Assembly: GCA_020523885.1 (NCBI GenBank)
Contig: JAJAPY010000021.1
Coordinates: forward strand, 1-59,453
Direction of reading: 5' to 3'
Length of the DNA: 59,453 bases
Source of the DNA: Candidatus Liberimonas magnetica
Lineage (GTDB): Bacteria; Elusimicrobiota; Endomicrobiia; Endomicrobiales; JAFGIL01
The notes beneath the pieces are model-generated. The model had not been told where the DNA came from, made no database searches, and was given only the letters and a program-made list of their open reading frames with translations. The position numbers and the translations under genes were made by a program. Positions 1 through 59,453 of this stretch are shown here, piece after piece (position 1 is the stretch's first letter; every line of letters begins with the position of its first letter).

Positions 1-2
1 CG

Positions 3-92
3 CCTATAGCTATGGAAACACAGCTCAGGTTTGCAATACGTGAGGGCGGACACACAGTAGGCTCAGGTGTAGTAACGGAGATAGTAGAATAA
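3..92 (+). CDS. tuf: Elongation factor Tu, C-terminal end (partial)
   Basis: The window opens inside a reading frame whose last 29 residues run from PIAMETQLRFAI through the GGHTVGSGVV stretch to TEIVE and a TAA stop. This is the conserved end of domain 3 of EF-Tu, the GTPase that delivers aminoacyl-tRNA to the ribosome. The 5' part lies outside the window. A tuf gene just upstream of rpsJ is the classic end of the str operon, so str and S10 gene sets are joined here. The identification rests on the tail alone, but this tail is highly distinctive. Confidence 0.93.
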   Translation, partial: PIAMETQLRFAIREGGHTVGSGVVTEIVE

Positions 93-96
93 AATA

Positions 97-178
97 AGAC
101 CACAGACCGCAGACCACAGACCGCAGACTTGAAAGTCTGTAGTCGGCAGTCTGTAGTCGGAAGTCTACAGTCTGGAGT
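97..178. repeat. Heptamer inverted repeat, CAGACCA/TAGTCTG family, tuf-rpsJ
   Basis: The left arm is a 7-base-period array of AGACCRC units and the right arm an array of AGTCTGN/AGTCGGN units, so the transcript can fold back. The final right-arm unit reads AGTCTGGAGT and supplies GGAG five bases before the rpsJ start codon. Confidence 0.9.
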
Positions 179-182
179 AAGA

Positions 183-509
183 ATGTCCACAGAAAAAATT
201 TTAACAACGCAAAGGTTAAGGATCAAATTACGTGCGTATGACCACAAAATGCTAGATGACTCTCTGGCAAAAATCATTGAAACTGCTAGACGTACAGGTG
301 CTAGTATTACAGGCCCTGTGTTGCTGCCGACGGATATCAGGAAGTACTGCGTTAACCGATCTGTTCACGCTGATAAAAAATCCAGGGAACAGTTCGAGAT
401 GCGGATCCATAAGAGGTTAGTGGATATTCTGGAACCGTCTCAGAAAACAGTCGAAGAGTTAATGAAACTTGATCTGCCGGCCGGCGTTGACATTGAAATA
501 AAAATGTAA
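183..509 (+). CDS. rpsJ: Ribosomal protein uS10
   Basis: This 108-residue small-subunit protein binds 16S rRNA in the head of the 30S subunit and is also the NusB partner in antitermination. Visible family features are [16 protein letters not shown] near the N-terminus, the TGPVLLPT loop and the VDIEIKM end. Length is close to the usual 102-105. The frame stays open upstream to 129, but that extension is translated repeat. ATG at 183 is preceded by GGAG and starts the conserved sequence, so it was chosen. First gene of the S10 cluster. Confidence 0.97.
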
Positions 510-514
510 AAAAT

Positions 515-590
515 CAGACCACAGACTACAGACCGCAGACAAGAGATGTTTTGTCTGAAGTCTCTAGTCTGAAGTCTCTAGTCTGGAGTT
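515..590. repeat. Heptamer inverted repeat, CAGACCA/TAGTCTG family, rpsJ-rplC
   Basis: About four left-arm units (CAGACCA, CAGACTA, CAGACCG) face about five right-arm units across a short spacer. The right arm ends in GTCTGGAGTT, which is the ribosome binding site of rplC. Confidence 0.9.
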
Positions 591-594
591 AAGA

Positions 595-1302
595 ATGTTA
601 AAATCAATACTTGGAAATAAAATAGGGATGACACAAATATTCGATGAGACTGGCAATATGATTCCTGTAACCGTTATTAACGCAGGCCCGTGCACTGTAA
701 CCGGTATCAGGACCAATGAAAAAAACGGCTATACAGCTCTGCAGTTAGGGTTCGGGGATATAAAGGAAAAAGCGTTAAAAAATCCTGTTAAAGGGCAGTT
801 TAAAAAACTTGAGATAACTCCAAAGAAATATTTGCGTGAATTCAGGGTTGATGACGTTTCTGCCTATAAGATCGGGCAGGAAATAAAGGCGGATCTTTTT
901 AAAGCCGGTGATTATGTTGATATATCCGGGGTCAGCAAGGGTAAAGGTTTTGCCGGCGGGGTAAAAAGGTATCATTTTAAAGGCGGTGTGCAAACTCACG
1001 GACAATCTGACAGGCAGCGAGCTCCCGGTAGCATAGGTTCCCAAGGGCCGCAGCATGTCCTTAAAGGCATGAGAATGGCTGGGCATATGGGAAACGTGGT
1101 AATAACTACCCAGAAACTTAAAGTTGTAAAGGTTGATAATGAAAAAAACCTTATCCTTATAAATGGCGCTGTTCCTGGAGTAAACGGAAATATGGTTGTA
1201 GTTAATAAAACCGTTAAGAAAGTAAGCACAGCTATACCTGATGTTCAAAAGAAGCCGCAGGCAAAGAAAAAGGAAGTAAAGAAAGAAGCACCGAAAAAAT
1301 AG
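595..1302 (+). CDS. rplC: Ribosomal protein uL3
   Basis: This large-subunit protein helps shape the peptidyl transferase region and is a primary assembly protein. It begins MLKSILGNKIGMTQIFDE, the standard uL3 opening, and contains the KGKGFAGGVKRYHFKGG loop that reaches the active site, followed by PGSIGSQGPQHVLKGMRMAGHMG. At 235 residues it is slightly longer than usual because of a Lys-rich tail (QAKKKEVKKEAPKK). ATG at 595 lies behind a GGAG inside the repeat. Second gene of the S10 cluster. Confidence 0.97.
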   Translation: MLKSILGNKIGMTQIFDETGNMIPVTVINAGPCTVTGIRTNEKNGYTALQLGFGDIKEKALKNPVKGQFKKLEITPKKYLREFRVDDVSAYKIGQEIKADLFKAGDYVDISGVSKGKGFAGGVKRYHFKGGVQTHGQSDRQRAPGSIGSQGPQHVLKGMRMAGHMGNVVITTQKLKVVKVDNEKNLILINGAVPGVNGNMVVVNKTVKKVSTAIPDVQKKPQAKKKEVKKEAPKK

Positions 1303-1304
1303 TT

Positions 1305-1386
1305 ATCAGCAATCAGGTGTCAGGCATCAGTTAAATGAATCAGTCTTTACTGAAACCTGATAGCTGAAGCCTGAAAGCTGAATTGA
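1305..1386. repeat. Heptamer inverted repeat, ATCAGGN/GCCTGAA family, rplC-rplD
   Basis: A different 7-base word with the same architecture: ATCAGCA, ATCAGGT, GTCAGGC, ATCAGTT on the left and ACCTGAT, AGCTGAA, GCCTGAA, AGCTGAA on the right. The arms are near reverse complements. The gap ends in TTGAGGTAAATACAA before rplD. Confidence 0.85.
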
Positions 1387-1397
1387 GGTAAATACAA

Positions 1398-2033
1398 ATG
1401 GAAACAGCGGTATTTGATATTGAGGGAAAAGAAACTAAAAAAGTAGAACTGCCGAACATTTTTGAGACTAAAATGTCTTCGAACCTGCTTCACGAAGTTG
1501 TGAAAGGCTATTTGGCAAATCAAAGAGCAGGTACTCATTCTACAAAAACAAGGGGAGAGGTCAGCGGCGGTGGGACTAAACCCTGGCGTCAGAAAGGCAC
1601 AGGCAGGGCCAGAAGCGGTTCTATACGTTCGCCGTTATGGAGAAAGGGCGGGATAATTTTCGGGCCCAAACCGCACAGCTATTATCAGAATTTATCTCAA
1701 AAGAAAAGAAGGCTGGCGCTTGGCATAGCTTTTGCAGAAAAGTTAAAAGGCAACAACCTGGTCGTACTAAACAGTATATCTGTAGCTGAGCCAAAAACGA
1801 AAAAGGTGTTTAAGATACTTGCAGACTTGAAATTAACAGGAAAAAAAATTCTGCTTGTAGTTGATAAAGTAGACCCGAAACTTAAAACAGCCGGCCGTAA
1901 CATTGAAGACCTTGTCATAGAGGAGTACAGGAATTTAAATGCTTATCAAGTCCTTTGGGCTGATAAAATGGTAATAGTTGAATCAGCTCTTGAAAATATA
2001 AAAGAAAAGGTAGAGATAAAAGAAAAGGTATAG
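1398..2033 (+). CDS. rplD: Ribosomal protein uL4
   Basis: This 211-residue large-subunit protein lines the nascent-peptide exit tunnel. Characteristic segments are NQRAGTHSTKTRGEVSGGG followed by KPWRQKGTGRARSGSIRSP (the tunnel loop), and GGIIFGPKPHSY. The C-terminal part holds the Rossmann-like fold (KILLVVDK). The last residues (KEKVEIKEKV) repeat a KEKV unit. In E. coli uL4 represses the S10 operon; no equivalent leader can be judged here. rplW follows after 8 bases. Confidence 0.97.
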   Translation: METAVFDIEGKETKKVELPNIFETKMSSNLLHEVVKGYLANQRAGTHSTKTRGEVSGGGTKPWRQKGTGRARSGSIRSPLWRKGGIIFGPKPHSYYQNLSQKKRRLALGIAFAEKLKGNNLVVLNSISVAEPKTKKVFKILADLKLTGKKILLVVDKVDPKLKTAGRNIEDLVIEEYRNLNAYQVLWADKMVIVESALENIKEKVEIKEKV

Positions 2034-2041
2034 GTGTTAAA

Positions 2042-2329
2042 ATGGATATAAGGCAAATAATTAAAAAACCATTAATAACTGAAAAAGCAACAAACCTGAA
2101 AGAAAATGAGAATAAATATCTTTTTATGGTTGACAAAGCAGCTACCAAAGGCCAGATCAGGGAAGCTATCGAAAAACTATTTAAAGTAGAAGTAGAGAAT
2201 GTCCATACCCTGGTCGTTCCGGGAAAGCTAAGGCGCATGGGTGTTAATTCCGGCTACAGGGCTAACTGGAAAAAAGCTATTGTGAAAGTTAAAAAAGGCC
2301 AGAGCATAAAGATCGTTGAAGAAGTCTAA
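2042..2329 (+). CDS. rplW: Ribosomal protein uL23
   Basis: This 95-residue protein sits at the tunnel exit and is the docking point for trigger factor and SRP. The opening [17 protein letters not shown] and the central [20 protein letters not shown] are standard for the family. It is tightly spaced behind rplD (8 bases, no repeat), so the two are probably translationally linked. Confidence 0.96.
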
Positions 2330-2333
2330 ATAA

Positions 2334-2420
2334 AGACCACAGACATCAGACCACAGACATCAGACTAAATACCAAGCCTGAAGTCTATAGTCTGAAGTCT
2401 GAAGTCTATAGTCTGGAGTT
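2334..2420. repeat. Heptamer inverted repeat, CAGACCA/TAGTCTG family, rplW-rplB
   Basis: AGACCAC and AGACATC units on the left face TAGTCTG and AAGTCTG units on the right. The right arm ends GTCTGGAGTT four bases before the rplB ATG. Confidence 0.9.
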
Positions 2421-2424
2421 AATA

Positions 2425-3270
2425 ATGCCGATAAAAACCTTTAAACCTTATACGCCTGTACGCAGGTTCATTACAGTAGAAGATTTTTCGGATATTACTA
2501 AGTCCGAACCGGAAAAATCGTTGATTACCCCGATAAGAAAAACCGGCGGCCGGTGCAATACTGGAAGGCTTACTGTAAGGCACCACGGAGGCGGGCATAA
2601 GCAGTTTTATCGGATAATTGATTTTAAAAGGGAAAAATTAAATATCCCTGCAAAGGTTTTGTCAATAGAATATGACCCGAACAGGTCTTGCAGGATTTGC
2701 CTCGTAGAGTATGAAGATAAAGAGAAAAGATATATCTTACAGCCTCTTGGCCTTAAGGTAGGCGATACTATAATGTCCGGGCCTGAAGTAGAAATAAAGA
2801 TAGGAAATGCACTGCCCATAGCGAATCTGCCTAGCGGTACTTTCATTCATAATGTTGAGCTTGAACCGGGCAGAGGCGGAAAACTTGTCCGTTCAGCAGG
2901 AGCAGCAGCGCAGATCATGGCAAAGGAAGGCGATTTTGCACAACTCAGAATGCCTTCCAGCGAGATGAGGATAGTTTCCATAAAATGTTATGCAACTATC
3001 GGGCAGGTCGGGAACCTTGACCATGAAAATGTTTCCCTGGGTTCTGCCGGAAGAAGCCGTCATCTGGGAATAAGGCCGACGGTCAGAGGTACTGCCATGA
3101 ATGCAGTTGACCATCCTCACGGAGGGGGCCGCGGTAAATCCAAAGGGCATAATCATCCTTCAAGCCCGTGGGGCCAGCCTTCAAAAGGTTTTAGAACAAG
3201 AAGAAAAAAGAACTGGGATAAAATGAGAATAAGGCGCCGCAGTGTTGGTAAGACCGTGGCAGCACATTAG
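2425..3270 (+). CDS. rplB: Ribosomal protein uL2
   Basis: This 281-residue large-subunit protein is needed for subunit joining and lies near the peptidyl transferase centre. It starts [15 protein letters not shown] and contains [20 protein letters not shown]. Near the C-terminus are [16 protein letters not shown] and the conserved His of that loop, followed by [10 protein letters not shown]. Full length. The start is preceded by GGAG from the repeat. Confidence 0.97.
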
Positions 3271-3361
3271 TTAATATACTTGCATAAAAATATTACAATA
3301 GTAGCGATAATCCCGCCAAGGCGGGACTTCACATATTGAAGTTTACATAAAGGAGTTCAGA
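3271..3361. other. rplB-rpsS spacer with a GC hairpin
   Basis: This 91-base gap lacks a heptamer array. It holds a small perfect hairpin, CCCGCC-AA-GGCGGG, followed by a weak CTTCA/TGAAG pairing and an AAAGGAG ribosome binding site for rpsS. The same CCCGCCAAGGCGGG hairpin recurs nested inside a larger palindrome near 18170. Confidence 0.6.
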
Positions 3362-3649
3362 ATGAGCAGGTCAACAAAAAAGGGCCCATATGTTGATGAG
3401 AAACTTCTTAAAAAAATACAGAAACTGAATGAAACTGGAGAAAAAAAGGTGATAAAGACCTGGGCGAGAGCTTCGATGATAACTCCTGATTTTGTCGGGC
3501 ATACCCTTGCGATACATAATGGAAAGAAGTTTTTGCCGATATATATGACAGAACAAATGGTAGGACACAGGCTTGGCGAGTTTTCGCCTACGAGAGTTTT
3601 TAGAGGCCATGGCGAAGCTCATACAAAAGAAGCATCAGCGTTGACATAA
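3362..3649 (+). CDS. rpsS: Ribosomal protein uS19
   Basis: This 95-residue 30S head protein starts [19 protein letters not shown]. It contains [25 protein letters not shown] and ends with the [14 protein letters not shown] region, all diagnostic of uS19. Start ATG has an AAAGGAG site 6 bases upstream. Confidence 0.97.
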
Positions 3650-3652
3650 TCT

Positions 3653-3684
3653 TAGCGTTCAGCGTGTAGCGTAGAGCGTATAGG
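3653..3684. repeat. Heptamer array, AGCGTNN family, one arm only, rpsS-rplV
   Basis: Four to five units of TTAGCGT, TCAGCGT, GTAGCGT, AGAGCGT occur without a facing arm. The same word family has both arms at 9267-9361 and 30684-30745. Confidence 0.75.
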
Positions 3685-3710
3685 AAAAAATAACAAAAGA
3701 GAGAAAAAAT

Positions 3711-4034
3711 ATGGAAGCTTTATCAAAATCAAAATTTCAAAGATATGCCCCAAGAAAAGTAAATCAGGTCCTTAGGTTGGTAAGAAATAAACCTGTTGAA
3801 AAAGCTCTTGAGATATTATCTTTTACACCCAAATCTTCAGCTGATCTGGTAATAAAAACATTAAAAAGCGCTATTGCAAACGCTGGCCGTGTAAAAAACA
3901 TGGCAGGGCTTAAAGTAAAGAGCTGCTGGGTCGGCCAGGGGCCTGTTCTTAAAAGGCTTAGACCCGGGCCTATGGGGCGAGGAATGCAGTATAAAAGAAA
4001 AACCTGTAATTTAACGATAGTAGTAGGAGATTAA
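3711..4034 (+). CDS. rplV: Ribosomal protein uL22
   Basis: This 107-residue exit-tunnel protein contains FQRYAPRKVNQVLRLVRNKPVEKALEIL. The long hairpin loop that lines the tunnel follows (WVGQGPVLKRLRPGPMGRGMQYKRK). The start is preceded by AGAGAG. Neighbours rpsS and rpsC give the standard order. Confidence 0.96.
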   Translation: MEALSKSKFQRYAPRKVNQVLRLVRNKPVEKALEILSFTPKSSADLVIKTLKSAIANAGRVKNMAGLKVKSCWVGQGPVLKRLRPGPMGRGMQYKRKTCNLTIVVGD

Positions 4035-4039
4035 AAATA

Positions 4040-4106
4040 CAGACCGCAGACCACAGACCACAGACAAAAGTCTGTAGTCTCTAGTCTGGAGTCTCTAGTC
4101 TGGAGT
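4040..4106. repeat. Heptamer inverted repeat, CAGACCA/TAGTCTG family, rplV-rpsC
   Basis: Left units CAGACCG, CAGACCA, CAGACCA; right units GTCTGTA, GTCTCTA, GTCTGGA. The right arm ends TCTGGAGTT, giving GGAG before rpsC. The loop is only a few bases (AAAA). Confidence 0.9.
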
Positions 4107-4111
4107 TAAAA

Positions 4112-4870
4112 ATGGGTCAGAAAATACATCCTAAAAGCGTACGGTTGGGTTATATCAGAGATTGGGATTCGAAATGGTTCAATTTAAAAGAAATGCCGGA
4201 ACTAATTGAAGAGGATCAGCATATCAGGCATTACCTGAAAGATAAATTGCGCCTTGCGGCAGTTTCCAGGGTCGGGATAGAGCGAGCCGGAAAATATTTA
4301 AGAATAAACATATACACTGCCCGGCCAGGCATAGTTATAGGAAAGGGCGGGCAGGGCATTGAAACATTGCAAAAAGAACTTGAAGAAATAAGCGAGAAAA
4401 AAACTTTTGTAAATGTGATGGAAATCAAGAATGCTGAAATAGATGCACAGTTGATTGCAGAAGGTGTGGCTTTACAGCTTGAAAAACAGGTGGCCTATAG
4501 AAGAGCAATGAAAAGGGCTATAGAACGCGCCATGGCTTCCGGAGCTCAGGGAATAAAGATAATGGTTGCTGGGAGGCTCGGAGGAGCTGAAATCGCAAGG
4601 ACCGAATGGCTTAAAGAAGGGCGTCTTCCTCTTCAGACTTTCAGGGCAGACATTGACTATGGATTTTCTGAAGCATTTACCACTATGGGACAGATAGGGG
4701 TTAAGACCTGGGTCTTTAAAAAAGAATTTTTTAAAAAGACAGAAAAAGACCTGTTAGACGAAGCAAGGCCGGTGGTAAAAGATGAGATAGATAACGAAAA
4801 GAAAGAAGATGTACCCAAAGAGAAAGAAAAAGAACAACCACAAGATAAGATAGATCCGGGGATAAAATAA
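4112..4870 (+). CDS. rpsC: Ribosomal protein uS3
   Basis: This 30S protein lies at the mRNA entry tunnel. It opens MGQKIHPKSVRLGYIRDWDSKW. The KH domain signature is IYTARPGIVIGKGGQGIE, followed by the C-terminal EIARTEWLKEGRLPLQTFRADIDY signature. At 252 residues it carries an extra acidic/lysine-rich tail of about 35 residues (EKKEDVPKEKEKEQPQDK), likely disordered. rplP follows after 17 bases. Confidence 0.97.
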   Translation: MGQKIHPKSVRLGYIRDWDSKWFNLKEMPELIEEDQHIRHYLKDKLRLAAVSRVGIERAGKYLRINIYTARPGIVIGKGGQGIETLQKELEEISEKKTFVNVMEIKNAEIDAQLIAEGVALQLEKQVAYRRAMKRAIERAMASGAQGIKIMVAGRLGGAEIARTEWLKEGRLPLQTFRADIDYGFSEAFTTMGQIGVKTWVFKKEFFKKTEKDLLDEARPVVKDEIDNEKKEDVPKEKEKEQPQDKIDPGIK

Positions 4871-4887
4871 TCTAGAGGAATTCAAAA

Positions 4888-5301
4888 ATGTTAATGCCAA
4901 AAAGAGTTAAATACCGCAAAGCACAAAGAGGCAGGATGAAAGGCAAAGCCAAAGGCGGCACATCAGTTGATTTTGGTGAATACGGCTTAAGAGCGCTTGA
5001 ACCGGCCTGGATCACAAGCCAGCAGATAGAGGCAACAAGAATGTCTCTTACAAAGTATCTTAAAAAGGGCGGGAAGATATGGTTCAGGATTTTTCCCGAT
5101 AAACCTGTAACAAAAAAACCTGCAGAAACAAGGATGGGTAAAGGTAAAGGTTCTCCTGAATCATGGGTTTGCGTAGTTAAGCCCGGGAAAATAATGTTTG
5201 AACTTGAAGGGCTTCCAAAAGATGTCGCTAAAGAGGCACTGAGAAGAGCTTCACATAAATTGCCTATTAAAACAAGGTTCGAACAGAGAGAAGAAATATA
5301 A
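4888..5301 (+). CDS. rplP: Ribosomal protein uL16
   Basis: This 137-residue large-subunit protein contacts the A-site tRNA. Family landmarks are [39 protein letters not shown] and [13 protein letters not shown]. Two start codons are possible, ATG at 4888 and ATG at 4894 (MLMPKR). AGGA sits 8 bases before the first, so 4888 was kept. MPKR is the usual N-terminus, so 4894 remains possible. Confidence 0.96.
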
Positions 5302-5305
5302 ATAT

Positions 5306-5402
5306 AGACAACAGACGTCAGACAACAGACCACAGATAAAAATTTAAAAGATTTTTAGCCTCTTGTCTGAAGTCGGAAGTCTGAAGTCGGAAGTCTGGAG
5401 TT
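5306..5402. repeat. Heptamer inverted repeat, CAGACCA/TAGTCTG family, rplP-rpmC
   Basis: Left units AGACAAC, AGACGTC, AGACAAC, AGACCAC; right units GTCTGAA and GTCGGAA alternating. The spacer itself contains an AATTTAAAAGATTTTT stretch. The right arm ends GTCTGGAGTT at the rpmC ribosome binding site. Confidence 0.9.
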
Positions 5403-5405
5403 AAT

Positions 5406-5618
5406 ATGAAAGGCAAAGTTTGGCAGGAAATAAAGAATTTATCTGATGTTGAGCTTGAAACAAAACTTCGCGAGACTGAAGAGGAATTGTTCCGTTTAAG
5501 GTTCCGTCATTCTTCTACACCTTTAAAAAACCCTTTATTATTGAGATATCTGAAAAGGACAATAGCAAAAATTAGAACTCTATTTAAGGAAAGGGAAACT
5601 GTAAAAGCTTCAAATTAA
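5406..5618 (+). CDS. rpmC: Ribosomal protein uL29
   Basis: This 70-residue, two-helix protein near the tunnel exit has the typical LRETEEELFRLRFRHS motif and a basic C-terminal helix (RYLKRTIAKIRTLFKERE). Its start lies directly behind the GGAG of the repeat. It is followed after 17 bases by rpsQ, as in most bacteria. Confidence 0.95.
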   Translation: MKGKVWQEIKNLSDVELETKLRETEEELFRLRFRHSSTPLKNPLLLRYLKRTIAKIRTLFKERETVKASN

Positions 5619-5635
5619 TTTTGGGAGGATTTTTA

Positions 5636-5902
5636 GTGGAAAACAGTATTGAACGTAATGACCGTAAAACATTGACAGGCACTGTTATAAAAGACAAAAT
5701 GAATAAAACGCGTGTTGTAGAGGTCTCTCGCACGTTTCGTCATTCCGAATATGCCAAAGTCTCCAGACGGGTTAAAAGTTTTTGCATGCATGACGAAAAA
5801 AATGAAACGCATATCGGAGATAAAGTTATAATGATGGAAACAAGGCCGTTGTCAAAAACAAAGAGATGGCGGCTATTGGAGATAGTAGGGAAAACGAAAT
5901 AA
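5636..5902 (+). CDS. rpsQ: Ribosomal protein uS17 (GTG start)
   Basis: This 88-residue 30S primary binding protein has the RKTLTGTVIKDKMNKTRVVEVSR opening and the KSFCMHDEKNETHIGDKVIMMETRPLSKTKRW core. An upstream TTG at 5621 is in frame but would place the ribosome binding site inside the gene. GGGAGG at 5623-5628 sits 7 bases before GTG at 5636, so GTG was chosen. Last gene of the S10 set. Confidence 0.95.
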   Translation: MENSIERNDRKTLTGTVIKDKMNKTRVVEVSRTFRHSEYAKVSRRVKSFCMHDEKNETHIGDKVIMMETRPLSKTKRWRLLEIVGKTK

Positions 5903-5904
5903 TA

Positions 5905-5972
5905 CAGACCACAGACCGCAGACTGCAGACAAAAGTCTGAAGTCTCTAGTCTGAAGTCTTTAGTCTGGAGTT
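5905..5972. repeat. Heptamer inverted repeat, CAGACCA/TAGTCTG family, rpsQ-rplN
   Basis: Left units CAGACCA, CAGACCG, CAGACTG; right units GTCTGAA, GTCTCTA, GTCTGAA, GTCTTTA, GTCTGGA. GGAG at the end of the right arm serves rplN. The loop is AAAA. Confidence 0.9.
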
Positions 5973-5976
5973 AATT

Positions 5977-6345
5977 ATGATTCAAGAAAGAACGATACTT
6001 AATGTTGCGGATAACTCTGGTGCCAGGAAGATCAGGTGCTTCAGGATTTTAGGTGGCACAAGGCACAGGTATGCCACATTAGGCGATATCATCATAGCTT
6101 CTGTCCAGGATGCACTACCGAAAGCAGCCATAAAGAAAGGCGAAGTTGTAAGGTGTGTTATAGTAAGGTGCGTAAAAGAACGCAGAAGAGCTGACGGCAC
6201 TTATATCAAGTTCGACGACAATGCTGCAGTTGTTATTACTGAAGAGGGGGAGCCAAAAGGTACTCGTATTTTCGGGCCTGTCGCAAGAGAATTACGCGAG
6301 AAAAATTATCTAAAAATAATTTCTTTGGCGCCTGAAGTCATATAA
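5977..6345 (+). CDS. rplN: Ribosomal protein uL14
   Basis: This 122-residue protein lies at the subunit interface, where it also binds ribosome silencing factors. It contains [55 protein letters not shown] and [14 protein letters not shown]. The length is exactly that of most bacterial uL14. First gene of the spc set. Confidence 0.97.
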
Positions 6346-6348
6346 ATG

Positions 6349-6414
6349 CAGACCACAGACCACAGACCACAGACCAAAGTCTGAAGTCTCTAGTCTGAAG
6401 TCTCTAGTCTGGAG
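6349..6414. repeat. Heptamer inverted repeat, CAGACCA/TAGTCTG family, rplN-rplX
   Basis: Four CAGACCA units face GTCTGAA/GTCTCTA units with almost no loop (AAA). The right arm ends GTCTGGAG, 7 bases before the rplX start. Confidence 0.9.
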
Positions 6415-6421
6415 AACAATA

Positions 6422-6733
6422 ATGATACACGTAAAGAAAAAAGATAAAGTAAAAGTACTTTCTGGCAAAGATAAAGATAAATTGGGCGAAGTTTTAAAGG
6501 TCTTCCCAAAAGAGAATAAGGTTATTGTAGCAAAGATAAATTTTGTAAAACACCATACGAAACCTACACAAACGGCTCCGGGCGGTATCCATGAAAAAGA
6601 AGCGGCTATTTCTATTTCCAAAGTTATGCTTGTATGCCCGAAATGCAATCAGACAACAAGACAAAAAATAGATTTTCTCTCAGATGGCAAAAAAATAAGG
6701 ATTTGCCGTCACTGCGGAGAAATGATAGTTTAA
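6422..6733 (+). CDS. rplX: Ribosomal protein uL24 with C-terminal zinc ribbon
   Basis: This 103-residue assembly-initiating large-subunit protein has an N-terminal KOW motif (DKVKVLSGKDKDKLGEVLKV). The C-terminal half carries two CxxC pairs (CPKC and CRHC) about 28 residues apart, enough to bind one zinc. Some bacterial uL24 proteins have this C-terminal ribbon and others lack it. Loss of zinc could be compensated in other species by paralogues; none is seen here. Confidence 0.95.
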   Translation: MIHVKKKDKVKVLSGKDKDKLGEVLKVFPKENKVIVAKINFVKHHTKPTQTAPGGIHEKEAAISISKVMLVCPKCNQTTRQKIDFLSDGKKIRICRHCGEMIV

Positions 6734-6737
6734 AATA

Positions 6738-6769
6738 AGTTTAGAGTTTAAAGGCTAGAGTTTAGAAGT
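6738..6769. repeat. Heptamer array, AGTTTAG family, one arm, rplX-rplE
   Basis: Units AGTTTAG, AGTTTAA, AGGCTAG, AGTTTAG run in one direction without a facing arm. An AAGGA site for rplE follows about 20 bases later. Confidence 0.65.
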
Positions 6770-6796
6770 AAAAAACAAAAAAATAAGAAGGATATC

Positions 6797-7351
6797 ATGA
6801 AAAACTATGTTCCACGGTTAAAAGAAGCCTATAAAAACGTTGTTGTACCGGCGCTGATGAAGCAATTTAATTTTAAGAACATCCATCAGACTCCAAAACT
6901 TGTTAAAATAGTCGTTAATATCGGGCTGTCTGAAGCAAAAGAAAACGTTAAAGTCGTCGATAGCGCGGCAGGTGAGCTTAGTGCTATTACAGGGCAAAAG
7001 CCTAAGATATGCCGTGCAAAAAAATCCATATCAAATTTTAAACTAAGACAAGGGATGCCGATAGGCGTAAAAGTAACTTTGCAAAGTGACAGGATGTATG
7101 AGTTTTTCGACAGGTTAGTCAATGTCTCTATACCGCGTATCCGTGATTTTCATGGCTTAGAGCCGAATGCCTTTGATGGAGACGGGAATTATAATTTAGG
7201 GCTTAGTGAACAATATATTTTTCCTGAGATAAATGTCGAAAAATCCGATAAAACCCGCGGTATGAATATTACGATCGTAACCAGTACTTCAAAAGATAAT
7301 GAGGCAAAAGAGTTTTTGGCTTTAATGGGAATGCCTTTTAAGAAAAGATAA
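6797..7351 (+). CDS. rplE: Ribosomal protein uL5
   Basis: This 184-residue 5S rRNA-binding protein forms a bridge to the 30S subunit. Diagnostic segments are [40 protein letters not shown] and [30 protein letters not shown]. Full length. AAGGA lies about 8 bases before the ATG. Confidence 0.97.
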
Positions 7352-7355
7352 AAAC

Positions 7356-7440
7356 AAGGTAAAAGGTAAATGGGAGACGGTAAACGGTAAACCCTCAAAC
7401 CTTTAAATCTGTATACCTTCTACCATTTACCGTCTACCAA
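7356..7440. repeat. Heptamer inverted repeat, GGTAAAN family, rplE-rpsZ
   Basis: AAGGTAA, AAGGTAA, ACGGTAA, ACGGTAA units on the left face ATACCTT, CTACCAT, TTACCGT, CTACCAA units on the right, so the arms are near reverse complements with a 7-base period. Confidence 0.8.
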
Positions 7441-7458
7441 TTAGTTAAAGGAGTTATA

Positions 7459-7644
7459 ATGGCAACAATTGCTTGGGTCGTAAAGATGAGAAAGACTTCA
7501 AAATATTCAACCCAGCATAGAAACCGCTGCCGTTTATGCGGAAGAGCACGCGGTTTTTACAGGGATTTCGGTCTTTGCAGGATTTGTTTCAGGAAACTCG
7601 CACATCAGGGGGAAATACCGGGTGTTACGAAGTCAAGCTGGTAA
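7459..7644 (+). CDS. rpsN: Ribosomal protein uS14, zinc-binding (type Z)
   Basis: This 61-residue, short zinc-containing form of uS14 has CRLC and CRIC separated by 12 residues ([20 protein letters not shown]) and the C-terminal [11 protein letters not shown]. The short zinc form is about 61 residues; the zinc-free form is about 100. The start at 7459 has AAAGGAG upstream. Confidence 0.96.
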
Positions 7645-7650
7645 AAAAAT

Positions 7651-7735
7651 CTGACTACAGACCACAGGCCATAGACTAAAGACCTAAAAGGGTTTAAAGT
7701 CTGCAGTCTGAAGTCTCTAGTCTAAAGTCTGAGGT
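7651..7735. repeat. Heptamer inverted repeat, CAGACCA/TAGTCTG family, rpsN-rpsH
   Basis: Left units CTGACTA, CAGACCA, CAGGCCA, TAGACTA are more degenerate than elsewhere. Right units are GTCTGCA, GTCTGAA, GTCTCTA, GTCTAAA, GTCTGAGG. Here the terminal unit gives GAGG instead of GGAG for rpsH. Confidence 0.85.
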
Positions 7736-7742
7736 TAAAACA

Positions 7743-8138
7743 ATGGTCACAGATCCAATAGCTGATATGTTCACTAGAATACGGAATGCTAATGCGAAAT
7801 TGCTTGAGAAGGTAGATATCCCGTCTTCAAAATTGAAAATAGAGGTCGCCAAGGTGCTAAAAGATGAGGGGTATATCGCTAACTATAAAAACATTGAAGA
7901 CTATAAGCAGGGGATCTTAAGGATATATCTTAAATATACCGGAGAGGGAAATAGAGTATTGCAGGGATTAAAGAGGATTTCCACTCCCGGTCTAAGGGTT
8001 TACAGGCAGTCTGACAGCCTGCCAAAAGTTTCAGGCGGTATCGGCATCTCGATAATTTCTACTTCAAAAGGCTTGATGACAAACAAAAAGGCGCAGGCCA
8101 GCAAAGTCGGAGGGGAAGTTATAGGATACGTTTGGTAG
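7743..8138 (+). CDS. rpsH: Ribosomal protein uS8
   Basis: This 131-residue 30S primary binder is the spc operon repressor in E. coli. It opens [17 protein letters not shown]. The C-terminal signature [20 protein letters not shown] is followed by GGEVIGYVW. Length is normal. Confidence 0.97.
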
Positions 8139-8147
8139 AAAAAATAT

Positions 8148-8240
8148 CAAAGTGCAAATTGCAAAATGTAAAATTAAGGTAAAGGCAATTTAAATAAAAA
8201 CAATATTAATTTTACATTTTGAACTTTGAAATTTGCATTG
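8148..8240. repeat. Heptamer inverted repeat, TGCAAAN family, rpsH-rplF
   Basis: Units AAAGTGC, AAATTGC, AAAATGT, AAAATTA on the left face TTTTACA, TTTTGAA, CTTTGAA, ATTTGCA on the right. The word is the one that dominates the mre region and that also occurs in frame at 27165-27197. Confidence 0.8.
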
Positions 8241-8259
8241 CGAACGAAGTGAGGGTAAT

Positions 8260-8823
8260 ATGAGTCGTTTAGGAAAAAAACCGTTAACAATACCGGAAAA
8301 AGTAAAAGTAGAATTCAACAATAATTTATTAAAAATAAAAGGCCCGTTAGGAGAAATAACTCAAAATGTCCCTTCTTGTATCAAAACAAGAGTTGAAAAC
8401 AATGAAGTCTTTTTTGAGTTACTGGAAACAACCAGGGAAAATGATATGCTGCATGGGTTAACCAGGGGGATGTTAAAAAATAATCTTATCGGTGTTGTCA
8501 CTGGTTTTAAAAAAGACCTGGAAATGTCAGGCCTGGGTTATAAAGCCGCAGTTGAAGGAAAAAACCTTAATTTGCAGCTGGGTTTTTCGCATCCCATAAG
8601 CTTCCCGATCCCTCAAGGTATCACCATAGCCGTTGATAAAATGACGCATATGTCCATTTCAGGAATAAATAAAGACCTTGTTGGAGAAGTAGCTGCACAT
8701 ATAAGATCTTATAGGCCTCCTGAGCCTTATAAAGGCACCGGAATAAAGTATGTTGGAGAGCACATTATTCGTAAAGTCGGTAAAGCAGCAGCCACAGCTA
8801 CCGGCGGTACGGGTGGAAAATAA
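8260..8823 (+). CDS. rplF: Ribosomal protein uL6
   Basis: This 187-residue protein is made of two similar alpha/beta domains and lies near the factor-binding site. Landmarks are MSRLGKKPLTIPEKVKVEF and the C-terminal RPPEPYKGTGIKYVGEHIIRKVGKA. The frame is open back to 8233, but those codons are translated repeat. ATG at 8260 has GAGGG upstream and begins the conserved sequence. Confidence 0.97.
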   Translation: MSRLGKKPLTIPEKVKVEFNNNLLKIKGPLGEITQNVPSCIKTRVENNEVFFELLETTRENDMLHGLTRGMLKNNLIGVVTGFKKDLEMSGLGYKAAVEGKNLNLQLGFSHPISFPIPQGITIAVDKMTHMSISGINKDLVGEVAAHIRSYRPPEPYKGTGIKYVGEHIIRKVGKAAATATGGTGGK

Positions 8824-8829
8824 TAAATA

Positions 8830-8898
8830 CAGACCACAGACATCAGACAACAGACCTATAGTCTGAAGTCGGTAGTCTGTAGTCTGAAGTCTGGAGTT
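8830..8898. repeat. Heptamer inverted repeat, CAGACCA/TAGTCTG family, rplF-rplR
   Basis: CAGACCA, CAGACAT, CAGACAA, CAGACCT units face TAGTCTG, AAGTCGG, TAGTCTG, TAGTCTG, AAGTCTG units, ending GGAGTT before rplR. The arms meet with essentially no loop. Confidence 0.9.
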
Positions 8899-8902
8899 AA
8901 TA

Positions 8903-9262
8903 ATGAGAGACCCTAAAGTACGGTTGCTTAAAAGAAAACAATCAATAAGAAAAAAGATCACCGGCACAAAAGAAAGGCCGAGGCTTTCTGTTTACCGCGG
9001 ACACAAACATATATATGCACAGCTGATAGATGACACAAAAGGAAATACACTTCTTTTTGTATCGACCCTTTCACCTGAATTAAAAGACAAGATGAAGTCC
9101 TGTGATACAGTTGCAGCAGCCCAGGTGATAGGAGAAGCCTTAGCAAAAAAAGCTATTGAAAAAGGATATAAATCGGTTGTATTTGACAGAAGCGGTTATA
9201 TTTATCATGGCAGAATAAAAGCCTTAGCCGATACCGCAAGAAAAAACGGGCTCGTATTTTAA
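8903..9262 (+). CDS. rplR: Ribosomal protein uL18
   Basis: This 119-residue 5S rRNA-binding protein has an N-terminal basic tail ([18 protein letters not shown]) and [20 protein letters not shown]. The C-terminal [28 protein letters not shown] is typical. The start follows the repeat-borne GGAG. Confidence 0.97.
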
Positions 9263-9266
9263 AAGA

Positions 9267-9361
9267 CAGCGCGGAGCGGATAGCGTAGAGCGGATAGTAA
9301 AGTCAAAACAAATTGTGATTTTGGTTTTTCTATACGCTAAACGCTATACGCTGAACGCTAG
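9267..9361. repeat. Heptamer inverted repeat, AGCGTNN family, rplR-rpsE
   Basis: AGCGCGG, AGCGGAT, AGCGTAG, AGCGGAT units face ATACGCT, AAACGCT, ATACGCT, GAACGCT units across a loop of about 35 bases. An independent AGGAGG for rpsE follows the array. Confidence 0.85.
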
Positions 9362-9377
9362 TTTTTAGGAGGATTCG

Positions 9378-9917
9378 TTGCAAGAAGAAATTCTTAAACC
9401 AGAAAATTTATCGGAAGTACCTGTCAGTACTGCTACTGCCGGAAGCGGCATAGCAAAGGAAACAGTTGTTGCTGTAAACAGGGTAGCTAAAGTCGTTAAA
9501 GGTGGAAAGAGGTTTTCTTTCAACGCACTCGTAGTTGTGGGAGACGGTTACGGCAAAGTAGGTTGTGCACTTGGGAAAGCCAAGGAAGTCCAGGGTGCGA
9601 TCCAAAAAGCAACTTCCAGGGCCCATAAAAACATGATTAGCGTTACTCTTCTTGGGAACACTATCCCGCATGAAGTTACAGGCGAATCAGGTGCGGGCAG
9701 GGTTTTCCTCCGCCCGGCTGCCCCTGGTACCGGAGTTATTGCCGGAGGAGCTGTCAGGGCTGTTCTTGAAGCTGTAGGTATAAAAGATATTTTAACAAAG
9801 TCTTTACGTTCATCAAATCCGTTTAACGTAGTTTATGCAACTATAGAAGCTTTAAAAGGTTTGCGTACGAAAGAACAGGTAGCTAAAATCAGAAATAAAG
9901 AGGTCAGTGATTTATGA
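9378..9917 (+). CDS. rpsE: Ribosomal protein uS5 (TTG start)
   Basis: This 179-residue 30S decoding-fidelity protein contains [24 protein letters not shown] and [30 protein letters not shown], both standard. TTG at 9378 is the first start in frame and has a perfect AGGAGG 5 bases upstream, so it was chosen. The stop overlaps the rplO start by 4 bases. The usual intervening rpmD (uL30) is absent. Confidence 0.96.
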
Positions 9918-10366
9918 TAGGCTTAAATAATCTAAAACCGGCACCCGGCTCCAAGCACAGGAAAAAAATTGTAGGAAGGGGAGAAGGATCCGGTCACGGC
10001 GGTCAGTCAGGCAGAGGAATGAAGGGGCAAAAAGGCAGGTCCGGCGACGGTGTTATGACAGGGTTTGAAGGCGGGCAGATGCCTTTAGTCAGAAGGATAC
10101 CTAAAAGAGGTTTTACGAGCAGGTTCCGTAAAAATTTTGCAGTAATTAATATAGAGATTTTGGATAAGAATTTTAAACCCGATTCGGAAATAACTCCGGA
10201 AATAATGAGAAAAGTAAAAATAGTAAAAGAAAACTACCCTATAAAGGTTTTAGGGAACGGGGAGATAAAGCAAGCATTGAAAATTAAAGCAAATGCGTTT
10301 TCAAAATCGGCAATTGAAAAGATAAAAGCAAGCGGCGGCACTGCGGAAATTATACAAAAAAAATAG
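9914..10366 (+). CDS. rplO: Ribosomal protein uL15
   Basis: This 150-residue late-assembly large-subunit protein opens [35 protein letters not shown], typical of the family. The [23 protein letters not shown] end is also typical. It overlaps rpsE (ATGA type), so translation is probably coupled. Confidence 0.97.
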
Positions 10367-10369
10367 TCG

Positions 10370-10420
10370 TGAGTTTTGTGTTTTGAGTCTTGGGTCAAGA
10401 CTCATAACTCATTACTCAGG
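10370..10420. repeat. Heptamer inverted repeat, ACTCATN family, rplO-secY
   Basis: GTGAGTTTTGTGTTTTGAGTC on the left faces AAGACTC, ATAACTC, ATTACTC on the right, with a 7-base period on the right arm. Related arrays lie at 13369 and 13675. Confidence 0.75.
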
Positions 10421-10434
10421 ACAAGGTGTGAACT

Positions 10435-11763
10435 ATGCTAAAAAGTTTCGGTGACATTTTTAAAATTCCAGAACTTAAAAGAAGGGTTTTGTTTACTTTG
10501 GCGATCATTGCTTCTTACAGGTTAGGGGCAGCTATCCCTATTCCCGGAGTAAATGCAACTGCATTGAAGTCATTATTTGATGCCCACAGGAACTCTCTGC
10601 TTGGTTTTTTAGATATGTTTTCAGGTGGTGCGCTGAATAAACTGTCCATTTTTTCGATGGGTATAATGCCTTACATAAACGCCTCGATAATCATGAGTTT
10701 GCTCCAGGGTGCGCATATATTCCCTTACTTGGACCATCTTGCAAAAGAAGGCGAGCTTGGAAGAAAAAAAATAATCCAGATAACCCGGTATTTGACTTTG
10801 TTTTTAGGTGCGGTACAGTCTTTCGGGCTTGCAATGGCCATAAGCAAAATGCCGACACCTGCAGGTATAGCCATAGTCAATGACCCTACAACCGCCTGGA
10901 TGGCATTAACCGTATTGACTCTTGTTACAGGGACGGTTTTTATCATGTGGCTGGGAGAACAGGTAACTGAACAAGGTGTAGGTAACGGCATATCTTTAAT
11001 CATATTTGCAGGTATAGTGGACAGGCTTCCCTCAGCTGTGAAGGATATTATACGTTTGTTGAAACTGGACGAACTATCTCTTCTTACTGTCCTATTGCTT
11101 TTAGCGATAACAGTTACGGTCACTGCACTTGTTGTCTGGGTTGAAACGGCTCAAAGGAAAATCCCGGTACAATATGCAAAACGCGTTGTTGGAAGGAAAA
11201 TGTATGGCGGGGCTAATACATTTTTGCCTTTAAAAGTTGACCAGTCTGGTGTTATAGCCGTTATTTTTGCCATATCCCTTTTATCCGCTCCGTTGACCGT
11301 AGCGCAATTCTTTCCTGACTCAGCCTGGGCAAAGCTTATCAGTGATTGGTTCAGGAGTGGTTCGATTATTTATCAGCTGATCTATGCGAGTTTAATTATA
11401 TTTTTCTGTTATTTTTATAATTCGGTGGCATTTAATCCGAAGGAGCTTGCTGAAAACATGAAAAAATGGGGTGGTTTTATTCCGGGCATACGTCCCGGGG
11501 AGTCAACCGCCAATTATATTCAAAAAGTCCTTGAACGGATAACCCTGGGCGGGGCTTTATTTGTCGCATCTATAGCTGTTCTCCCGGATTATCTGAGGAG
11601 TATTTTCAATGCGCCATTTTTCTTCGGCGGCACGGCCCTTTTGATAGTTGTAGGCGTTGCCTTGGATACTGTCGGGCAAATCGAGTCTCATCTTATAATG
11701 AGGCACTACGAAGGTTTCATGAAAGATGGCCGTATTAAAGGCCGATGGTTTAACATTAAATAA
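10435..11763 (+). CDS. secY: Preprotein translocase subunit SecY
   Basis: This 442-residue polytopic membrane protein is the channel for Sec export and membrane insertion. The sequence shows ten hydrophobic segments. Family marks include YRLGAAIPIPGVN, the FSGGALNKLSIFSMGIMPYINASI plug region and GNGISLIIFAGI. The cytoplasmic loop that contacts the ribosome and SecA (RKIPVQYAKR) and RPGESTANYIQKVLERIT follow. Its place inside the spc cluster is the rule in bacteria. Confidence 0.97.
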   Translation: MLKSFGDIFKIPELKRRVLFTLAIIASYRLGAAIPIPGVNATALKSLFDAHRNSLLGFLDMFSGGALNKLSIFSMGIMPYINASIIMSLLQGAHIFPYLDHLAKEGELGRKKIIQITRYLTLFLGAVQSFGLAMAISKMPTPAGIAIVNDPTTAWMALTVLTLVTGTVFIMWLGEQVTEQGVGNGISLIIFAGIVDRLPSAVKDIIRLLKLDELSLLTVLLLLAITVTVTALVVWVETAQRKIPVQYAKRVVGRKMYGGANTFLPLKVDQSGVIAVIFAISLLSAPLTVAQFFPDSAWAKLISDWFRSGSIIYQLIYASLIIFFCYFYNSVAFNPKELAENMKKWGGFIPGIRPGESTANYIQKVLERITLGGALFVASIAVLPDYLRSIFNAPFFFGGTALLIVVGVALDTVGQIESHLIMRHYEGFMKDGRIKGRWFNIK

Positions 11764-11843
11764 GACTACAGACATCAGACAACAGACGTCAGACTAAAAT
11801 CTAAGGTCTGAGTCTTCAGTCTGTAGTCTGCAGTCTGGAGTCT
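11764..11843. repeat. Heptamer inverted repeat, CAGACCA/TAGTCTG family, secY-adk
   Basis: GACTACA, GACATCA, GACAACA, GACGTCA, GACTAAA units face GGTCTGA, GTCTTCA, GTCTGTA, GTCTGCA, GTCTGGAG. The terminal GGAG precedes adk by about 9 bases. Confidence 0.88.
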
Positions 11844-11848
11844 AAGAT

Positions 11849-12505
11849 ATGAACTTGATTTTATTAGGTCCTCCTGGTGCGGGAAAAGGCACGCAGGCAC
11901 AGAGGATATCTTTAAAATATAAATTACCGCACATATCAACAGGCGATATTTTTAGAGAAACATCAAAGAGCGGTTCGGATCTTGGGAAAAAGCTGCAGAG
12001 TTATATGTCTTCCGGGCTGCTTGTACCAGATAACCTGGTAATAGAAATCGTTAAAGAAAGATTAAATAAAGCTGATTGTAAAAATGGTTTCCTTTTGGAC
12101 GGTTTTCCAAGAACTGTGCCCCAGGCACAGGAGCTTAACAAGGTAATAGAAGCAAAAGGACAAAAGATAGACAAAGTCATCTCCATCTCCTTGACTGATG
12201 AAGAGATAATAAAGCGTATATCTGGAAGAAGGCTTTGTTCCTGCGGAGCGGATTATAACATCTATTCGCAACCGCCAAAAGTAAAAGATATATGCGATAA
12301 ATGCAATGGAAAACTTATACAGCGTGCAGATGATGATCCCGAAACCGTAAAAAAGCGTTTGGAAGTCTATAATAAACAAACAAGCCCTTTGATAGATTAT
12401 TATACTAAGCTCGGCATCTTGGCAAAGATCGATGGCAGTAAATCTATAGACGAAGTCTTTAAAGATACTACTGCGGTTCTTAGTATATTCGACATGAAGG
12501 TATGA
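11849..12505 (+). CDS. adk: Adenylate kinase
   Basis: This enzyme interconverts ATP + AMP and 2 ADP and keeps adenylate pools balanced. The P-loop is LLGPPGAGKGTQA (residues 4-16). The AMP-binding site has STGDIFRE and GFLLDGFPRTVPQAQ. The LID domain carries four cysteines (CSC and CDKC), so it is the long, zinc-type LID; the first pair is spaced C-x-C instead of the more usual C-x2-C. Length 218 is normal for the long form. Position between secY and map is conserved in many phyla. Confidence 0.96.
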   Translation: MNLILLGPPGAGKGTQAQRISLKYKLPHISTGDIFRETSKSGSDLGKKLQSYMSSGLLVPDNLVIEIVKERLNKADCKNGFLLDGFPRTVPQAQELNKVIEAKGQKIDKVISISLTDEEIIKRISGRRLCSCGADYNIYSQPPKVKDICDKCNGKLIQRADDDPETVKKRLEVYNKQTSPLIDYYTKLGILAKIDGSKSIDEVFKDTTAVLSIFDMKV

Positions 12506-12645
12506 ATTCATAATGATGCCGTAGGCCGCGTTATTTAAGGAGCCTCTGGCTCCTGACGTTAGGAGCTCCACTGGATAACAATTTAAATTACGTAGCATCT
12601 AACACCCAGCCGATCGAACTGAAAACAAATTCTGAGATTGAAATA
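12506..12645. other. adk-map spacer with hairpins and in-frame coding potential
   Basis: There is no heptamer array here. The spacer contains GGAGCC-TCT-GGCTCC (12539-12553) and the self-complementary GGAGCTCC (12562-12569). From 12517 the spacer is open in the frame of map, and its last 14 codons encode a conserved MetAP-like N-terminus (PIELKTNSEIEI). See the map entry. Confidence 0.6.
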
Positions 12646-13359
12646 ATGCGGCAGGCGGGCCAGGCAGTTGCGGAGGTATTAAGAAAGCTTGTTGAATCTG
12701 CAAAGCCAGGCACACCGACAAAGTATTTGGATGATGCAGCAAGGCAGGGGATAAGTTCTTTTAAAATGGAGCCGGCGTTTTTGGGGTACAGGGGATATCC
12801 GGCTGCGGCGTGCATATCTATCAATAATGAATTGGTCCACGGTATTCCAAACCCTAAAAAGATAATCAAAGAAGGGGATTTGGTCAGCATAGATCTGGGC
12901 GTATCATACAAAGGTTACTTCGGCGATATGGCTGTGACGTTCGGGGTAGGAAAGATTTCTCCGGAAGCAAAAAAACTTTTAGATATAACCAGGGAATCCT
13001 TGGATATCGCCATAGAGAAAGTCAATCCCGGAAATAGATTAGGCGATATATCCTGGGCAGTTCAAAGTTTTGCTGAAAAAGCGGGTTTTTCTGTAGTAAG
13101 AGATTATGTCGGCCACGGGATAGGCAGGAAACTTCATGAAGAACCTCAGATACCTAATTTTGGCAACCCAGGTACGGGTGTAAGGTTAGTTGAGGGCATG
13201 GTTTTATGCCTGGAACCGATGATAAATGAGGGTAGCTGGCAGGTCAAGACTCTAAAAGATAACTGGACTGTAGTAACTGTTGACGGTAAACTTTGTGCCC
13301 ATTTCGAACATATGGTAGCTGTAACAAAGAATGGGTGCGAAGTGTTGACAAAAATATAG
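12646..13359 (+). CDS. map: Methionine aminopeptidase, type I (start uncertain)
   Basis: This metalloprotease removes the initiator Met from new proteins. All metal and catalytic positions are visible: LVHGIPNP, SIDLGVSYKGYFGDMAV (two Asp), GHGIGRKLHEEP, LEPMINEG and AHFEHMVAV. ATG at 12646 is the first ATG/GTG/TTG in frame. However, the conserved first strand (IELKTNSEIEI) is encoded immediately upstream, and no ordinary start codon exists before the frame's stop at 12514. A CTG at 12571 has AGGAG 6 bases before it and could be the true start. Identity is secure; the 5' end is not. Confidence 0.95.
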   Translation: MRQAGQAVAEVLRKLVESAKPGTPTKYLDDAARQGISSFKMEPAFLGYRGYPAAACISINNELVHGIPNPKKIIKEGDLVSIDLGVSYKGYFGDMAVTFGVGKISPEAKKLLDITRESLDIAIEKVNPGNRLGDISWAVQSFAEKAGFSVVRDYVGHGIGRKLHEEPQIPNFGNPGTGVRLVEGMVLCLEPMINEGSWQVKTLKDNWTVVTVDGKLCAHFEHMVAVTKNGCEVLTKI

Positions 13360-13368
13360 AACAATATG

Positions 13369-13430
13369 TCATGGGTAATGAGTTTTGGGTCTTGGGTTTA
13401 CGACTCATTACTCATAACTCTAGACTCAAG
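13369..13430. repeat. Heptamer inverted repeat, ACTCATN family, map-infA
   Basis: ATGGGTAATGAGTTTTGGGTCTTGGGT on the left faces GACTCAT, TACTCAT, AACTCTA, GACTCAA on the right. The array runs into the AAGGTGAG ribosome binding site of infA. Confidence 0.75.
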
Positions 13431-13448
13431 ACAAGGTGAGTGTTTAAT

Positions 13449-13667
13449 ATGGCAAAAGAAGAGAAAATAATGGTGGAAGGCAAGATCCTTGAGGCACTGC
13501 CTAATGCAATGTTCAGGGTAGAGATCGAAGGCGGGCATAAGGTTTTAGCGCATATATGCGGCAAAATGAGGATGAACTACATAAAAATCTTACCCGGAGA
13601 TAAAGTAAAAGTAGAGTTGTCTCCCTATGACCTGACAAGAGGGAGAATAACGTTTAGGGAAAAATAA
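13449..13667 (+). CDS. infA: Translation initiation factor IF-1
   Basis: This 72-residue OB-fold protein blocks the ribosomal A site during initiation. It reads [25 protein letters not shown] through [33 protein letters not shown], which is textbook IF-1. A GTG at 13440 is in frame, but AAGGTGAG is correctly spaced only for ATG at 13449. Confidence 0.97.
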
Positions 13668-13674
13668 TAACATT

Positions 13675-13738
13675 GTCATGCGTCGTGAGTTTTGGGTTTT
13701 GAGTCTTTTAACCCATAACACATGACCCACGACTCAAT
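13675..13738. repeat. Heptamer inverted repeat, ACTCATN-related, infA-rpmJ
   Basis: GTCATGCGTCGTGAGTTTTGGGTTTTGAGTC faces a right arm of AACCCAT, AACACAT, GACCCAC, GACTCAA. GGAG for rpmJ follows. Confidence 0.7.
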
Positions 13739-13749
13739 ACGGAGACCCC

Positions 13750-13863
13750 ATGAAAGTCCGTGCATCGGTAAAACCAATATGTAAAAAATGTAAAGTAGTA
13801 AAACGTGAAGGTGTTACCCGCGTTATATGCAGTGATCCACGCCATAAACAAAGACAAGGATAA
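13750..13863 (+). CDS. rpmJ: Ribosomal protein bL36, zinc-binding form
   Basis: This 37-residue protein begins [19 protein letters not shown] and continues [19 protein letters not shown]. It has the C-x2-C-x12-C-x4-H zinc motif of the C+ type of bL36. GGAG lies just upstream of the ATG. Its place between infA and rpsM is the standard one. Confidence 0.97.
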
Positions 13864-13869
13864 TATTAC

Positions 13870-13943
13870 AGTGACCAATTAACAGTAATCAGTTACCATA
13901 AAATCATGGTTCTGGTCACTGGTTACTGGTCACTGGTAACTGG
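13870..13943. repeat. Heptamer inverted repeat, CTGGTNA family, rpmJ-rpsM
   Basis: The right arm is a clean array CTGGTCA, CTGGTTA, CTGGTCA, CTGGTAA, CTGG; the left arm (CAGTGACCAATTAACAGTAATCAGTTACC) is its degenerate reverse complement. The array ends CTGGAGGAAGT and so merges with the rpsM ribosome binding site. Confidence 0.85.
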
Positions 13944-13950
13944 AGGAAGT

Positions 13951-14358
13951 ATGGCTCGTGTTGCCGGAGTAGATTTACTTAAAGCAAAAAGAGTGGATAT
14001 AGCTTTAACTTATATTTATGGGATAGGCCGTTTTCTTTCAAATAAGATCCTGGCTGAAGTTCAGATCGATCCCGCAAAAAGAGTTAAGGATCTTACAGAG
14101 GAAGAAGTAAACAAGCTTAACACTGTCATATCAAAAAATTTTAAAGTCGAAGGAGACTTAAGAAGGGAAGTTGCGGAAAATATTAAAAGATATATTGGCA
14201 TAGGATCATATCGCGGATACCGCCATAGGAGGAACCTGCCTGTGCGGGGCCAGCGTACAAAAACAAATGCCCGTACAAAAAGAGGAAAGCGTAAAACAGT
14301 GGGCGCTTCAAAGGCCGTAAAGCCGGCAGCAGTAGCGGCTCCGGAAGCAAGCAAGTAA
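13951..14358 (+). CDS. rpsM: Ribosomal protein uS13
   Basis: This 135-residue 30S head protein contacts the P-site tRNA. It opens [26 protein letters not shown]. The [27 protein letters not shown] tail signature is complete. An upstream in-frame start at 13906 only adds translated repeat ([11 protein letters not shown]), so ATG at 13951, directly after GGAGG, was chosen. Confidence 0.97.
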
Positions 14359-14363
14359 AGAAT

Positions 14364-14450
14364 CAGACGTGAGACCACAGACCTCAGACCTCAGACAGCA
14401 GACAAAATTAGTAGTTTAGTCTATAGTCGGAAGTCTGAAGTCAGTAGTCT
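14364..14450. repeat. Heptamer inverted repeat, CAGACCA/TAGTCTG family, rpsM-rpsK
   Basis: CAGACGT, GAGACCA, CAGACCT, CAGACCT, CAGACAG units face TAGTCTA, TAGTCGG, AAGTCTG, AAGTCAG, TAGTCTA. Here the rpsK ribosome binding site (GGAGG) is separate from the array. Confidence 0.85.
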
Positions 14451-14471
14451 AAAATTTGGAGGTTTTATTTA

Positions 14472-14882
14472 ATGGCGACAACACCACCACCAGAAAAAAA
14501 AGCAGCACCTGTACGAAAGAAAAAGATCCGTTTTACCGGGACCTTGGCTAAAGCTTATGTTCAGTCTTCTTTTAATAATACAATTATTACTATAACAGAT
14601 GAAAGAGGAAATACCTTAGCCTGGGCTTCTGCCGGAGGAAGCGGGTTTAAAGGAACAAAGAAAGGAACCCCGTTTGCTGCTCAAATGACAGCAGCAAATG
14701 TTGCAAAGAAAGCTTTAGATGTAGGGGTTAAACAGGTTACTGTATTGGTAAACGGGCCGGGCCCTGGAAGAGAAACTGCTATACGAGGCCTTCAGGGAGC
14801 CGGGTTGTCTATTACTTCTATCAGAGATATAACTCCGGTACCGCATGACGGCTGCAGGCCGCCTAAACCCAGAAGAGTATAA
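14472..14882 (+). CDS. rpsK: Ribosomal protein uS11
   Basis: This 136-residue 30S platform protein has the [25 protein letters not shown] opening and [16 protein letters not shown]. The C-terminal [19 protein letters not shown] is diagnostic. The N-terminus has an extra Pro/Lys-rich stretch ([15 protein letters not shown]). Confidence 0.97.
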
Positions 14883-14885
14883 AAT

Positions 14886-14970
14886 CAGACATGAGACCAC
14901 AGACATCAGGCAGCAGACAAGAAAATTAATGGTTTTAGTCTGTAGTCTGAGGTCTGAAGTCAGTAGTCTA
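14886..14970. repeat. Heptamer inverted repeat, CAGACCA/TAGTCTG family, rpsK-rpsD
   Basis: CAGACAT, GAGACCA, CAGACAT, CAGGCAG, CAGACAA units face TAGTCTG, TAGTCTG, AGGTCTG, AAGTCAG, TAGTCTA. It is closely similar to the rpsM-rpsK array, suggesting recent duplication or conversion between neighbouring gaps. A separate GGAGG serves rpsD. Confidence 0.85.
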
Positions 14971-14988
14971 TATGGAGGTTAGTAATAA

Positions 14989-15615
14989 ATGGCACGTTAT
15001 TTAGGTTCAACTTGCAAGCTTTGCCGAAGGGAAAGAGAAAAGCTATTCCTAAAAGGGCTAAAGTGCAGCACAAAATGTATTATGGATGCAAAGAGAGGGA
15101 AAAACCCGCCGGGGAAACAGGCTAATGCGCGCATGAAAAAACCCTCGGAGTATTCCAAAAGATTAAGGGAAAAACAAAAGGCAAGAAGTATTTATGGCTT
15201 GACTGAACAGCAGTTCCATCATTATTTTACGCGTGCGGAAAAGTTGAAGGGTTTGACCGGGGAAAACCTTCTGCAGCTGCTCGAAATGAGGCTCGACAAC
15301 GTTGTTTACCGCTTAGGAATAGCCCCTTCAAGGAATATGGCACGCCAGGTCGTTAACCACGGCAATGTATTGGTAAACGGCAAAACAGTTGATTTGCCGG
15401 GTTATCCTATGAAAATAAAAGATACGATAACTATCAAGGATAAGATCAAAAATAATATTTTTATACTTAAATCCCTTGAAAAAACAGATACTTCGCCGTC
15501 CTGGCTGAAATTAGATAAGCAAACCATAACGGGTTCTATACTCACTTTACCTGGGAAAGATCAGATGTCGCATCCCATTGACAGTCAGTTGATAGTAGAA
15601 TTGTACTCAAAATAA
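14989..15615 (+). CDS. rpsD: Ribosomal protein uS4, zinc-binding form
   Basis: This 208-residue 30S assembly initiator is the alpha operon repressor in E. coli. The N-terminus holds a four-Cys zinc motif (CKLCRRE ... CSTKC). The S4 RNA-binding domain is LLEMRLDNVVYRLGIAPSRNMARQVVNHGNVLVNGKTV. Length is normal. Confidence 0.97.
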   Translation: MARYLGSTCKLCRREREKLFLKGLKCSTKCIMDAKRGKNPPGKQANARMKKPSEYSKRLREKQKARSIYGLTEQQFHHYFTRAEKLKGLTGENLLQLLEMRLDNVVYRLGIAPSRNMARQVVNHGNVLVNGKTVDLPGYPMKIKDTITIKDKIKNNIFILKSLEKTDTSPSWLKLDKQTITGSILTLPGKDQMSHPIDSQLIVELYSK

Positions 15616-15770
15616 AAAACAGCTGCTTACAGTGATTTTTTACTATGATTACACAGATTAAAACCAAAAACAAATAGAGTTATCACTGTAATCTTTATAG
15701 GTTATCACCGGAATCAAAGTTAGCGAAGCTAACTACATATAATTCCGATACTTTTTGGAGGTCTAACGGA
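15616..15770. promoter_or_regulatory. rpoA leader with two hairpins
   Basis: This 155-base gap holds a perfect 10-base inverted repeat, TTACAGTGAT (15627-15636) with ATCACTGTAA (15682-15691). It is followed by a compact nested hairpin, AGTTAGC-GAA-GCTAACT (15718-15734) flanked by CGGAAT/ATTCCG (15709-15714 and 15742-15747). The second hairpin ends about 9 bases before the GGAGG of rpoA. No heptamer array is clear. It could modulate rpoA expression; no promoter was recognised. Confidence 0.5.
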
Positions 15771-16733
15771 ATGAAGACAATTGATTTAGAGAAACTGCGC
15801 AGGCTTGAATTAGACGAAAAGACAGCAACTCCCACGTACGGGCGCTTTATTGCCGAACCATTTGAGAGGGGATACGGGCATACAATAGGCAATGCTTTAA
15901 GAAGGATACTTTTCTCGAGCCTTGAAGGTTCTGCCATTTCATCGATACGCATAAAAGGTGCTTTGCATGAATTTGCAGTGCTTAAAAATGTGAAAGAAGA
16001 TGTTGCAAATATCATACTTAACTTAAAGAGAATCAGGCTTAAGATGTATACTAAAGGCCCTGAAACCCTTTTCTTGAAAGTAAAGAAACACGGCCTGGTC
16101 ACAGCCAAGGATATAGAACCTAATGCAAATATCGAAATATTGACTATCGACCAACCCATAGCTACCCTGGACCACGGAGCAGAACTTGAGATCGAGATGG
16201 AAGTGACCCGCGGTAAAGGTTATGTGGTCGAATCCGAAAATGCCCAGGGTAAATATACAACAAATACCATAGTCCTTGATGCCTTGTATTCACCTATAAT
16301 AAAGGTTAACTATGAGGTTGAAAATACAAGAGTAGAACAAATAACCGATTATGATAAATTGATACTCGAAATATGGACCGACGGGTCAGTTTCTCCTTCG
16401 GACGCCCTTGCTTACTCTGCAAAAGTGCTCAAGAACACCCTAAGTATTTTTACAGGGCCCGAGCCTGTAGTTGAAACAGTCACGCAGCAGGAAGTCCAGG
16501 ACGAAAAATTAAATGAGTTGTTAAAACAACCCATCAGTATTATGGACCTGTCTGTCAGGTCCTATAACTCAGTTACCGGTGCGGGGTTAAAAACGATAGG
16601 AGACCTGGTCATAAAGCAGGAAGAGGAAATACTTTCATTTAAAAATTGCGGGAAACGTTCAATAACCGAGATAAAAGAAAAGCTGCAAGAGTTAGGTTTA
16701 TCTCTCGGGATGAAAGGAATCGAAAATGATTAA
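15771..16733 (+). CDS. rpoA: RNA polymerase subunit alpha
   Basis: This 320-residue alpha subunit nucleates RNA polymerase assembly and reads UP elements and activators. The N-terminal domain has [28 protein letters not shown]-like sequence. The C-terminal domain (about residues 250-318) carries [23 protein letters not shown] and the [21 protein letters not shown] helix-hairpin-helix. Full length. Overlaps rplQ by 8 bases. Confidence 0.97.
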   Translation: [320 protein letters not shown]

Positions 16734-17079
16734 GAATTATCATAGGCGGAAATTATCCGTAACAAGTGCCCATAGAAGGTCTATGCTCAGGAACATGGCG
16801 ACATCTCTTTTTTTGCATGAGAAGATCAAAACTACTTATGCCAGGGCAAAAGAGCTTCAGAGTTATTCCGAAAGGCTTATAACCGGAGCAAAGCCTTTAA
16901 CCCTCGATGCAAAGAGGAAGATCTTTGCAGAGATAAAGGATAAGGAAGTCCAGAAAAAGATATTTGAAGTCCTTGTCCCCAGGTTTAAAGAGCGCAGTGG
17001 CGGGTATACCCAGATGTATAAACTGGGGAACCGGGTCGGAGATAACGCAGAAATCGTATTGATAAGGCTTTTGAGTTAG
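16726..17079 (+). CDS. rplQ: Ribosomal protein bL17
   Basis: This 117-residue large-subunit protein starts MIKNYHRRKLSVTSAHRRSMLRNMATSLFLHEKIKTTYARAKE, typical of bL17, and ends with GGYTQMYKLGNRVGDNAEIVLIRLL. The ATG lies inside the end of rpoA, so translation is probably coupled. It is the last gene of the ribosomal supercluster; only 18 bases separate it from mreB. Confidence 0.97.
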   Translation: MIKNYHRRKLSVTSAHRRSMLRNMATSLFLHEKIKTTYARAKELQSYSERLITGAKPLTLDAKRKIFAEIKDKEVQKKIFEVLVPRFKERSGGYTQMYKLGNRVGDNAEIVLIRLLS

Positions 17080-17097
17080 TGACTTAGGATTAAAGAT

Positions 17098-18126
17098 ATG
17101 TTTGATTATTTATTCAGGCTTTTTTCAAATGATATGGGGATCGATCTTGGCACAGCGTCGGTCCTTGTTTATGTAAAAGGACAGGGGATAGTGCTTAGAG
17201 AACCTTCCGTAGTAGCTATAGAAAGAGATACAAAAAAGATCCTGGCTATCGGCATTGAAGCAAAAAGAATGCTTGGTAAAACACCTGCGAATATCATAGC
17301 CGTCAGGCCGCTCAGGAACGGAGTAATAGCGGATTTTGAAGTCACAGAACAAATGATAAGGTATTTCATCAAAAAAGTGCATAACAGAAGAAGCCTTCTT
17401 CATCCCCGGGTAGTCATCGGTATCCCAAGCGGGATAACGGAAGTAGAAAGAAGAGCCGTAAGAGAGTCTTCCGAGCAGGCCGGGGCACGGGAAGTGTATC
17501 TGATAGAAGAGCCCATGGCTGCTGCTATAGGCGCGAACATACCAATACAGGAACCCGAAGGCAACATGATAGTTGATATCGGCGGAGGCACCACAGAGGT
17601 AGCGGTCATATCTTTAGGCGGCATGGTGGTATCAAAATCGATCGACGTGGCCGGTGATGAGATGGATGAAGCGATAGTCCAATATTTTAGAAGAAAATAT
17701 AATTTATTAATCGGCGAAAATACAGCCGAAGAAGTGAAGATCCGGATAGGTTCAGTTTTTCCTTTAGCAGAAGAAAAAAGCATGGAAGTTAAAGGAAGGG
17801 ATCAGGTTACGGGGCTTCCTAAAACGATAACTATAACTTCCGAAGAAGTCCGCTCGGCGTTATCAGAACCGATAAAGTCCATTGTCGAAGTCATCAAAGG
17901 GACACTGGAAGAAACACCTGCCGAACTCTCAGCAGATCTGGTTGACAGGGGCATAGTTTTAGCAGGAGGAGGTTCGTTGCTGCGCGGGATATCAGACCTG
18001 CTTAGCCAGGAAACAGAGCTTCCTGTAAATATAGCAGAGGATCCTCTTACGTGCGTAGTAAGGGGTACGGGAAAATATCTTGAAGAATTGGATAACATCC
18101 GTTCCGCAAAAAAAGGAATCCTGTAA
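17098..18126 (+). CDS. mreB: Rod-shape actin homologue MreB
   Basis: This 342-residue cytoplasmic actin-like ATPase forms filaments under the membrane and steers the elongasome. Actin-fold phosphate loops are seen at [26 protein letters not shown] and [20 protein letters not shown]; the adenosine-binding motif is [13 protein letters not shown]. The short N-terminal [10 protein letters not shown] is the likely membrane anchor. A weak AGGA site (TTAGGATTAAAGAT) precedes the ATG. No terminator lies between it and rplQ. Confidence 0.97.
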
Positions 18127-18128
18127 GT

Positions 18129-18260
18129 CCAATGAAAAATGCAAATTGCAAAATGCAAAATTGTAGTATCCCGCCAAGGCGGGGATTAATTTAAATAAGT
18201 CCGCTAAAGCGGACACCTTAATTTTTAACTTTTCATTTTTAATTTTGCATTAAGTTAAGG
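18129..18260. repeat. Composite palindrome with nested hairpins, mreB-mreC
   Basis: The outer arms are TGCAAAN-family units (ATGCAAA, TTGCAAA, ATGCAAA and, facing, TTTTCAT, TTTTTAA, TTTTGCAT). Inside are two small hairpins, CCCGCC-AA-GGCGGG and GTCCGC-TAAA-GCGGAC. Similar composites follow mreD and mrdA, and a smaller one follows rodA. Confidence 0.8.
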
Positions 18261-18279
18261 GTTCGAGCCCCTTTAAACC

Positions 18280-19104
18280 ATGGAAGAAGATTTATATTCT
18301 CACCGCAAATCAAATCTTATATTTCTTTTCTTATTAATTACAAGCGTCTTTTTTATGACAACCCGCCTTAATGATTACGTAATAGGCTTTAAGAACTTTC
18401 TTTTTTACCTGATCTCACCTACCCCTATCGCTTCATCAAAAGTGATCAATTCCAGCCAAAGATTTTCCAAAAACATAAAAGAATTGGTCAAGGCTCACCA
18501 GGAAAACATAAACTTAAAGAAAAAATTAGAAAAATATGCCAGGCTTGAAAATGAATATGTACATTTTAAAGAAGAAAATACAAGGCTGCGCAATATTTTT
18601 GAGTTCTTGCCCATTCTGTCAAAAAAAGCAGTCGTAGCAACGGTCGTAAGCCGCGAGCCGAACAGTTGGTTTCAGTGGGTAATAATCGGGAAAGGGAAAA
18701 ACGACGGGTTAGTAATAGATGCTCCGGTCCTGGCCTGGGAAAAGAATAATTCTTATGTATTAGGAAGGGTAGGCGAGGTATTTAAAAATTATTCAAAGGT
18801 AATACTTGTTACTAATGCCTTTTCTGCTTTGCCGGCCATGACGGGCATCAGCGGGCACGAAGGTCTCATCGAAGGGCAAAACAACAGCCTGGTAAAACTT
18901 AATTATCTAATGAAAGAAAATGATATTAAGGTCGGGGATAAGGTAGTCACAAGCCCGTTAAGCTCAGTATTTCCCCCGAATATTTTAATCGGGAGGATGG
19001 CAGAGATAGCTCCGTCGGATGATGAGCGTTTTAAGTCTGTGTTCGTTGAGCCCGGAGCGGACATAAATAATCTAAAAGAAGTCATTGTTTTGATCCCGGA
19101 ATAA
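18280..19104 (+). CDS. mreC: Rod shape-determining protein MreC
   Basis: This 274-residue bitopic membrane protein activates the RodA-PBP2 synthase from the periplasmic side. One N-terminal membrane segment (LIFLFLLITSVFFM, residues about 13-26) is followed by a coiled coil around residues 60-105 (ENINLKKKLEKYARLENEY). Two beta domains follow, with VVATVVSREPNSWFQWVIIGKG and the conserved VITSPLSSVFPPNILIG-type motif. The ATG has no clear Shine-Dalgarno sequence (GCCCCTTTAAACC precedes it). Between mreB and mreD, as usual. Confidence 0.94.
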   Translation: MEEDLYSHRKSNLIFLFLLITSVFFMTTRLNDYVIGFKNFLFYLISPTPIASSKVINSSQRFSKNIKELVKAHQENINLKKKLEKYARLENEYVHFKEENTRLRNIFEFLPILSKKAVVATVVSREPNSWFQWVIIGKGKNDGLVIDAPVLAWEKNNSYVLGRVGEVFKNYSKVILVTNAFSALPAMTGISGHEGLIEGQNNSLVKLNYLMKENDIKVGDKVVTSPLSSVFPPNILIGRMAEIAPSDDERFKSVFVEPGADINNLKEVIVLIPE

Positions 19105-19107
19105 AAA

Positions 19108-19602
19108 ATGATAAAGCCGGTGTTTTATATTTTATCTTTCTTAATAGGGCTTATTTTACAGTTCAGTTTCAGCCAGTATATTTCCATAAACGGGCTGGCT
19201 CCGAACTTTATTTTGATATTTATAGTATTCTTAAGCCTCATGCGCGGCTCGATTACAGGCCAGGCGTACGGTTTTTTATGGGGGTTGTCCTGGGATGTTT
19301 TTTCAGTAAGGCTTTTTGGGTGCCATGCTTTTATTTTCACCTGCCTCGGGTATTTCCTTGGGCTTCTAAGCAAGAAGTGGGATGAAAATAAACTTAGTAC
19401 TCAGGTGTTCCTTACTCTTGTTTGTTCAATATTCTATTGGCTAGCCCTTATTTTATTGTATCAGTTTTTTGGGGACGGGAAATTGCAGGTCAATTATATA
19501 ATGATTTTACAGCCTCTTATTAATATGCTTTTAGCTCCTCCTGTTTTCAGGGTATGTTCGCTGTTGGTGGATTATTTTGACATAGATGAAAAAAGATATT
19601 AA
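19108..19602 (+). CDS. mreD: Rod shape-determining protein MreD
   Basis: This 164-residue integral membrane protein has about five hydrophobic segments and partners MreC in the elongasome. Visible family features are the first helix (VFYILSFLIGLILQFSFSQYISING), the LAPNFILIFIVFLSLMRG segment and GFLWGLSWDVFSVRLFGCHAF. It begins 3 bases after mreC stops, so translation is probably coupled. Confidence 0.9.
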   Translation: MIKPVFYILSFLIGLILQFSFSQYISINGLAPNFILIFIVFLSLMRGSITGQAYGFLWGLSWDVFSVRLFGCHAFIFTCLGYFLGLLSKKWDENKLSTQVFLTLVCSIFYWLALILLYQFFGDGKLQVNYIMILQPLINMLLAPPVFRVCSLLVDYFDIDEKRY

Positions 19603-19608
19603 TTTAAA

Positions 19609-19775
19609 GGAAAATTCAAAATGCAAAATGAAAAATGCAAAATTAAAGTATCGCCTTTGGCGACTTATTTAAATTGATCCTGCCGTGTCCGACGATTCTG
19701 TCGGACTCCGTATCGAAGCATCGGAGGCGGGATACAACAATTTTGCACTTTGCACTTTTCATTTTGCATTAAAAT
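19609..19775. repeat. Composite palindrome with nested hairpins, mreD-mrdA
   Basis: The outer arms are AATGCAAAATGAAAAATGC on the left and GCACTTTTCATTTTGCATT on the right (7-base-period TGCAAAN units). Nested inside are ATCGCC-TTT-GGCGA, TCCGAC-GATTCT-GTCGGA, and a split CCTGCC...GGCGGG pair. At 167 bases it is the largest of these composites. Confidence 0.8.
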
Positions 19776-19784
19776 TAGGCCCCT

Positions 19785-21572
19785 ATGGTATGGCAACAGG
19801 AACATAAGCTTGCATATGAAAACTTTTTAGAAAAACACAATTTTGTACTTTATTGTTTGTTGGTTTTATTTATTACTATGTCAGTCCGCCTTTTATACCT
19901 TCAGGTAGTAAGGGGCAACTATTATAAAGATATATCTGAACAACAACATATTCAGATAATCCTTGAAAGAGCTCCCAGGGGCATTATTTACGACCGGTTC
20001 GGAAACAAATTGGTAGAAAATAAGACTGCGTTCGTTGCCCTTTTCTATCCCTTTGCCCAGTACACAACACCGCCAAAAGAACTGCTTATTAAACTAAACA
20101 AAATATTCCCGGTAAAAAACTTAACTACTCGTCTTATCCAGAGCTGGAGCAGGGGCAAGGTAGTAAGGCTGGCAGAAGACTTGAGCCTCGAAGAGATGTT
20201 TCGTATACAGGAGCAGAGGCTTTTGCTTCCTGGAATATCTGTAATAAGAGAATCTAAACGCGAGTACACCGACCTAATGGCTAATTCTCATCTTGTAGGG
20301 TATTTAAGCGAAATTACCGCAAAAGAACTTGAAAACGTAAAACCCGATACATATAAAATGGGAGATTATATCGGCCGCTCAGGCATTGAAAAGGTCTGGG
20401 ACGGTACTTTACGCGGCCAAGATGGCGGATGGCAGATAGAAGTAGATGCTTATGGGCACCAAACCCGGCTGATAAGGCATATCCCTTCTTCCGTAGGCGG
20501 AAGCATTTATACTACCATAGATGCAAACCTGCAGAAGGCAGCTTATGAAGGTTTAGAAGCTACTCTTAAACTAAAAAAAGCAAGAGGGGCAGTTATCGGC
20601 ATAGACCCGAGATCAGGTGCGGTAAGGATACTAGTATCCAGCCCTGGTTTTGATCCGGAGAAATCTTTTTCAAGAGAGTTTAATAAGTATATTACGGATA
20701 AAGACCTTCCTTTGTTCAACAGGGCTATACAAGCCCTTTACCCACCGGGCTCAATATTTAAAATAATAACTTTTGTAGGTGCTTTAGAAGAAAAAGTGAT
20801 AGACCCGTCCAAAACATTCCTTTGTACAGGACAATTTGCTTTCGGGGATAAAGTATTTAAGTGCTGGGAAAAGAAAGGACATGGAAGGCTTTCGCTGCTG
20901 CCTGCTTTGTCAAAATCATGCGATGTGTATTTTTATCAACTAGGATTAAAATCCGGGTCTGACCTGATTGAGAAGTATGCAAAAATGTTCCGTCTTGACA
21001 AGCAGACAGGTATTGAACTCGCAGGAGAAAAAAAAGGACTTATCCCGAGCAAGGAATGGAAAATGGCAAGGTTTGGGCAGCCCTGGACTCCCGGTGATAC
21101 GATCAATATGGCTATAGGGCAAGGTTTTTTATGGGTAACTCCTATTGAAATGGCTGTTATGATGTCGGCTGTTGCGAACGGAGGCACTTTATATAAACCA
21201 TATTTACTTGACAGGATAGAATCTTCTGGGGGCGAGATACTTTCAAAGACAGATGCAAAAAAACTCAGTGAAATACAGCTCTCTCCCGAAGTCTGGCAAT
21301 TGATAAAAGAAGGATTAGAAGAAGTTGTAAAAACCGGTACCGGCCAGGGATGTTTTTTTAAGAACCTGAAGGTTTCAGGAAAAACAGGTACTGCCCAAAA
21401 TCCGCAGGGTGATGATCACGCCTGGTTCATCGCTTATGCTCCGAGCGATAATCCTGAGCTGGCCCTGACTATAATTGTCGAAAATGGCGGCCACGGAGGC
21501 AGTGTGGCAGCTCCCATTGCAAGAAAAATATTCAAGGAAGCGTTTAAGGAAGAGACAAAGAATGAATGGTAA
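19785..21572 (+). CDS. mrdA: Penicillin-binding protein 2, elongasome transpeptidase
   Basis: This 595-residue peptidoglycan DD-transpeptidase works with RodA in lateral wall growth. A single N-terminal membrane segment (FVLYCLLVLFITMSVRLLYLQVV) is followed by the pedestal domain (RAPRGIIYDRFGNKLVEN) and the transpeptidase domain. The catalytic S323xxK326 lies in PPGSIFKIITF, the second motif is SCD (SKSCDVYFYQ), and KTG starts at 533 (VSGKTGTAQNP). TIGxGQG-type sequence reads NMAIGQGFL. Length fits PBP2. Position between mreD and rodA supports mrdA over ftsI. Confidence 0.95.
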   Translation: MVWQQEHKLAYENFLEKHNFVLYCLLVLFITMSVRLLYLQVVRGNYYKDISEQQHIQIILERAPRGIIYDRFGNKLVENKTAFVALFYPFAQYTTPPKELLIKLNKIFPVKNLTTRLIQSWSRGKVVRLAEDLSLEEMFRIQEQRLLLPGISVIRESKREYTDLMANSHLVGYLSEITAKELENVKPDTYKMGDYIGRSGIEKVWDGTLRGQDGGWQIEVDAYGHQTRLIRHIPSSVGGSIYTTIDANLQKAAYEGLEATLKLKKARGAVIGIDPRSGAVRILVSSPGFDPEKSFSREFNKYITDKDLPLFNRAIQALYPPGSIFKIITFVGALEEKVIDPSKTFLCTGQFAFGDKVFKCWEKKGHGRLSLLPALSKSCDVYFYQLGLKSGSDLIEKYAKMFRLDKQTGIELAGEKKGLIPSKEWKMARFGQPWTPGDTINMAIGQGFLWVTPIEMAVMMSAVANGGTLYKPYLLDRIESSGGEILSKTDAKKLSEIQLSPEVWQLIKEGLEEVVKTGTGQGCFFKNLKVSGKTGTAQNPQGDDHAWFIAYAPSDNPELALTIIVENGGHGGSVAAPIARKIFKEAFKEETKNEW

Positions 21573-21576
21573 AACG

Positions 21577-21692
21577 AATAATGAAAATTGCAAAATGAAA
21601 ATTGCAAAATTATGGTATCCCGCCATGGCGGGATGATTTAAATAAGTCCGCAGTAGCGGACACATTAATTTTTCATTTTGCATTTTAATGGG
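21577..21692. repeat. Composite palindrome with nested hairpins, mrdA-rodA
   Basis: Outer arms: AATGAAAATTGCAAAATGAAA versus TTTTTCATTTTGCATTTTAAT. Nested hairpins: CCCGCC-AT-GGCGGG and GTCCGC-AGTA-GCGGAC. The inner sequences closely match those after mreB, so these are copies of one element that diverge in loop bases. Confidence 0.8.
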
Positions 21693-21703
21693 GTTATTAG
21701 AAC

Positions 21704-23071
21704 ATGCCTTATAAACTGGAATTAATTGGGTCGGAAAAACAAACATTGCCAAAACGGTTTGTTGAAAAAATGGATTGGTTTTTGCTTATTATCATAACTT
21801 TTATCATAGTTTCGGGGCTGATAGCTGTGTATTCCGCGGTGCTTCATTTCGGAAACCCCGGCAGGTTTTTTATCACCCAGTCCTTTGCGATATTTTTTGG
21901 GTTTCTTGCCATGATCTTGTTCTTGAGTTTCAATTACCAATATTTCAAGGAAATACATGTTTTTATATACATAATTTCAATATTGATGCTTGGTTTGGTA
22001 CTTATATTTGGATTGACTATAAGGGGGACAAGAGGGTGGTTCCATATAGGACATTTTGCGTTCCAGCCGGTCGAGTTCACTAAGATAATGTTTATTTTAG
22101 TCTTAGCGGCTCATCTTGATAAACACTGGCGGGAAATGAAGAAACTTCCGGCGCTCTTCGTTCCGTTAGCCTTACTCCTGGGGCACATTATACTTGTTTT
22201 GGTGCAGCCGGACTTCTCGTCAACCCTTGTGTATTTTCCTGTTACTATAGCGTTGTTATATGTTGCGGGTGCTGAAATACTTTATCTTTTGGCAATTATC
22301 CTCTTCGGAAGTATCGCTGTAGGAATACCTCTTATTTCGACATATCTGCGCATGCAGCCGGATTTCCTGCACTTTCATCCGTTCTTTAATTATCTTGTCC
22401 TTGCTACCCACGGAGGGCTTAAAGCTTTTATAGTCTTATCTGTCATAGTTTTATTTCTTGCGGTAGTTTGGTGGCTATTGAATAATTTCAGGATACATAT
22501 ACCTTCAATAGTCCTTATATCGTTATCCTTGATAATCGTGTTCGGGAGCCTTTCATCTGCGGTAATACAAAAATCAATAAAAGAATACCAGAGAAAACGG
22601 CTTGTTGTTTTTATAAACCCGGACATAGACCCGCTGGGCTCAGGTTATAATATAATACAATCAAAGATAGCGATAGGTTCAGGCCATTATTTCGGCAAAG
22701 GATTTTTTTCAGGGACGCAGACCCAGCTTGGCTTCCTGCCGGAGCAGCACACGGATTTTATATTTTCTGTCATAGGAGAAGAAACAGGGTTTTTCTTCTC
22801 GTTCTTTCTGGTATCGCTTTATTTTGCCCTCATCTGGAGGGCCCTTGTTATTGCCAGGGAAGCCCGGGACAGGTATGGTTCTATGGTGGCAACAGGTATT
22901 GCTACGATGTTCGGTTTTTATGCGATAATAAATATAGGTATGGTTATGGGTCTGATGCCTGCAGCAGGCCTTCCTCTTCCCTTTGTTTCGTACGGAGGTT
23001 CATCGATGGTGTCATCGTTGACCGCTATCGGGATACTTTTTTCGATACATATAAGAAGATACACAAACTAA
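21704..23071 (+). CDS. rodA: RodA, SEDS peptidoglycan glycosyltransferase
   Basis: This 455-residue polytopic membrane enzyme polymerises lipid II glycan strands for cell elongation. SEDS family marks are GTRGWFHIGHFAFQPVEFTKI, VQPDFSSTLVYFPVTIALLY, the IAIGSGHYFGKGFFSGTQTQLGFLPEQHTDFIFSVIGEETGF stretch and GLPLPFVSYGGSSMVSSLTAIG. Length is somewhat longer than E. coli RodA (370), with extra loop sequence around residues 220-310. Neighbouring PBP2 supports RodA over FtsW. Confidence 0.95.
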   Translation: MPYKLELIGSEKQTLPKRFVEKMDWFLLIIITFIIVSGLIAVYSAVLHFGNPGRFFITQSFAIFFGFLAMILFLSFNYQYFKEIHVFIYIISILMLGLVLIFGLTIRGTRGWFHIGHFAFQPVEFTKIMFILVLAAHLDKHWREMKKLPALFVPLALLLGHIILVLVQPDFSSTLVYFPVTIALLYVAGAEILYLLAIILFGSIAVGIPLISTYLRMQPDFLHFHPFFNYLVLATHGGLKAFIVLSVIVLFLAVVWWLLNNFRIHIPSIVLISLSLIIVFGSLSSAVIQKSIKEYQRKRLVVFINPDIDPLGSGYNIIQSKIAIGSGHYFGKGFFSGTQTQLGFLPEQHTDFIFSVIGEETGFFFSFFLVSLYFALIWRALVIAREARDRYGSMVATGIATMFGFYAIINIGMVMGLMPAAGLPLPFVSYGGSSMVSSLTAIGILFSIHIRRYTN

Positions 23072-23072
23072 A

Positions 23073-23137
23073 GTGCAAATTTCAAATTGCAAAATGCAAA
23101 ATTAAGGTGTCCCGACTTTTGTCGGGACTTATTTAAA
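23073..23137. repeat. TGCAAAN array plus hairpin, rodA-TPR gene
   Basis: Left-arm units GTGCAAA, TTTCAAA, TTGCAAA, ATGCAAA are followed by a hairpin GTCCCGAC-TTTT-GTCGGGAC and then TTATTTAAAATGGAGG. The long facing arm seen in the other composites is missing. GGAGG serves the next gene. Confidence 0.75.
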
Positions 23138-23155
23138 ATGGAGGGTTAAATCATA

Positions 23156-24565
23156 ATGTTTCAAAAACATTTTATAATTGTAATTACTTTTGTTTATTTC
23201 TTTTCTTGCCCTGCATTTTCAAAAAATATAGCGGTCATGCCTTTTAACAATATAACAAAAGATAAAGAAACGAGCTGGGTAGGTGCGGGTTTTTCGGAAA
23301 CCCTGGCCGCAAAACTTAATAAGGTAAAAGAAATAAACCTGCTTGAGAGAAAACAGCTATCGAAAATATTAGATGAAATAACATATCAACTATCCGGAGT
23401 AGTTGACGAAAAAACTGCGGTCAAGGCAGGGAAAAACTATGGTATAGATGTAATAGTCTTAGGCTCTTATAAGGCCGAGGGGGATACTTTAAAAGTGAGC
23501 GCACGGTTTATAAATGTGGAAAAAAGAAAAGTAATTGGTAAGGCTGAGGCAACGGGGAAGATAGACGATATTTTTAAACTCCAGGACGAGATACTTTTTA
23601 GTTTATTGGATAGTCTGAAAATAACACTTGCTGAAAATGAAAAACAGGAAATAAAGAAAGCCCCGGCGAAAAATTTAGAAGCGTACCAGTGGTTTTGCAA
23701 GGGAAAGGACGCCTATAATTTAAGGCTTTATGATAAGGCGATCGAATATTACCAGGAAGCGCTAAACCTTGATCCGGAGTATGCGGACGCTTATTACAGT
23801 ACAGGTTGTGCCTATGACAGTAAAGGGAACACAGACAAAGCAATTGAGTCCTGCGAGAAAACGGTAGGTATCGACCGGGAAAATAAGGAAGCATATTCTC
23901 TTTTAGGTTTCTCGTACTTAAAAAAAGGAAACTTCGATAAAGCGGCTGAGATGTATGAGAAAGCGGTAAGTATCGATCCGGGAAGTGCAAAAGCCTATTG
24001 TGATCTGGGGCTTGTGTATGACAAAAAATTAAACTATGACAAAGCGATAGAGCTGTATGAAAAAGCCGCAAACATTGACCCTGACCGCGCAGAGGCCTAT
24101 CTCGGCATCGGGCATGGCTATTACGGCGCAGAAAGCTACGATAAAGCGATCGAGATATATGAGAAAGCACTGGCTGTCAACCATGATAAAGACCCGGCCT
24201 GGCAGGCGATACATCCGGATGTATATTACAATATAGGCTTTGCATACGATGGCAAAGGAAGCGTTGATAAAGCGATCGAGGCTTGCGACAAGGCCTTAGC
24301 TATAGATCCGAATCATGGGAAAACTTATTTCCTTTTAGGCCTTTTATACTGCAAACAATTGAACTACGACAAAGCGATCGAGATGTACGAAAAAGCAGTA
24401 AGTTTAAATCCTTATCATGCTGATTCCTATTACAATCTGGGCCTTGCATACCGCAAGAAAGGGAACCGCATAAAGATGTTTTCCTGCTTTAAGAAAGCCG
24501 CCAGACTTGGGAATGTTCAATCGCAGGAATTTTTGCGTGAAGCAGGGCTTGATTGGAATAGGTAA
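23156..24565 (+). CDS. Secreted CsgG/FlgO-like protein with TPR array
   Basis: This 469-residue protein has an N-terminal signal sequence (FIIVITFVYFFSCPAFS). A curli-assembly/FlgO-like domain follows (about residues 23-160: IAVMPFNNITKDKETSWVGAGFSETLAAKL, LLERKQLSKIL, GIDVIVLGSYKAEGDTLKVSARFINV). Seven or eight TPR units with the YDKAIEYYQEALNLDP pattern run to the end. Such proteins are outer-membrane or periplasmic scaffolds. It lies at the end of the mre cluster and may be co-transcribed with it; whether it takes part in wall growth cannot be told from sequence. Confidence 0.85.
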   Translation: MFQKHFIIVITFVYFFSCPAFSKNIAVMPFNNITKDKETSWVGAGFSETLAAKLNKVKEINLLERKQLSKILDEITYQLSGVVDEKTAVKAGKNYGIDVIVLGSYKAEGDTLKVSARFINVEKRKVIGKAEATGKIDDIFKLQDEILFSLLDSLKITLAENEKQEIKKAPAKNLEAYQWFCKGKDAYNLRLYDKAIEYYQEALNLDPEYADAYYSTGCAYDSKGNTDKAIESCEKTVGIDRENKEAYSLLGFSYLKKGNFDKAAEMYEKAVSIDPGSAKAYCDLGLVYDKKLNYDKAIELYEKAANIDPDRAEAYLGIGHGYYGAESYDKAIEIYEKALAVNHDKDPAWQAIHPDVYYNIGFAYDGKGSVDKAIEACDKALAIDPNHGKTYFLLGLLYCKQLNYDKAIEMYEKAVSLNPYHADSYYNLGLAYRKKGNRIKMFSCFKKAARLGNVQSQEFLREAGLDWNR

Positions 24566-24574
24566 CTTGTGGTA

Positions 24575-24790
24575 GGGGGGCTGTCCCGCCCCCGCGCCCC
24601 CGGGTCAATTTTCTTTGGGCGCACAAAGAAAATTGACGAAAAGAAATGCGCCCCTGAGCCATTCGCTCGTATTTTTCAGGCGGCTGCGGAACTCGCCCCT
24701 CGGCTGTCGCCATGAGGGGCTCAGACAGTCCTCGCCGACAACCCCTGAAAAATACTCGACTCATTGACGGCTCAAAGGGGTTTAAAGTCA
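24575..24790. repeat. GC-rich dispersed-repeat-like inverted element
   Basis: It is much richer in GC than its surroundings. It contains a perfect 14-base hairpin (GTCAATTTTCTTTG / CAAAGAAAATTGAC with a GGCGCA loop) and a wider imperfect inversion. In the latter, GAGCCATTCGCTCGTATTTTTCAGG faces CCTGAAAAATACTCGACTCATTGACGGCTC in shortened form. The type, with a hairpin followed by a Ser/Arg-rich pseudo-ORF, resembles intergenic elements scattered in many genomes. No protein is assigned. The rest of the gap to 24854 holds nothing recognisable. Confidence 0.55.
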
Positions 24791-24854
24791 AAAATATAAA
24801 TGCTGCGAAACCAATAACATTTGGCAAACTAATAATGGGAGTTAAAATACTTTT

Positions 24855-24998
24855 ATGGTAGACAATAAACTTAAAATAAGTTATGACCGAGCGATAGCTT
24901 TACTTGGTAAAAAGGATTATGAAGGATTAATTTGCATAAAAATAGTTTCTGAAAATGGTGGTTGCCAATGTCTCGCACATTGTTACCCAAAAACATAG
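24855..24998 (+). CDS. Small hypothetical protein (47 aa)
   Basis: A short ORF starts ATG GTA GAC AAT and ends with a Cys-rich stretch (GGCQCLAHCYPKT). GGGAG lies about 15 bases upstream, which is too far for a confident ribosome binding site. It lies in the AT-rich patch between the GC-rich repeat and the Fic gene. No family was recognised. It may be a gene remnant. Confidence 0.35.
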   Translation: MVDNKLKISYDRAIALLGKKDYEGLICIKIVSENGGCQCLAHCYPKT

Positions 24999-25016
24999 AA
25001 TTTAATTAATAGTTAT

Positions 25017-25331
25017 TTGGAACCAAATACTCCATTAAAAGATGGAGGGGATGCCTTAATTGGGAGTGGAACAAATGCTATTGTTGTGGAATCTCATGAG
25101 ACCGGAATTGAGATTATTGCTGATATATCAACAATAATGGTAAATATTGGAGTAATAGTTGGTTTTGTTATAGCTATATTGAATGCAAGAGTAAATGATA
25201 AGAAAAGTAATAATGAAAAAATTAAAATTGTCAAAAAGTATATTAGAAAAGGTAAATATGTTGAGGAAGAGGTTATTAAAATAGAGTTTCCATTAGATAA
25301 AAAAGGAATAACTAAAACATGGAAGATATAA
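25017..25331 (+). CDS. Small hypothetical membrane protein (104 aa)
   Basis: The frame begins with TTG and has one likely membrane helix (IMVNIGVIVGFVIAILNA, about residues 40-58) followed by a lysine-rich cytoplasmic tail. No Shine-Dalgarno sequence is evident, so the start is doubtful. It lies 18 bases behind the small ORF at 24855 and may form a pair with it. No family recognised. Confidence 0.45.
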   Translation: MEPNTPLKDGGDALIGSGTNAIVVESHETGIEIIADISTIMVNIGVIVGFVIAILNARVNDKKSNNEKIKIVKKYIRKGKYVEEEVIKIEFPLDKKGITKTWKI

Positions 25332-25362
25332 TTAGAAATAAATTAAAGGAATAATTGAATTC

Positions 25363-25426
25363 CGAGAAAATAGGGGACGGAATTCCTATAATTCCGGGGA
25401 CACACACCTTAATTATTGACTAATTT
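25363..25426. repeat. REP-like segment with GGGGACACAC direct repeat (copy 1)
   Basis: GGAATTCCTATAATTCCGGGGACACAC follows AATTCCGAGAAAATAGGGGACGGAATTCC; this 'ggggac...aattcc' style is common around REP-type transposase loci. The part at 25396-25426 is repeated with few changes at 26573-26600, on the other side of the Fic gene. Confidence 0.55.
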
Positions 25427-25479
25427 GTGGAATGGAGTAAAAAAGACAAAAATTTGGATATGATGAGAGGTTAATAATA

Positions 25480-26520
25480 ATGAAAACCTTGGAAATGTTT
25501 TCAAAAGAGCCAACGCAGATTCCGATACAGGCATCGTGGTATATAGCTGATATTAGTTATATGCAGGGGATACAGGAATTATTTAAGAAACAAGCTCCTC
25601 AAAAGCTTAAGCTGTTGCGTGAACATGCTTTGATCGAAAGTGCTGTGTCGTCAAACCGTATTGAAGGTGTTGAAGTGAAGAAATCACGGATAGGTACTTT
25701 GATTTTTGGGAAACCTTCTTTGCATGACAGGAACGAAGAAGAGGTTCAGGGTTACAGGGATGCTTTAAACCTTATTCATACCAGTGTAAAGGAATTACCA
25801 TTAGCGGAAAAAACAATATTAAGCCTGCATAAGTTATGCCGCGGCGAAGTTTGGGATGCCGGGAAATATAAGGAAAAGGATGTTGATATCATTCAAAAAT
25901 ATGCAGATGGCAGGCAAAGAGTACGTTTTAGAACTGTAGCTCCACAGGAAACACCCGCTATGCTGAAACAAACAATAACTCTATGGAATAACGGTATACG
26001 TGAAAAATGGATACACCAATTTATTCTTCTTGGGGCATTAAACTTGGATTTTTTATGCATTCACCCGTTCAGAGACGGCAACGGGCGTGTTTCAAGGTTG
26101 TTGTTTTTGTTAAGCTGTTATCATTTGGGAATTGATGTTGGGCGGTATATAAGCCTTGAACGATTAATAGAGAATAATAAAGAAAGGTATTATGAAACGC
26201 TTGAGGAAAGTTCTTTTAAATGGCATGAAGGTAAACATAATCCCTGGCCTTACATTAATTTTCTAATGTACATTATAAAGTCAGCTTATAAAGAGTTTAA
26301 GGAACGGGCAGGAAATGTCAAGGAATCCAGAGGAGCTAAAACAGATATTATTTATTCCGCGATAAAACAGCGGAAAATTCCATTTACTGTTTCAGAGATT
26401 CAAAAAGAATGCCCTGGTGTAAGCATAGATATGATAAGGCATTTATTGAAACAGTTAAAAATAAATAGAAAAGTGAAATGTCTTGGACGCGGTAAATTTG
26501 CCAAATGGGAAAATGTTTAA
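25480..26520 (+). CDS. Fic family AMP transferase, class II
   Basis: Fic enzymes transfer AMP (or a related group) to a hydroxyl of a target protein. This 346-residue protein has the complete catalytic loop H195-PFRDGNGR203. The N-terminal inhibitory helix S58-NRIEG63 has the (S/T)xxxE(G/N) form, which makes it a self-inhibited class II Fic. A winged-helix region (residues about 280-346, TVSEIQKECPGVSIDMIRHLLKQL) may bind DNA. It lies between two imperfect direct repeats in an accessory-looking patch. The target is unknown. Confidence 0.9.
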   Translation: MKTLEMFSKEPTQIPIQASWYIADISYMQGIQELFKKQAPQKLKLLREHALIESAVSSNRIEGVEVKKSRIGTLIFGKPSLHDRNEEEVQGYRDALNLIHTSVKELPLAEKTILSLHKLCRGEVWDAGKYKEKDVDIIQKYADGRQRVRFRTVAPQETPAMLKQTITLWNNGIREKWIHQFILLGALNLDFLCIHPFRDGNGRVSRLLFLLSCYHLGIDVGRYISLERLIENNKERYYETLEESSFKWHEGKHNPWPYINFLMYIIKSAYKEFKERAGNVKESRGAKTDIIYSAIKQRKIPFTVSEIQKECPGVSIDMIRHLLKQLKINRKVKCLGRGKFAKWENV

Positions 26521-26572
26521 TTAGGTAATAACAATTTAATTAGGTAATTTAATAGGTAATAAGAAATCAGCT

Positions 26573-26640
26573 GGGGCACACAACATAATTATTGAGTAGG
26601 TACATAATGTATTTGTTGGACTGAGTGAAAAGATAAAAGA
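26573..26640. repeat. GGGGCACACAA direct repeat (copy 2)
   Basis: GGGGCACACAACATAATTATTGAGTA matches GGGGACACACACCTTAATTATTGACTA at 25396. The following bases (TTTGTTGGACTGAGTGAAAAGATAAAAG) also resemble those after copy 1. The radical SAM gene and the Fic gene thus share a related leader. Confidence 0.55.
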
Positions 26641-26645
26641 AAAAT

Positions 26646-29102
26646 ATGAATATTGATTTAGATAAAATTCTTCCTTTGGTGCAGAGGCCGGGGAGGTATA
26701 TTGACCATGAATATAATGCGAGCCGGAAAAAAGAGGGTGAGGTAAAGGTATGCCTTTGCTTTCCGGATCTTTATGAGTTGGGAGCGTCTAACCTGGGGCT
26801 GGAGATACTTTATAATATTATCAATAAAATGGAAGGTGCTCTTGCGGAAAGATGTTACAGCGTGGCTGAGGATCTGGAAAAGGAGCTCAAGAAGAATAAT
26901 CTGCCGTTGTTTTCGCTTGAATCAAAAACTCCTTTGGCGGAGTTCGACATCATTGGATTTACTTTGCAGTACGAACTTTGTGCTACGAATGTTTTAAATA
27001 TGCTCGAACTCTCCGGTATTCCGTTTCTTTCAAAGGATAGAGACAAAACTTATCCTCTCATCATCGGCGGCGGGCCGGTTACTGCAAACCCGGAGCCTGT
27101 GGCGGATTTTTTTGATGCGTTTGTAATAGGAGACGGGGAAGAAGCCATCCAAGACATAATTGTGAAAGTGCAAATTGCAAAATGCAAATTGCAAAATAAA
27201 AGCGAACTTCTTTTGGAACTTGCAAAAATACCTGGGGTATATGTTCCTTCTTTTTATAATGTGGAGTATAAAGAAGACGGGGGGATAAAAAGTTTTAAGC
27301 CAATTTCCGATGCGATACCTGAAAAAATAGAGAAGCGGGTTGTAAAGCTTGAAGAATCTATTTATCCCGACAAACCGATAGTCCCTTATTTGCAGACCGT
27401 TCATGACAGGCTTAATATAGAGATAGCAAGAGGGTGCACACAAAGATGCAAATTTTGCCAGGCATCTAGGTATTACTGGCCTTACAGGATACGCTCAAAA
27501 GAAAAAGTCTTAAAACTGATCGAGCAAGGGATCAGGAATACGGGCTATGAAGAAGTGTCTCTATCTTCTTTATCCTGTACCGAATACAAGGATATCAAGG
27601 AACTGCTCCTGGGGATAAATAATTTATACAAAGCCAAGAAATTAAGCATATCTCTTCCTTCTCTTCGCTGTGACCTGTTCTCCCTGGAGGTGGCAAGCAA
27701 CCTGGGGTCCGGCAAGAAACCTAACCTCACGTTCGCTCCTGAGGCGGGTTCCGACAGATTGAGAAATGTTATAGGAAAAGGGCTTTCGGAAACTAAGATA
27801 GTTGATACGCTTGTGCTTGCTTCAAACATGGGTTGGCACCTGATAAAGCTTTATTTTATGATAGGGCTGCCTACAGAAAAATACGAAGATATAGAAGCCA
27901 TCGTTGCGCTTGTTAAAAAGCTTCATCAAAAAACTGGAAAAATGAATTTTAATGTTACCATTTCTCCGTTCGTGCCAAAACCGCATACTTCTTTCCAATG
28001 GACAGGTATGGCAGATGAAGATGTCCTTAGTAACAGCCTCAAAAAACTTATGAAAGAACTGCCTGCTTCGGTAAAGCAGGCATCCATAAAAAGCTCGAAA
28101 TTAGAGGCTGTTTTTGCAAGGGGTGACAGGCGTCTTGCAAATGTTATAACAACCGCTTATAAAAAAGGATGCAAGTTTGATCAGTGGAAAGATAAGTTAA
28201 GAATAGAAATCTGGGAGGAAGCTTTTAAGGAAGAATCCATTGACCCTGACTATTATATGTCAAGGAATTTTATATTCGAAGATATTTTGCCCTGGGACCA
28301 TCTTGCTATCAGCGATAAGGAAAGCTTGTGGAAGGATTATGAGGAAAGTTTAAGTGCCGGCTCAAGCTTTCCGGTTGAAGACAGCAGCGTTAATCCCGTT
28401 AATATCCGGCCACATTCACTTAAGACAAGGCCCGATATTTTTAGTAAAAAGCCGCTCCTTCGCCTGCAACTCAGGTTTTCAAGAAAAGGAGAAGTGCGTT
28501 TCCTGTCTCATCTTGAACAGATAGAGTTTTTTAGAAGAATGCTAAGAAGGGCTGATGTCCCCCTTGTGAATACTTCCGGTTTTCATCCGCAGCCGAAGAT
28601 ATCGTTCGGGCCTGCCATATCTGTGGGCTATGAAAGCCTCAGCGAGTATCTTGAAATGGAACTTTACGAGAAGGTGGAGCAGGGCGAGTTAAAGGCAATG
28701 ATAGATAAAAATCTGACCCAAGGTTATGAATTATTGTCCATTAAAAAACTTCCTCTATTCTCATCAAGCCTGGATTCATTGACAAATGTGGCCGAATATG
28801 CAATAAATTTAAGTGTGCAAGAGGGGCGCATAAACGAACTTCTTTCAAAACCCGATCTGTGGATAGAGAAAACAAAAAAAGGGCACATTGAAAAGGTAGA
28901 TGCTAAACCTTTGATCTTAAGTTTAAAAAACGAGAACGGCATTCTGTTCTTAAGATTAAGGTTCGGGCCGAAAAAAACGGTCAAACCCGAAAAGATAGTG
29001 CAGTTATTGTCCGGCCTTAACGATGAAGAAGTGAAGCTGGTAAACATAACAAGGACAGCGTTATTCATAGAAAAAAATGATGGTTCTATCTTAGAACCAT
29101 AA
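26646..29102 (+). CDS. B12-binding-type radical SAM protein fused to a DUF2344 domain
   Basis: This 818-residue protein starts with a cobalamin-binding-like Rossmann domain (about 15-190). The radical SAM domain follows, with the [4Fe-4S] motif C264-TQRC268-KFC271 and family sequence EIARGCTQRCKFCQASRYYWPYR. The last 220 residues (RLQLRFSRKGEVRFLSHLEQIEFFRRMLRRADVPL ... HPQPKISFGPAISVGYES) are the DUF2344 partner, often fused to or next to this family. The family typically neighbours rng, as here. The substrate is unknown. A heptamer array is translated at 27165-27197 (KVQIAKCKLQN). Confidence 0.9.
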   Translation: MNIDLDKILPLVQRPGRYIDHEYNASRKKEGEVKVCLCFPDLYELGASNLGLEILYNIINKMEGALAERCYSVAEDLEKELKKNNLPLFSLESKTPLAEFDIIGFTLQYELCATNVLNMLELSGIPFLSKDRDKTYPLIIGGGPVTANPEPVADFFDAFVIGDGEEAIQDIIVKVQIAKCKLQNKSELLLELAKIPGVYVPSFYNVEYKEDGGIKSFKPISDAIPEKIEKRVVKLEESIYPDKPIVPYLQTVHDRLNIEIARGCTQRCKFCQASRYYWPYRIRSKEKVLKLIEQGIRNTGYEEVSLSSLSCTEYKDIKELLLGINNLYKAKKLSISLPSLRCDLFSLEVASNLGSGKKPNLTFAPEAGSDRLRNVIGKGLSETKIVDTLVLASNMGWHLIKLYFMIGLPTEKYEDIEAIVALVKKLHQKTGKMNFNVTISPFVPKPHTSFQWTGMADEDVLSNSLKKLMKELPASVKQASIKSSKLEAVFARGDRRLANVITTAYKKGCKFDQWKDKLRIEIWEEAFKEESIDPDYYMSRNFIFEDILPWDHLAISDKESLWKDYEESLSAGSSFPVEDSSVNPVNIRPHSLKTRPDIFSKKPLLRLQLRFSRKGEVRFLSHLEQIEFFRRMLRRADVPLVNTSGFHPQPKISFGPAISVGYESLSEYLEMELYEKVEQGELKAMIDKNLTQGYELLSIKKLPLFSSSLDSLTNVAEYAINLSVQEGRINELLSKPDLWIEKTKKGHIEKVDAKPLILSLKNENGILFLRLRFGPKKTVKPEKIVQLLSGLNDEEVKLVNITRTALFIEKNDGSILEP
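27165..27197. repeat. In-frame TGCAAAN heptamer array inside the radical SAM gene
   Basis: AAAGTGC, AAATTGC, AAAATGC, AAATTGC, AAAAT: the same units as in the rpsH-rplF and mre gaps. It is translated as KVQIAKCKLQN between the B12-like and radical SAM domains, in a loop position. Confidence 0.75.
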
Positions 29103-29144
29103 AACACGATAAAAGATAGAAGGCAAACGGTATAGAAGAATATA

Positions 29145-29248
29145 ATGAACCCAGCCCCTCCAATTATAGAGAGGTTTTCGTGGGTTCAAGAATTAAAATA
29201 TAGGCGTAACTAGCAAATAAATTTATTAAGTTTTAAGGAGGGGCTGGG
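29145..29248 (+). promoter_or_regulatory. rng leader with two mutually exclusive helices
   Basis: CCCAGCCCCTCC at 29150-29161 is a perfect 12-base complement of GGAGGGGCTGGG at 29237-29248, which contains the Shine-Dalgarno sequence and the first base of the rng GTG start. GAACCCA (29147-29153) can instead pair with TGGGTTC (29181-29187), with CCTC/GAGG inside. The two foldings cannot coexist. An ATG at 29145 opens a 22-codon reading frame ending at 29213 that runs through the first helix and could act as a leader peptide. Confidence 0.6.
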
Positions 29249-30672
29249 TGAAAAAAGAAATAATTGTAAACAGGTCGTTTGAAGAGACAAGGGTCGCTAT
29301 CTTGGAAAACGACAAACTAATTGACTTGTTTATGGAAAGAAAAGAATCTGAAAAGTTCGTTGGGAATATTTACAAGGGACGGGTCGAAGCCATACTGCCG
29401 GGGATTTCAAGCGCGTTCGTGAATATAGGTTTTGGAAAAAATGCCTACCTGAACATCCACGATGTGGTTTGCGAGAACCGGTCTGCAAGGATAGAAGATA
29501 AGATACAGAAGAAAAAAGAGATCCTGGTCCAGGTCGAAAAAGAACCGATAAGCACTAAAGGCCCAAGAATTACCATGGACGTATCACTCCCCGGGAGATA
29601 CCTCGTCTTAATGCCTTTTTCAAAAGACATAGGCATTTCAAGGAATATAGAATCAAGGGAGGAAAGGAGCAGGCTTAAAGGCATAATTAATGAGATAAAA
29701 CCTGAAAATTTCGGGCTCATTGTACGCACTGAAGCTGAGGAAGCCAGTAAGGATGAGCTTAAAAGGGAAGTAAAATACTTGACCCGGCTATGGAATTCTA
29801 TAAGTTCCAGATACAATTCCGCAAAAACACCTTCTTTGATCCATAAAGACCTGGGGCTTGTTTTTCAGACTTTAAGGGATTATCTGACCGAAGATGTGGA
29901 GATCGTACTTATAGATTCAAAAAAGGAATACGAAGAGGTGCTTGATTTCATAAAGATAATAGCTCCTGAGCTTATAGGAAAAATAAAACTTTATACGACC
30001 AAAACTCCTGTGTTTAAGGCATTTAAGATAGAGGAAGAGATAAAGAAACTGCATTCTAACAAAGTAAAGCTCCCTTCAGGCGGGTATATCATTATACAGG
30101 AAGCAGAATCACTATGTGCCATCGACGTTAATACAGGCAGTTTTACAGGCCAGCGTTCGCAGGAAGAAACCGTAACCATAACGAACGTTGAAGCCGCTAA
30201 AGAAGTGGCAAGGCAGCTGCGTTTAAGAAATATAGGAGGCATAATCGTCATTGATTTCATTGATATGAAACGCGCAAAAAACAAACAGAAGGTTTTAAGC
30301 GAGCTCACTGTTTCGGTTAAAGGAGATAAGGCGAAAATAAAAATACTTCCTATCACAAGCCTCGGGCTTGTCGAAATGACGCGTGAACGGAAACGGGAAT
30401 CTATATTTTCATTCCTTGGCGAAACATGCCCCACTTGCCACGGAGTCGGGCTTGTGCCGTCCCGTGAATCGCTTTTTATAAATATAAATACAGAACTTGA
30501 ACAATTAAAACTAGGCCATCATCACGGTAAAGTTAAATTAAAACTAAACCCGGATGTAGCGGAATATTTTACAAAAAGGCTGGAGCGGGTACATAAAGTA
30601 GGCGGGAAAGCAATTGAGATCTGTCAAAGCCCGGCTATAAGCTGGGATGATTACCAAATAATCATAGAATAG
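29248..30672 (+). CDS. rng: Ribonuclease G/E family endoribonuclease (GTG start)
   Basis: This 474-residue single-strand-specific endonuclease acts in rRNA maturation and mRNA decay. It opens KKEIIVNRSFEETRVAILEND. An S1 domain covers about residues 35-125 (GNIYKGRVEAILPGISSAFVNIG). The DNase I-like catalytic region contains AIDVNTGSFTG and IVIDFID, with its Mg-binding Asp residues. The zinc-link is TCPTCHGVGLVPS. It lacks the long C-terminal scaffold of RNase E, so it is RNase G-sized. GGAGG lies 6 bases before GTG and is inside the pairing leader described above. Confidence 0.94.
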   Translation: MKKEIIVNRSFEETRVAILENDKLIDLFMERKESEKFVGNIYKGRVEAILPGISSAFVNIGFGKNAYLNIHDVVCENRSARIEDKIQKKKEILVQVEKEPISTKGPRITMDVSLPGRYLVLMPFSKDIGISRNIESREERSRLKGIINEIKPENFGLIVRTEAEEASKDELKREVKYLTRLWNSISSRYNSAKTPSLIHKDLGLVFQTLRDYLTEDVEIVLIDSKKEYEEVLDFIKIIAPELIGKIKLYTTKTPVFKAFKIEEEIKKLHSNKVKLPSGGYIIIQEAESLCAIDVNTGSFTGQRSQEETVTITNVEAAKEVARQLRLRNIGGIIVIDFIDMKRAKNKQKVLSELTVSVKGDKAKIKILPITSLGLVEMTRERKRESIFSFLGETCPTCHGVGLVPSRESLFININTELEQLKLGHHHGKVKLKLNPDVAEYFTKRLERVHKVGGKAIEICQSPAISWDDYQIIIE

Positions 30673-30683
30673 CGGATAATTTT

Positions 30684-30745
30684 TAGTGTGTAGCGTATAG
30701 CGTTTAGGAAAGTCAAAGACTTTAACCATCCGCCATACGCTATTG
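30684..30745. repeat. Heptamer inverted repeat, AGCGTNN family, after rng
   Basis: AGTGTGT, AGCGTAT, AGCGTTT, AGG units face CCATCCG, CCATACG, CTATTG. It lies at the 3' end of rng, before the glycosyltransferase. Confidence 0.75.
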
Positions 30746-30776
30746 TTTTACCCCGCCGGATTCATTAAAATAATTT

Positions 30777-32411
30777 ATGAAAAACAATATTATAGTACTA
30801 CTTTTATGGACAATATTTTATTTCTCGGCCAGTATAGTAAATCTCAATTATATCGATACTAATTCGGATGAATTATGGCCGGGAATTTCCGCAACAAAAA
30901 TGATAGAAGGCTGTGATACAAACTATTGCGGAGATGAAATTCATCTGTTTGGAAAAAAGCTTCCATTAAATATGCAGGAACCATATTTATTTGCATTGCC
31001 TAATTATATGTATGTCCCTGTATTTCTTTTGTTTGGAATAAATATTTGGTCGCTAAGAATACTCCCGATAGTTCTGTCATATTTAACTATATTAATGGTC
31101 TACTATATTATCAAATATTATTTTAACGAGAAAACAGCTCTGATAACGGCGTTGCTTCTGGGGACAGATTTTAGATTTATACATTTCGGAAGAATCGGTT
31201 CATTTTTATTTGAACCATATGTTAGTTTCTTTTTTTATTTGGCGATTGTTTTATATATTTACAATCTAAAGAATAAAGAAAAATTATATCTATATTTAGC
31301 ATCTTTTGCTTTAGGGCTTGGATTAAGTGTAAAAATATCGGTAATAGCGCGTTATTCGGGGATCATAGGTGCAAATATAATACTGTTTCCCAAAAGCGTA
31401 CTTGCTCTAAGAAAAAAATATAGTATTAGACAATGGGTTTTATTAATTTCATGTTTTGCCTTGGGAGCTTCTTTATTCATAAGTTATAATATACTGGAGA
31501 AAGGAGATTCGTTTAAGCTCATAAGCTTTATTTATAATGGCAAGACCACGAGTCTTGGTACAAATAATAGCAATGTCCTGCAAAATATGAAAACAAGGAT
31601 CCATCAATACAATAATATTATAGGTGGTTTTGATAAAGAATGGGGGATACCAGAAAGTGATAAATATAATTGCAAGCCAGTCGTCTTATCGTTTTATTTC
31701 GCCTTATTTGTTAATCTTATTATCTATATATTTAAAAAGGTAAAAAGGCTGGAATTTAAAAGAATATTATTCGTTTATATTTATTTTATAATCGTATTTA
31801 TTGCCTCACTATTTTCACCTACTACTTTTCGAAGCTACCATTTAATTATAATGTATCCGTTTGCTCATTTTGTAATTGCTGTTTTAATAAACAATGTGAG
31901 CAATATATTCGAAGGGTATGGTAAAATGAACATAGCAAAAATAGCAAGTAAAATACTGGCATGTTCGTTAATAATCATGTTGCTTGCAACAAATACCAGG
32001 GCTGTATATATGTATTATTCGGACTTTAAATCAGGAAGGGAATATTTTGGAAATACATATTTTTATATGGAAGAGCTATCGGAGTATTTAAAGAATCACG
32101 ATCTCAAACCTTTATGCTGCTTTGGTTCTGAGTTAATATTTAAAACCATTTATTTTAGTAAAGGCAGGGTGAACAATATGGAGATGGTTGGATGGAATGA
32201 TACCATTGATGAAGATAAGCTTAATAATTTATTAAAAAGTTATAAAAAAATATATTTATTAAAACCGGAATCTTATGTGTCGTACAACGCCCTTAGTTAT
32301 GACTTGCTAATGAATTACGTTATGAAAACAAGAAGAAAAACTACGATAGTTAAAGAGATTAAAAATTCGAAAAATATTCTGTTATATACAATTTATGAAA
32401 TTAGCGAATAA
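30777..32411 (+). CDS. GT39/ArnT-like membrane glycosyltransferase
   Basis: This 544-residue integral membrane protein has about 11 hydrophobic helices. After the first helix comes NYIDTNSDELWPGISATKMIEG, with the acidic pair in the first large loop expected of the dolichyl-phosphate-mannose/ArnT fold. A soluble domain of about 130 residues ends the protein. Such enzymes move a sugar from a polyprenyl-phosphate donor to a lipid or protein acceptor outside the membrane. Codon use is far more AT-rich than in neighbours, suggesting a different origin. The substrate cannot be told. Confidence 0.75.
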   Translation: MKNNIIVLLLWTIFYFSASIVNLNYIDTNSDELWPGISATKMIEGCDTNYCGDEIHLFGKKLPLNMQEPYLFALPNYMYVPVFLLFGINIWSLRILPIVLSYLTILMVYYIIKYYFNEKTALITALLLGTDFRFIHFGRIGSFLFEPYVSFFFYLAIVLYIYNLKNKEKLYLYLASFALGLGLSVKISVIARYSGIIGANIILFPKSVLALRKKYSIRQWVLLISCFALGASLFISYNILEKGDSFKLISFIYNGKTTSLGTNNSNVLQNMKTRIHQYNNIIGGFDKEWGIPESDKYNCKPVVLSFYFALFVNLIIYIFKKVKRLEFKRILFVYIYFIIVFIASLFSPTTFRSYHLIIMYPFAHFVIAVLINNVSNIFEGYGKMNIAKIASKILACSLIIMLLATNTRAVYMYYSDFKSGREYFGNTYFYMEELSEYLKNHDLKPLCCFGSELIFKTIYFSKGRVNNMEMVGWNDTIDEDKLNNLLKSYKKIYLLKPESYVSYNALSYDLLMNYVMKTRRKTTIVKEIKNSKNILLYTIYEISE

Positions 32412-32556
32412 TTATTGAATAGCGTCTAAATATTAGCGTTTAGCGGATAGTAAAGTCAAAACAAAAGATAAAAGTCAAAATAAAAAAGACAGTTGAGAAA
32501 TAACTGTCTTTTTATTATTTCCTATGCGCTAAATGCTGTCCGCTCTACGCCATTTT
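32412..32556. repeat. AGCGTNN heptamer inverted repeat with nested terminator, overlapping aspC end
   Basis: TAGCGTC, TAAATAT, TAGCGTT, TAGCGGA face CTATGCG, CTAAATG, CTGTCCG, CTCTACG. The right arm (32520-32552) encodes, on the minus strand, the last residues of the aminotransferase (WRRADSI). Confidence 0.75.
32481..32515. terminator. Bidirectional rho-independent terminator
   Basis: AGACAGTT (32487-32494) pairs with AACTGTCT (32502-32509), with an A-run on the left and a T-run on the right. It can stop transcription of both convergent genes, the glycosyltransferase (+) and the aminotransferase (-). Confidence 0.85.
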
Positions 32557-33734
32557 ACTGCCTGCTCCAATCTATCTAAACCCTTAGATATGTTTTCCAT
32601 CGAATTAGCATAAGATAACCTGATGTAGCCCGGTGCGCCGAAACCGTCGCCAGGAACCACAGCTATAAGGGCTTTTTCTATTAAATACTCTGAAAGCTCG
32701 TCCGTTGTTGATATAAGTTTCCCATCATAAGTTTTACCAAGAAGCTTTTTAACGTTAGGGAAAACGTAAAATGCTCCTGTCGGTTTAAAACACTTTATAC
32801 CTTTTATTTTATTCAGCCTGTCAACTATATAATCCCTTCTTTTTTCGAATTCCTGTCTCATTTTTTCGACTTCATCCTGTGGGCCGTTCAATGCTTCAGT
32901 TGCGGCTTTGAGAGAGATCGATGTCGCATTTGAAGTTGACTGGCTTTGTATGTCTGTCATGGCTTTTATAATTTCCTTGGGCCCTGCCGCATAGCCTATT
33001 CTCCAGCCTGTCATGGAATAAGATTTTGACACACCGTTTACCACAACGGTCTGTTCTTTAACTTCGCGGGATAGGCTTGCAATAGAGGCAAACTTAAATC
33101 CGTCATAAACAAGTTTTTCGTATATCTCATCGGATATTATCAATGTTTTACTTTCAAGGCAGACATTTGCCAGGAGTTCCAATTCTTCTTTTGAGTAAGT
33201 GCTTCCTGTAGGGTTTGAAGGGGAATTAATGATGACCGCCTTGGTCCTTTTTGTGATTGCTTTTTTTAAACTTTCAGGGGTCATTTTAAAATCATTTGAT
33301 TCTTTTGTTTTTACTATCTTAGGTTTTGCGCCCTGTAATAGTGCCATATCCGGGTATGAAACCCAGTAAGGAGCAGGTATAATGACCTCATCTTTCGGGT
33401 TTAAAACCGCTTGAAAAAGATTGTAAAGAGAGTGTTTTGCGCCGCAGGATACAATGATCTGGCTTGGTTCATAATCAAGGCTATTATCTTTTTTCAGTTT
33501 ATCTGCGATAGCTTTTCTTAAGTCCGGGGTGCCTTCTACAGGGCAATATTTCGTAAATCCGGCATCAATGGCCCTTTTTGCCGCTTCCTTAATGTTAAGA
33601 GGCGTGTCAAAATCCGGCTCGCCAGCGCCAAAACTTACGACGTCAATGCCTTTTTCTTTTAAAGCTTTTGCTTTTGCAGTAATCGCAAGGGTCGGGGACG
33701 GCTTGATAGTTTTTGCCCTGTCGGATAAATACAT
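32529..33734 (-). CDS. aspC: PLP-dependent aspartate aminotransferase-like, class I/II
   Basis: This 401-residue fold-type I aminotransferase reads FGAGEPDFDTP near residue 36. YWVSYPDM lies around 123, NSPSNPTG around 170 and SDEIYEKL around 201. The Schiff-base lysine is K237 in SKSYSMTGWRIGY. These are marks of the subgroup Ib aspartate/prephenate aminotransferases. AAGGAG lies 8 bases before the ATG (minus strand). The final residues WRRADSI are encoded by a heptamer repeat arm. The substrate could also be prephenate or another amino acid. Confidence 0.92.
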   Translation of the reverse strand: MYLSDRAKTIKPSPTLAITAKAKALKEKGIDVVSFGAGEPDFDTPLNIKEAAKRAIDAGFTKYCPVEGTPDLRKAIADKLKKDNSLDYEPSQIIVSCGAKHSLYNLFQAVLNPKDEVIIPAPYWVSYPDMALLQGAKPKIVKTKESNDFKMTPESLKKAITKRTKAVIINSPSNPTGSTYSKEELELLANVCLESKTLIISDEIYEKLVYDGFKFASIASLSREVKEQTVVVNGVSKSYSMTGWRIGYAAGPKEIIKAMTDIQSQSTSNATSISLKAATEALNGPQDEVEKMRQEFEKRRDYIVDRLNKIKGIKCFKPTGAFYVFPNVKKLLGKTYDGKLISTTDELSEYLIEKALIAVVPGDGFGAPGYIRLSYANSMENISKGLDRLEQAVKWRRADSI

Positions 33735-33765
33735 ATTAGTTGCTCCTTATAATATAACAAACAAA

Positions 33766-33784
33766 CACAATTTATTAGATTGTG
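33766..33784. promoter_or_regulatory. Operator-like palindrome upstream of the aminotransferase
   Basis: CACAAT-N7-ATTGTG is a perfect 6-7-6 inverted repeat centred 41 bases before the aspC start, with a TATATT-like sequence between the two. It lies in the 90-base gap between the TonB receptor (upstream on the same strand) and the aminotransferase. It would suit a dimeric repressor or activator. Confidence 0.45.
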
Positions 33785-33824
33785 CTTGTTTACGGATACA
33801 TAGAAATAGATTACAGAAAACTTA

Positions 33825-35825
33825 TTATTTGAATTTATAAGTTAATTTTGTAACAACTTCGCGTGACGGCCCCTGTAAAGGCGCATGGCCGCCGTTGTAA
33901 GGCTGAATAAAAGCATATTCGGAATCAAGGATGTTATAAACTCCTATGCCAAAGGTCAGGTCGCTGACAGAAACGAAATTATTAAAGTGAAAATATAAAT
34001 TTGCAAACGTAACAGGATCAAATTTCTTAAGAACAGGGTCTCCGGCAGGATTGCTGGTATAATCATAAGTATAATAACCGTAACGTTCTGAGATGTAAAC
34101 TAGTGAGGGGTTAACGCTTAAATTATTTGTAAGGCTAAAACTTGAATTTAAACTTGCTTTGTGCGGCGAAAACCCGAGCAATTCATCTTTGTTGCCTGTG
34201 ACCTCATAGCTTGTTACCGTATTATCCATCGCTTCATAATATGCATAATTTATGGTAGTATACCACTTTTCATATTTTAAACGGTATTCAAATTCTGCGC
34301 CCTGGGTCTTTACTTTATCATAGTTATAATAGGCTTCAATGGCTGTTCCGGGATCTACGCCGTACACTATAGGTTTTTCAATATTAATATTAAAAATGTT
34401 TGCTGTCACGAACTGATTCTTCGAAAGCTGATACCCGGCTTCTAATTCGCTTACGGTCGTATTCTCAGGTTTTATTTCCGGATTTAACGCGATATTTTCT
34501 ATACTCGGCTCCCTGTAAGCTTTACTGTAAAGAACTTTAAAATGGAAATTGCCTATTACTTTTGTCAAAGCAAACCTCGGAACAAAACTTGAACCGAACT
34601 GCGAATGGTTTGCAGACCTGGCTCCTACTGTCACATTGAATATCGGCAGATTAAACAAGCACTGCAAATATTCTGCGATGTTAAAATAGCTTGCATTCTT
34701 TGATCCGTTATACCGGGCGCTTCCTTCCAATTTGTCTTCCGCATTATCGTTGTAATATTCTACGCCTGCAAGTATGTTCACTTTTTCAGACGGGTTATAG
34801 GAAGCAGACAGGTCTGAGGTGTATCTTTCTACTGCACTGAAATAATTAGAATAATTTGAATTCATTTGTTTCCAGGGTATTTGAAATTTGTAATTAAATT
34901 TAGGTGTCACTGTTATCTTGTCTGAAACATTAAAATTATATTTTGCCATTGCATAGTATGACTCAAAATCCGTATTTACCGGTTTGTCCAAGTCTATTGT
35001 CCCGTATTCATCTCTTTGCAATGTTTGATACCTGTCTACTAGAACGGCTGTTTCAAACCCTTTATAATTTAATTTAAAAGAAGAGTTAAAAGGGTCCTGT
35101 GCGGAACCTTGGCTCATATTAAACGAGTTCCCAGACATATCCGTATGAATCCTGTCGCTTAATCGGGACTGGCCTACAAAAGCTGAACCTACGAAGTTTA
35201 AAGAGTTGGCGAGTTCTTTCCCATACAATAAACTGATATTCTGCCTTGAATACGCTGGTTTTGACATTTGTGCATAATTGACAGCGGTTTCAAGTCCGTT
35301 TAATTCTTTTGCACTTTTTGTGACTATATTGATAACTGCAAGTTCGGCAAAACCGCCGTATATTGCAGAACCGGGGCCTCTTATAATTTCTATCTGTTTT
35401 ATCTGGTCTAAAGAAAAACGGTTGTTGAATTGAAGGCAAGAATACAAAAGTTCGTTAAGCTCAAAACCATCCCACAAAATAACGGCTTTGCCCTCATGGG
35501 CCCAGTTTCCCCTGACCCCTAAACCTACTGCACCCTGTACATCAACACCGAACCCTATACCCGGGACTAACCTTAAAATATCAGTAATATTCTGTGCTCC
35601 GGAATTAACGATCTCATCACGGGTTATCAGGGTAACGATCCCCGGTGATTCTCTAACAGTATTTCCCTTAACAGAAGCAACGGTGATCTTCATTGAAAGC
35701 AGGTCTTCAAGGGACATTGACAGCAGATCGTCAGCTTTGTCCGCAGCCTCAACCGCGTACAAAGAAGCACAAAAACATAAAAAAGACATTAATATAACAG
35801 ATAAAACCTTTTGTATTTTTGGCAT
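33825..35825 (-). CDS. TonB-dependent outer-membrane receptor
   Basis: This 666-residue protein has a signal peptide (VLSVILMSFLCFCASLYAVEAA). The repeated LLSMSLEDLLSMKITVASV segment is often seen at the start of this receptor group. A plug domain (about 55-170; IVTLITRDEIVNSGAQNITDILRLVPGI, IEIIRGPGSAIYGGFAELAVINIVTK) precedes a 22-strand barrel ending LTYKFK. It takes up a scarce nutrient using energy from TonB; the ligand is unknown. A very strong GGAGGG precedes the start. A YfiR-like gene is divergent from it. Confidence 0.93.
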   Translation of the reverse strand: MPKIQKVLSVILMSFLCFCASLYAVEAADKADDLLSMSLEDLLSMKITVASVKGNTVRESPGIVTLITRDEIVNSGAQNITDILRLVPGIGFGVDVQGAVGLGVRGNWAHEGKAVILWDGFELNELLYSCLQFNNRFSLDQIKQIEIIRGPGSAIYGGFAELAVINIVTKSAKELNGLETAVNYAQMSKPAYSRQNISLLYGKELANSLNFVGSAFVGQSRLSDRIHTDMSGNSFNMSQGSAQDPFNSSFKLNYKGFETAVLVDRYQTLQRDEYGTIDLDKPVNTDFESYYAMAKYNFNVSDKITVTPKFNYKFQIPWKQMNSNYSNYFSAVERYTSDLSASYNPSEKVNILAGVEYYNDNAEDKLEGSARYNGSKNASYFNIAEYLQCLFNLPIFNVTVGARSANHSQFGSSFVPRFALTKVIGNFHFKVLYSKAYREPSIENIALNPEIKPENTTVSELEAGYQLSKNQFVTANIFNINIEKPIVYGVDPGTAIEAYYNYDKVKTQGAEFEYRLKYEKWYTTINYAYYEAMDNTVTSYEVTGNKDELLGFSPHKASLNSSFSLTNNLSVNPSLVYISERYGYYTYDYTSNPAGDPVLKKFDPVTFANLYFHFNNFVSVSDLTFGIGVYNILDSEYAFIQPYNGGHAPLQGPSREVVTKLTYKFK

Positions 35826-35846
35826 TGACCCTCCTTTTTTTTGTCA

Positions 35847-35875
35847 ATTATCACAAAATATTTCAAAAAAGTCAA
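35847..35875 (-). promoter_or_regulatory. Promoter of the TonB receptor gene
   Basis: Read on the minus strand, TTGACT and GATAAT are separated by 17 bases, a close match to the sigma-70 consensus. The -10 box ends 21 bases before the start codon. GGAGGG lies between them. Confidence 0.75.
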
Positions 35876-35891
35876 CACTAATTTGTTAAAT

Positions 35892-35918
35892 TTGACTTTG
35901 AAATAATAATTTGATAAA
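35892..35918 (+). promoter_or_regulatory. Possible promoter of the YfiR-like gene
   Basis: TTGACT is followed after 15 bases by GATAAA, a short-spaced sigma-70-like pair. It lies 25-34 bases before the two candidate starts and is divergent from the TonB receptor promoter. The spacing is suboptimal. Confidence 0.4.
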
Positions 35919-35951
35919 AGATTAAATTATTATTGGGATAACTTGCAAAAA

Positions 35952-36530
35952 ATGAAAATAAAATATATATTAAATTTATTGTTTTCCTGCTTGTTTTTTT
36001 TAAATGTGCTAAGTGCGGCTTTTCTGCCTTACAATTTACAGGCTGCTCTCCTGTTGAAAATCCTTAATTATGACCAGAATATAGGAAGGAATGCCTCGAA
36101 TGGCGTAATTACGGTAGGGATAATCTATGAGAATAACCGCAAATGGATAGAAAGCTCTAAAAGCCTGCTCCTTGAACTTTTGGTTTTTAAAGGCAGGAAC
36201 GTAAAGGTCAAGAATTACAGCATTGATTTCTGCCTATTGCCTTTTGAAGCCGTAAATCAGCCAGAAACAATTAAGGAAAAAAACATTAATGTATTGTATC
36301 TTAGTATAGAAACGCCGGAAAAAATAGCAAAGGTAACTGAATTTGCAAAAAAATCAGGCATACTCACAGTATGCGGCCAGGATTCGTATGAGAAAATGAA
36401 AAACGGTATTTCTGTCGGGTTTTCTCTTGAAAATGAAAAACCGGCCATAACCTTAAATAATGATTCTGCTGTTAAAGAAGGCAGCAATTTTTCAAAGGAA
36501 TTTGCAGCTCTTGCAAAAGCATATAAGTAA
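35952..36530 (+). CDS. YfiR/DUF4154-like periplasmic protein
   Basis: This protein of about 192 residues has a signal peptide (KYILNLLFSCLFFLNVLSAAF). The body fits the DUF4154/YfiR pattern: LLLKILNYDQN, ITVGIIYENN, the FKGRNVKV segment, VLYLSIE, ILTVCGQDSYEK and the C-terminal ITLNNDSAVKEGSNFSKEFAALAKAYK. YfiR-type proteins are periplasmic regulators, in Pseudomonas of a diguanylate cyclase. Adjacent TonB receptors are often seen. TTG at 35943 is an alternative start. The match is by pattern, without a search. Confidence 0.6.
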   Translation: MKIKYILNLLFSCLFFLNVLSAAFLPYNLQAALLLKILNYDQNIGRNASNGVITVGIIYENNRKWIESSKSLLLELLVFKGRNVKVKNYSIDFCLLPFEAVNQPETIKEKNINVLYLSIETPEKIAKVTEFAKKSGILTVCGQDSYEKMKNGISVGFSLENEKPAITLNNDSAVKEGSNFSKEFAALAKAYK

Positions 36531-36772
36531 GGGGTGCTTAAAAAAAACGTTGCTCCCTTTTTTTTGGTCGTAATGTCAAAAATCTACTTGTTTTTCATTA
36601 CCTGCACCGTTGCCCTTGAGTAATTCGAAATTACTTCCCTCGCCTGCTATGAAAATTTAATTTATTCAAATATCAATACTTTTTCACTTCTCTTTTCATA
36701 GAACATTTGCCACTACCTTTTTGGGCGGGCTCACGCCTGGCGAAATGTTTCATATTATTCACAAGCTTTCCA
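36531..36772. other. Structured non-coding spacer
   Basis: No gene was found in these 242 bases. They hold a weak terminator-like GGGGTGC...GCTCCC plus a T8 run (36533-36566). AGTAATT-CGA-AATTACT (36619-36635) is enclosed by TTTTCAT/ATGAAAA (36592-36598 and 36649-36655). AACATTTGCCA (36702-36712) can pair with TGGCGAAATGTT (36738-36749), with GGCG/CGCC inside. The strands cannot be distinguished; it may be an RNA or a set of terminators. Confidence 0.45.
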
Positions 36773-36800
36773 TTGAATTTTCATAAATAGAAGTTATAAT
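36773..36800 (+). promoter_or_regulatory. Sigma-70-like promoter of the gene at 36811
   Basis: TTGAAT at 36773-36778 and a perfect TATAAT at 36795-36800 are separated by 16 bases. The ATG follows only 10 bases after the -10 box, so the transcript would be nearly leaderless. Confidence 0.7.
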
Positions 36801-36810
36801 ATATATAACC

Positions 36811-37296
36811 ATGAAACCTAAAATAATTATATATATTATACTGGCATTCTTACTTCAGACATTCCTTGCTTCGTTCCCGATTCCTGAAAACGGCTGCCAA
36901 GCCCTTGAAAGCGCAAATCAGGTAAACAAAAACTTTTTACTTTCTACTTATACGACCACAGCCGTAAAAATAATGATGGAACTGGTGACCAAGACAAACT
37001 CTGCTCCGTTACCCGTTGAGCATAAATCTAAAAAGGACACTAACAGTACGGACAATACCCTCCCGGTCTCCCAGCTGTGCAGTTTTAGCGCCACCAGTAC
37101 CCAGAGTTTGCGCCAGTCTTCAAACTCTGCTATTGCCACTGATATATCCAACATGCTTTATTTCTGGGATATGGCGAGACACCCTCTTAAAATACCAAAT
37201 GCGTTCGTGTTCCTGTCATTTTTAGTTTTGATCTATATGCTGCCCAGGGGCTCCATCGACCCAAGCTTTATATTTGCTTTTAATAAGGTTGGCTAG
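36811..37296 (+). CDS. Exported hypothetical protein (161 aa)
   Basis: It has an N-terminal hydrophobic segment (IIIYIILAFLLQTFLASF) that looks like a signal peptide or anchor. A Ser/Thr-rich middle (about residues 45-110) and a second hydrophobic helix near the end (NAFVFLSFLVLIYMLP) complete it. No family recognised. It has a strong promoter, a very short leader and a terminator that begins at its stop codon, and it lies directly before the giant gene. Confidence 0.65.
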   Translation: MKPKIIIYIILAFLLQTFLASFPIPENGCQALESANQVNKNFLLSTYTTTAVKIMMELVTKTNSAPLPVEHKSKKDTNSTDNTLPVSQLCSFSATSTQSLRQSSNSAIATDISNMLYFWDMARHPLKIPNAFVFLSFLVLIYMLPRGSIDPSFIFAFNKVG

Positions 37297-37326
37297 CCCG
37301 TCCATTTTTATTAGGACGGGTTTTTT
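37297..37326 (+). terminator. Rho-independent terminator just before the giant gene
   Basis: CCCGTCC (37297-37303) pairs with GGACGGG (37314-37320), followed by six T. It starts at the stop codon of the gene at 36811 and ends 8 bases before the ATG of the giant gene. Confidence 0.85.
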
Positions 37327-37334
37327 ATTTGTCT

Positions 37335-40300
37335 ATGATAAAAAACAATTTAAAAACCATTATCAATTTTAAAAAAGTAACAGCGGTATTAACTGCCCTC
37401 TGTTTTACTTTTTCTTTTATTATAGGCCAGCCGCTTCAGGCAGCCCTGGAACAGAGAAAAACCAGTAAAGACTTTAAAGAGATATTTGACGGGTTGTTGA
37501 TACCGGTAAATTACGGTAAAATAACTGAAACATACTCAGCGGATAATGTAGAGCGCAGAGAAACAGAAAAAAACAACTATCCGCTAAACGCTAAACGCTC
37601 CACGCTAGTGGTAAACATCCAGGACCTGCACTGCCACCCGGAAGTTCAAAAAAACATCTCAAATATCATATCGATTTTAGATAAGAAGTATAACCTGAAA
37701 AAAGTATACATTGAAGGTGTCAGCGGCTCCATAGACACTTCCTGGCTTACTAATGTAAAAAACGAGGACCTAAAGAAAAAAGTCCTTGATACCCTTCTTG
37801 AAAGCGGCAAGCTTTCGGGCGCAGAGTATTACTCCGCGACATCAGGAAAAAACGATATTCTCTATGGTGTTGATGACAGGGCGCTTCACACTTCGAACAT
37901 CATACGGCTCGCTAAAATTCAGGCAAAACAAAATGAGATACAGTCAAAGGTTGACGAACTTGCCCGCCAGGTGTCGGAACTGAGGGATGTGTATTACGGT
38001 TCAGGTAACAAAAAACTGGATAAACTGATCGAAAAGAATAGGCTTGGAAAGATCAAGCCCAAAAAGTACTATTCTAAGCTTCTTGAATTTGCTCAGGACC
38101 AAAATATCAGCCTAAAGAAATCCAATAATTTAACTGAGTTTACAAAGATATTTGAAGTGCAAAGCAAAATAAACTATAAACAAGTCAGCAAGGAATTGCA
38201 GGTATTTATTGTCTTATTAAAGGCCAAACTACCCTACTCATCATATAATATGCTGGCTACCTACACAGGCAACTTTTCGCAGCCGAACCAGTTATATGTC
38301 TATCTTTCACGGATAGCCAAGAGATTCGGGCCCTCCGTTATGCAGGACTTTCCAAACTTAAACAAGTTTTTTGAATATCTGGAAGTAACCCAAAACATAA
38401 ACCCTATACTTCTTATTGACGAAGAGCACAACCTCATTAATGAAATACGCTTAAGGCTGGCCCGGACAAAGAGCGAACGGGAAGTAGTATTTTTAAATGA
38501 ATTTATTAGGAATTTCAAAGATTACCTGGCTTATAAAAGTTCAACTAAGGATTATGAATATATCCGAGCTAATACAGAGCAGTTTAAATACTTGTGGGTC
38601 AAGTATGTCAAAAATGAAGAACTAACTGGGATCCAAGAGTATTTTGATTTGCTAAATGAATACTATGCAGCCAACTTTTTGCGTAATAATTGCCTGATCG
38701 CAAACTGCGGCATACTGCAGACTACAGACTACAGACCACAGACTACAGACCACAGACCACAGACTACAGGAATGCCTGTCAATGAAGGGATTGCTTTGCT
38801 GCCGCTTGCAATGGTTCCTAGCGATGCCTTGGAAAATGCAACCGAAGTCATTGTTCTTATTACCGGCGGTTTCCATACTGCAGGCCTTTCAGAACTTTTG
38901 AAAGAAAGAGGAGTGCCATACCTGGTAGTGACCCCTAATGTTACCCAAAACACAGGTTTGGCAGAGTCTGTATATGCTAAACTCCTTGAATACCAGAGCC
39001 AAATGCTTCTAGAACAACAGATAGTAGACAACAGACCGCAGACCGCAGACCACAGACCACAGACCAAATATTTTGAAGGAAAGAACTCTGGTCTTTCAGG
39101 TTTAGCGCTTATTATCTTATCAGCCCTTGGATTACACGAACGGGCAGATGAGATAGCCGATGATCTTATGCAAATGATGATAAAAAATAAACTCACCCCT
39201 GAACAAATAAACTTAATTTTTAACGAGTTATTTAAAGATCTTAATGTTGATACGGCTAAAACCGGCATTTTCATTTCAGATGACGGCTTGAAACTTTCAT
39301 ATAATTACCTTGATAACTCAAAAGCCGAGAAAACCGCATCCATTGCTTATACTAAGGAAGGCAAAAGAAAGCCGGAAAGCATACAGGCAAAACCAAAAAC
39401 CGCACAGGAACACAGGTCCCAAAAGGCAATTCTTAAAGAGGCAGAAACATATACCACTACGGTATTGGGTATGGAAGTACCGGAGCAGCTCTCAAGCGTT
39501 GTAAAATCAGCTCAACAGGAAGTTATCAATGCGGTCGGGCTAAGGTATATCATTAGAAGTTTCCTCAAAAACCTGCGCTTGCCTTCAATAAAAGATACTG
39601 ACGAATGGATTGTTAGAATACTCAACTCTTTATTTATAAGCAGTAACAGTGTTAAATGGCGCAGGGACCGGGAAATTGATCCTTTGGCTGCAAAAGGAAT
39701 GTATAACCTGAAAATTGCAGCAATTACAAACGCAGTGCTAAAAGACAAAAAAAGTTTTTTTGATCTGTTTTTTCATACCCCGGGACAAACACCTGATGAT
39801 ATTTCAGCAGATGTCCGCGTTGTCAAAGCTCACGCCATGCCCAGAGAAGATGGTTCTCCTGGTTTTTTTATGTTTAATCCGGAAGGTAGTATGCGGGAGC
39901 CCAAGAAGGTTTTTGAGGTTACTGAAGGATTTTTGCAAACTCTAAAGCTTGAGGATGACGGTTCATGTCCGTTTATTGATATAGTAGTTGAATACGAAAA
40001 GTGCCGGTTTCTGGCCTTTGATGAACCTACCAGCGAAATAGGAAGGGCCTTTTCCTCCTATTTATTAAAAGAAAATAAAAACATGAGCCTCCAAGAAGCA
40101 AAACTGCCAGAAAACCGCACAGTTGCGCATTTTCACGGATTTGTTAATTATATTGCAGAGTTAGCAAAAATAGAGCCAGAAAACCAATTAGTGAAAGGTT
40201 ACGGCCATTTGGCCGGGTTGCAGCGGAAAATTGATGAATATACCAAAGCGCAGATGTCGGCATCGTCATTAGTAAAAAACAAAATAGAGTCATTTAAAAA

Positions 40301-43300
40301 CCGGTTAAAATTTGCCAAACAATCTTTAGATGAGTTGTGGACGGTGCTGTTCGGCAGTTACGAAAAGAAACGGGCCATGCTTCTGGACACCGGGAAACAG
40401 TCATTTCGTTTCTATCGGGATATGGTAAATGAAGCAGGCAGCCAACTGCCGCCGGACAATGTCACGCTGGAAGGCGATATTATATCCGGTGTAGATTACC
40501 GCACATCTACAACGAACATCGGCAAATATATGCTTGCCCTGCCTAACAATGTAAAGTTATGGCACACCCTGATGCAGGAAGAATTTGCCAAGATTGCAGG
40601 AAAAGAAAAAGTTGTCGATTTTATTAAATTTTTGCAGGCAAACGGAATTATGAACAATGATTACAGGTTTAAGGATATACCATTGAAAGATTTAGAAGAT
40701 TTATTAAAGGGGAGCCCATACCAAAAACAGGTAAAGAAAATATATGAAAAAATCCATTGGGCTATTAATGAACAAAAGGATTATATCACCCAAACAGAAA
40801 TGCTCAATCGTCTCAAGATGACGTTGAAGAGCATTGAACGGATGCCGAAACACACGACGACAATCGTTAGAAATGGAGAAGAACTTGACGTTGAGCATCT
40901 CTATAACTGGTATTACATTCGGGAAGAAAATGGGCATAAAGCGCTTGAACCGCAAGGCTTGTATATCTCGGCTGTTGATAACGGTAATTTTGCGGCAAGT
41001 TTAATGAACGTTGTGTCAGCCCTTGAAGCGATGGAAGGAACAGAAGCTGCCGCTGAAAGGAAATTAATTATTAATCAATGTAACGATATAATTAAAAAAA
41101 TGCGCTTTGATGTCTTCTGGGAAGAGCAAATTGTTATGAAGGAATTATTTTCCTATATAAGCAGAAGAATAGATACTGCCCGGCTGACGCATGATTGGAA
41201 AACAAATCTTAATAACAAACAGGAAATTAAAGATAAAATAAATCATTATCTTGGCTTGCTTGAAAAAGATTTTTTTGGGAATAGAGATGAAATCCTCAAT
41301 TTTATAGAAAAAGATATCAGTGCTTTCGTGGATAAAGAGATGCCCGGCTACGCCGCAGAAGTAAAAACACATATAACCCGGGCCTTAGATTACAACTATC
41401 TTATGCGTATGGGGGGCAACGAAGCTATCGCAGGTTCTTTGCTTGATGCAATTGAGGGTATTAAAAAAGGAAAAGAAGGCAAGGATGTGGATGTGTTTAA
41501 GGTTCTGTGCCAAAAAGGATATATGGCCGGAGATGGAAACTTTCCCGGATATTTCCTTGTACAGCCAAAGTTTGCAGAAGTAAAAAATAAATATGAAGAC
41601 TTTCGTGTATCTTTGGAAAATGATTTTAATCCGGACCAGATAAGAGAAATATTTGAGGTATTAAAAAGCAAGTCAGAGATCTACCTTCAAAAAGCCAGAT
41701 ATGACCGCACTTTAAGCGAAGCAATGAATGCTTATGTAGTTGCAATTGAGCTGGGGCACATACCCGATAATGCCTTAAACCATACTATCTTCAGGTCCTG
41801 GTTTGGCACCATGTTTGAACAAATGACACGCCGCATTTTTATGGATACGGATGATTCGCCCATAGGAGATAAGGATGTTGAATTAATTGAAGCACAGCTG
41901 AAAGAAAAAATAGGAGGGGTTTTAATCGCAAGGTTTGGTAAAAGGTTCGGCCGTTTCCTTGAGAACCGCCCGTTTATAGGATTTATCCTAACCCTTATTT
42001 CCGGTAGTCATTGGGCAAAATCTGAGTGCAATGCGCTTACTAAAGATGGTTATGCGGCCTACGGTAACTGGGAAATTGCTGAAGACCAGAATGATTTTAT
42101 AAATGTAGACGTAAGTGCTTCGTATGCCTTATATATGGCTATGCTTATGGCAAAAAGGATGGGCACGAACCGTATCCTTAATGCTGTTGTGCGGGGCCAA
42201 TGGAACTTAAAACGCCATAATATGAATTGCAGGTTTGGTTATTATGAAGCCTGTCAGGTAATAGAGCGAAAAACCTTGGGCATATTCATAAATTTTACAT
42301 ACGGAATTGTTAATCAAGTCTATGCGCACCATACCGGTATGATGTATATGGCGCTGGTAAACTTTTTTACAAATGATATAAATGTTGAATGGTTTAAAGC
42401 ATATGTGAAAAACCACGGGGCTACAGGTGTAAAACCTCTTGAAAAAATTTTTGAAACTCCCGCGGAAAAATATCATGATCCGGAAAAAGATAAAGAATCG
42501 GCAGATACAGAAGACAAAGAAAAGCGTGTTCTTGTCGGAAATGCAAAATTCTTTGGCGATGCAAAAAACCCTATAGGCCTGATTTGCTATGGTAATAGTA
42601 ATGCCTTGGGCTATAATAATGTTGTTGACATTAAAGACATAGGCACAGGTGAAGTCTATACTGTCGGAGCAGCTGAGCCGGAGATAGTATGGGGAGAAGG
42701 AGATAAAAAAGGATACATCTATTATAATTACAGTTTCCCGGTTAAAGGATCAGAGAAAAAATTCAAAGTGACTGTACGGATCTGTTATGATAAAAAGGAA
42801 TCCGTACAGGAAAGAGAATACTCTCTTACGCCTCCCAAAGATATGAATATAGATTATACGGCTATGATGGAATGGATAATGGGAAACGTAGATTCCTGGG
42901 AGACGCACCGTACCTATCATGAAATGTTCATCTGGACCTGGTGTAAACAGGGTTTATATCATCTATTACTGCCATTACGAAAGGTCCCTGGTTTCAGGGG
43001 CCAGAGGTTTAGAGGTTTCTTAAGCATATTAAATATGACTACCCCCGGTTCCGGCTATATTATGTCCAGACAGCGGACACTGCAGGGGGAACAGGAAGAA
43101 CAGCCGTATGGGTTTATTTGTTTTGGCGGCAAGGATGGTTCACTCTTTGACGGTTTTGATACTGACCGGATGACGCTTTATGGCAGGTTAAGAAGTATTT
43201 TATTTCCTAAATCAGTTGAAACAGGCAAATTTGCAGGCAATCAGGGATACTCGCTTGCGCCTGCCGCGGGCCTTAATAGAAAAGGAGTTTTCATTAAAGC

Positions 43301-46300
43301 AGGAGAGACCTATAAGTTCAGCGTTCTTATAGGCCTAGGACAGAATGAACGAGAGGTTTCTAGAATTGTCAAACGCTGCCGGGAACAGGGCATCACAGAA
43401 CGGGCAACGGAGAATCCTCTAAATAGTAACTATAAACCTCCTCTAGAGCTGGCAAAGATGGTTGCCGGGTTCTGCAAACGTCTCAAGCGTTCAGTACGCC
43501 TGATGCCGAATAAACCTGATTCTGAGTTTGAAGTATTTAAAAATTCTTTAAAAATACAATATGGTATTGAAAAGGGAAAAGGAAAAACAGTTGCCGCACA
43601 TATTCTTGCGCAGCTTTTGAACACCGGCTATGAAGATCTTTCAAAACTTGCGGATGCTGAAATTGCCAAGCGGCTTAGCGAGAATCAAATTGACGAAAAA
43701 CGAGTTCAAAAAGTATTTAGAGGAATTATAAACAGCCCGGATATAAGCATTGTTGAAGAAATACTCGGCAGAGGAATTAATGAATTGCGTAATAATGCTT
43801 CCCGATCAGATAAAACAGCGCTTGACAAACTAATTGAAGACTTAATAAGCAAATCCGCTTACGATCTATCCGACTTTTATGACTCCACAGAAGACGGCGG
43901 CAGGGTGCTCAGAAATGAGATTAAAGATTTATTGAAAAATATTATAAATTCTAAAGACGGAAAGATACCTCAAAAGCAGCTGCGCAGCCTAAAACAGCAG
44001 GCACTTAACGCTCTGTATCCTTATAATCCCACGGCGCCTGTGTACCGGTTTACACAGGAAGGCAGGGTGTGCATTGTAAGGAAGCCTCGTTCTACCAAAA
44101 AACCGTGGGCCTATCCGGATTCAAACGGCCGCATGGGATTTGTGGCAACAGTTGCCGGAGCCTTCTTTTCGTTTAGTGGAAGTTCGGTATTAAAACAGAG
44201 TATGTGGAATCCCAATATTGTAACTGAGAACGTAGTGACGGGATTAATGGTAAATATAACCGATGAAAACGGAAAGAAAATAGGCGACTTTTCGCTGACC
44301 CCTCACCCGCAGCCGTCTTCAAACGTTACCTATGAAACACGGGTAACCCCGGGGAAAATAGAGTATATTACAAAAGCGATCGACGGGTCATTTACTATAA
44401 CGGTAACACGCTTTGTCTCAAAATATGAACCCGTATCCTTTGCCAAAGTTGACATTAAATACAACGGCGAAGCAGAACGTAAATTTGCTGTTTCGAGTTT
44501 TAATAAATGGGAAGGCCAGGACTTAGTGGTTAATTTTGATGAACAACAGGGCACGCTTGATATTGAAAGCAGAAGTGGTGATACCATGCTGACCGGGTTC
44601 CACAGGATGATAGGCGATAAAAAAGCTCAGGAAGATGACACCTTCACAGAATATAGTTCTTCGAAGTTTCTAATAGGGGAACTGGATTACAATGGAATTA
44701 TGGACCAGCTAAGGAATGAAAAAAGATCACATAATGATAAAGTTGTTATAGCTGAACTTTTTGGATGTTTAACTCGTGAAGTGGATGAAATGTCGAACGA
44801 AGAAATCCTTAAATACCTGAAAAATATTTACGAAGAGGCCCTCGTAGATGCATTTAACAGGCTTATGGATAGACAGAATCTACCGGATGAAATAGCATAC
44901 AAGCATGAAAAATTACGCCCGCAGATACAAGAGTTATTGGATACTTATAAAGAAATAAGTAAAGACCGTCTTTCTTTGGAAACCAAGCTGGCACCTTTTA
45001 GTAAAGAGCTTAACCGGGCGCTTTTACAGGCAGCATTTCCGGAGGGAGCTAGACGCAGTTATTCGGGAAATGACGATTTTGCGGGCCTTAGGACTGAAGT
45101 TTCGCTGAGCAAAGATAAACAAAGCAGCCATTTTGCCTTTATGTACGGTCAAATATATAAAGGTGATGACGTACAGCGCAAACAGGAAGCCCGGGATATT
45201 ATTGAGAAATTCAAAACAGAAGACACCATAGATAAAGAGCTTGAAGAGCGCACGGCATATTTAAAGAAAAAACTCTTCAGCTTTAAGATACATACCCCGA
45301 ATGCGAACCTTAATTACATGGTAAATTACTGGCTGCCGTACCAGATGTATTTGGTTCATATTTATGCGCGCGCAGCCCTTTATCAAGCTAGCGGCGGCTA
45401 CGGATTCAGGGACCAGGCGCAGTCGTATCTCGGCCTTTTGCAGTCCGGTAATTGGCAGCTTGGGCATGAAACTTATGCGTATATTAAAGATCTCTGCGCA
45501 CACCAGTTTGAAACCGGCGCAGTGACCCACTGGTGGCTTGAACACAACAATCTGGGACAGCTTTCCACTATATCCGACAACCTCTTATGGCTGCCTTTCA
45601 TTCTGGGCAAATACCTAAATGTTACCGGTGACTATGCATTTCTTGACGGTAAAATTGATATTTTAAAACCCTTTAAGATCCCTCAAGGGCGGCTCGACGA
45701 AGCCCGTATACTTGACCCGAAAACAAGTTTTGCTGAACAAGCCGTAACGGTGTATGAACATGCTAAAAGAGCTATGGACCTGAAACTGACCCAGATGGGT
45801 GCCCACGGGCTTCCGTTGATAGGAAAAGGAGACTGGAACGACGGTCTTGACCGCATGGGGCATATGGACAGGGGAGAAAGCGTCTGGCTTGCATTTTTCC
45901 TTTATACGAACTTGATACAGTTTGCGGATATAGCCGAAAAATACGGTAAAACAAGTGACGCAGAACGGTACCGTGATAAGGCGCAGGAGCTCAAAAGAAA
46001 CATTGATTTACATGCCTGGAACGGAAAATATTATGTGCGCGGTTTTTCAGATGACGGAAAGGTAGTTGATTTTTGCGATGTTATAGTTCAGTCCTGGGCA
46101 GAGATATCCAATGGATCAGATCCGGTTCGTGCAGAAAAAGCTGTAAAATATGCGGTGAAACACCTGTACAAACCAAAAGAAAAAATGATCTTGTTGTTTG
46201 ACAGGATTTTAAACAAAGAAACCTGGGCCGGTGCGTTGGCGCGGTATGCTCTTGGTATTCGCGAGAATGCTGCTCAATATACTCACGGCGCAACCTGGCT

Positions 46301-49300
46301 TGTTACTGCGTTTATAAAGTTACTCCACCGCCTGAAAGCTGATTTAGACAAAAAGGACAATGAATTAAAGGAAACACTGACTAAAATAGCTGATAAACCT
46401 TTCAATATTCTAACCATTGCAAACTATCTTTGGGTTTGTGCGGTTCTTTTCTATAAAACATACTCCTATAAGAAATTTGCAGGTAAACTGCCGGGCTTAA
46501 TGGCTTGTTTTTCTCCTATGGAACACGCAGACCCTCTGGAACACTCTGATGGTATAGTACACACGGACGGTCCGGGGCACAAGCCGGCTGTGAACTACGG
46601 CGGAGAGCCGTACGGTGTTCCCGCAGATATTTACGGCGGGATGTACTGGGAAATGATAGTACCAAGGCTTATCGGGTATTTTTTTAAACTTCAGTGGGGC
46701 CAGGCTGTTGAGTTAATACGCTATTTAAGGAGCCAGGGCTATGACCGCAAAGGCCAGGTCGGGTGGACCATGTACAGCGGCTGCTCAAGCTGGATATACT
46801 CAAACATACTAAAATATGTTTTGGGTTTTGATAAGGGTTTTGATTTCGAAAATGGTGATACTGTAAGGATTAATCCGACTATACCGAATGAATGGGGTGA
46901 ATATGAGTATGAATACCCTTATTTTGATATAAAAAACGGCAAAACCTCGAACTATAAAATAAAGATCTTTAATCCTCACCATGTGTTTCAAGGAGTGGAA
47001 AAAATCGAGGTCGATGGCAAACCTGTAGAGAACCCCCAAGAGGCAATTAAATTAGTTGCGGATGGTATGAATCATAGCATCGTTGTTACAATGGGCCCGG
47101 AATTATTCAGCCTGCGCAAAGCTCTTGGTGACCTAATAAAGGTTTTACTTAGTAATTTAAAGTTAGTAAAGCAAGTAAAGCCTGACACCGGAGACAAGCC
47201 TCAAAGTATAGCGAATAATCCCTTAATAGCGGACCTGCGCAGGAGGGTTGAAGTAATAAAGGAACAGCTAACCACTCTTACCGAAGATTTGGGCCTGGAA
47301 CCTTTGCAGGCACAGGCTAAAACAGTTACGGAAACTGTTATCGAAGCATCAAAAGAAAGCTTGGCTACAGCTGCACTTACTTCAGGTGTTCCGGTCTCAA
47401 GGCTTACAAAACAAGAACTTTTAGATGAATATTTCAAACAGAGGGAGCTGATTACAGAAATTATTATTAAGCTGAGGAATTACCTGTCCGCAAACCCGGA
47501 CGCATCGTTGGAAGAAATCGGGGTTATAGGAAAAGACGTACAAGAACTCACTGCCCAAAGAGCTGTAGCCAGGTTCTCTGCCGGGATAGCCAAGTATTTA
47601 AGCGAAAGAAAAAAGGTCAAACAGCTGGCTAAGATAGCCGACCGTGCAGGTATCAAGGACGGCCAGACTCTGCTAAGCAAGGATATTTTACAAGACCCTG
47701 CAAAGAAGGAGTTCTTTAGTGGCATACTCGGGTTTATCCCTAAAAGAGTGAAGATCACGTTCCTGCCTGATACCGTGAGTTTTCTTCTTGACCAGGACTC
47801 ATACGCATATATGAATTATCTGAGAAAAAAATTAGAGTCAAAAGAAGATATCGGACCTTTTACCCAACAAAATAAAAAATTATTCTTAGATTCAACTGGT
47901 CTATCTAATGTAAATTATATTAAGAATTATAATGGGATGGATATAAAAGGGCTTTTTATTTTCGAATCTGAAGGATCCCCAAATATAGAGCGCACTAAGG
48001 TTCATGAATTACAGCACAGGTTTTACAGAGCTTATGGAGACGGGGAAGTCTCTCAAGCGCTTGGATTTGACAAAACAGAACTCGATGACTTAATAGCCCG
48101 GATTAATCGAGAAACAAACTCCGAAGCAAAGGATAAATTGATAGATGAATTAATTCATATAATGGAATTACATATATTATCCCGAATACAGAGCGAAATG
48201 ATTTCAAAAGTTATGGATGGTAAGTGGGTAAGAATCAAGAATATTTCAGGATGGGTAAAGTCTTATAAAAATGATATTTTAAGCTCTATAACAGCACAAT
48301 TAAGTGGTCTGAACGATAAGGCGTTAATAGGAAGGATTGCTAGAAAAGCTTCTGTAAGGCCTGAAGCCATGGTAAAAAAATACAAGCCTGTAATTGATGA
48401 AATAATCAAGTATAAAACAAAGCTTATTATGGATAAGGAAGGAATAGATGCGCTGTCTGCTCTTAAAAAAGCTAACGAGTGGGCAGCAACTTTTCTTCAA
48501 ACAATCCCGATTACAAAATTCGATAGGCTTGAAGGATACAAGGACGTACTTAGAAAACAGGCTGGCTGGCTTGGCAAGGGTGTAGACCTGGCGGTCTTGG
48601 ATATACTTGGCAAAGCGCCTATTATTAAAGAAGCTCTTGGCGATAATTTAGCTGTGGTTTCTACAGCGATAGCAAAGGCTGTACTTTTAAATCCGGATAT
48701 AACAAAAATATCACCGGAAAACATTAAAGAAGATCAAATAGACAGGCCGGTAAGATATGACGGCAAAATCATAAACATAAGGACATATAAAGGGAAATTA
48801 ATACAATCACAAACAGAAAAAGGCATAGCCGGGCTTGCAACACTTGAACCTGACGGGGTTACAGTGTCCGTATCAGAAGGTTTCTGGGAACTTTGGGGTA
48901 ACAAAAAGCCAAGTGAAATTACAGATGATGAACTTAGGGTGGCTATTAAACACGAAATAAATGAAACTAATGCTTTTAAAGGGGGAGATAAAGGATTTAA
49001 CAGAGATTTAGAAAAAGCAAGAGCACAAATAGCAGAAGAACTGAAAAATGATGCTTTTGCAAGTATGGCAGTGGAAGAAATAGCCAAAAACCTGCCTCCT
49101 AAAAATTTCGTAAAGCTCTATCATACCTACAGGATGTCATTATCGGGTAATGACGCCGAAGCTGAGCTTATAATGAAAGCAGAAAGTATGGTAGATGAAG
49201 CTGTAAAAACTGCTCCGTTTATAGTACCTGAAGAAATCAGGGCTGTAATAAATTCCATACCGGGTCTTAACCTGGCCAGAAATACCACAACCACTCTTGC

Positions 49301-52300
49301 CGATTTAGCCAAGCTTAGCAACAAAGTCACAAAAAGAACGATAAATAGTGTACCGGAAGAAAAGCTGAAAATGCTTTATTATTCAGATACTTTTGATGAA
49401 AAATTTGTTGATAATTTAAAGAAGGAGTTTGTCAGCATTGTAGAATTTTTGTCTGGGCTTCCGCCTTCAATAACTTCCTTTGGCAGTGCACGATCTCTGC
49501 CAAATGATCCGGATTATGCAATAACAAAGAATTTAGGCAGAATTGTATATGAAACCTTCAAGAAAAATAAGGAAGGGAAAGCTGACAGGAACCAGCCTCT
49601 TTCAGAAATAAAAGCCCTGCCGGCGGTAAAAACCGGCGGCGGGCCTGCTATGATGCAGGCATTTTTAGAAGGCTTTTATGAGGCTGCAAAAAAAGACGGA
49701 ATGTCCGATGAAAAATTAAAGACTCTTATTCAGGCGATACGAGTTAAACTTCCTTTTGAGCAAAAACCGAATGAAATAGTTAGACATGGAAGATGGATGC
49801 TGACCTCTACTTTCGCAGGACGCGAGTGGGGCCTTTGTATGAATAACTACGGTTTATTTTCGCAAACCGGAGGTTTAGGAACTGTCTGGGAATTGTTAGA
49901 AGTTTTATTTAGGCAGCAGCCTATAGTTTTTACGAGTTTCTGGATACCGTTTATAAAGACATTGGAAGAAATCGGGTTTATAGAACCTCTAAAAGGCGGG
50001 TTTGAAGGCACCCTGGTTCCAGAAGCAAGAGGCCCTCTTGATGCACAAGGAAGAGAAGTTAGGGTTCTTGGTTCGTATAGAACAACTAATGCAGGCACGC
50101 CGCTGTCTGTAATGGGAAATAATGAAGATGCAACTCTTGAGGCAGGCGTTAGGTTTATGACAAATACAGGTTATGTGCCAGAACTGCCGTCACTTAAAGA
50201 GATATCGAAGGAAATGGATGAACTTGGAAAGAATATATCAGAATTAAGAACCTGGGGAAAGAGCCTAACATTTATCGGCGGTCAGATAATAACGCAGGAA
50301 GAGATGAACAATACCGTTACTTTAATAAAAGGTTTGCTTAAGAAAAGAACTGTCCGTATCGCTAATCTTGAATTATTAAAGGCTTTAAAGGCCTCCTTGA
50401 CAGCTGAAGAATTTGAACAAATTCAAGTGGTTACTCTGGTTAAAGACCCGCAGGATATACCGGCCGGTTTATTGCCTCCGGAATCAATTGTAACAAAAAG
50501 TGCAATTTCTCATCAGATATTAATAAACGAGAATGTACAAAGCTTTGTATTCCTGCCCGGAAATGAAGAAACTATGCGCCTATGGTCTGCACTGCTTGTT
50601 TTTATGGAAACCGGGAAAGCTCCGGTCCGTCCGATAATTTCAGTAAATGCAAAAACCGATAAAGGCAGGCTCTGGGAGTGGAACGAGATTACGCGTATTA
50701 TTGAAAAAATAATGTTTGACGACAGAGAAAAAACCCACTCCGAGACTATCGCAAAAGGCGACACGCGCAGGGCTCAGGTTGCTCAGACAAATAATGATGT
50801 AAACAGGCTGATTAAAGCCGGAGAGGACCAGGACAACGCTAAAGAAGCCCTTATTCAATTTGTAAATCAAAACAACCCTGAGCTTATTGAACATATAGGA
50901 TTAGAAGATACCATAGCAGCGGTCCGTGACGCAGAGATAGAAATTGTAGCGCGGGGCCCGCCAAGCATAGAATATAAAGGAAGAAGCCAAAGAGTAATTA
51001 AGATATCAAAAAATACAGCAGCTGCCTTAAAAAATAACCCTTCAAAAATCAGCGATAAAACCAAAAAAGACCTATCTGTAGTTTTAACCCTTGCCCACAT
51101 AAAAGCAAAATACAAAGTTAATATAAAGTTCGATGAAGCAGCTTCGAAAGCTCCTCTGGAGTTATTGGCAAAAGTCTTGTCTGGAGAAGCTTTAATATAT
51201 ACTGATAGATTAAACACCGCGATAGAATTGGTAGACAAGAAAGAAAAAGCTACGAAAGAAAAGGGTGCACCTCAGCTTACAAAAGAGGAAGAGGAGTCCT
51301 TAGAAAAACTATTTGCTGAGATAGATGATAGGATCCCGGCTATAGGCAAAAAACTTGTCTCTATTAGAAACACTTTAAACTTTTCACAAAAGAGCGAAGA
51401 GTTTGATGCTCTTGAAATAAAAATACATAACGTTTTTCTCTTACTGGCTCTGAGCGATGCAATTAGAAATAAGAGTAATACCGGCGGTTTCCCTGTCAGC
51501 GCCATTATCTTTAATAAAAAAACCGGGGATATTATTGCACGGAAATATAGAGATAAAGTTAGTGTTACGGAGCCGGAAAGGGACAGGCTTGGTACAGGAG
51601 GAAAGCAGTATTTTTATCAGCATGCTGAGCAAACTGCGATACTTGCCGCAAAAGCAAAGGGTTTTACGGACTGGGAACAGGCATCTATTGTTTCAAGCCA
51701 GGAGCCCTGTAAAAACTGTGCCTGGAGTATTATAAACCACGGGTTTAGTTCATGTATTTACGGCAACAAAGATGCAAGCCCGACTTTTCTTGGCTTTGGA
51801 AAAATAATGCTTCAGCAGGGCGCTGTATGGATTTATAAAGCTGAACAATCGCTGATAGACCTGGCAGAAAAGATGATGGCTCCCTATCAAGAAGGTGTTG
51901 GTGATGTTCATGCAGAAAGAAGCTTAATGAGAATATATGGCGAGGACGAAAGAATTCATGAGGTTATCCTTACAGGTGTCAGCAAATTTTTGTCTTTAGA
52001 TGAAAGCGGCAAAAGATACGGGAAGATGGAGAGAGTGTTTAAAGATGTTGTAAGAAGCCTGCTAAACCTTCCTATTGGAAAAATTGCAAACGAAATTAAA
52101 CGAATAATTGAAGATAAGAGTATGGTAGATATCGCTTACTCAATGGCCTGGATGCAATCGCAGGCGGGCACTCTCGTAAATAAAATGCTTAAAAAAGAAA
52201 ACCTTTTAGCGGAAGGCGAGCATAAACAGGTATATGCTCTTGACCCGGATTTTTCTGTTTACGATACCGTAAAGGGAACAGGGAAGCAGACTGTGGGCTG

Positions 52301-55300
52301 GCATATTGCCAGCAGGCTGCCTAACATGTGTAATCTAGCAGAGCCGTGGACCTTGCTGGTTATAGGAACAGGCAAAGATGCGGACAGGCTTTTAGCTGAT
52401 ATAAAACAAGAGCTTGAAAGAAAAGTTAGAGAAGTAAAACATAAGAAAGCAGAATGGGAGACAGATCCTGAACATAAAGAAAAGTTAACTGACCGGGAAG
52501 TTCAGTTTTTAAGTTTAATACAACCTGAAATCATGTTTTTAGATATCCAGGATGACTTTGTTAGATTGTTAAACGAAGAGAAAGAAAGAATAGCACAAGC
52601 TAACTTTGATGAGGCACCTGTTGCGGAACGAAATGAAGTGAAAGCAGCTGTTGATGCAAGGAAAGCCCGGTTTGAGCAAGGGAAAGATATCTATGGATTT
52701 AATAAAGAAAGCGGTAAAAATGGCGATGCATTGGATATATTCATAGATGCGCATATGCCCAAAGGCTTTAAAGGCGGGTTAACTGCCTGGCGGGGATCCA
52801 GTGAGCGCAGGAAGCTTATAGATGGAATTGGTTATATTGAAGCTACTATGAGTGAAAGCGTTATAGAAGCTTTAGGTAAACAGTTTACAGGTATTACCCA
52901 AGCTAACCTTGCACAAGCAGTTACCGCTGTTGTTGATGCCATGCTTAGCACCTCTACCCTTGCGGGAGAGGTCCAGGGTGATACGGCAATGGGGCTAAAC
53001 GCAGCTGAGAAAGCGGCTATCTTGGCTAAACTGAAAGAACCAGATTCTGCTTTTGCTAAAGCTGTAATGAAGTCGATCACTTCATTTGTGTCCCCGAAGC
53101 AAATACTAACCCTTACCATTGAAGACCTGGCTAACATAGCCGCCCACGCAGCCTGGAACCTTACGCATGAGAAAAATGAAAGGCTGACAACAATAACGCC
53201 TCTTCCAGCCGATATCAGACAAGAAATACCAGCAGTTCCCGATACTATTCAATCCCATTTTGATCAAGTATCAGGGATGAGAGACAAAGCATCAGCCCTG
53301 CCAGTTATTAATAATGACTATCCTAAGTTTAAATCAATGGATCTCGCAGCTCTTTTAGAATCTTTTATTAATAAGGAAAATAACGGTGGGGCATTGTTGT
53401 ATGCTTTACAGGACGATTTTGCTGCTTTTTGTTTAGAGAATGAAAAAAGTACCATGCCCGAAGCTCTGGAGTACTGGGAAGTCTGGCAAAAAAGATTAGC
53501 AAAAGCGGTCAATGCTGTGAATGATAAGCACCAAGGCACAGTTGCTGCATTAAAGCAAGATGAAAAAATACCTGTGCTCACAATCCAACGAGGCGGTAAG
53601 CAGCATGAAATTAAATTATTTAAAAACCATATAGTCATAGACCCCAAAATGCGCATGGCGCAGTATTACCTGCAGGGAATAAAGTATGCCCCAACAAGTA
53701 ATTTTAATCTCCTTGAAGAGGTTAATCATTTGCTTGTTATACAAAATAAGAGAAGAAATGTAAGAACTTCGTGGTGTTCTCGTAATTGTGTTTTCTGTGC
53801 TGTCAATACCCCTTATCTCAGAGAAACTATAGAAGCTACGACACCTATAGATTTAGAAGATATAGACAGTAAAATAAAAGAGGCAGCTGAAGCTGGTATT
53901 AAGAACATCGATATTTTAGGCGAGGATTCATTTGACGATATAGAATCGCTCATGGCAACACTTGATGCATGTAATAAATACCGGATAAATAATGTACATA
54001 TAACAACCAACGGCTTATTATTTTTACAGGACCCTGAAAAAGCCAGAGAGGTTTTAGAAGATATTAAGTCGAGAACTGCCGGCATTGGTACAATGACGAT
54101 ACGTTTAAGCTGGGACAACGAGGCAGTAAAGACAATCAAAACCTGGAAGAAGTTCGGCAATAATGAAGATGCTGTGTTTCTTGCAATGGCACAAACCATG
54201 AAGCTGCTGCAGGAAGTATTAGGGTTAAAATCAGTTAAATACAGGTCAACGACCGACATGTCGAAAGCTATCGCCAGGGGTGAAATAGATTTTTACCAAT
54301 ACGAAAGAATATTACATGAGATGGTACACAACGAAAACGGGTATTTTGGCCAATACAGGTTAACTGTCACTGCCCACGATTTGGATAAAGAAGGGGTCGG
54401 GGCATCTTTCTTCTCGAAACTTGATAGTACCCTTGCTTTATTAGAAAGTTCTTCCCAAATGTATGAAAAGCAAAAAATGCCATTTACCGCATTTACCTAC
54501 CATTCAGGCTTAACACCGTTTTTCCAGAATAAGCGTCTAAAGCATTTGAGTTTACCGTTTGATAAAATTGTTGAGAAACTAAAAGCAAAAAGCAGATGCA
54601 TACTTAATCCTACGCTGGATTTTTCAACAGGCTTATTTATGCCCTGCGATACTCGCAGGGAATCCAGGTTAAGGTCCCGGCCTATTACTAAACGTACAAT
54701 TTCAGATCTTATTGCTCAAACAATTGATGATCCTTTGGGAAGGCATCTTTATGTGTGGAATAACGTAAGCCTTTTAGATTCTGCTAAAGTAAACTTGTAC
54801 AACTCTCAAGAACAAAATATCCAATATGCACGGCAATTCCGTATTGCTAAATATTTTTTTCCATTCCTAAGCTCGTTACCTATCCTTATGGGCAAAGCAG
54901 GAAGTTATATAGAATCAATTATTTTCCCTATGGATGAGTTAATGACTAAAATAGATTTAGTATATTTATTAGGCGATGTTATGGCCCATCTTAAAGGAAA
55001 ACAAGAAGAAAACTATACTTTTCAATCAGTGCCGGCACAATTATTACCACTTCTTTTTGAGCAGGATGTATTATTGGGGCATCTCTATGATCAAAATCCA
55101 TCTTTTAGGCCCATAATTGATAAAAATACAGGGCCGGATACAGATAAATTATTAAATAAATCGCTTGAGGAATTTGCCAAGAGGCTGCATAAGAGCGTAG
55201 ATGAATTAACCCCGGAAGAGCGCCTGCAGGCTGATATGGAGTACGCTCCTGTTGCGGAATGGGCTGAAATAGCCAGGATATTCAAGTATAAATCCCTGGC

Positions 55301-58300
55301 AAAGCTGCCTGTTATTGGCCTGTTATTTGGCCTTATATACAATTTGCGTTTAAACAGGTTTTTAGATGCGCATCCCCAATATAACGATAAAGAAGCATTA
55401 AAAGAAGGCCTGGAATTCATTGAGAAAAAAGTTGTAAATGCCGCAGTTGCTGCTTTGGGTAAAGAGTTCAAAGGTATTGCCAACCTTTCAAAAACAGTCT
55501 ATGCTGTTGTGGCAGCTCTGGCCTTAAGCGAAAAAGACAAAGAATTAATCAAAGAAAATCTGGGAGTTTCTGAAGGTGAAAATATCGATGATGCCTTAGC
55601 GGATATGGTGTCAAGCTCAATCACTTCATTTATGTCCCCAAAGCAAATATCAACACTTACCATAGAAGGCCTGGCCAACATAGCTGCCCACACTGTCTGG
55701 AACCTGACACATAAGCCGGAGGAGAGGCTTTCAAAACCGCAAACCGACAAAACAGTAAAGCAAGTAAAGCCTGGCACTGGAAATGCTACAAGTCCTACAA
55801 TAGAGAAAGAAATTTTATATAAACAGGCTTCAAATGCAATCGAGCACCTTAATGCTTTAGCAGGCCCATTTACTCTGAATTGTGCCCATTATGCCATAGA
55901 AACACAGCGAAGAATAGGTGGTTCATCACGGATTATAAAAGTTCAAGAAAAGGGGGCGGCAAGTTATCATTACTATGTTAGATATGGAGAATGGATTATA
56001 GACCCTTCTCCATGGTTGAATGCTTGGGACAAATTCATTGTAAAACCTGATATTCCTATTGTGTTACATAAAGATGATCCTAAAGCTAAAGTTTACATAG
56101 AAAACGGATCCATTCCTGAAGATGACGATATTCTTCAACCACTTGAGCAAATAAAATTCCTTGAAAGAAATTTTAAAGGAAATATCCCTAATCAAACAGT
56201 TACACAGGAAGAGCAGCTGACTAAACAGCAAACCGACAAAACAGTAAAGCAAGTAAAGCCTGACACCGGAGACACTAAAATCAATTTGAGGGTTGTTTTA
56301 TCATTGGGAATATCCCGGATCAAACAGTCTATTATATACAGTCCTATTCGGTTTTTTGCGGTTCTGCATCACAATATATCAATATGGTTTAAAATAGTGT
56401 TTAAAGATACTATCAAGGAGTTGGTCCATACAACATCTTACATTATAGCCAATAATAAAGAAGAGGCACAAAGCCTAAAAGAAAAAACCGTCCAGATGAC
56501 ACAGATGGGACAAAATGTCGTTACTATAGCGCCGATTACTAGGGAAGAAGCGAAACAAGAAAAAGGCCGGTTTAGAGAAATAACCCCTGATAAAGAAACT
56601 ATAGGAATAAACTATCTAGACAAACCCTGCAGGATCTTGCAGGAACTCACTAAAGCAGGCCACGGCACATCGGTTGTAACGCTTTATGTCGAGCTTCCAG
56701 AAGGGGTTAGTGCGATTGAAGCTTCAGCTCTTGGAGAGATAGCGCAGCAACTGATCGAAGACATTGCAGGCAGCCCAATATACAGCCAAGCACTGTCCAA
56801 ACATCTGCCGGTAAAATACAGCAGAAAAGCTTCAAAGTTAAAGCCTGATATCGTATTTGGCTTAGGCGATATAGCCAATTTTATTCAACCGAAGCCTGAA
56901 AATTTAGACAGAGAAAATCTTTTCAAAGATACTCTTTTTGTGGCAATAAATGATAAGCATATTAAAGCGGCTGATGTTATTATAAGCGTAAAGGAATTTA
57001 TGGATTATGAAGGTTTAAAAGGCCTTTCGGCAAAAGACTTGATAATTAAATATATCGGGCCCGCCTATATTACCAAATCCATAGAATCGGTCATGGGCAG
57101 GTATGCGGAAAATATAGTGGAAGTGGAAAATATAGATTCAATAACAAAAGACCAATTAGGCCGGGCAGCAGAAAAAGCCGATAAAAAACCTGTTGTAAGA
57201 GTTTCAATCAATAATATAAAGGAACTGCCCGGTTACGAGATCGAGCCTGCCCTAAGCGCTGTTTCAGTCCAGGACTTGAGCGCTCAATTAAAAAAGAATA
57301 TGAAAAAGTACGATAGGTTTTATATTGACCTGCGTAGCTTTGAAGGTTTTACTCTTGCAGATTATAAAAAAATCGAGGGGCTTTTTAAACGTTTCCCGGA
57401 CACCAAGGTATTATTTGCCCTGCCTGAAAAACTAGCCCGGGAAGAAGAAAGGGCGCTGATCGAAAAAAGCCTTAAAGATGTAAGTAATTTTTACCTAGAA
57501 CGCTTATTTTCCTCAGATGTTGCTGTGCCGCTGCTTGCCGAAGACAAAGTGTATTATAGGGTGGAAGGGGAAAATTATGAGGCAGCTAAAAAGCTCCAGA
57601 AAACCGGCATCAGCGGGTTTGTAATTAATCTAAATGAAGTGGGTGCCTTGCTTCAGGAAATAGTATCTGGTATCGCAAGTTTATCAAAACCTAAAGACCC
57701 GGTAGAAAAGTATAAACACTCCTATTTAAAGCTGGGCCTCAACTTTTTCCAAAAGAGAAAAATACCTCAAATTTCTTTAAAAAATGAAGAAATGCTAAAA
57801 ACCCTGGCTGTTTCGATATTTAAATGGCACGAAAAGAATGAACCGGGCCTTATTGAAGAAATAATGAATATGGTTAATAATCCTGACAATGATTTTGACA
57901 TAGGGGAACTTTATAGGTTGAAGCTTAAGCTTCAATATTTCTATAATAACAAGCAATATGACGAATTAGTTGGCTGCCTGCGCGGTGCGCTTGAAGTTGT
58001 TGTCAAAGATGCCTATTTGCCCAAAGGCATTCGATTAAAACAGGACAGGTATAACGCAGTAATGGGGACATTTATTTTAAAAGCTTTTACCCTAGGCAAA
58101 GAAGGGGAGAAAATACTTGAAAAGCTTGCCGAAGGCGATTTCGGGGAAACCGGCTTAGATGCTAAAATTAACCAGCAAAATACTATTACGGTCATTACCC
58201 AGGAAGCTCTTAAAGACAGCGATAGGATCATTAAAGATGCAGTTTTGCCGGAAAGCTATACCTTGGAACAACTGCTCGAAGTATTATTCCTCTACTACCA

Positions 58301-58382
58301 GGATCAAAGAGAGTTCGGTTTTAAAGACATGCCGCAGGACCTTAAAACCTCCTTCATCAAAGCCGTTCAAGCCGCCGGATAG
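37335..58382 (+). CDS. Giant multidomain secreted protein (about 7,015 aa)
   Basis: One uninterrupted frame; residues are counted from TTG 37329, but ATG 37335 is the likely start. A signal peptide (AVLTALCFTFSFIIGQPLQA) leads it. Domains seen: N-terminal domain with IQDLHCHPEVQ (about 96) and GGFHTAG (about 513). A cyclic-beta-glucan-synthase-like region follows with DYRTSTTNIG (1054), LYNWY (1191), YISAVDNGN (1212) and AHHTGM (1665). GH94 covers about 2230-3260 with FRDQ (2692) and DWNDG (2835). Then come HELQH (3559), a LOG-like domain (GGGPAMMQ 4103, GGLGTVWE 4181), a deaminase-like zinc site (HAE 4765, PCKNC to 4797) and radical SAM CSRNCVFC (5483-5490). A Cys6185-His6214-Asp6225 module is last. 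The region after 6310 is unassigned. Omnitrophota are known for such giants. No Shine-Dalgarno is evident. Function inferred: envelope glycan chemistry, unproven. Confidence 0.9.
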   Translation: MIKNNLKTIINFKKVTAVLTALCFTFSFIIGQPLQAALEQRKTSKDFKEIFDGLLIPVNYGKITETYSADNVERRETEKNNYPLNAKRSTLVVNIQDLHCHPEVQKNISNIISILDKKYNLKKVYIEGVSGSIDTSWLTNVKNEDLKKKVLDTLLESGKLSGAEYYSATSGKNDILYGVDDRALHTSNIIRLAKIQAKQNEIQSKVDELARQVSELRDVYYGSGNKKLDKLIEKNRLGKIKPKKYYSKLLEFAQDQNISLKKSNNLTEFTKIFEVQSKINYKQVSKELQVFIVLLKAKLPYSSYNMLATYTGNFSQPNQLYVYLSRIAKRFGPSVMQDFPNLNKFFEYLEVTQNINPILLIDEEHNLINEIRLRLARTKSEREVVFLNEFIRNFKDYLAYKSSTKDYEYIRANTEQFKYLWVKYVKNEELTGIQEYFDLLNEYYAANFLRNNCLIANCGILQTTDYRPQTTDHRPQTTGMPVNEGIALLPLAMVPSDALENATEVIVLITGGFHTAGLSELLKERGVPYLVVTPNVTQNTGLAESVYAKLLEYQSQMLLEQQIVDNRPQTADHRPQTKYFEGKNSGLSGLALIILSALGLHERADEIADDLMQMMIKNKLTPEQINLIFNELFKDLNVDTAKTGIFISDDGLKLSYNYLDNSKAEKTASIAYTKEGKRKPESIQAKPKTAQEHRSQKAILKEAETYTTTVLGMEVPEQLSSVVKSAQQEVINAVGLRYIIRSFLKNLRLPSIKDTDEWIVRILNSLFISSNSVKWRRDREIDPLAAKGMYNLKIAAITNAVLKDKKSFFDLFFHTPGQTPDDISADVRVVKAHAMPREDGSPGFFMFNPEGSMREPKKVFEVTEGFLQTLKLEDDGSCPFIDIVVEYEKCRFLAFDEPTSEIGRAFSSYLLKENKNMSLQEAKLPENRTVAHFHGFVNYIAELAKIEPENQLVKGYGHLAGLQRKIDEYTKAQMSASSLVKNKIESFKNRLKFAKQSLDELWTVLFGSYEKKRAMLLDTGKQSFRFYRDMVNEAGSQLPPDNVTLEGDIISGVDYRTSTTNIGKYMLALPNNVKLWHTLMQEEFAKIAGKEKVVDFIKFLQANGIMNNDYRFKDIPLKDLEDLLKGSPYQKQVKKIYEKIHWAINEQKDYITQTEMLNRLKMTLKSIERMPKHTTTIVRNGEELDVEHLYNWYYIREENGHKALEPQGLYISAVDNGNFAASLMNVVSALEAMEGTEAAAERKLIINQCNDIIKKMRFDVFWEEQIVMKELFSYISRRIDTARLTHDWKTNLNNKQEIKDKINHYLGLLEKDFFGNRDEILNFIEKDISAFVDKEMPGYAAEVKTHITRALDYNYLMRMGGNEAIAGSLLDAIEGIKKGKEGKDVDVFKVLCQKGYMAGDGNFPGYFLVQPKFAEVKNKYEDFRVSLENDFNPDQIREIFEVLKSKSEIYLQKARYDRTLSEAMNAYVVAIELGHIPDNALNHTIFRSWFGTMFEQMTRRIFMDTDDSPIGDKDVELIEAQLKEKIGGVLIARFGKRFGRFLENRPFIGFILTLISGSHWAKSECNALTKDGYAAYGNWEIAEDQNDFINVDVSASYALYMAMLMAKRMGTNRILNAVVRGQWNLKRHNMNCRFGYYEACQVIERKTLGIFINFTYGIVNQVYAHHTGMMYMALVNFFTNDINVEWFKAYVKNHGATGVKPLEKIFETPAEKYHDPEKDKESADTEDKEKRVLVGNAKFFGDAKNPIGLICYGNSNALGYNNVVDIKDIGTGEVYTVGAAEPEIVWGEGDKKGYIYYNYSFPVKGSEKKFKVTVRICYDKKESVQEREYSLTPPKDMNIDYTAMMEWIMGNVDSWETHRTYHEMFIWTWCKQGLYHLLLPLRKVPGFRGQRFRGFLSILNMTTPGSGYIMSRQRTLQGEQEEQPYGFICFGGKDGSLFDGFDTDRMTLYGRLRSILFPKSVETGKFAGNQGYSLAPAAGLNRKGVFIKAGETYKFSVLIGLGQNEREVSRIVKRCREQGITERATENPLNSNYKPPLELAKMVAGFCKRLKRSVRLMPNKPDSEFEVFKNSLKIQYGIEKGKGKTVAAHILAQLLNTGYEDLSKLADAEIAKRLSENQIDEKRVQKVFRGIINSPDISIVEEILGRGINELRNNASRSDKTALDKLIEDLISKSAYDLSDFYDSTEDGGRVLRNEIKDLLKNIINSKDGKIPQKQLRSLKQQALNALYPYNPTAPVYRFTQEGRVCIVRKPRSTKKPWAYPDSNGRMGFVATVAGAFFSFSGSSVLKQSMWNPNIVTENVVTGLMVNITDENGKKIGDFSLTPHPQPSSNVTYETRVTPGKIEYITKAIDGSFTITVTRFVSKYEPVSFAKVDIKYNGEAERKFAVSSFNKWEGQDLVVNFDEQQGTLDIESRSGDTMLTGFHRMIGDKKAQEDDTFTEYSSSKFLIGELDYNGIMDQLRNEKRSHNDKVVIAELFGCLTREVDEMSNEEILKYLKNIYEEALVDAFNRLMDRQNLPDEIAYKHEKLRPQIQELLDTYKEISKDRLSLETKLAPFSKELNRALLQAAFPEGARRSYSGNDDFAGLRTEVSLSKDKQSSHFAFMYGQIYKGDDVQRKQEARDIIEKFKTEDTIDKELEERTAYLKKKLFSFKIHTPNANLNYMVNYWLPYQMYLVHIYARAALYQASGGYGFRDQAQSYLGLLQSGNWQLGHETYAYIKDLCAHQFETGAVTHWWLEHNNLGQLSTISDNLLWLPFILGKYLNVTGDYAFLDGKIDILKPFKIPQGRLDEARILDPKTSFAEQAVTVYEHAKRAMDLKLTQMGAHGLPLIGKGDWNDGLDRMGHMDRGESVWLAFFLYTNLIQFADIAEKYGKTSDAERYRDKAQELKRNIDLHAWNGKYYVRGFSDDGKVVDFCDVIVQSWAEISNGSDPVRAEKAVKYAVKHLYKPKEKMILLFDRILNKETWAGALARYALGIRENAAQYTHGATWLVTAFIKLLHRLKADLDKKDNELKETLTKIADKPFNILTIANYLWVCAVLFYKTYSYKKFAGKLPGLMACFSPMEHADPLEHSDGIVHTDGPGHKPAVNYGGEPYGVPADIYGGMYWEMIVPRLIGYFFKLQWGQAVELIRYLRSQGYDRKGQVGWTMYSGCSSWIYSNILKYVLGFDKGFDFENGDTVRINPTIPNEWGEYEYEYPYFDIKNGKTSNYKIKIFNPHHVFQGVEKIEVDGKPVENPQEAIKLVADGMNHSIVVTMGPELFSLRKALGDLIKVLLSNLKLVKQVKPDTGDKPQSIANNPLIADLRRRVEVIKEQLTTLTEDLGLEPLQAQAKTVTETVIEASKESLATAALTSGVPVSRLTKQELLDEYFKQRELITEIIIKLRNYLSANPDASLEEIGVIGKDVQELTAQRAVARFSAGIAKYLSERKKVKQLAKIADRAGIKDGQTLLSKDILQDPAKKEFFSGILGFIPKRVKITFLPDTVSFLLDQDSYAYMNYLRKKLESKEDIGPFTQQNKKLFLDSTGLSNVNYIKNYNGMDIKGLFIFESEGSPNIERTKVHELQHRFYRAYGDGEVSQALGFDKTELDDLIARINRETNSEAKDKLIDELIHIMELHILSRIQSEMISKVMDGKWVRIKNISGWVKSYKNDILSSITAQLSGLNDKALIGRIARKASVRPEAMVKKYKPVIDEIIKYKTKLIMDKEGIDALSALKKANEWAATFLQTIPITKFDRLEGYKDVLRKQAGWLGKGVDLAVLDILGKAPIIKEALGDNLAVVSTAIAKAVLLNPDITKISPENIKEDQIDRPVRYDGKIINIRTYKGKLIQSQTEKGIAGLATLEPDGVTVSVSEGFWELWGNKKPSEITDDELRVAIKHEINETNAFKGGDKGFNRDLEKARAQIAEELKNDAFASMAVEEIAKNLPPKNFVKLYHTYRMSLSGNDAEAELIMKAESMVDEAVKTAPFIVPEEIRAVINSIPGLNLARNTTTTLADLAKLSNKVTKRTINSVPEEKLKMLYYSDTFDEKFVDNLKKEFVSIVEFLSGLPPSITSFGSARSLPNDPDYAITKNLGRIVYETFKKNKEGKADRNQPLSEIKALPAVKTGGGPAMMQAFLEGFYEAAKKDGMSDEKLKTLIQAIRVKLPFEQKPNEIVRHGRWMLTSTFAGREWGLCMNNYGLFSQTGGLGTVWELLEVLFRQQPIVFTSFWIPFIKTLEEIGFIEPLKGGFEGTLVPEARGPLDAQGREVRVLGSYRTTNAGTPLSVMGNNEDATLEAGVRFMTNTGYVPELPSLKEISKEMDELGKNISELRTWGKSLTFIGGQIITQEEMNNTVTLIKGLLKKRTVRIANLELLKALKASLTAEEFEQIQVVTLVKDPQDIPAGLLPPESIVTKSAISHQILINENVQSFVFLPGNEETMRLWSALLVFMETGKAPVRPIISVNAKTDKGRLWEWNEITRIIEKIMFDDREKTHSETIAKGDTRRAQVAQTNNDVNRLIKAGEDQDNAKEALIQFVNQNNPELIEHIGLEDTIAAVRDAEIEIVARGPPSIEYKGRSQRVIKISKNTAAALKNNPSKISDKTKKDLSVVLTLAHIKAKYKVNIKFDEAASKAPLELLAKVLSGEALIYTDRLNTAIELVDKKEKATKEKGAPQLTKEEEESLEKLFAEIDDRIPAIGKKLVSIRNTLNFSQKSEEFDALEIKIHNVFLLLALSDAIRNKSNTGGFPVSAIIFNKKTGDIIARKYRDKVSVTEPERDRLGTGGKQYFYQHAEQTAILAAKAKGFTDWEQASIVSSQEPCKNCAWSIINHGFSSCIYGNKDASPTFLGFGKIMLQQGAVWIYKAEQSLIDLAEKMMAPYQEGVGDVHAERSLMRIYGEDERIHEVILTGVSKFLSLDESGKRYGKMERVFKDVVRSLLNLPIGKIANEIKRIIEDKSMVDIAYSMAWMQSQAGTLVNKMLKKENLLAEGEHKQVYALDPDFSVYDTVKGTGKQTVGWHIASRLPNMCNLAEPWTLLVIGTGKDADRLLADIKQELERKVREVKHKKAEWETDPEHKEKLTDREVQFLSLIQPEIMFLDIQDDFVRLLNEEKERIAQANFDEAPVAERNEVKAAVDARKARFEQGKDIYGFNKESGKNGDALDIFIDAHMPKGFKGGLTAWRGSSERRKLIDGIGYIEATMSESVIEALGKQFTGITQANLAQAVTAVVDAMLSTSTLAGEVQGDTAMGLNAAEKAAILAKLKEPDSAFAKAVMKSITSFVSPKQILTLTIEDLANIAAHAAWNLTHEKNERLTTITPLPADIRQEIPAVPDTIQSHFDQVSGMRDKASALPVINNDYPKFKSMDLAALLESFINKENNGGALLYALQDDFAAFCLENEKSTMPEALEYWEVWQKRLAKAVNAVNDKHQGTVAALKQDEKIPVLTIQRGGKQHEIKLFKNHIVIDPKMRMAQYYLQGIKYAPTSNFNLLEEVNHLLVIQNKRRNVRTSWCSRNCVFCAVNTPYLRETIEATTPIDLEDIDSKIKEAAEAGIKNIDILGEDSFDDIESLMATLDACNKYRINNVHITTNGLLFLQDPEKAREVLEDIKSRTAGIGTMTIRLSWDNEAVKTIKTWKKFGNNEDAVFLAMAQTMKLLQEVLGLKSVKYRSTTDMSKAIARGEIDFYQYERILHEMVHNENGYFGQYRLTVTAHDLDKEGVGASFFSKLDSTLALLESSSQMYEKQKMPFTAFTYHSGLTPFFQNKRLKHLSLPFDKIVEKLKAKSRCILNPTLDFSTGLFMPCDTRRESRLRSRPITKRTISDLIAQTIDDPLGRHLYVWNNVSLLDSAKVNLYNSQEQNIQYARQFRIAKYFFPFLSSLPILMGKAGSYIESIIFPMDELMTKIDLVYLLGDVMAHLKGKQEENYTFQSVPAQLLPLLFEQDVLLGHLYDQNPSFRPIIDKNTGPDTDKLLNKSLEEFAKRLHKSVDELTPEERLQADMEYAPVAEWAEIARIFKYKSLAKLPVIGLLFGLIYNLRLNRFLDAHPQYNDKEALKEGLEFIEKKVVNAAVAALGKEFKGIANLSKTVYAVVAALALSEKDKELIKENLGVSEGENIDDALADMVSSSITSFMSPKQISTLTIEGLANIAAHTVWNLTHKPEERLSKPQTDKTVKQVKPGTGNATSPTIEKEILYKQASNAIEHLNALAGPFTLNCAHYAIETQRRIGGSSRIIKVQEKGAASYHYYVRYGEWIIDPSPWLNAWDKFIVKPDIPIVLHKDDPKAKVYIENGSIPEDDDILQPLEQIKFLERNFKGNIPNQTVTQEEQLTKQQTDKTVKQVKPDTGDTKINLRVVLSLGISRIKQSIIYSPIRFFAVLHHNISIWFKIVFKDTIKELVHTTSYIIANNKEEAQSLKEKTVQMTQMGQNVVTIAPITREEAKQEKGRFREITPDKETIGINYLDKPCRILQELTKAGHGTSVVTLYVELPEGVSAIEASALGEIAQQLIEDIAGSPIYSQALSKHLPVKYSRKASKLKPDIVFGLGDIANFIQPKPENLDRENLFKDTLFVAINDKHIKAADVIISVKEFMDYEGLKGLSAKDLIIKYIGPAYITKSIESVMGRYAENIVEVENIDSITKDQLGRAAEKADKKPVVRVSINNIKELPGYEIEPALSAVSVQDLSAQLKKNMKKYDRFYIDLRSFEGFTLADYKKIEGLFKRFPDTKVLFALPEKLAREEERALIEKSLKDVSNFYLERLFSSDVAVPLLAEDKVYYRVEGENYEAAKKLQKTGISGFVINLNEVGALLQEIVSGIASLSKPKDPVEKYKHSYLKLGLNFFQKRKIPQISLKNEEMLKTLAVSIFKWHEKNEPGLIEEIMNMVNNPDNDFDIGELYRLKLKLQYFYNNKQYDELVGCLRGALEVVVKDAYLPKGIRLKQDRYNAVMGTFILKAFTLGKEGEKILEKLAEGDFGETGLDAKINQQNTITVITQEALKDSDRIIKDAVLPESYTLEQLLEVLFLYYQDQREFGFKDMPQDLKTSFIKAVQAAG
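37538..37611. repeat. In-frame AGCGTNN heptamer inverted repeat in the giant gene
   Basis: AGCGGATAATGTAGAGCGCAG on the left faces CTATCCG, CTAAACG, CTAAACG, CTCCACG, CTAG on the right. It is translated between the signal peptide and the IQDLH motif (SADNVERRETEKNNYPLNAK). The frame avoids the TAA and TAG triplets present in the array. Confidence 0.7.
38718..38769. repeat. In-frame AGACYAC heptamer array in the giant gene (first)
   Basis: Seven units (AGACTAC, AGACTAC, AGACCAC, AGACTAC, AGACCAC, AGACCAC, AGACTAC) give a seven-residue peptide period, QTTDYRP QTTDHRP QTTG, at residues about 464-481. Only the left-arm orientation is present. Confidence 0.92.
39026..39066. repeat. In-frame AGACYAC heptamer array in the giant gene (second)
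   Basis: AGACAAC, AGACCGC, AGACCGC, AGACCAC, AGACCAC, AGACC is translated as [15 protein letters not shown] at residues about 566-580. It lies just after the GGFHT domain. Again only the left-arm orientation is present. Confidence 0.9.
47166..47196 (+). repeat. Linker repeat copy 1 (VKQVKPDTGD), end of GH94
   Basis: Thirty-one bases starting GTAAAGCAAGTAAAGCCTG are identical to a stretch at about 56244-56274. It encodes VKQVKPDTGD and sits at the junction between the GH94 domain and the following helical region. Confidence 0.85.
52855..53193 (+). repeat. Duplicated helical module, copy 1
   Basis: It encodes VIEALGKQFTGITQANLAQAV, then SITSFVSPKQILTLTIEDLAN and IAAHAAWNLTHEKNERL. The same order of motifs with about half identical residues recurs at 55428-55737. 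The radical SAM domain lies between the two copies. Confidence 0.75.
55428..55737 (+). repeat. Duplicated helical module, copy 2
   Basis: It encodes VNAAVAALGKEFKGIANLSKT, then SITSFMSPKQISTLTIEGLAN and IAAHTVWNLTHKPEERL. The SITSF to LTH part is also well conserved at nucleotide level with copy 1, so the duplication is fairly recent or under conversion. Confidence 0.75.
55740..55780 (+). repeat. Linker repeat copy 2, before the Cys-His-Asp module
   Basis: CAAACCGACAAAACAG then TAAAGCAAGTAAAGCCTG encodes QTDKTVKQVKPGTG. It matches copy 3 over its first 34 bases. Confidence 0.85.
56228..56275 (+). repeat. Linker repeat copy 3, after the Cys-His-Asp module
   Basis: The same linker as copy 2, encoding QTDKTVKQVKPDTGD. 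Copies 2 and 3 flank the roughly 450-base Cys-His-Asp module as direct repeats. Confidence 0.85.
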
Positions 58383-58625
<243 letters not shown>

Positions 58626-58671
58626 TAGCAAGCCGTTTGGAAATAATCAATCATAAAATGGAAGGTGTTAC

Positions 58672-59220
58672 ATGAAACCTATACAAAGGCGTATAGAAAT
58701 TTCTTTTCTTCTTTTGTCTTTATCTTTACCTTTATCTTTATCTGTTAACGTGCAGGCAGGCTTTATGTCAGGTTCAATCAATTCCGGCGGTTCCTTAAAC
58801 TCTTCAGGGAAAATAAAATTTGTGAGTATAGGGAATATCACAAGAGGCTATGCATCTATAGTACAAAAAAGCGCTTCTATAGCAAAAACAGCGCTTAAAC
58901 AGGCAATTGGCCCGGATCCTGCATTTATACTCCACGAAGCATACACTTTTCCAAACCCAGCCAAAAGAGTCAAAAAGCCTACAATACATATCGAAGTAGG
59001 CATAGCTGATTTAATTGATTTCAGGATATATGATGTATCTGGCGACTTGATTTTTAAAGGCGAGCTAACCTCGGCCCCGCAGGTAATAGGTTTACAATAT
59101 GCCTATGAATACCTGCTTAACAGCGATATTCAAAGCGGAACATATATCTGCAAAGTGCAAGCCAAGAAACAGGGTATGAACGATATAACCACAACCATAA
59201 AATTTGCCATAATCCGTTAA
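58672..59220 (+). CDS. Small secreted protein with FlgD/T9SS-like C-terminal domain
   Basis: This 182-residue protein has a signal peptide (ISFLLLSLSLPLSLSVNVQAG). A Gly/Ser-rich segment follows (SGSINSGGSLNSSGK). The C-terminal beta domain begins at AYTFPNPAK and contains IDFRIYDVSGDLIFKGEL and LNSDIQSGTYICKVQA. That pattern matches FlgD-type Ig domains and the type A sorting domains of type IX secretion, which share the fold. Here the domain is most of the protein. GGAAGG precedes the ATG. The cargo role is unclear. Confidence 0.7.
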   Translation: MKPIQRRIEISFLLLSLSLPLSLSVNVQAGFMSGSINSGGSLNSSGKIKFVSIGNITRGYASIVQKSASIAKTALKQAIGPDPAFILHEAYTFPNPAKRVKKPTIHIEVGIADLIDFRIYDVSGDLIFKGELTSAPQVIGLQYAYEYLLNSDIQSGTYICKVQAKKQGMNDITTTIKFAIIR

Positions 59221-59419
59221 CGGTGTTACAATCGCGCATTGGATAAGACAATGCGGGATTGGAGATGGCCGGGATGGAACTGGCTAATGCCGGATTGTCA
59301 GGATGGAATAGAAATTTCGAAATCCGAAGCACGAATTTCGAAAAAATAATCAACAGGCAAAAAGAAATCTGCAAAACTTAAAATTAATTTGTCTTTTTGA
59401 AATTACTTATTGAGGTTAT
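59221..59419. other. Spacer with CGAAATN heptamer-like array
   Basis: GAAATTT, CGAAATC, CGAAGCA, CGAATTT, CGAAA at about 59310-59345 again shows a 7-base period and is partly self-complementary (GAAATTTCG). Upstream is a run of loosely repeated GGGATTGG/CCGGGATGG units. GAGGT lies 7 bases before the next ATG. Confidence 0.5.
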
Positions 59420-59453
59420 ATGATGACTAAACAACCCAAGATTATTTGTATAG
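59420..59453 (+). CDS. Start of an unidentified CDS (partial)
   Basis: ATG ATG ACT AAA CAA CCC AAG ATT ATT TGT ATA runs off the window (MMTKQPKIICI). A GAGG site lies just upstream, suited to the second ATG at 59423. Too short to name. Confidence 0.5.
   Translation, partial: MMTKQPKIICI

Follow-up and report, generated by a model that had tools for sequence, protein, structure and literature searches.

A giant open frame of 7,015 codons in an Elusimicrobiota genome, its family of related giants and a candidate two-gene export unit

We find that positions 37335-58382 of the window, the whole 59,453-bp stretch analysed here and the entire contig JAJAPY010000021.1 (C21), form a single coding frame that specifies one protein of 7,015 residues. 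The host assembly (3.39 Mb, 29 contigs, 97.8% complete) is placed in the Elusimicrobiota (Endomicrobiales). As judged from its sequence, the giant is a member of an 18-member family within its own genome and of a multigene family that extends across the phylum. Our leading interpretation, held tentatively and at somewhat less than even confidence, is that the gene forms the downstream part of a two-gene export unit, in which a small partner gene is followed by a terminator-like hairpin that would limit the giant relative to the partner, and then by the multi-enzyme giant itself. The features of this unit are as follows.

36811..37296, + strand: partner gene, 161 aa, with an N-terminal helix, a K/S/T-rich linker and a C-terminal helix, then LPRGSID; assigned by linkage to heads
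37295..37330, + strand: intrinsic-terminator-like hairpin and T-tract between partner and giant; 9-bp stem, then TTTTTTATTT
37335..58382, + strand: giant gene, 7,015 aa from ATG; open frame, codon usage and homology
37335..37442, + strand: signal-peptide-like N-terminus, probable cleavage after LQA; sequence layout
37443..39011, + strand: conserved head domain, ~520 aa, alpha/beta core with an inserted helical region; 18 copies in the genome
40389..42395, + strand: GH189-like cyclization (transglycosylase) domain; PDB 8wy1, E 2.6e-14
42747..43334, + strand: GH94 supersandwich domain (best stretch); Pfam PF06165, 4.7e-19
45258..46808, + strand: GH94 phosphorylase-like catalytic domain; Pfam PF17167 2.5e-59, NdvB 8rf9 6e-81
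48003..48017, + strand: HELQH motif (aa 3559-3563); motif alone
48492..49301, + strand: recurrent HExxE module (aa 3722-3991) with invariant H, E, E and a later Y-H; six copies aligned
49413..49994, + strand: LOG-like (lysine-decarboxylase family) domain; PDB E 0.003, GGGPAMM and GGLGTVWE motifs
51432..51764, + strand: cytidine/deoxycytidylate deaminase-type domain; Pfam PF00383 4.8e-10
52539..53198, + strand: recurrent spacer module, copy 1; resembles segments of the C4a, C4b and C4d giants
53763..54053, + strand: radical SAM core, CSRNCVFC; Pfam PF04055 7.8e-10
55161..55886, + strand: recurrent spacer module, copy 2; 51% identity to a segment of the C4a giant
55875..56048, + strand: Cys-His-Asp site (from aa 6183); LNCAHYA, SYHYYVRYG
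57090..58379, + strand: C-terminal domain (last 430 aa) ending QAAG-COOH; HMM match to the C12a and G001-C17 giants

The frame is open from 37287 and closes with the stop at 58382; initiation at the ATG (37335) yields the 7,015-residue protein, and an alternative TTG start (37329) would yield 7,017 residues. The probability that so long a frame lacks a stop by chance is ~10^-270, as estimated from the stop frequency in the other two frames, and codon usage trained on the flanking genes favours the giant frame in 35 of 35 blocks of 600 nt. Thus, one uninterrupted gene of ~21 kb, as proposed in the initial annotation, is borne out. We considered that an assembly or annotation artefact might have fused several genes, an outcome that the annotation itself had named as fatal to its claim and for which a draft genome in 29 contigs leaves some room. 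Codon usage and frame are uniform along the giant, however, a giant of a sister genus aligns in frame with it (40% identity across 2,672 aa), 17 further long frames with the same head occur in this genome, and dozens of comparable frames occur in independent genomes; gene joining is therefore extremely improbable. Searches of the window for tRNA and Rfam elements yielded no matches, nor did searches for defence systems (PADLOC) and viral origin, and a PHROGs search matched only the deaminase.

The 18 heads in this genome (at least 18 giants) each lie on a long frame of 2,423-12,656 aa, and their open frames total 122,474 aa and account for ~10.8% of the assembly. Contig ends interrupt four of these frames, and several giants in draft assemblies are likewise cut short. 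Heads were found in 64 of 295 sampled Elusimicrobiota genomes, many genomes of the order being without them, and number 4-50 per genome in the twelve related genomes counted. Two genomes from other families of the phylum, G080 and G095, carry 37-50 distant copies each, on frames of up to 10,906 aa. When one genome per GTDB species was searched, the best 80 head matches were all named as Elusimicrobia, Endomicrobia or their genera, the nearest among these 80 being the MAG Endomicrobiales Zod_Metabat.202.

The rest of the giants is far less uniform than the head: outside it, only 24% of the window giant resembles other giants of the genome. Sibling giants carry matches to a wide range of enzymes (PPDK, PFK, GH2, GH77, GDE, UPRTase, ADH, adenosine-deaminase-like, lipase and PLD) and to DnaJ, AAA, TrmB-like HTH, WD40, HEAT, TPR and kinase-like domains; among these, DnaJ keeps its HPD motif and the lipase its GHSLG. 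The glucan block and the radical SAM/C-terminal block, joined in the window giant, are divided between two giants in the sister genus, from which we conclude that modules shuffle between giants.

Both ends of the giant carry common features. The N-terminus has a Lys-rich n-region, a hydrophobic core (KD 2.3) and a small residue at -1; it is the only strongly hydrophobic segment of the protein, in keeping with the signal peptide proposed earlier. All 18 heads in the genome share this layout: each opens with basic residues or a short leader, continues into a hydrophobic core and has a small residue close to where cleavage would be expected. The head that follows has invariant residues Q96, H99, E103, E127 and R191, GGFH at 511-514 and P534-N535 (numbered from the ATG). 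Structure prediction by pieces, which the initial annotation had suggested, gave models of the head (AF2 pLDDT 81, pTM 0.76) and of the HExxE module (pLDDT 80.5), and neither led to a confident fold: for the head, searches of Pfam, of PDB sequences and of folds produced no confident match in the last case and none at all in the first two, and the top fold match of the HExxE module, a Zn peptidase, is not significant (E 0.17). GGFH lies near the C-terminal end of the head, positioned as is GxxH in the TraB/PrgY/GumN (TIKI-like) family. Pfam, hhalign and fold searches gave no confirmation of a TIKI/TraB identity: PF01963 has no match in this genome, and hhalign of the head with TraB is not significant (P 0.068), with GGFH/GxxH as the sole aligned motif. 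Similarity of the head to the ChaN-like haem-binding family (PF04187) was also looked for and not found. Heptad DNA repeats of the CAGACTA/AGTCTGA type occupy many intergenic gaps between 97 and 14937 of the window, and repeats of the same type occur in frame within the head linker of the giant, at 38714-38769 and 39014-39066 (QTTDYRPQTTDHRPQTT).

At the other end, an Ala-Ala or Ala-Gly C-terminus is found in 24 of 31 complete giants, compared to 3 of 385 control ORFs (200-999 aa; p 1e-29), and at least two of these three are themselves giant fragments. An HMM for a 57-residue C-terminal tail domain proved circular, since a version trained on one subgroup recovered the other in isolated cases only; because the tail domain failed this cross-validation, we limit the C-terminal signature to the last residues. 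The 3' end of the frame reads as N in the C4c giant (L058).

The gene directly upstream of the giant is linked to heads both in this genome and elsewhere. Partner homologs lie directly 5' of 14 of the 18 heads in the genome and are fused in frame to the giant in three cases (C29, C4d and C3a; L048, L049 and L052), where they add ~180-200 aa. Across units the partner tends to be a predicted two-helix membrane protein of ~160-200 aa. Of 65 heads in other genomes, 41 have a two-helix ORF upstream, compared to 5 of 172 control ORFs (p 1.6e-23), the controls in this test, as in the hairpin and C-terminus tests, including possible non-genes, which favours low control rates. Moreover, an HMM of the partners from this genome found 19 matches in other genomes, all 19 directly 5' of heads, and a profile search of five head-less genomes found none. 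Three genomes rich in heads (G015, G024 and G053) also gave no match to this profile, which indicates that partner sequence divergence is high; two-helix ORFs lie 5' of many gut-genome heads. A partner recognised by homology is missing at 4 of the 18 heads, and three of these (C1b, C7 and C3b) also have no clear hairpin. Searches of Pfam and PDB with the partner gave no match. The partner is not specific to giants, because the partner and hairpin layout also precedes two large exported-looking proteins without a head. At locus L191 (G000:C1:228001-247000), three clustered partner-like genes each lie 5' of a headless large exported-looking protein (951, 791 and at least 3020 aa). We infer, from topology and linkage, that the partner may act in export, anchoring or quality control.

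Between partner and giant, the hairpin has a predicted RNA fold of -15 kcal/mol (z -3.5), and with its T-tract ends ~12 nt 5' of the giant ATG. A strict scan of the + strand of the window found just two such sites, the second at 22826, inside a gene. By the same strict scan, a hairpin precedes 11 of 18 giants in the genome and none of 101 control ORFs, and by a relaxed scan it precedes 36 of 73 heads in other genomes, compared to 0.020 expected per window. Stem sequences vary between units while pairing is retained, although retained pairing alone is not proof of covariation, since the scan itself demands pairing. The hairpin lies right against the start codon of the giant, which makes a promoter between the two unlikely. 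Transcription would thus have to cross the hairpin, and partial termination there would give an excess of partner over giant. Each of 22 genomes examined has one NusG and no extra NusG paralog, so that processive antitermination by RfaH/LoaP, which we also considered, is unsupported.

Within the giant, the glycan-type modules of the initial annotation are upheld by profile search as a cyclic glucan synthase-like region with a GH189 cyclization domain, a GH94 catalytic domain and its supersandwich. Catalytic residue roles for the GH189 alignment were taken from published work (PMC10834661). The giant matches 8wy1, its E1464 aligns directly with the acid/base E1356, and the HH pair is kept at 1667-1668. 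E1566 is likely the nucleophile equivalent, by way of the WGISES motif shared with the sister-genus copy, an assignment that leans in part on what we take to be the GH189 motif. Membership of GH94 is indicated by the Pfam and NdvB matches together with the catalytic motifs, all of which are present: GDWNDG (2834) and QYTHGATW (2983) are retained in the sister genus (G001), and YSG (3149) is YTG in the sister-genus copy. The giant matches NdvB over aa ~1020-3160, from NdvB residue 981 on, including the catalytic motifs of both families. NdvB also has a GT84 synthase part, whereas the giant has none, a Pfam search of its aa 1-1500 having found no glycosyltransferase families; furthermore, the glucan block of the giant sits inside a far larger exported-looking chain. 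Thus, the block derives from a cyclic glucan synthase and is not itself one, since it lacks GT84 and its alignment begins at residue 981.

The remaining enzyme domains named earlier fared unevenly. The deaminase (Pfam 39.7 bits, cut-off 25) has intact zinc-site motifs (HAE 4765 and PCKNC 4793), and the radical SAM core (39.6 bits, cut-off 29.5) has a CxxxCxxC that is conserved in another of the sister-genus giants (33% identity). For the LOG-like domain (LOG being cytokinin-riboside phosphoribohydrolase), judged by the motifs GGGxxxxM and PGGxGTxxE and by family-level similarity, the motifs do match, with T in place of P in TGGLGTVWE, and the similarity is weak and below the Pfam cut-off (0.0033 on the trimmed segment). 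The HExxH site and the Cys-His-Asp module exist as motifs and find no profile support: HELQH has no Pfam match and a best PDB E of 2, and the Cys-His-Asp site has no credible profile match. The HExxE module recurs in several giants and, among 96 genomes of the class, is seen only within open frames of at least 1,076 aa. For neither HELQH nor this module did profile and fold searches give family-level similarity to zincin proteases. Highly similar DNA encoding KQVKPDTGD occurs at module boundaries at 47128, 55717 and 56206 of the window, and also in the C4b giant; these repeats are possibly recombination junctions.

If the giant is the product of a two-gene export unit, the partner would be translated first and would be located in the inner membrane; the hairpin would pass only part of transcription, such that the partner outnumbers the costly giant, which would be directed into the Sec pathway by the signal at its N-terminus. 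The conserved head and the short Ala-Ala/Ala-Gly C-terminus could then serve as constant ends by which the chain is exported, anchored or processed, and between them would lie a swappable string of working enzymes built by module shuffling. In the window giant, the main activity might be remodelling of beta-1,2-glucan outside the inner membrane, in which GH189 would transglycosylate and GH94 would trim by phosphorolysis, with the membrane synthase absent. Against an export unit, radical SAM, LOG and deaminase domains, together with PPDK, PFK, DnaJ, AAA and ADH in the siblings, make poor sense in the periplasm. The heads that lack a recognised partner or a hairpin, the partners that precede headless proteins, the head-rich genomes in which the partner profile had no match and the single NusG also count against it. 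A bolder form, in which the partner, the intercistronic attenuator, the fixed head and tail signals and the swappable giants make up an undescribed secretion arrangement used across the Elusimicrobiota, possibly into other cells and at the cost of roughly one tenth of the genome, is conceivable and we think it rather unlikely.

Several other readings of the giant bear on the same evidence. The initial annotation had offered a polyprotein, an exported chain whose linkers are cleaved to release separate enzymes, either by its own HELQH, HExxE or Cys-His-Asp modules or by other proteases. The KQVKPDTGD linker at three module boundaries here, with a similar one in another giant, and the confinement of the HExxE module to large frames, with a Zn peptidase as its best (non-significant) fold match, are consistent with such cutting, but no protease family was confirmed, the linker repeats may be mere recombination junctions, and the Ala-Ala/Ala-Gly end is present on the C-terminal module only; we regard a polyprotein as unlikely. 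Somewhat less likely still is delivery of the giant into another cell, where cytosolic-type enzymes would act. The cofactor- and ATP-dependent cytosolic enzymes and the DnaJ, AAA, WD40, HTH and kinase-like domains of the siblings would suit an effector, and termite-gut and rumen Endomicrobia are among the relatives in the best 80 head matches listed, but the closest named relative, MAG Zod_Metabat.202, has no host in its title, and heads are missing from many genomes of the order.

A cytosolic multi-enzyme protein, whose N-terminal hydrophobic stretch is merely a membrane tether, would suit the cofactors that radical SAM, LOG and the sibling enzymes require; we consider this improbable, since the Lys-rich n-region, core and LQA site put the remainder outside by the positive-inside rule and this layout is conserved in 18 of 18 heads. 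The second proposal of the initial annotation, a scaffold or adhesin in which decayed enzyme folds provide bulk or a binding surface, has in its favour the many giant segments without a recognisable domain and the frequent interpretation of Omnitrophota giants as adhesins (PMC10066038). It is contradicted by the catalytic motifs of GH189, GH94 and radical SAM, which are kept across genera, by the intact deaminase and LOG motifs and by the retained DnaJ and lipase motifs of the siblings. The domains are therefore not decayed, since catalytic residues are intact where testable and kept at ~33-40% identity in the sister genus, and we give a decayed scaffold very little credence.

Giant bacterial proteins have been counted and seldom explained. 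The common head, linked partner and leader hairpin are handles with which giants of this phylum can be found, predicted and tested, and these handles bear on which cells make giants, by which route giants are exported and what their cargo does. If the giants are indeed exported, it becomes a testable puzzle why their chains should contain enzymes of ordinary cytosolic type.

Among known systems, polymorphic toxins (PMC3482391) similarly join a fixed N-terminal trafficking part to variable cargo. They differ in that the cargo of the giants is a long middle string with both ends conserved, and no immunity gene was seen. We rejected a polymorphic toxin system because the last 430 aa of the giant are shared with other giants, match no toxin family and end in Ala-Gly, and the ORF downstream is Por_Secre_tail-like. 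That ORF (182 aa, window 58672-59220) has a weak Por_Secre_tail similarity (E 7.7e-4) that is below the cut-off. A Fic/DOC-family gene lies at 25480-26520, ~11 kb 5' of the giant. Giant1-5 of Apilactobacillus kunkeei (PMC12863079), several giant extracellular proteins that take up 6% of the genome, are surface proteins of a lactic acid bacterium and are likened to the present giants by description. The Omnitrophota giant ORFs, such as that of 39,678 aa in Velamenicoccus archaeovorus, are alike in being giant, common in their phylum and poor in annotated domains; they belong to another phylum, the nearest named relatives of the window giant being Endomicrobiales/Elusimicrobia (best 80 head matches), and head, partner and hairpin are absent from their description in the available part of PMC10066038. 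Within the phylum itself, Amaral and Devos 2024 (PMC11573180) found Elusimicrobiota enriched in proteins over 5,000 aa and assigned no COGs to the huge proteins, and the accessible portion of that survey describes no head family, partner or leader. Giants of this phylum are mentioned there and in PMC12057145, in the parts available to us without a head-partner-hairpin architecture. Set against these descriptions, as far as they were accessible, it is thus the combination of head, partner and hairpin that seems new, in a phylum whose giants were already known.
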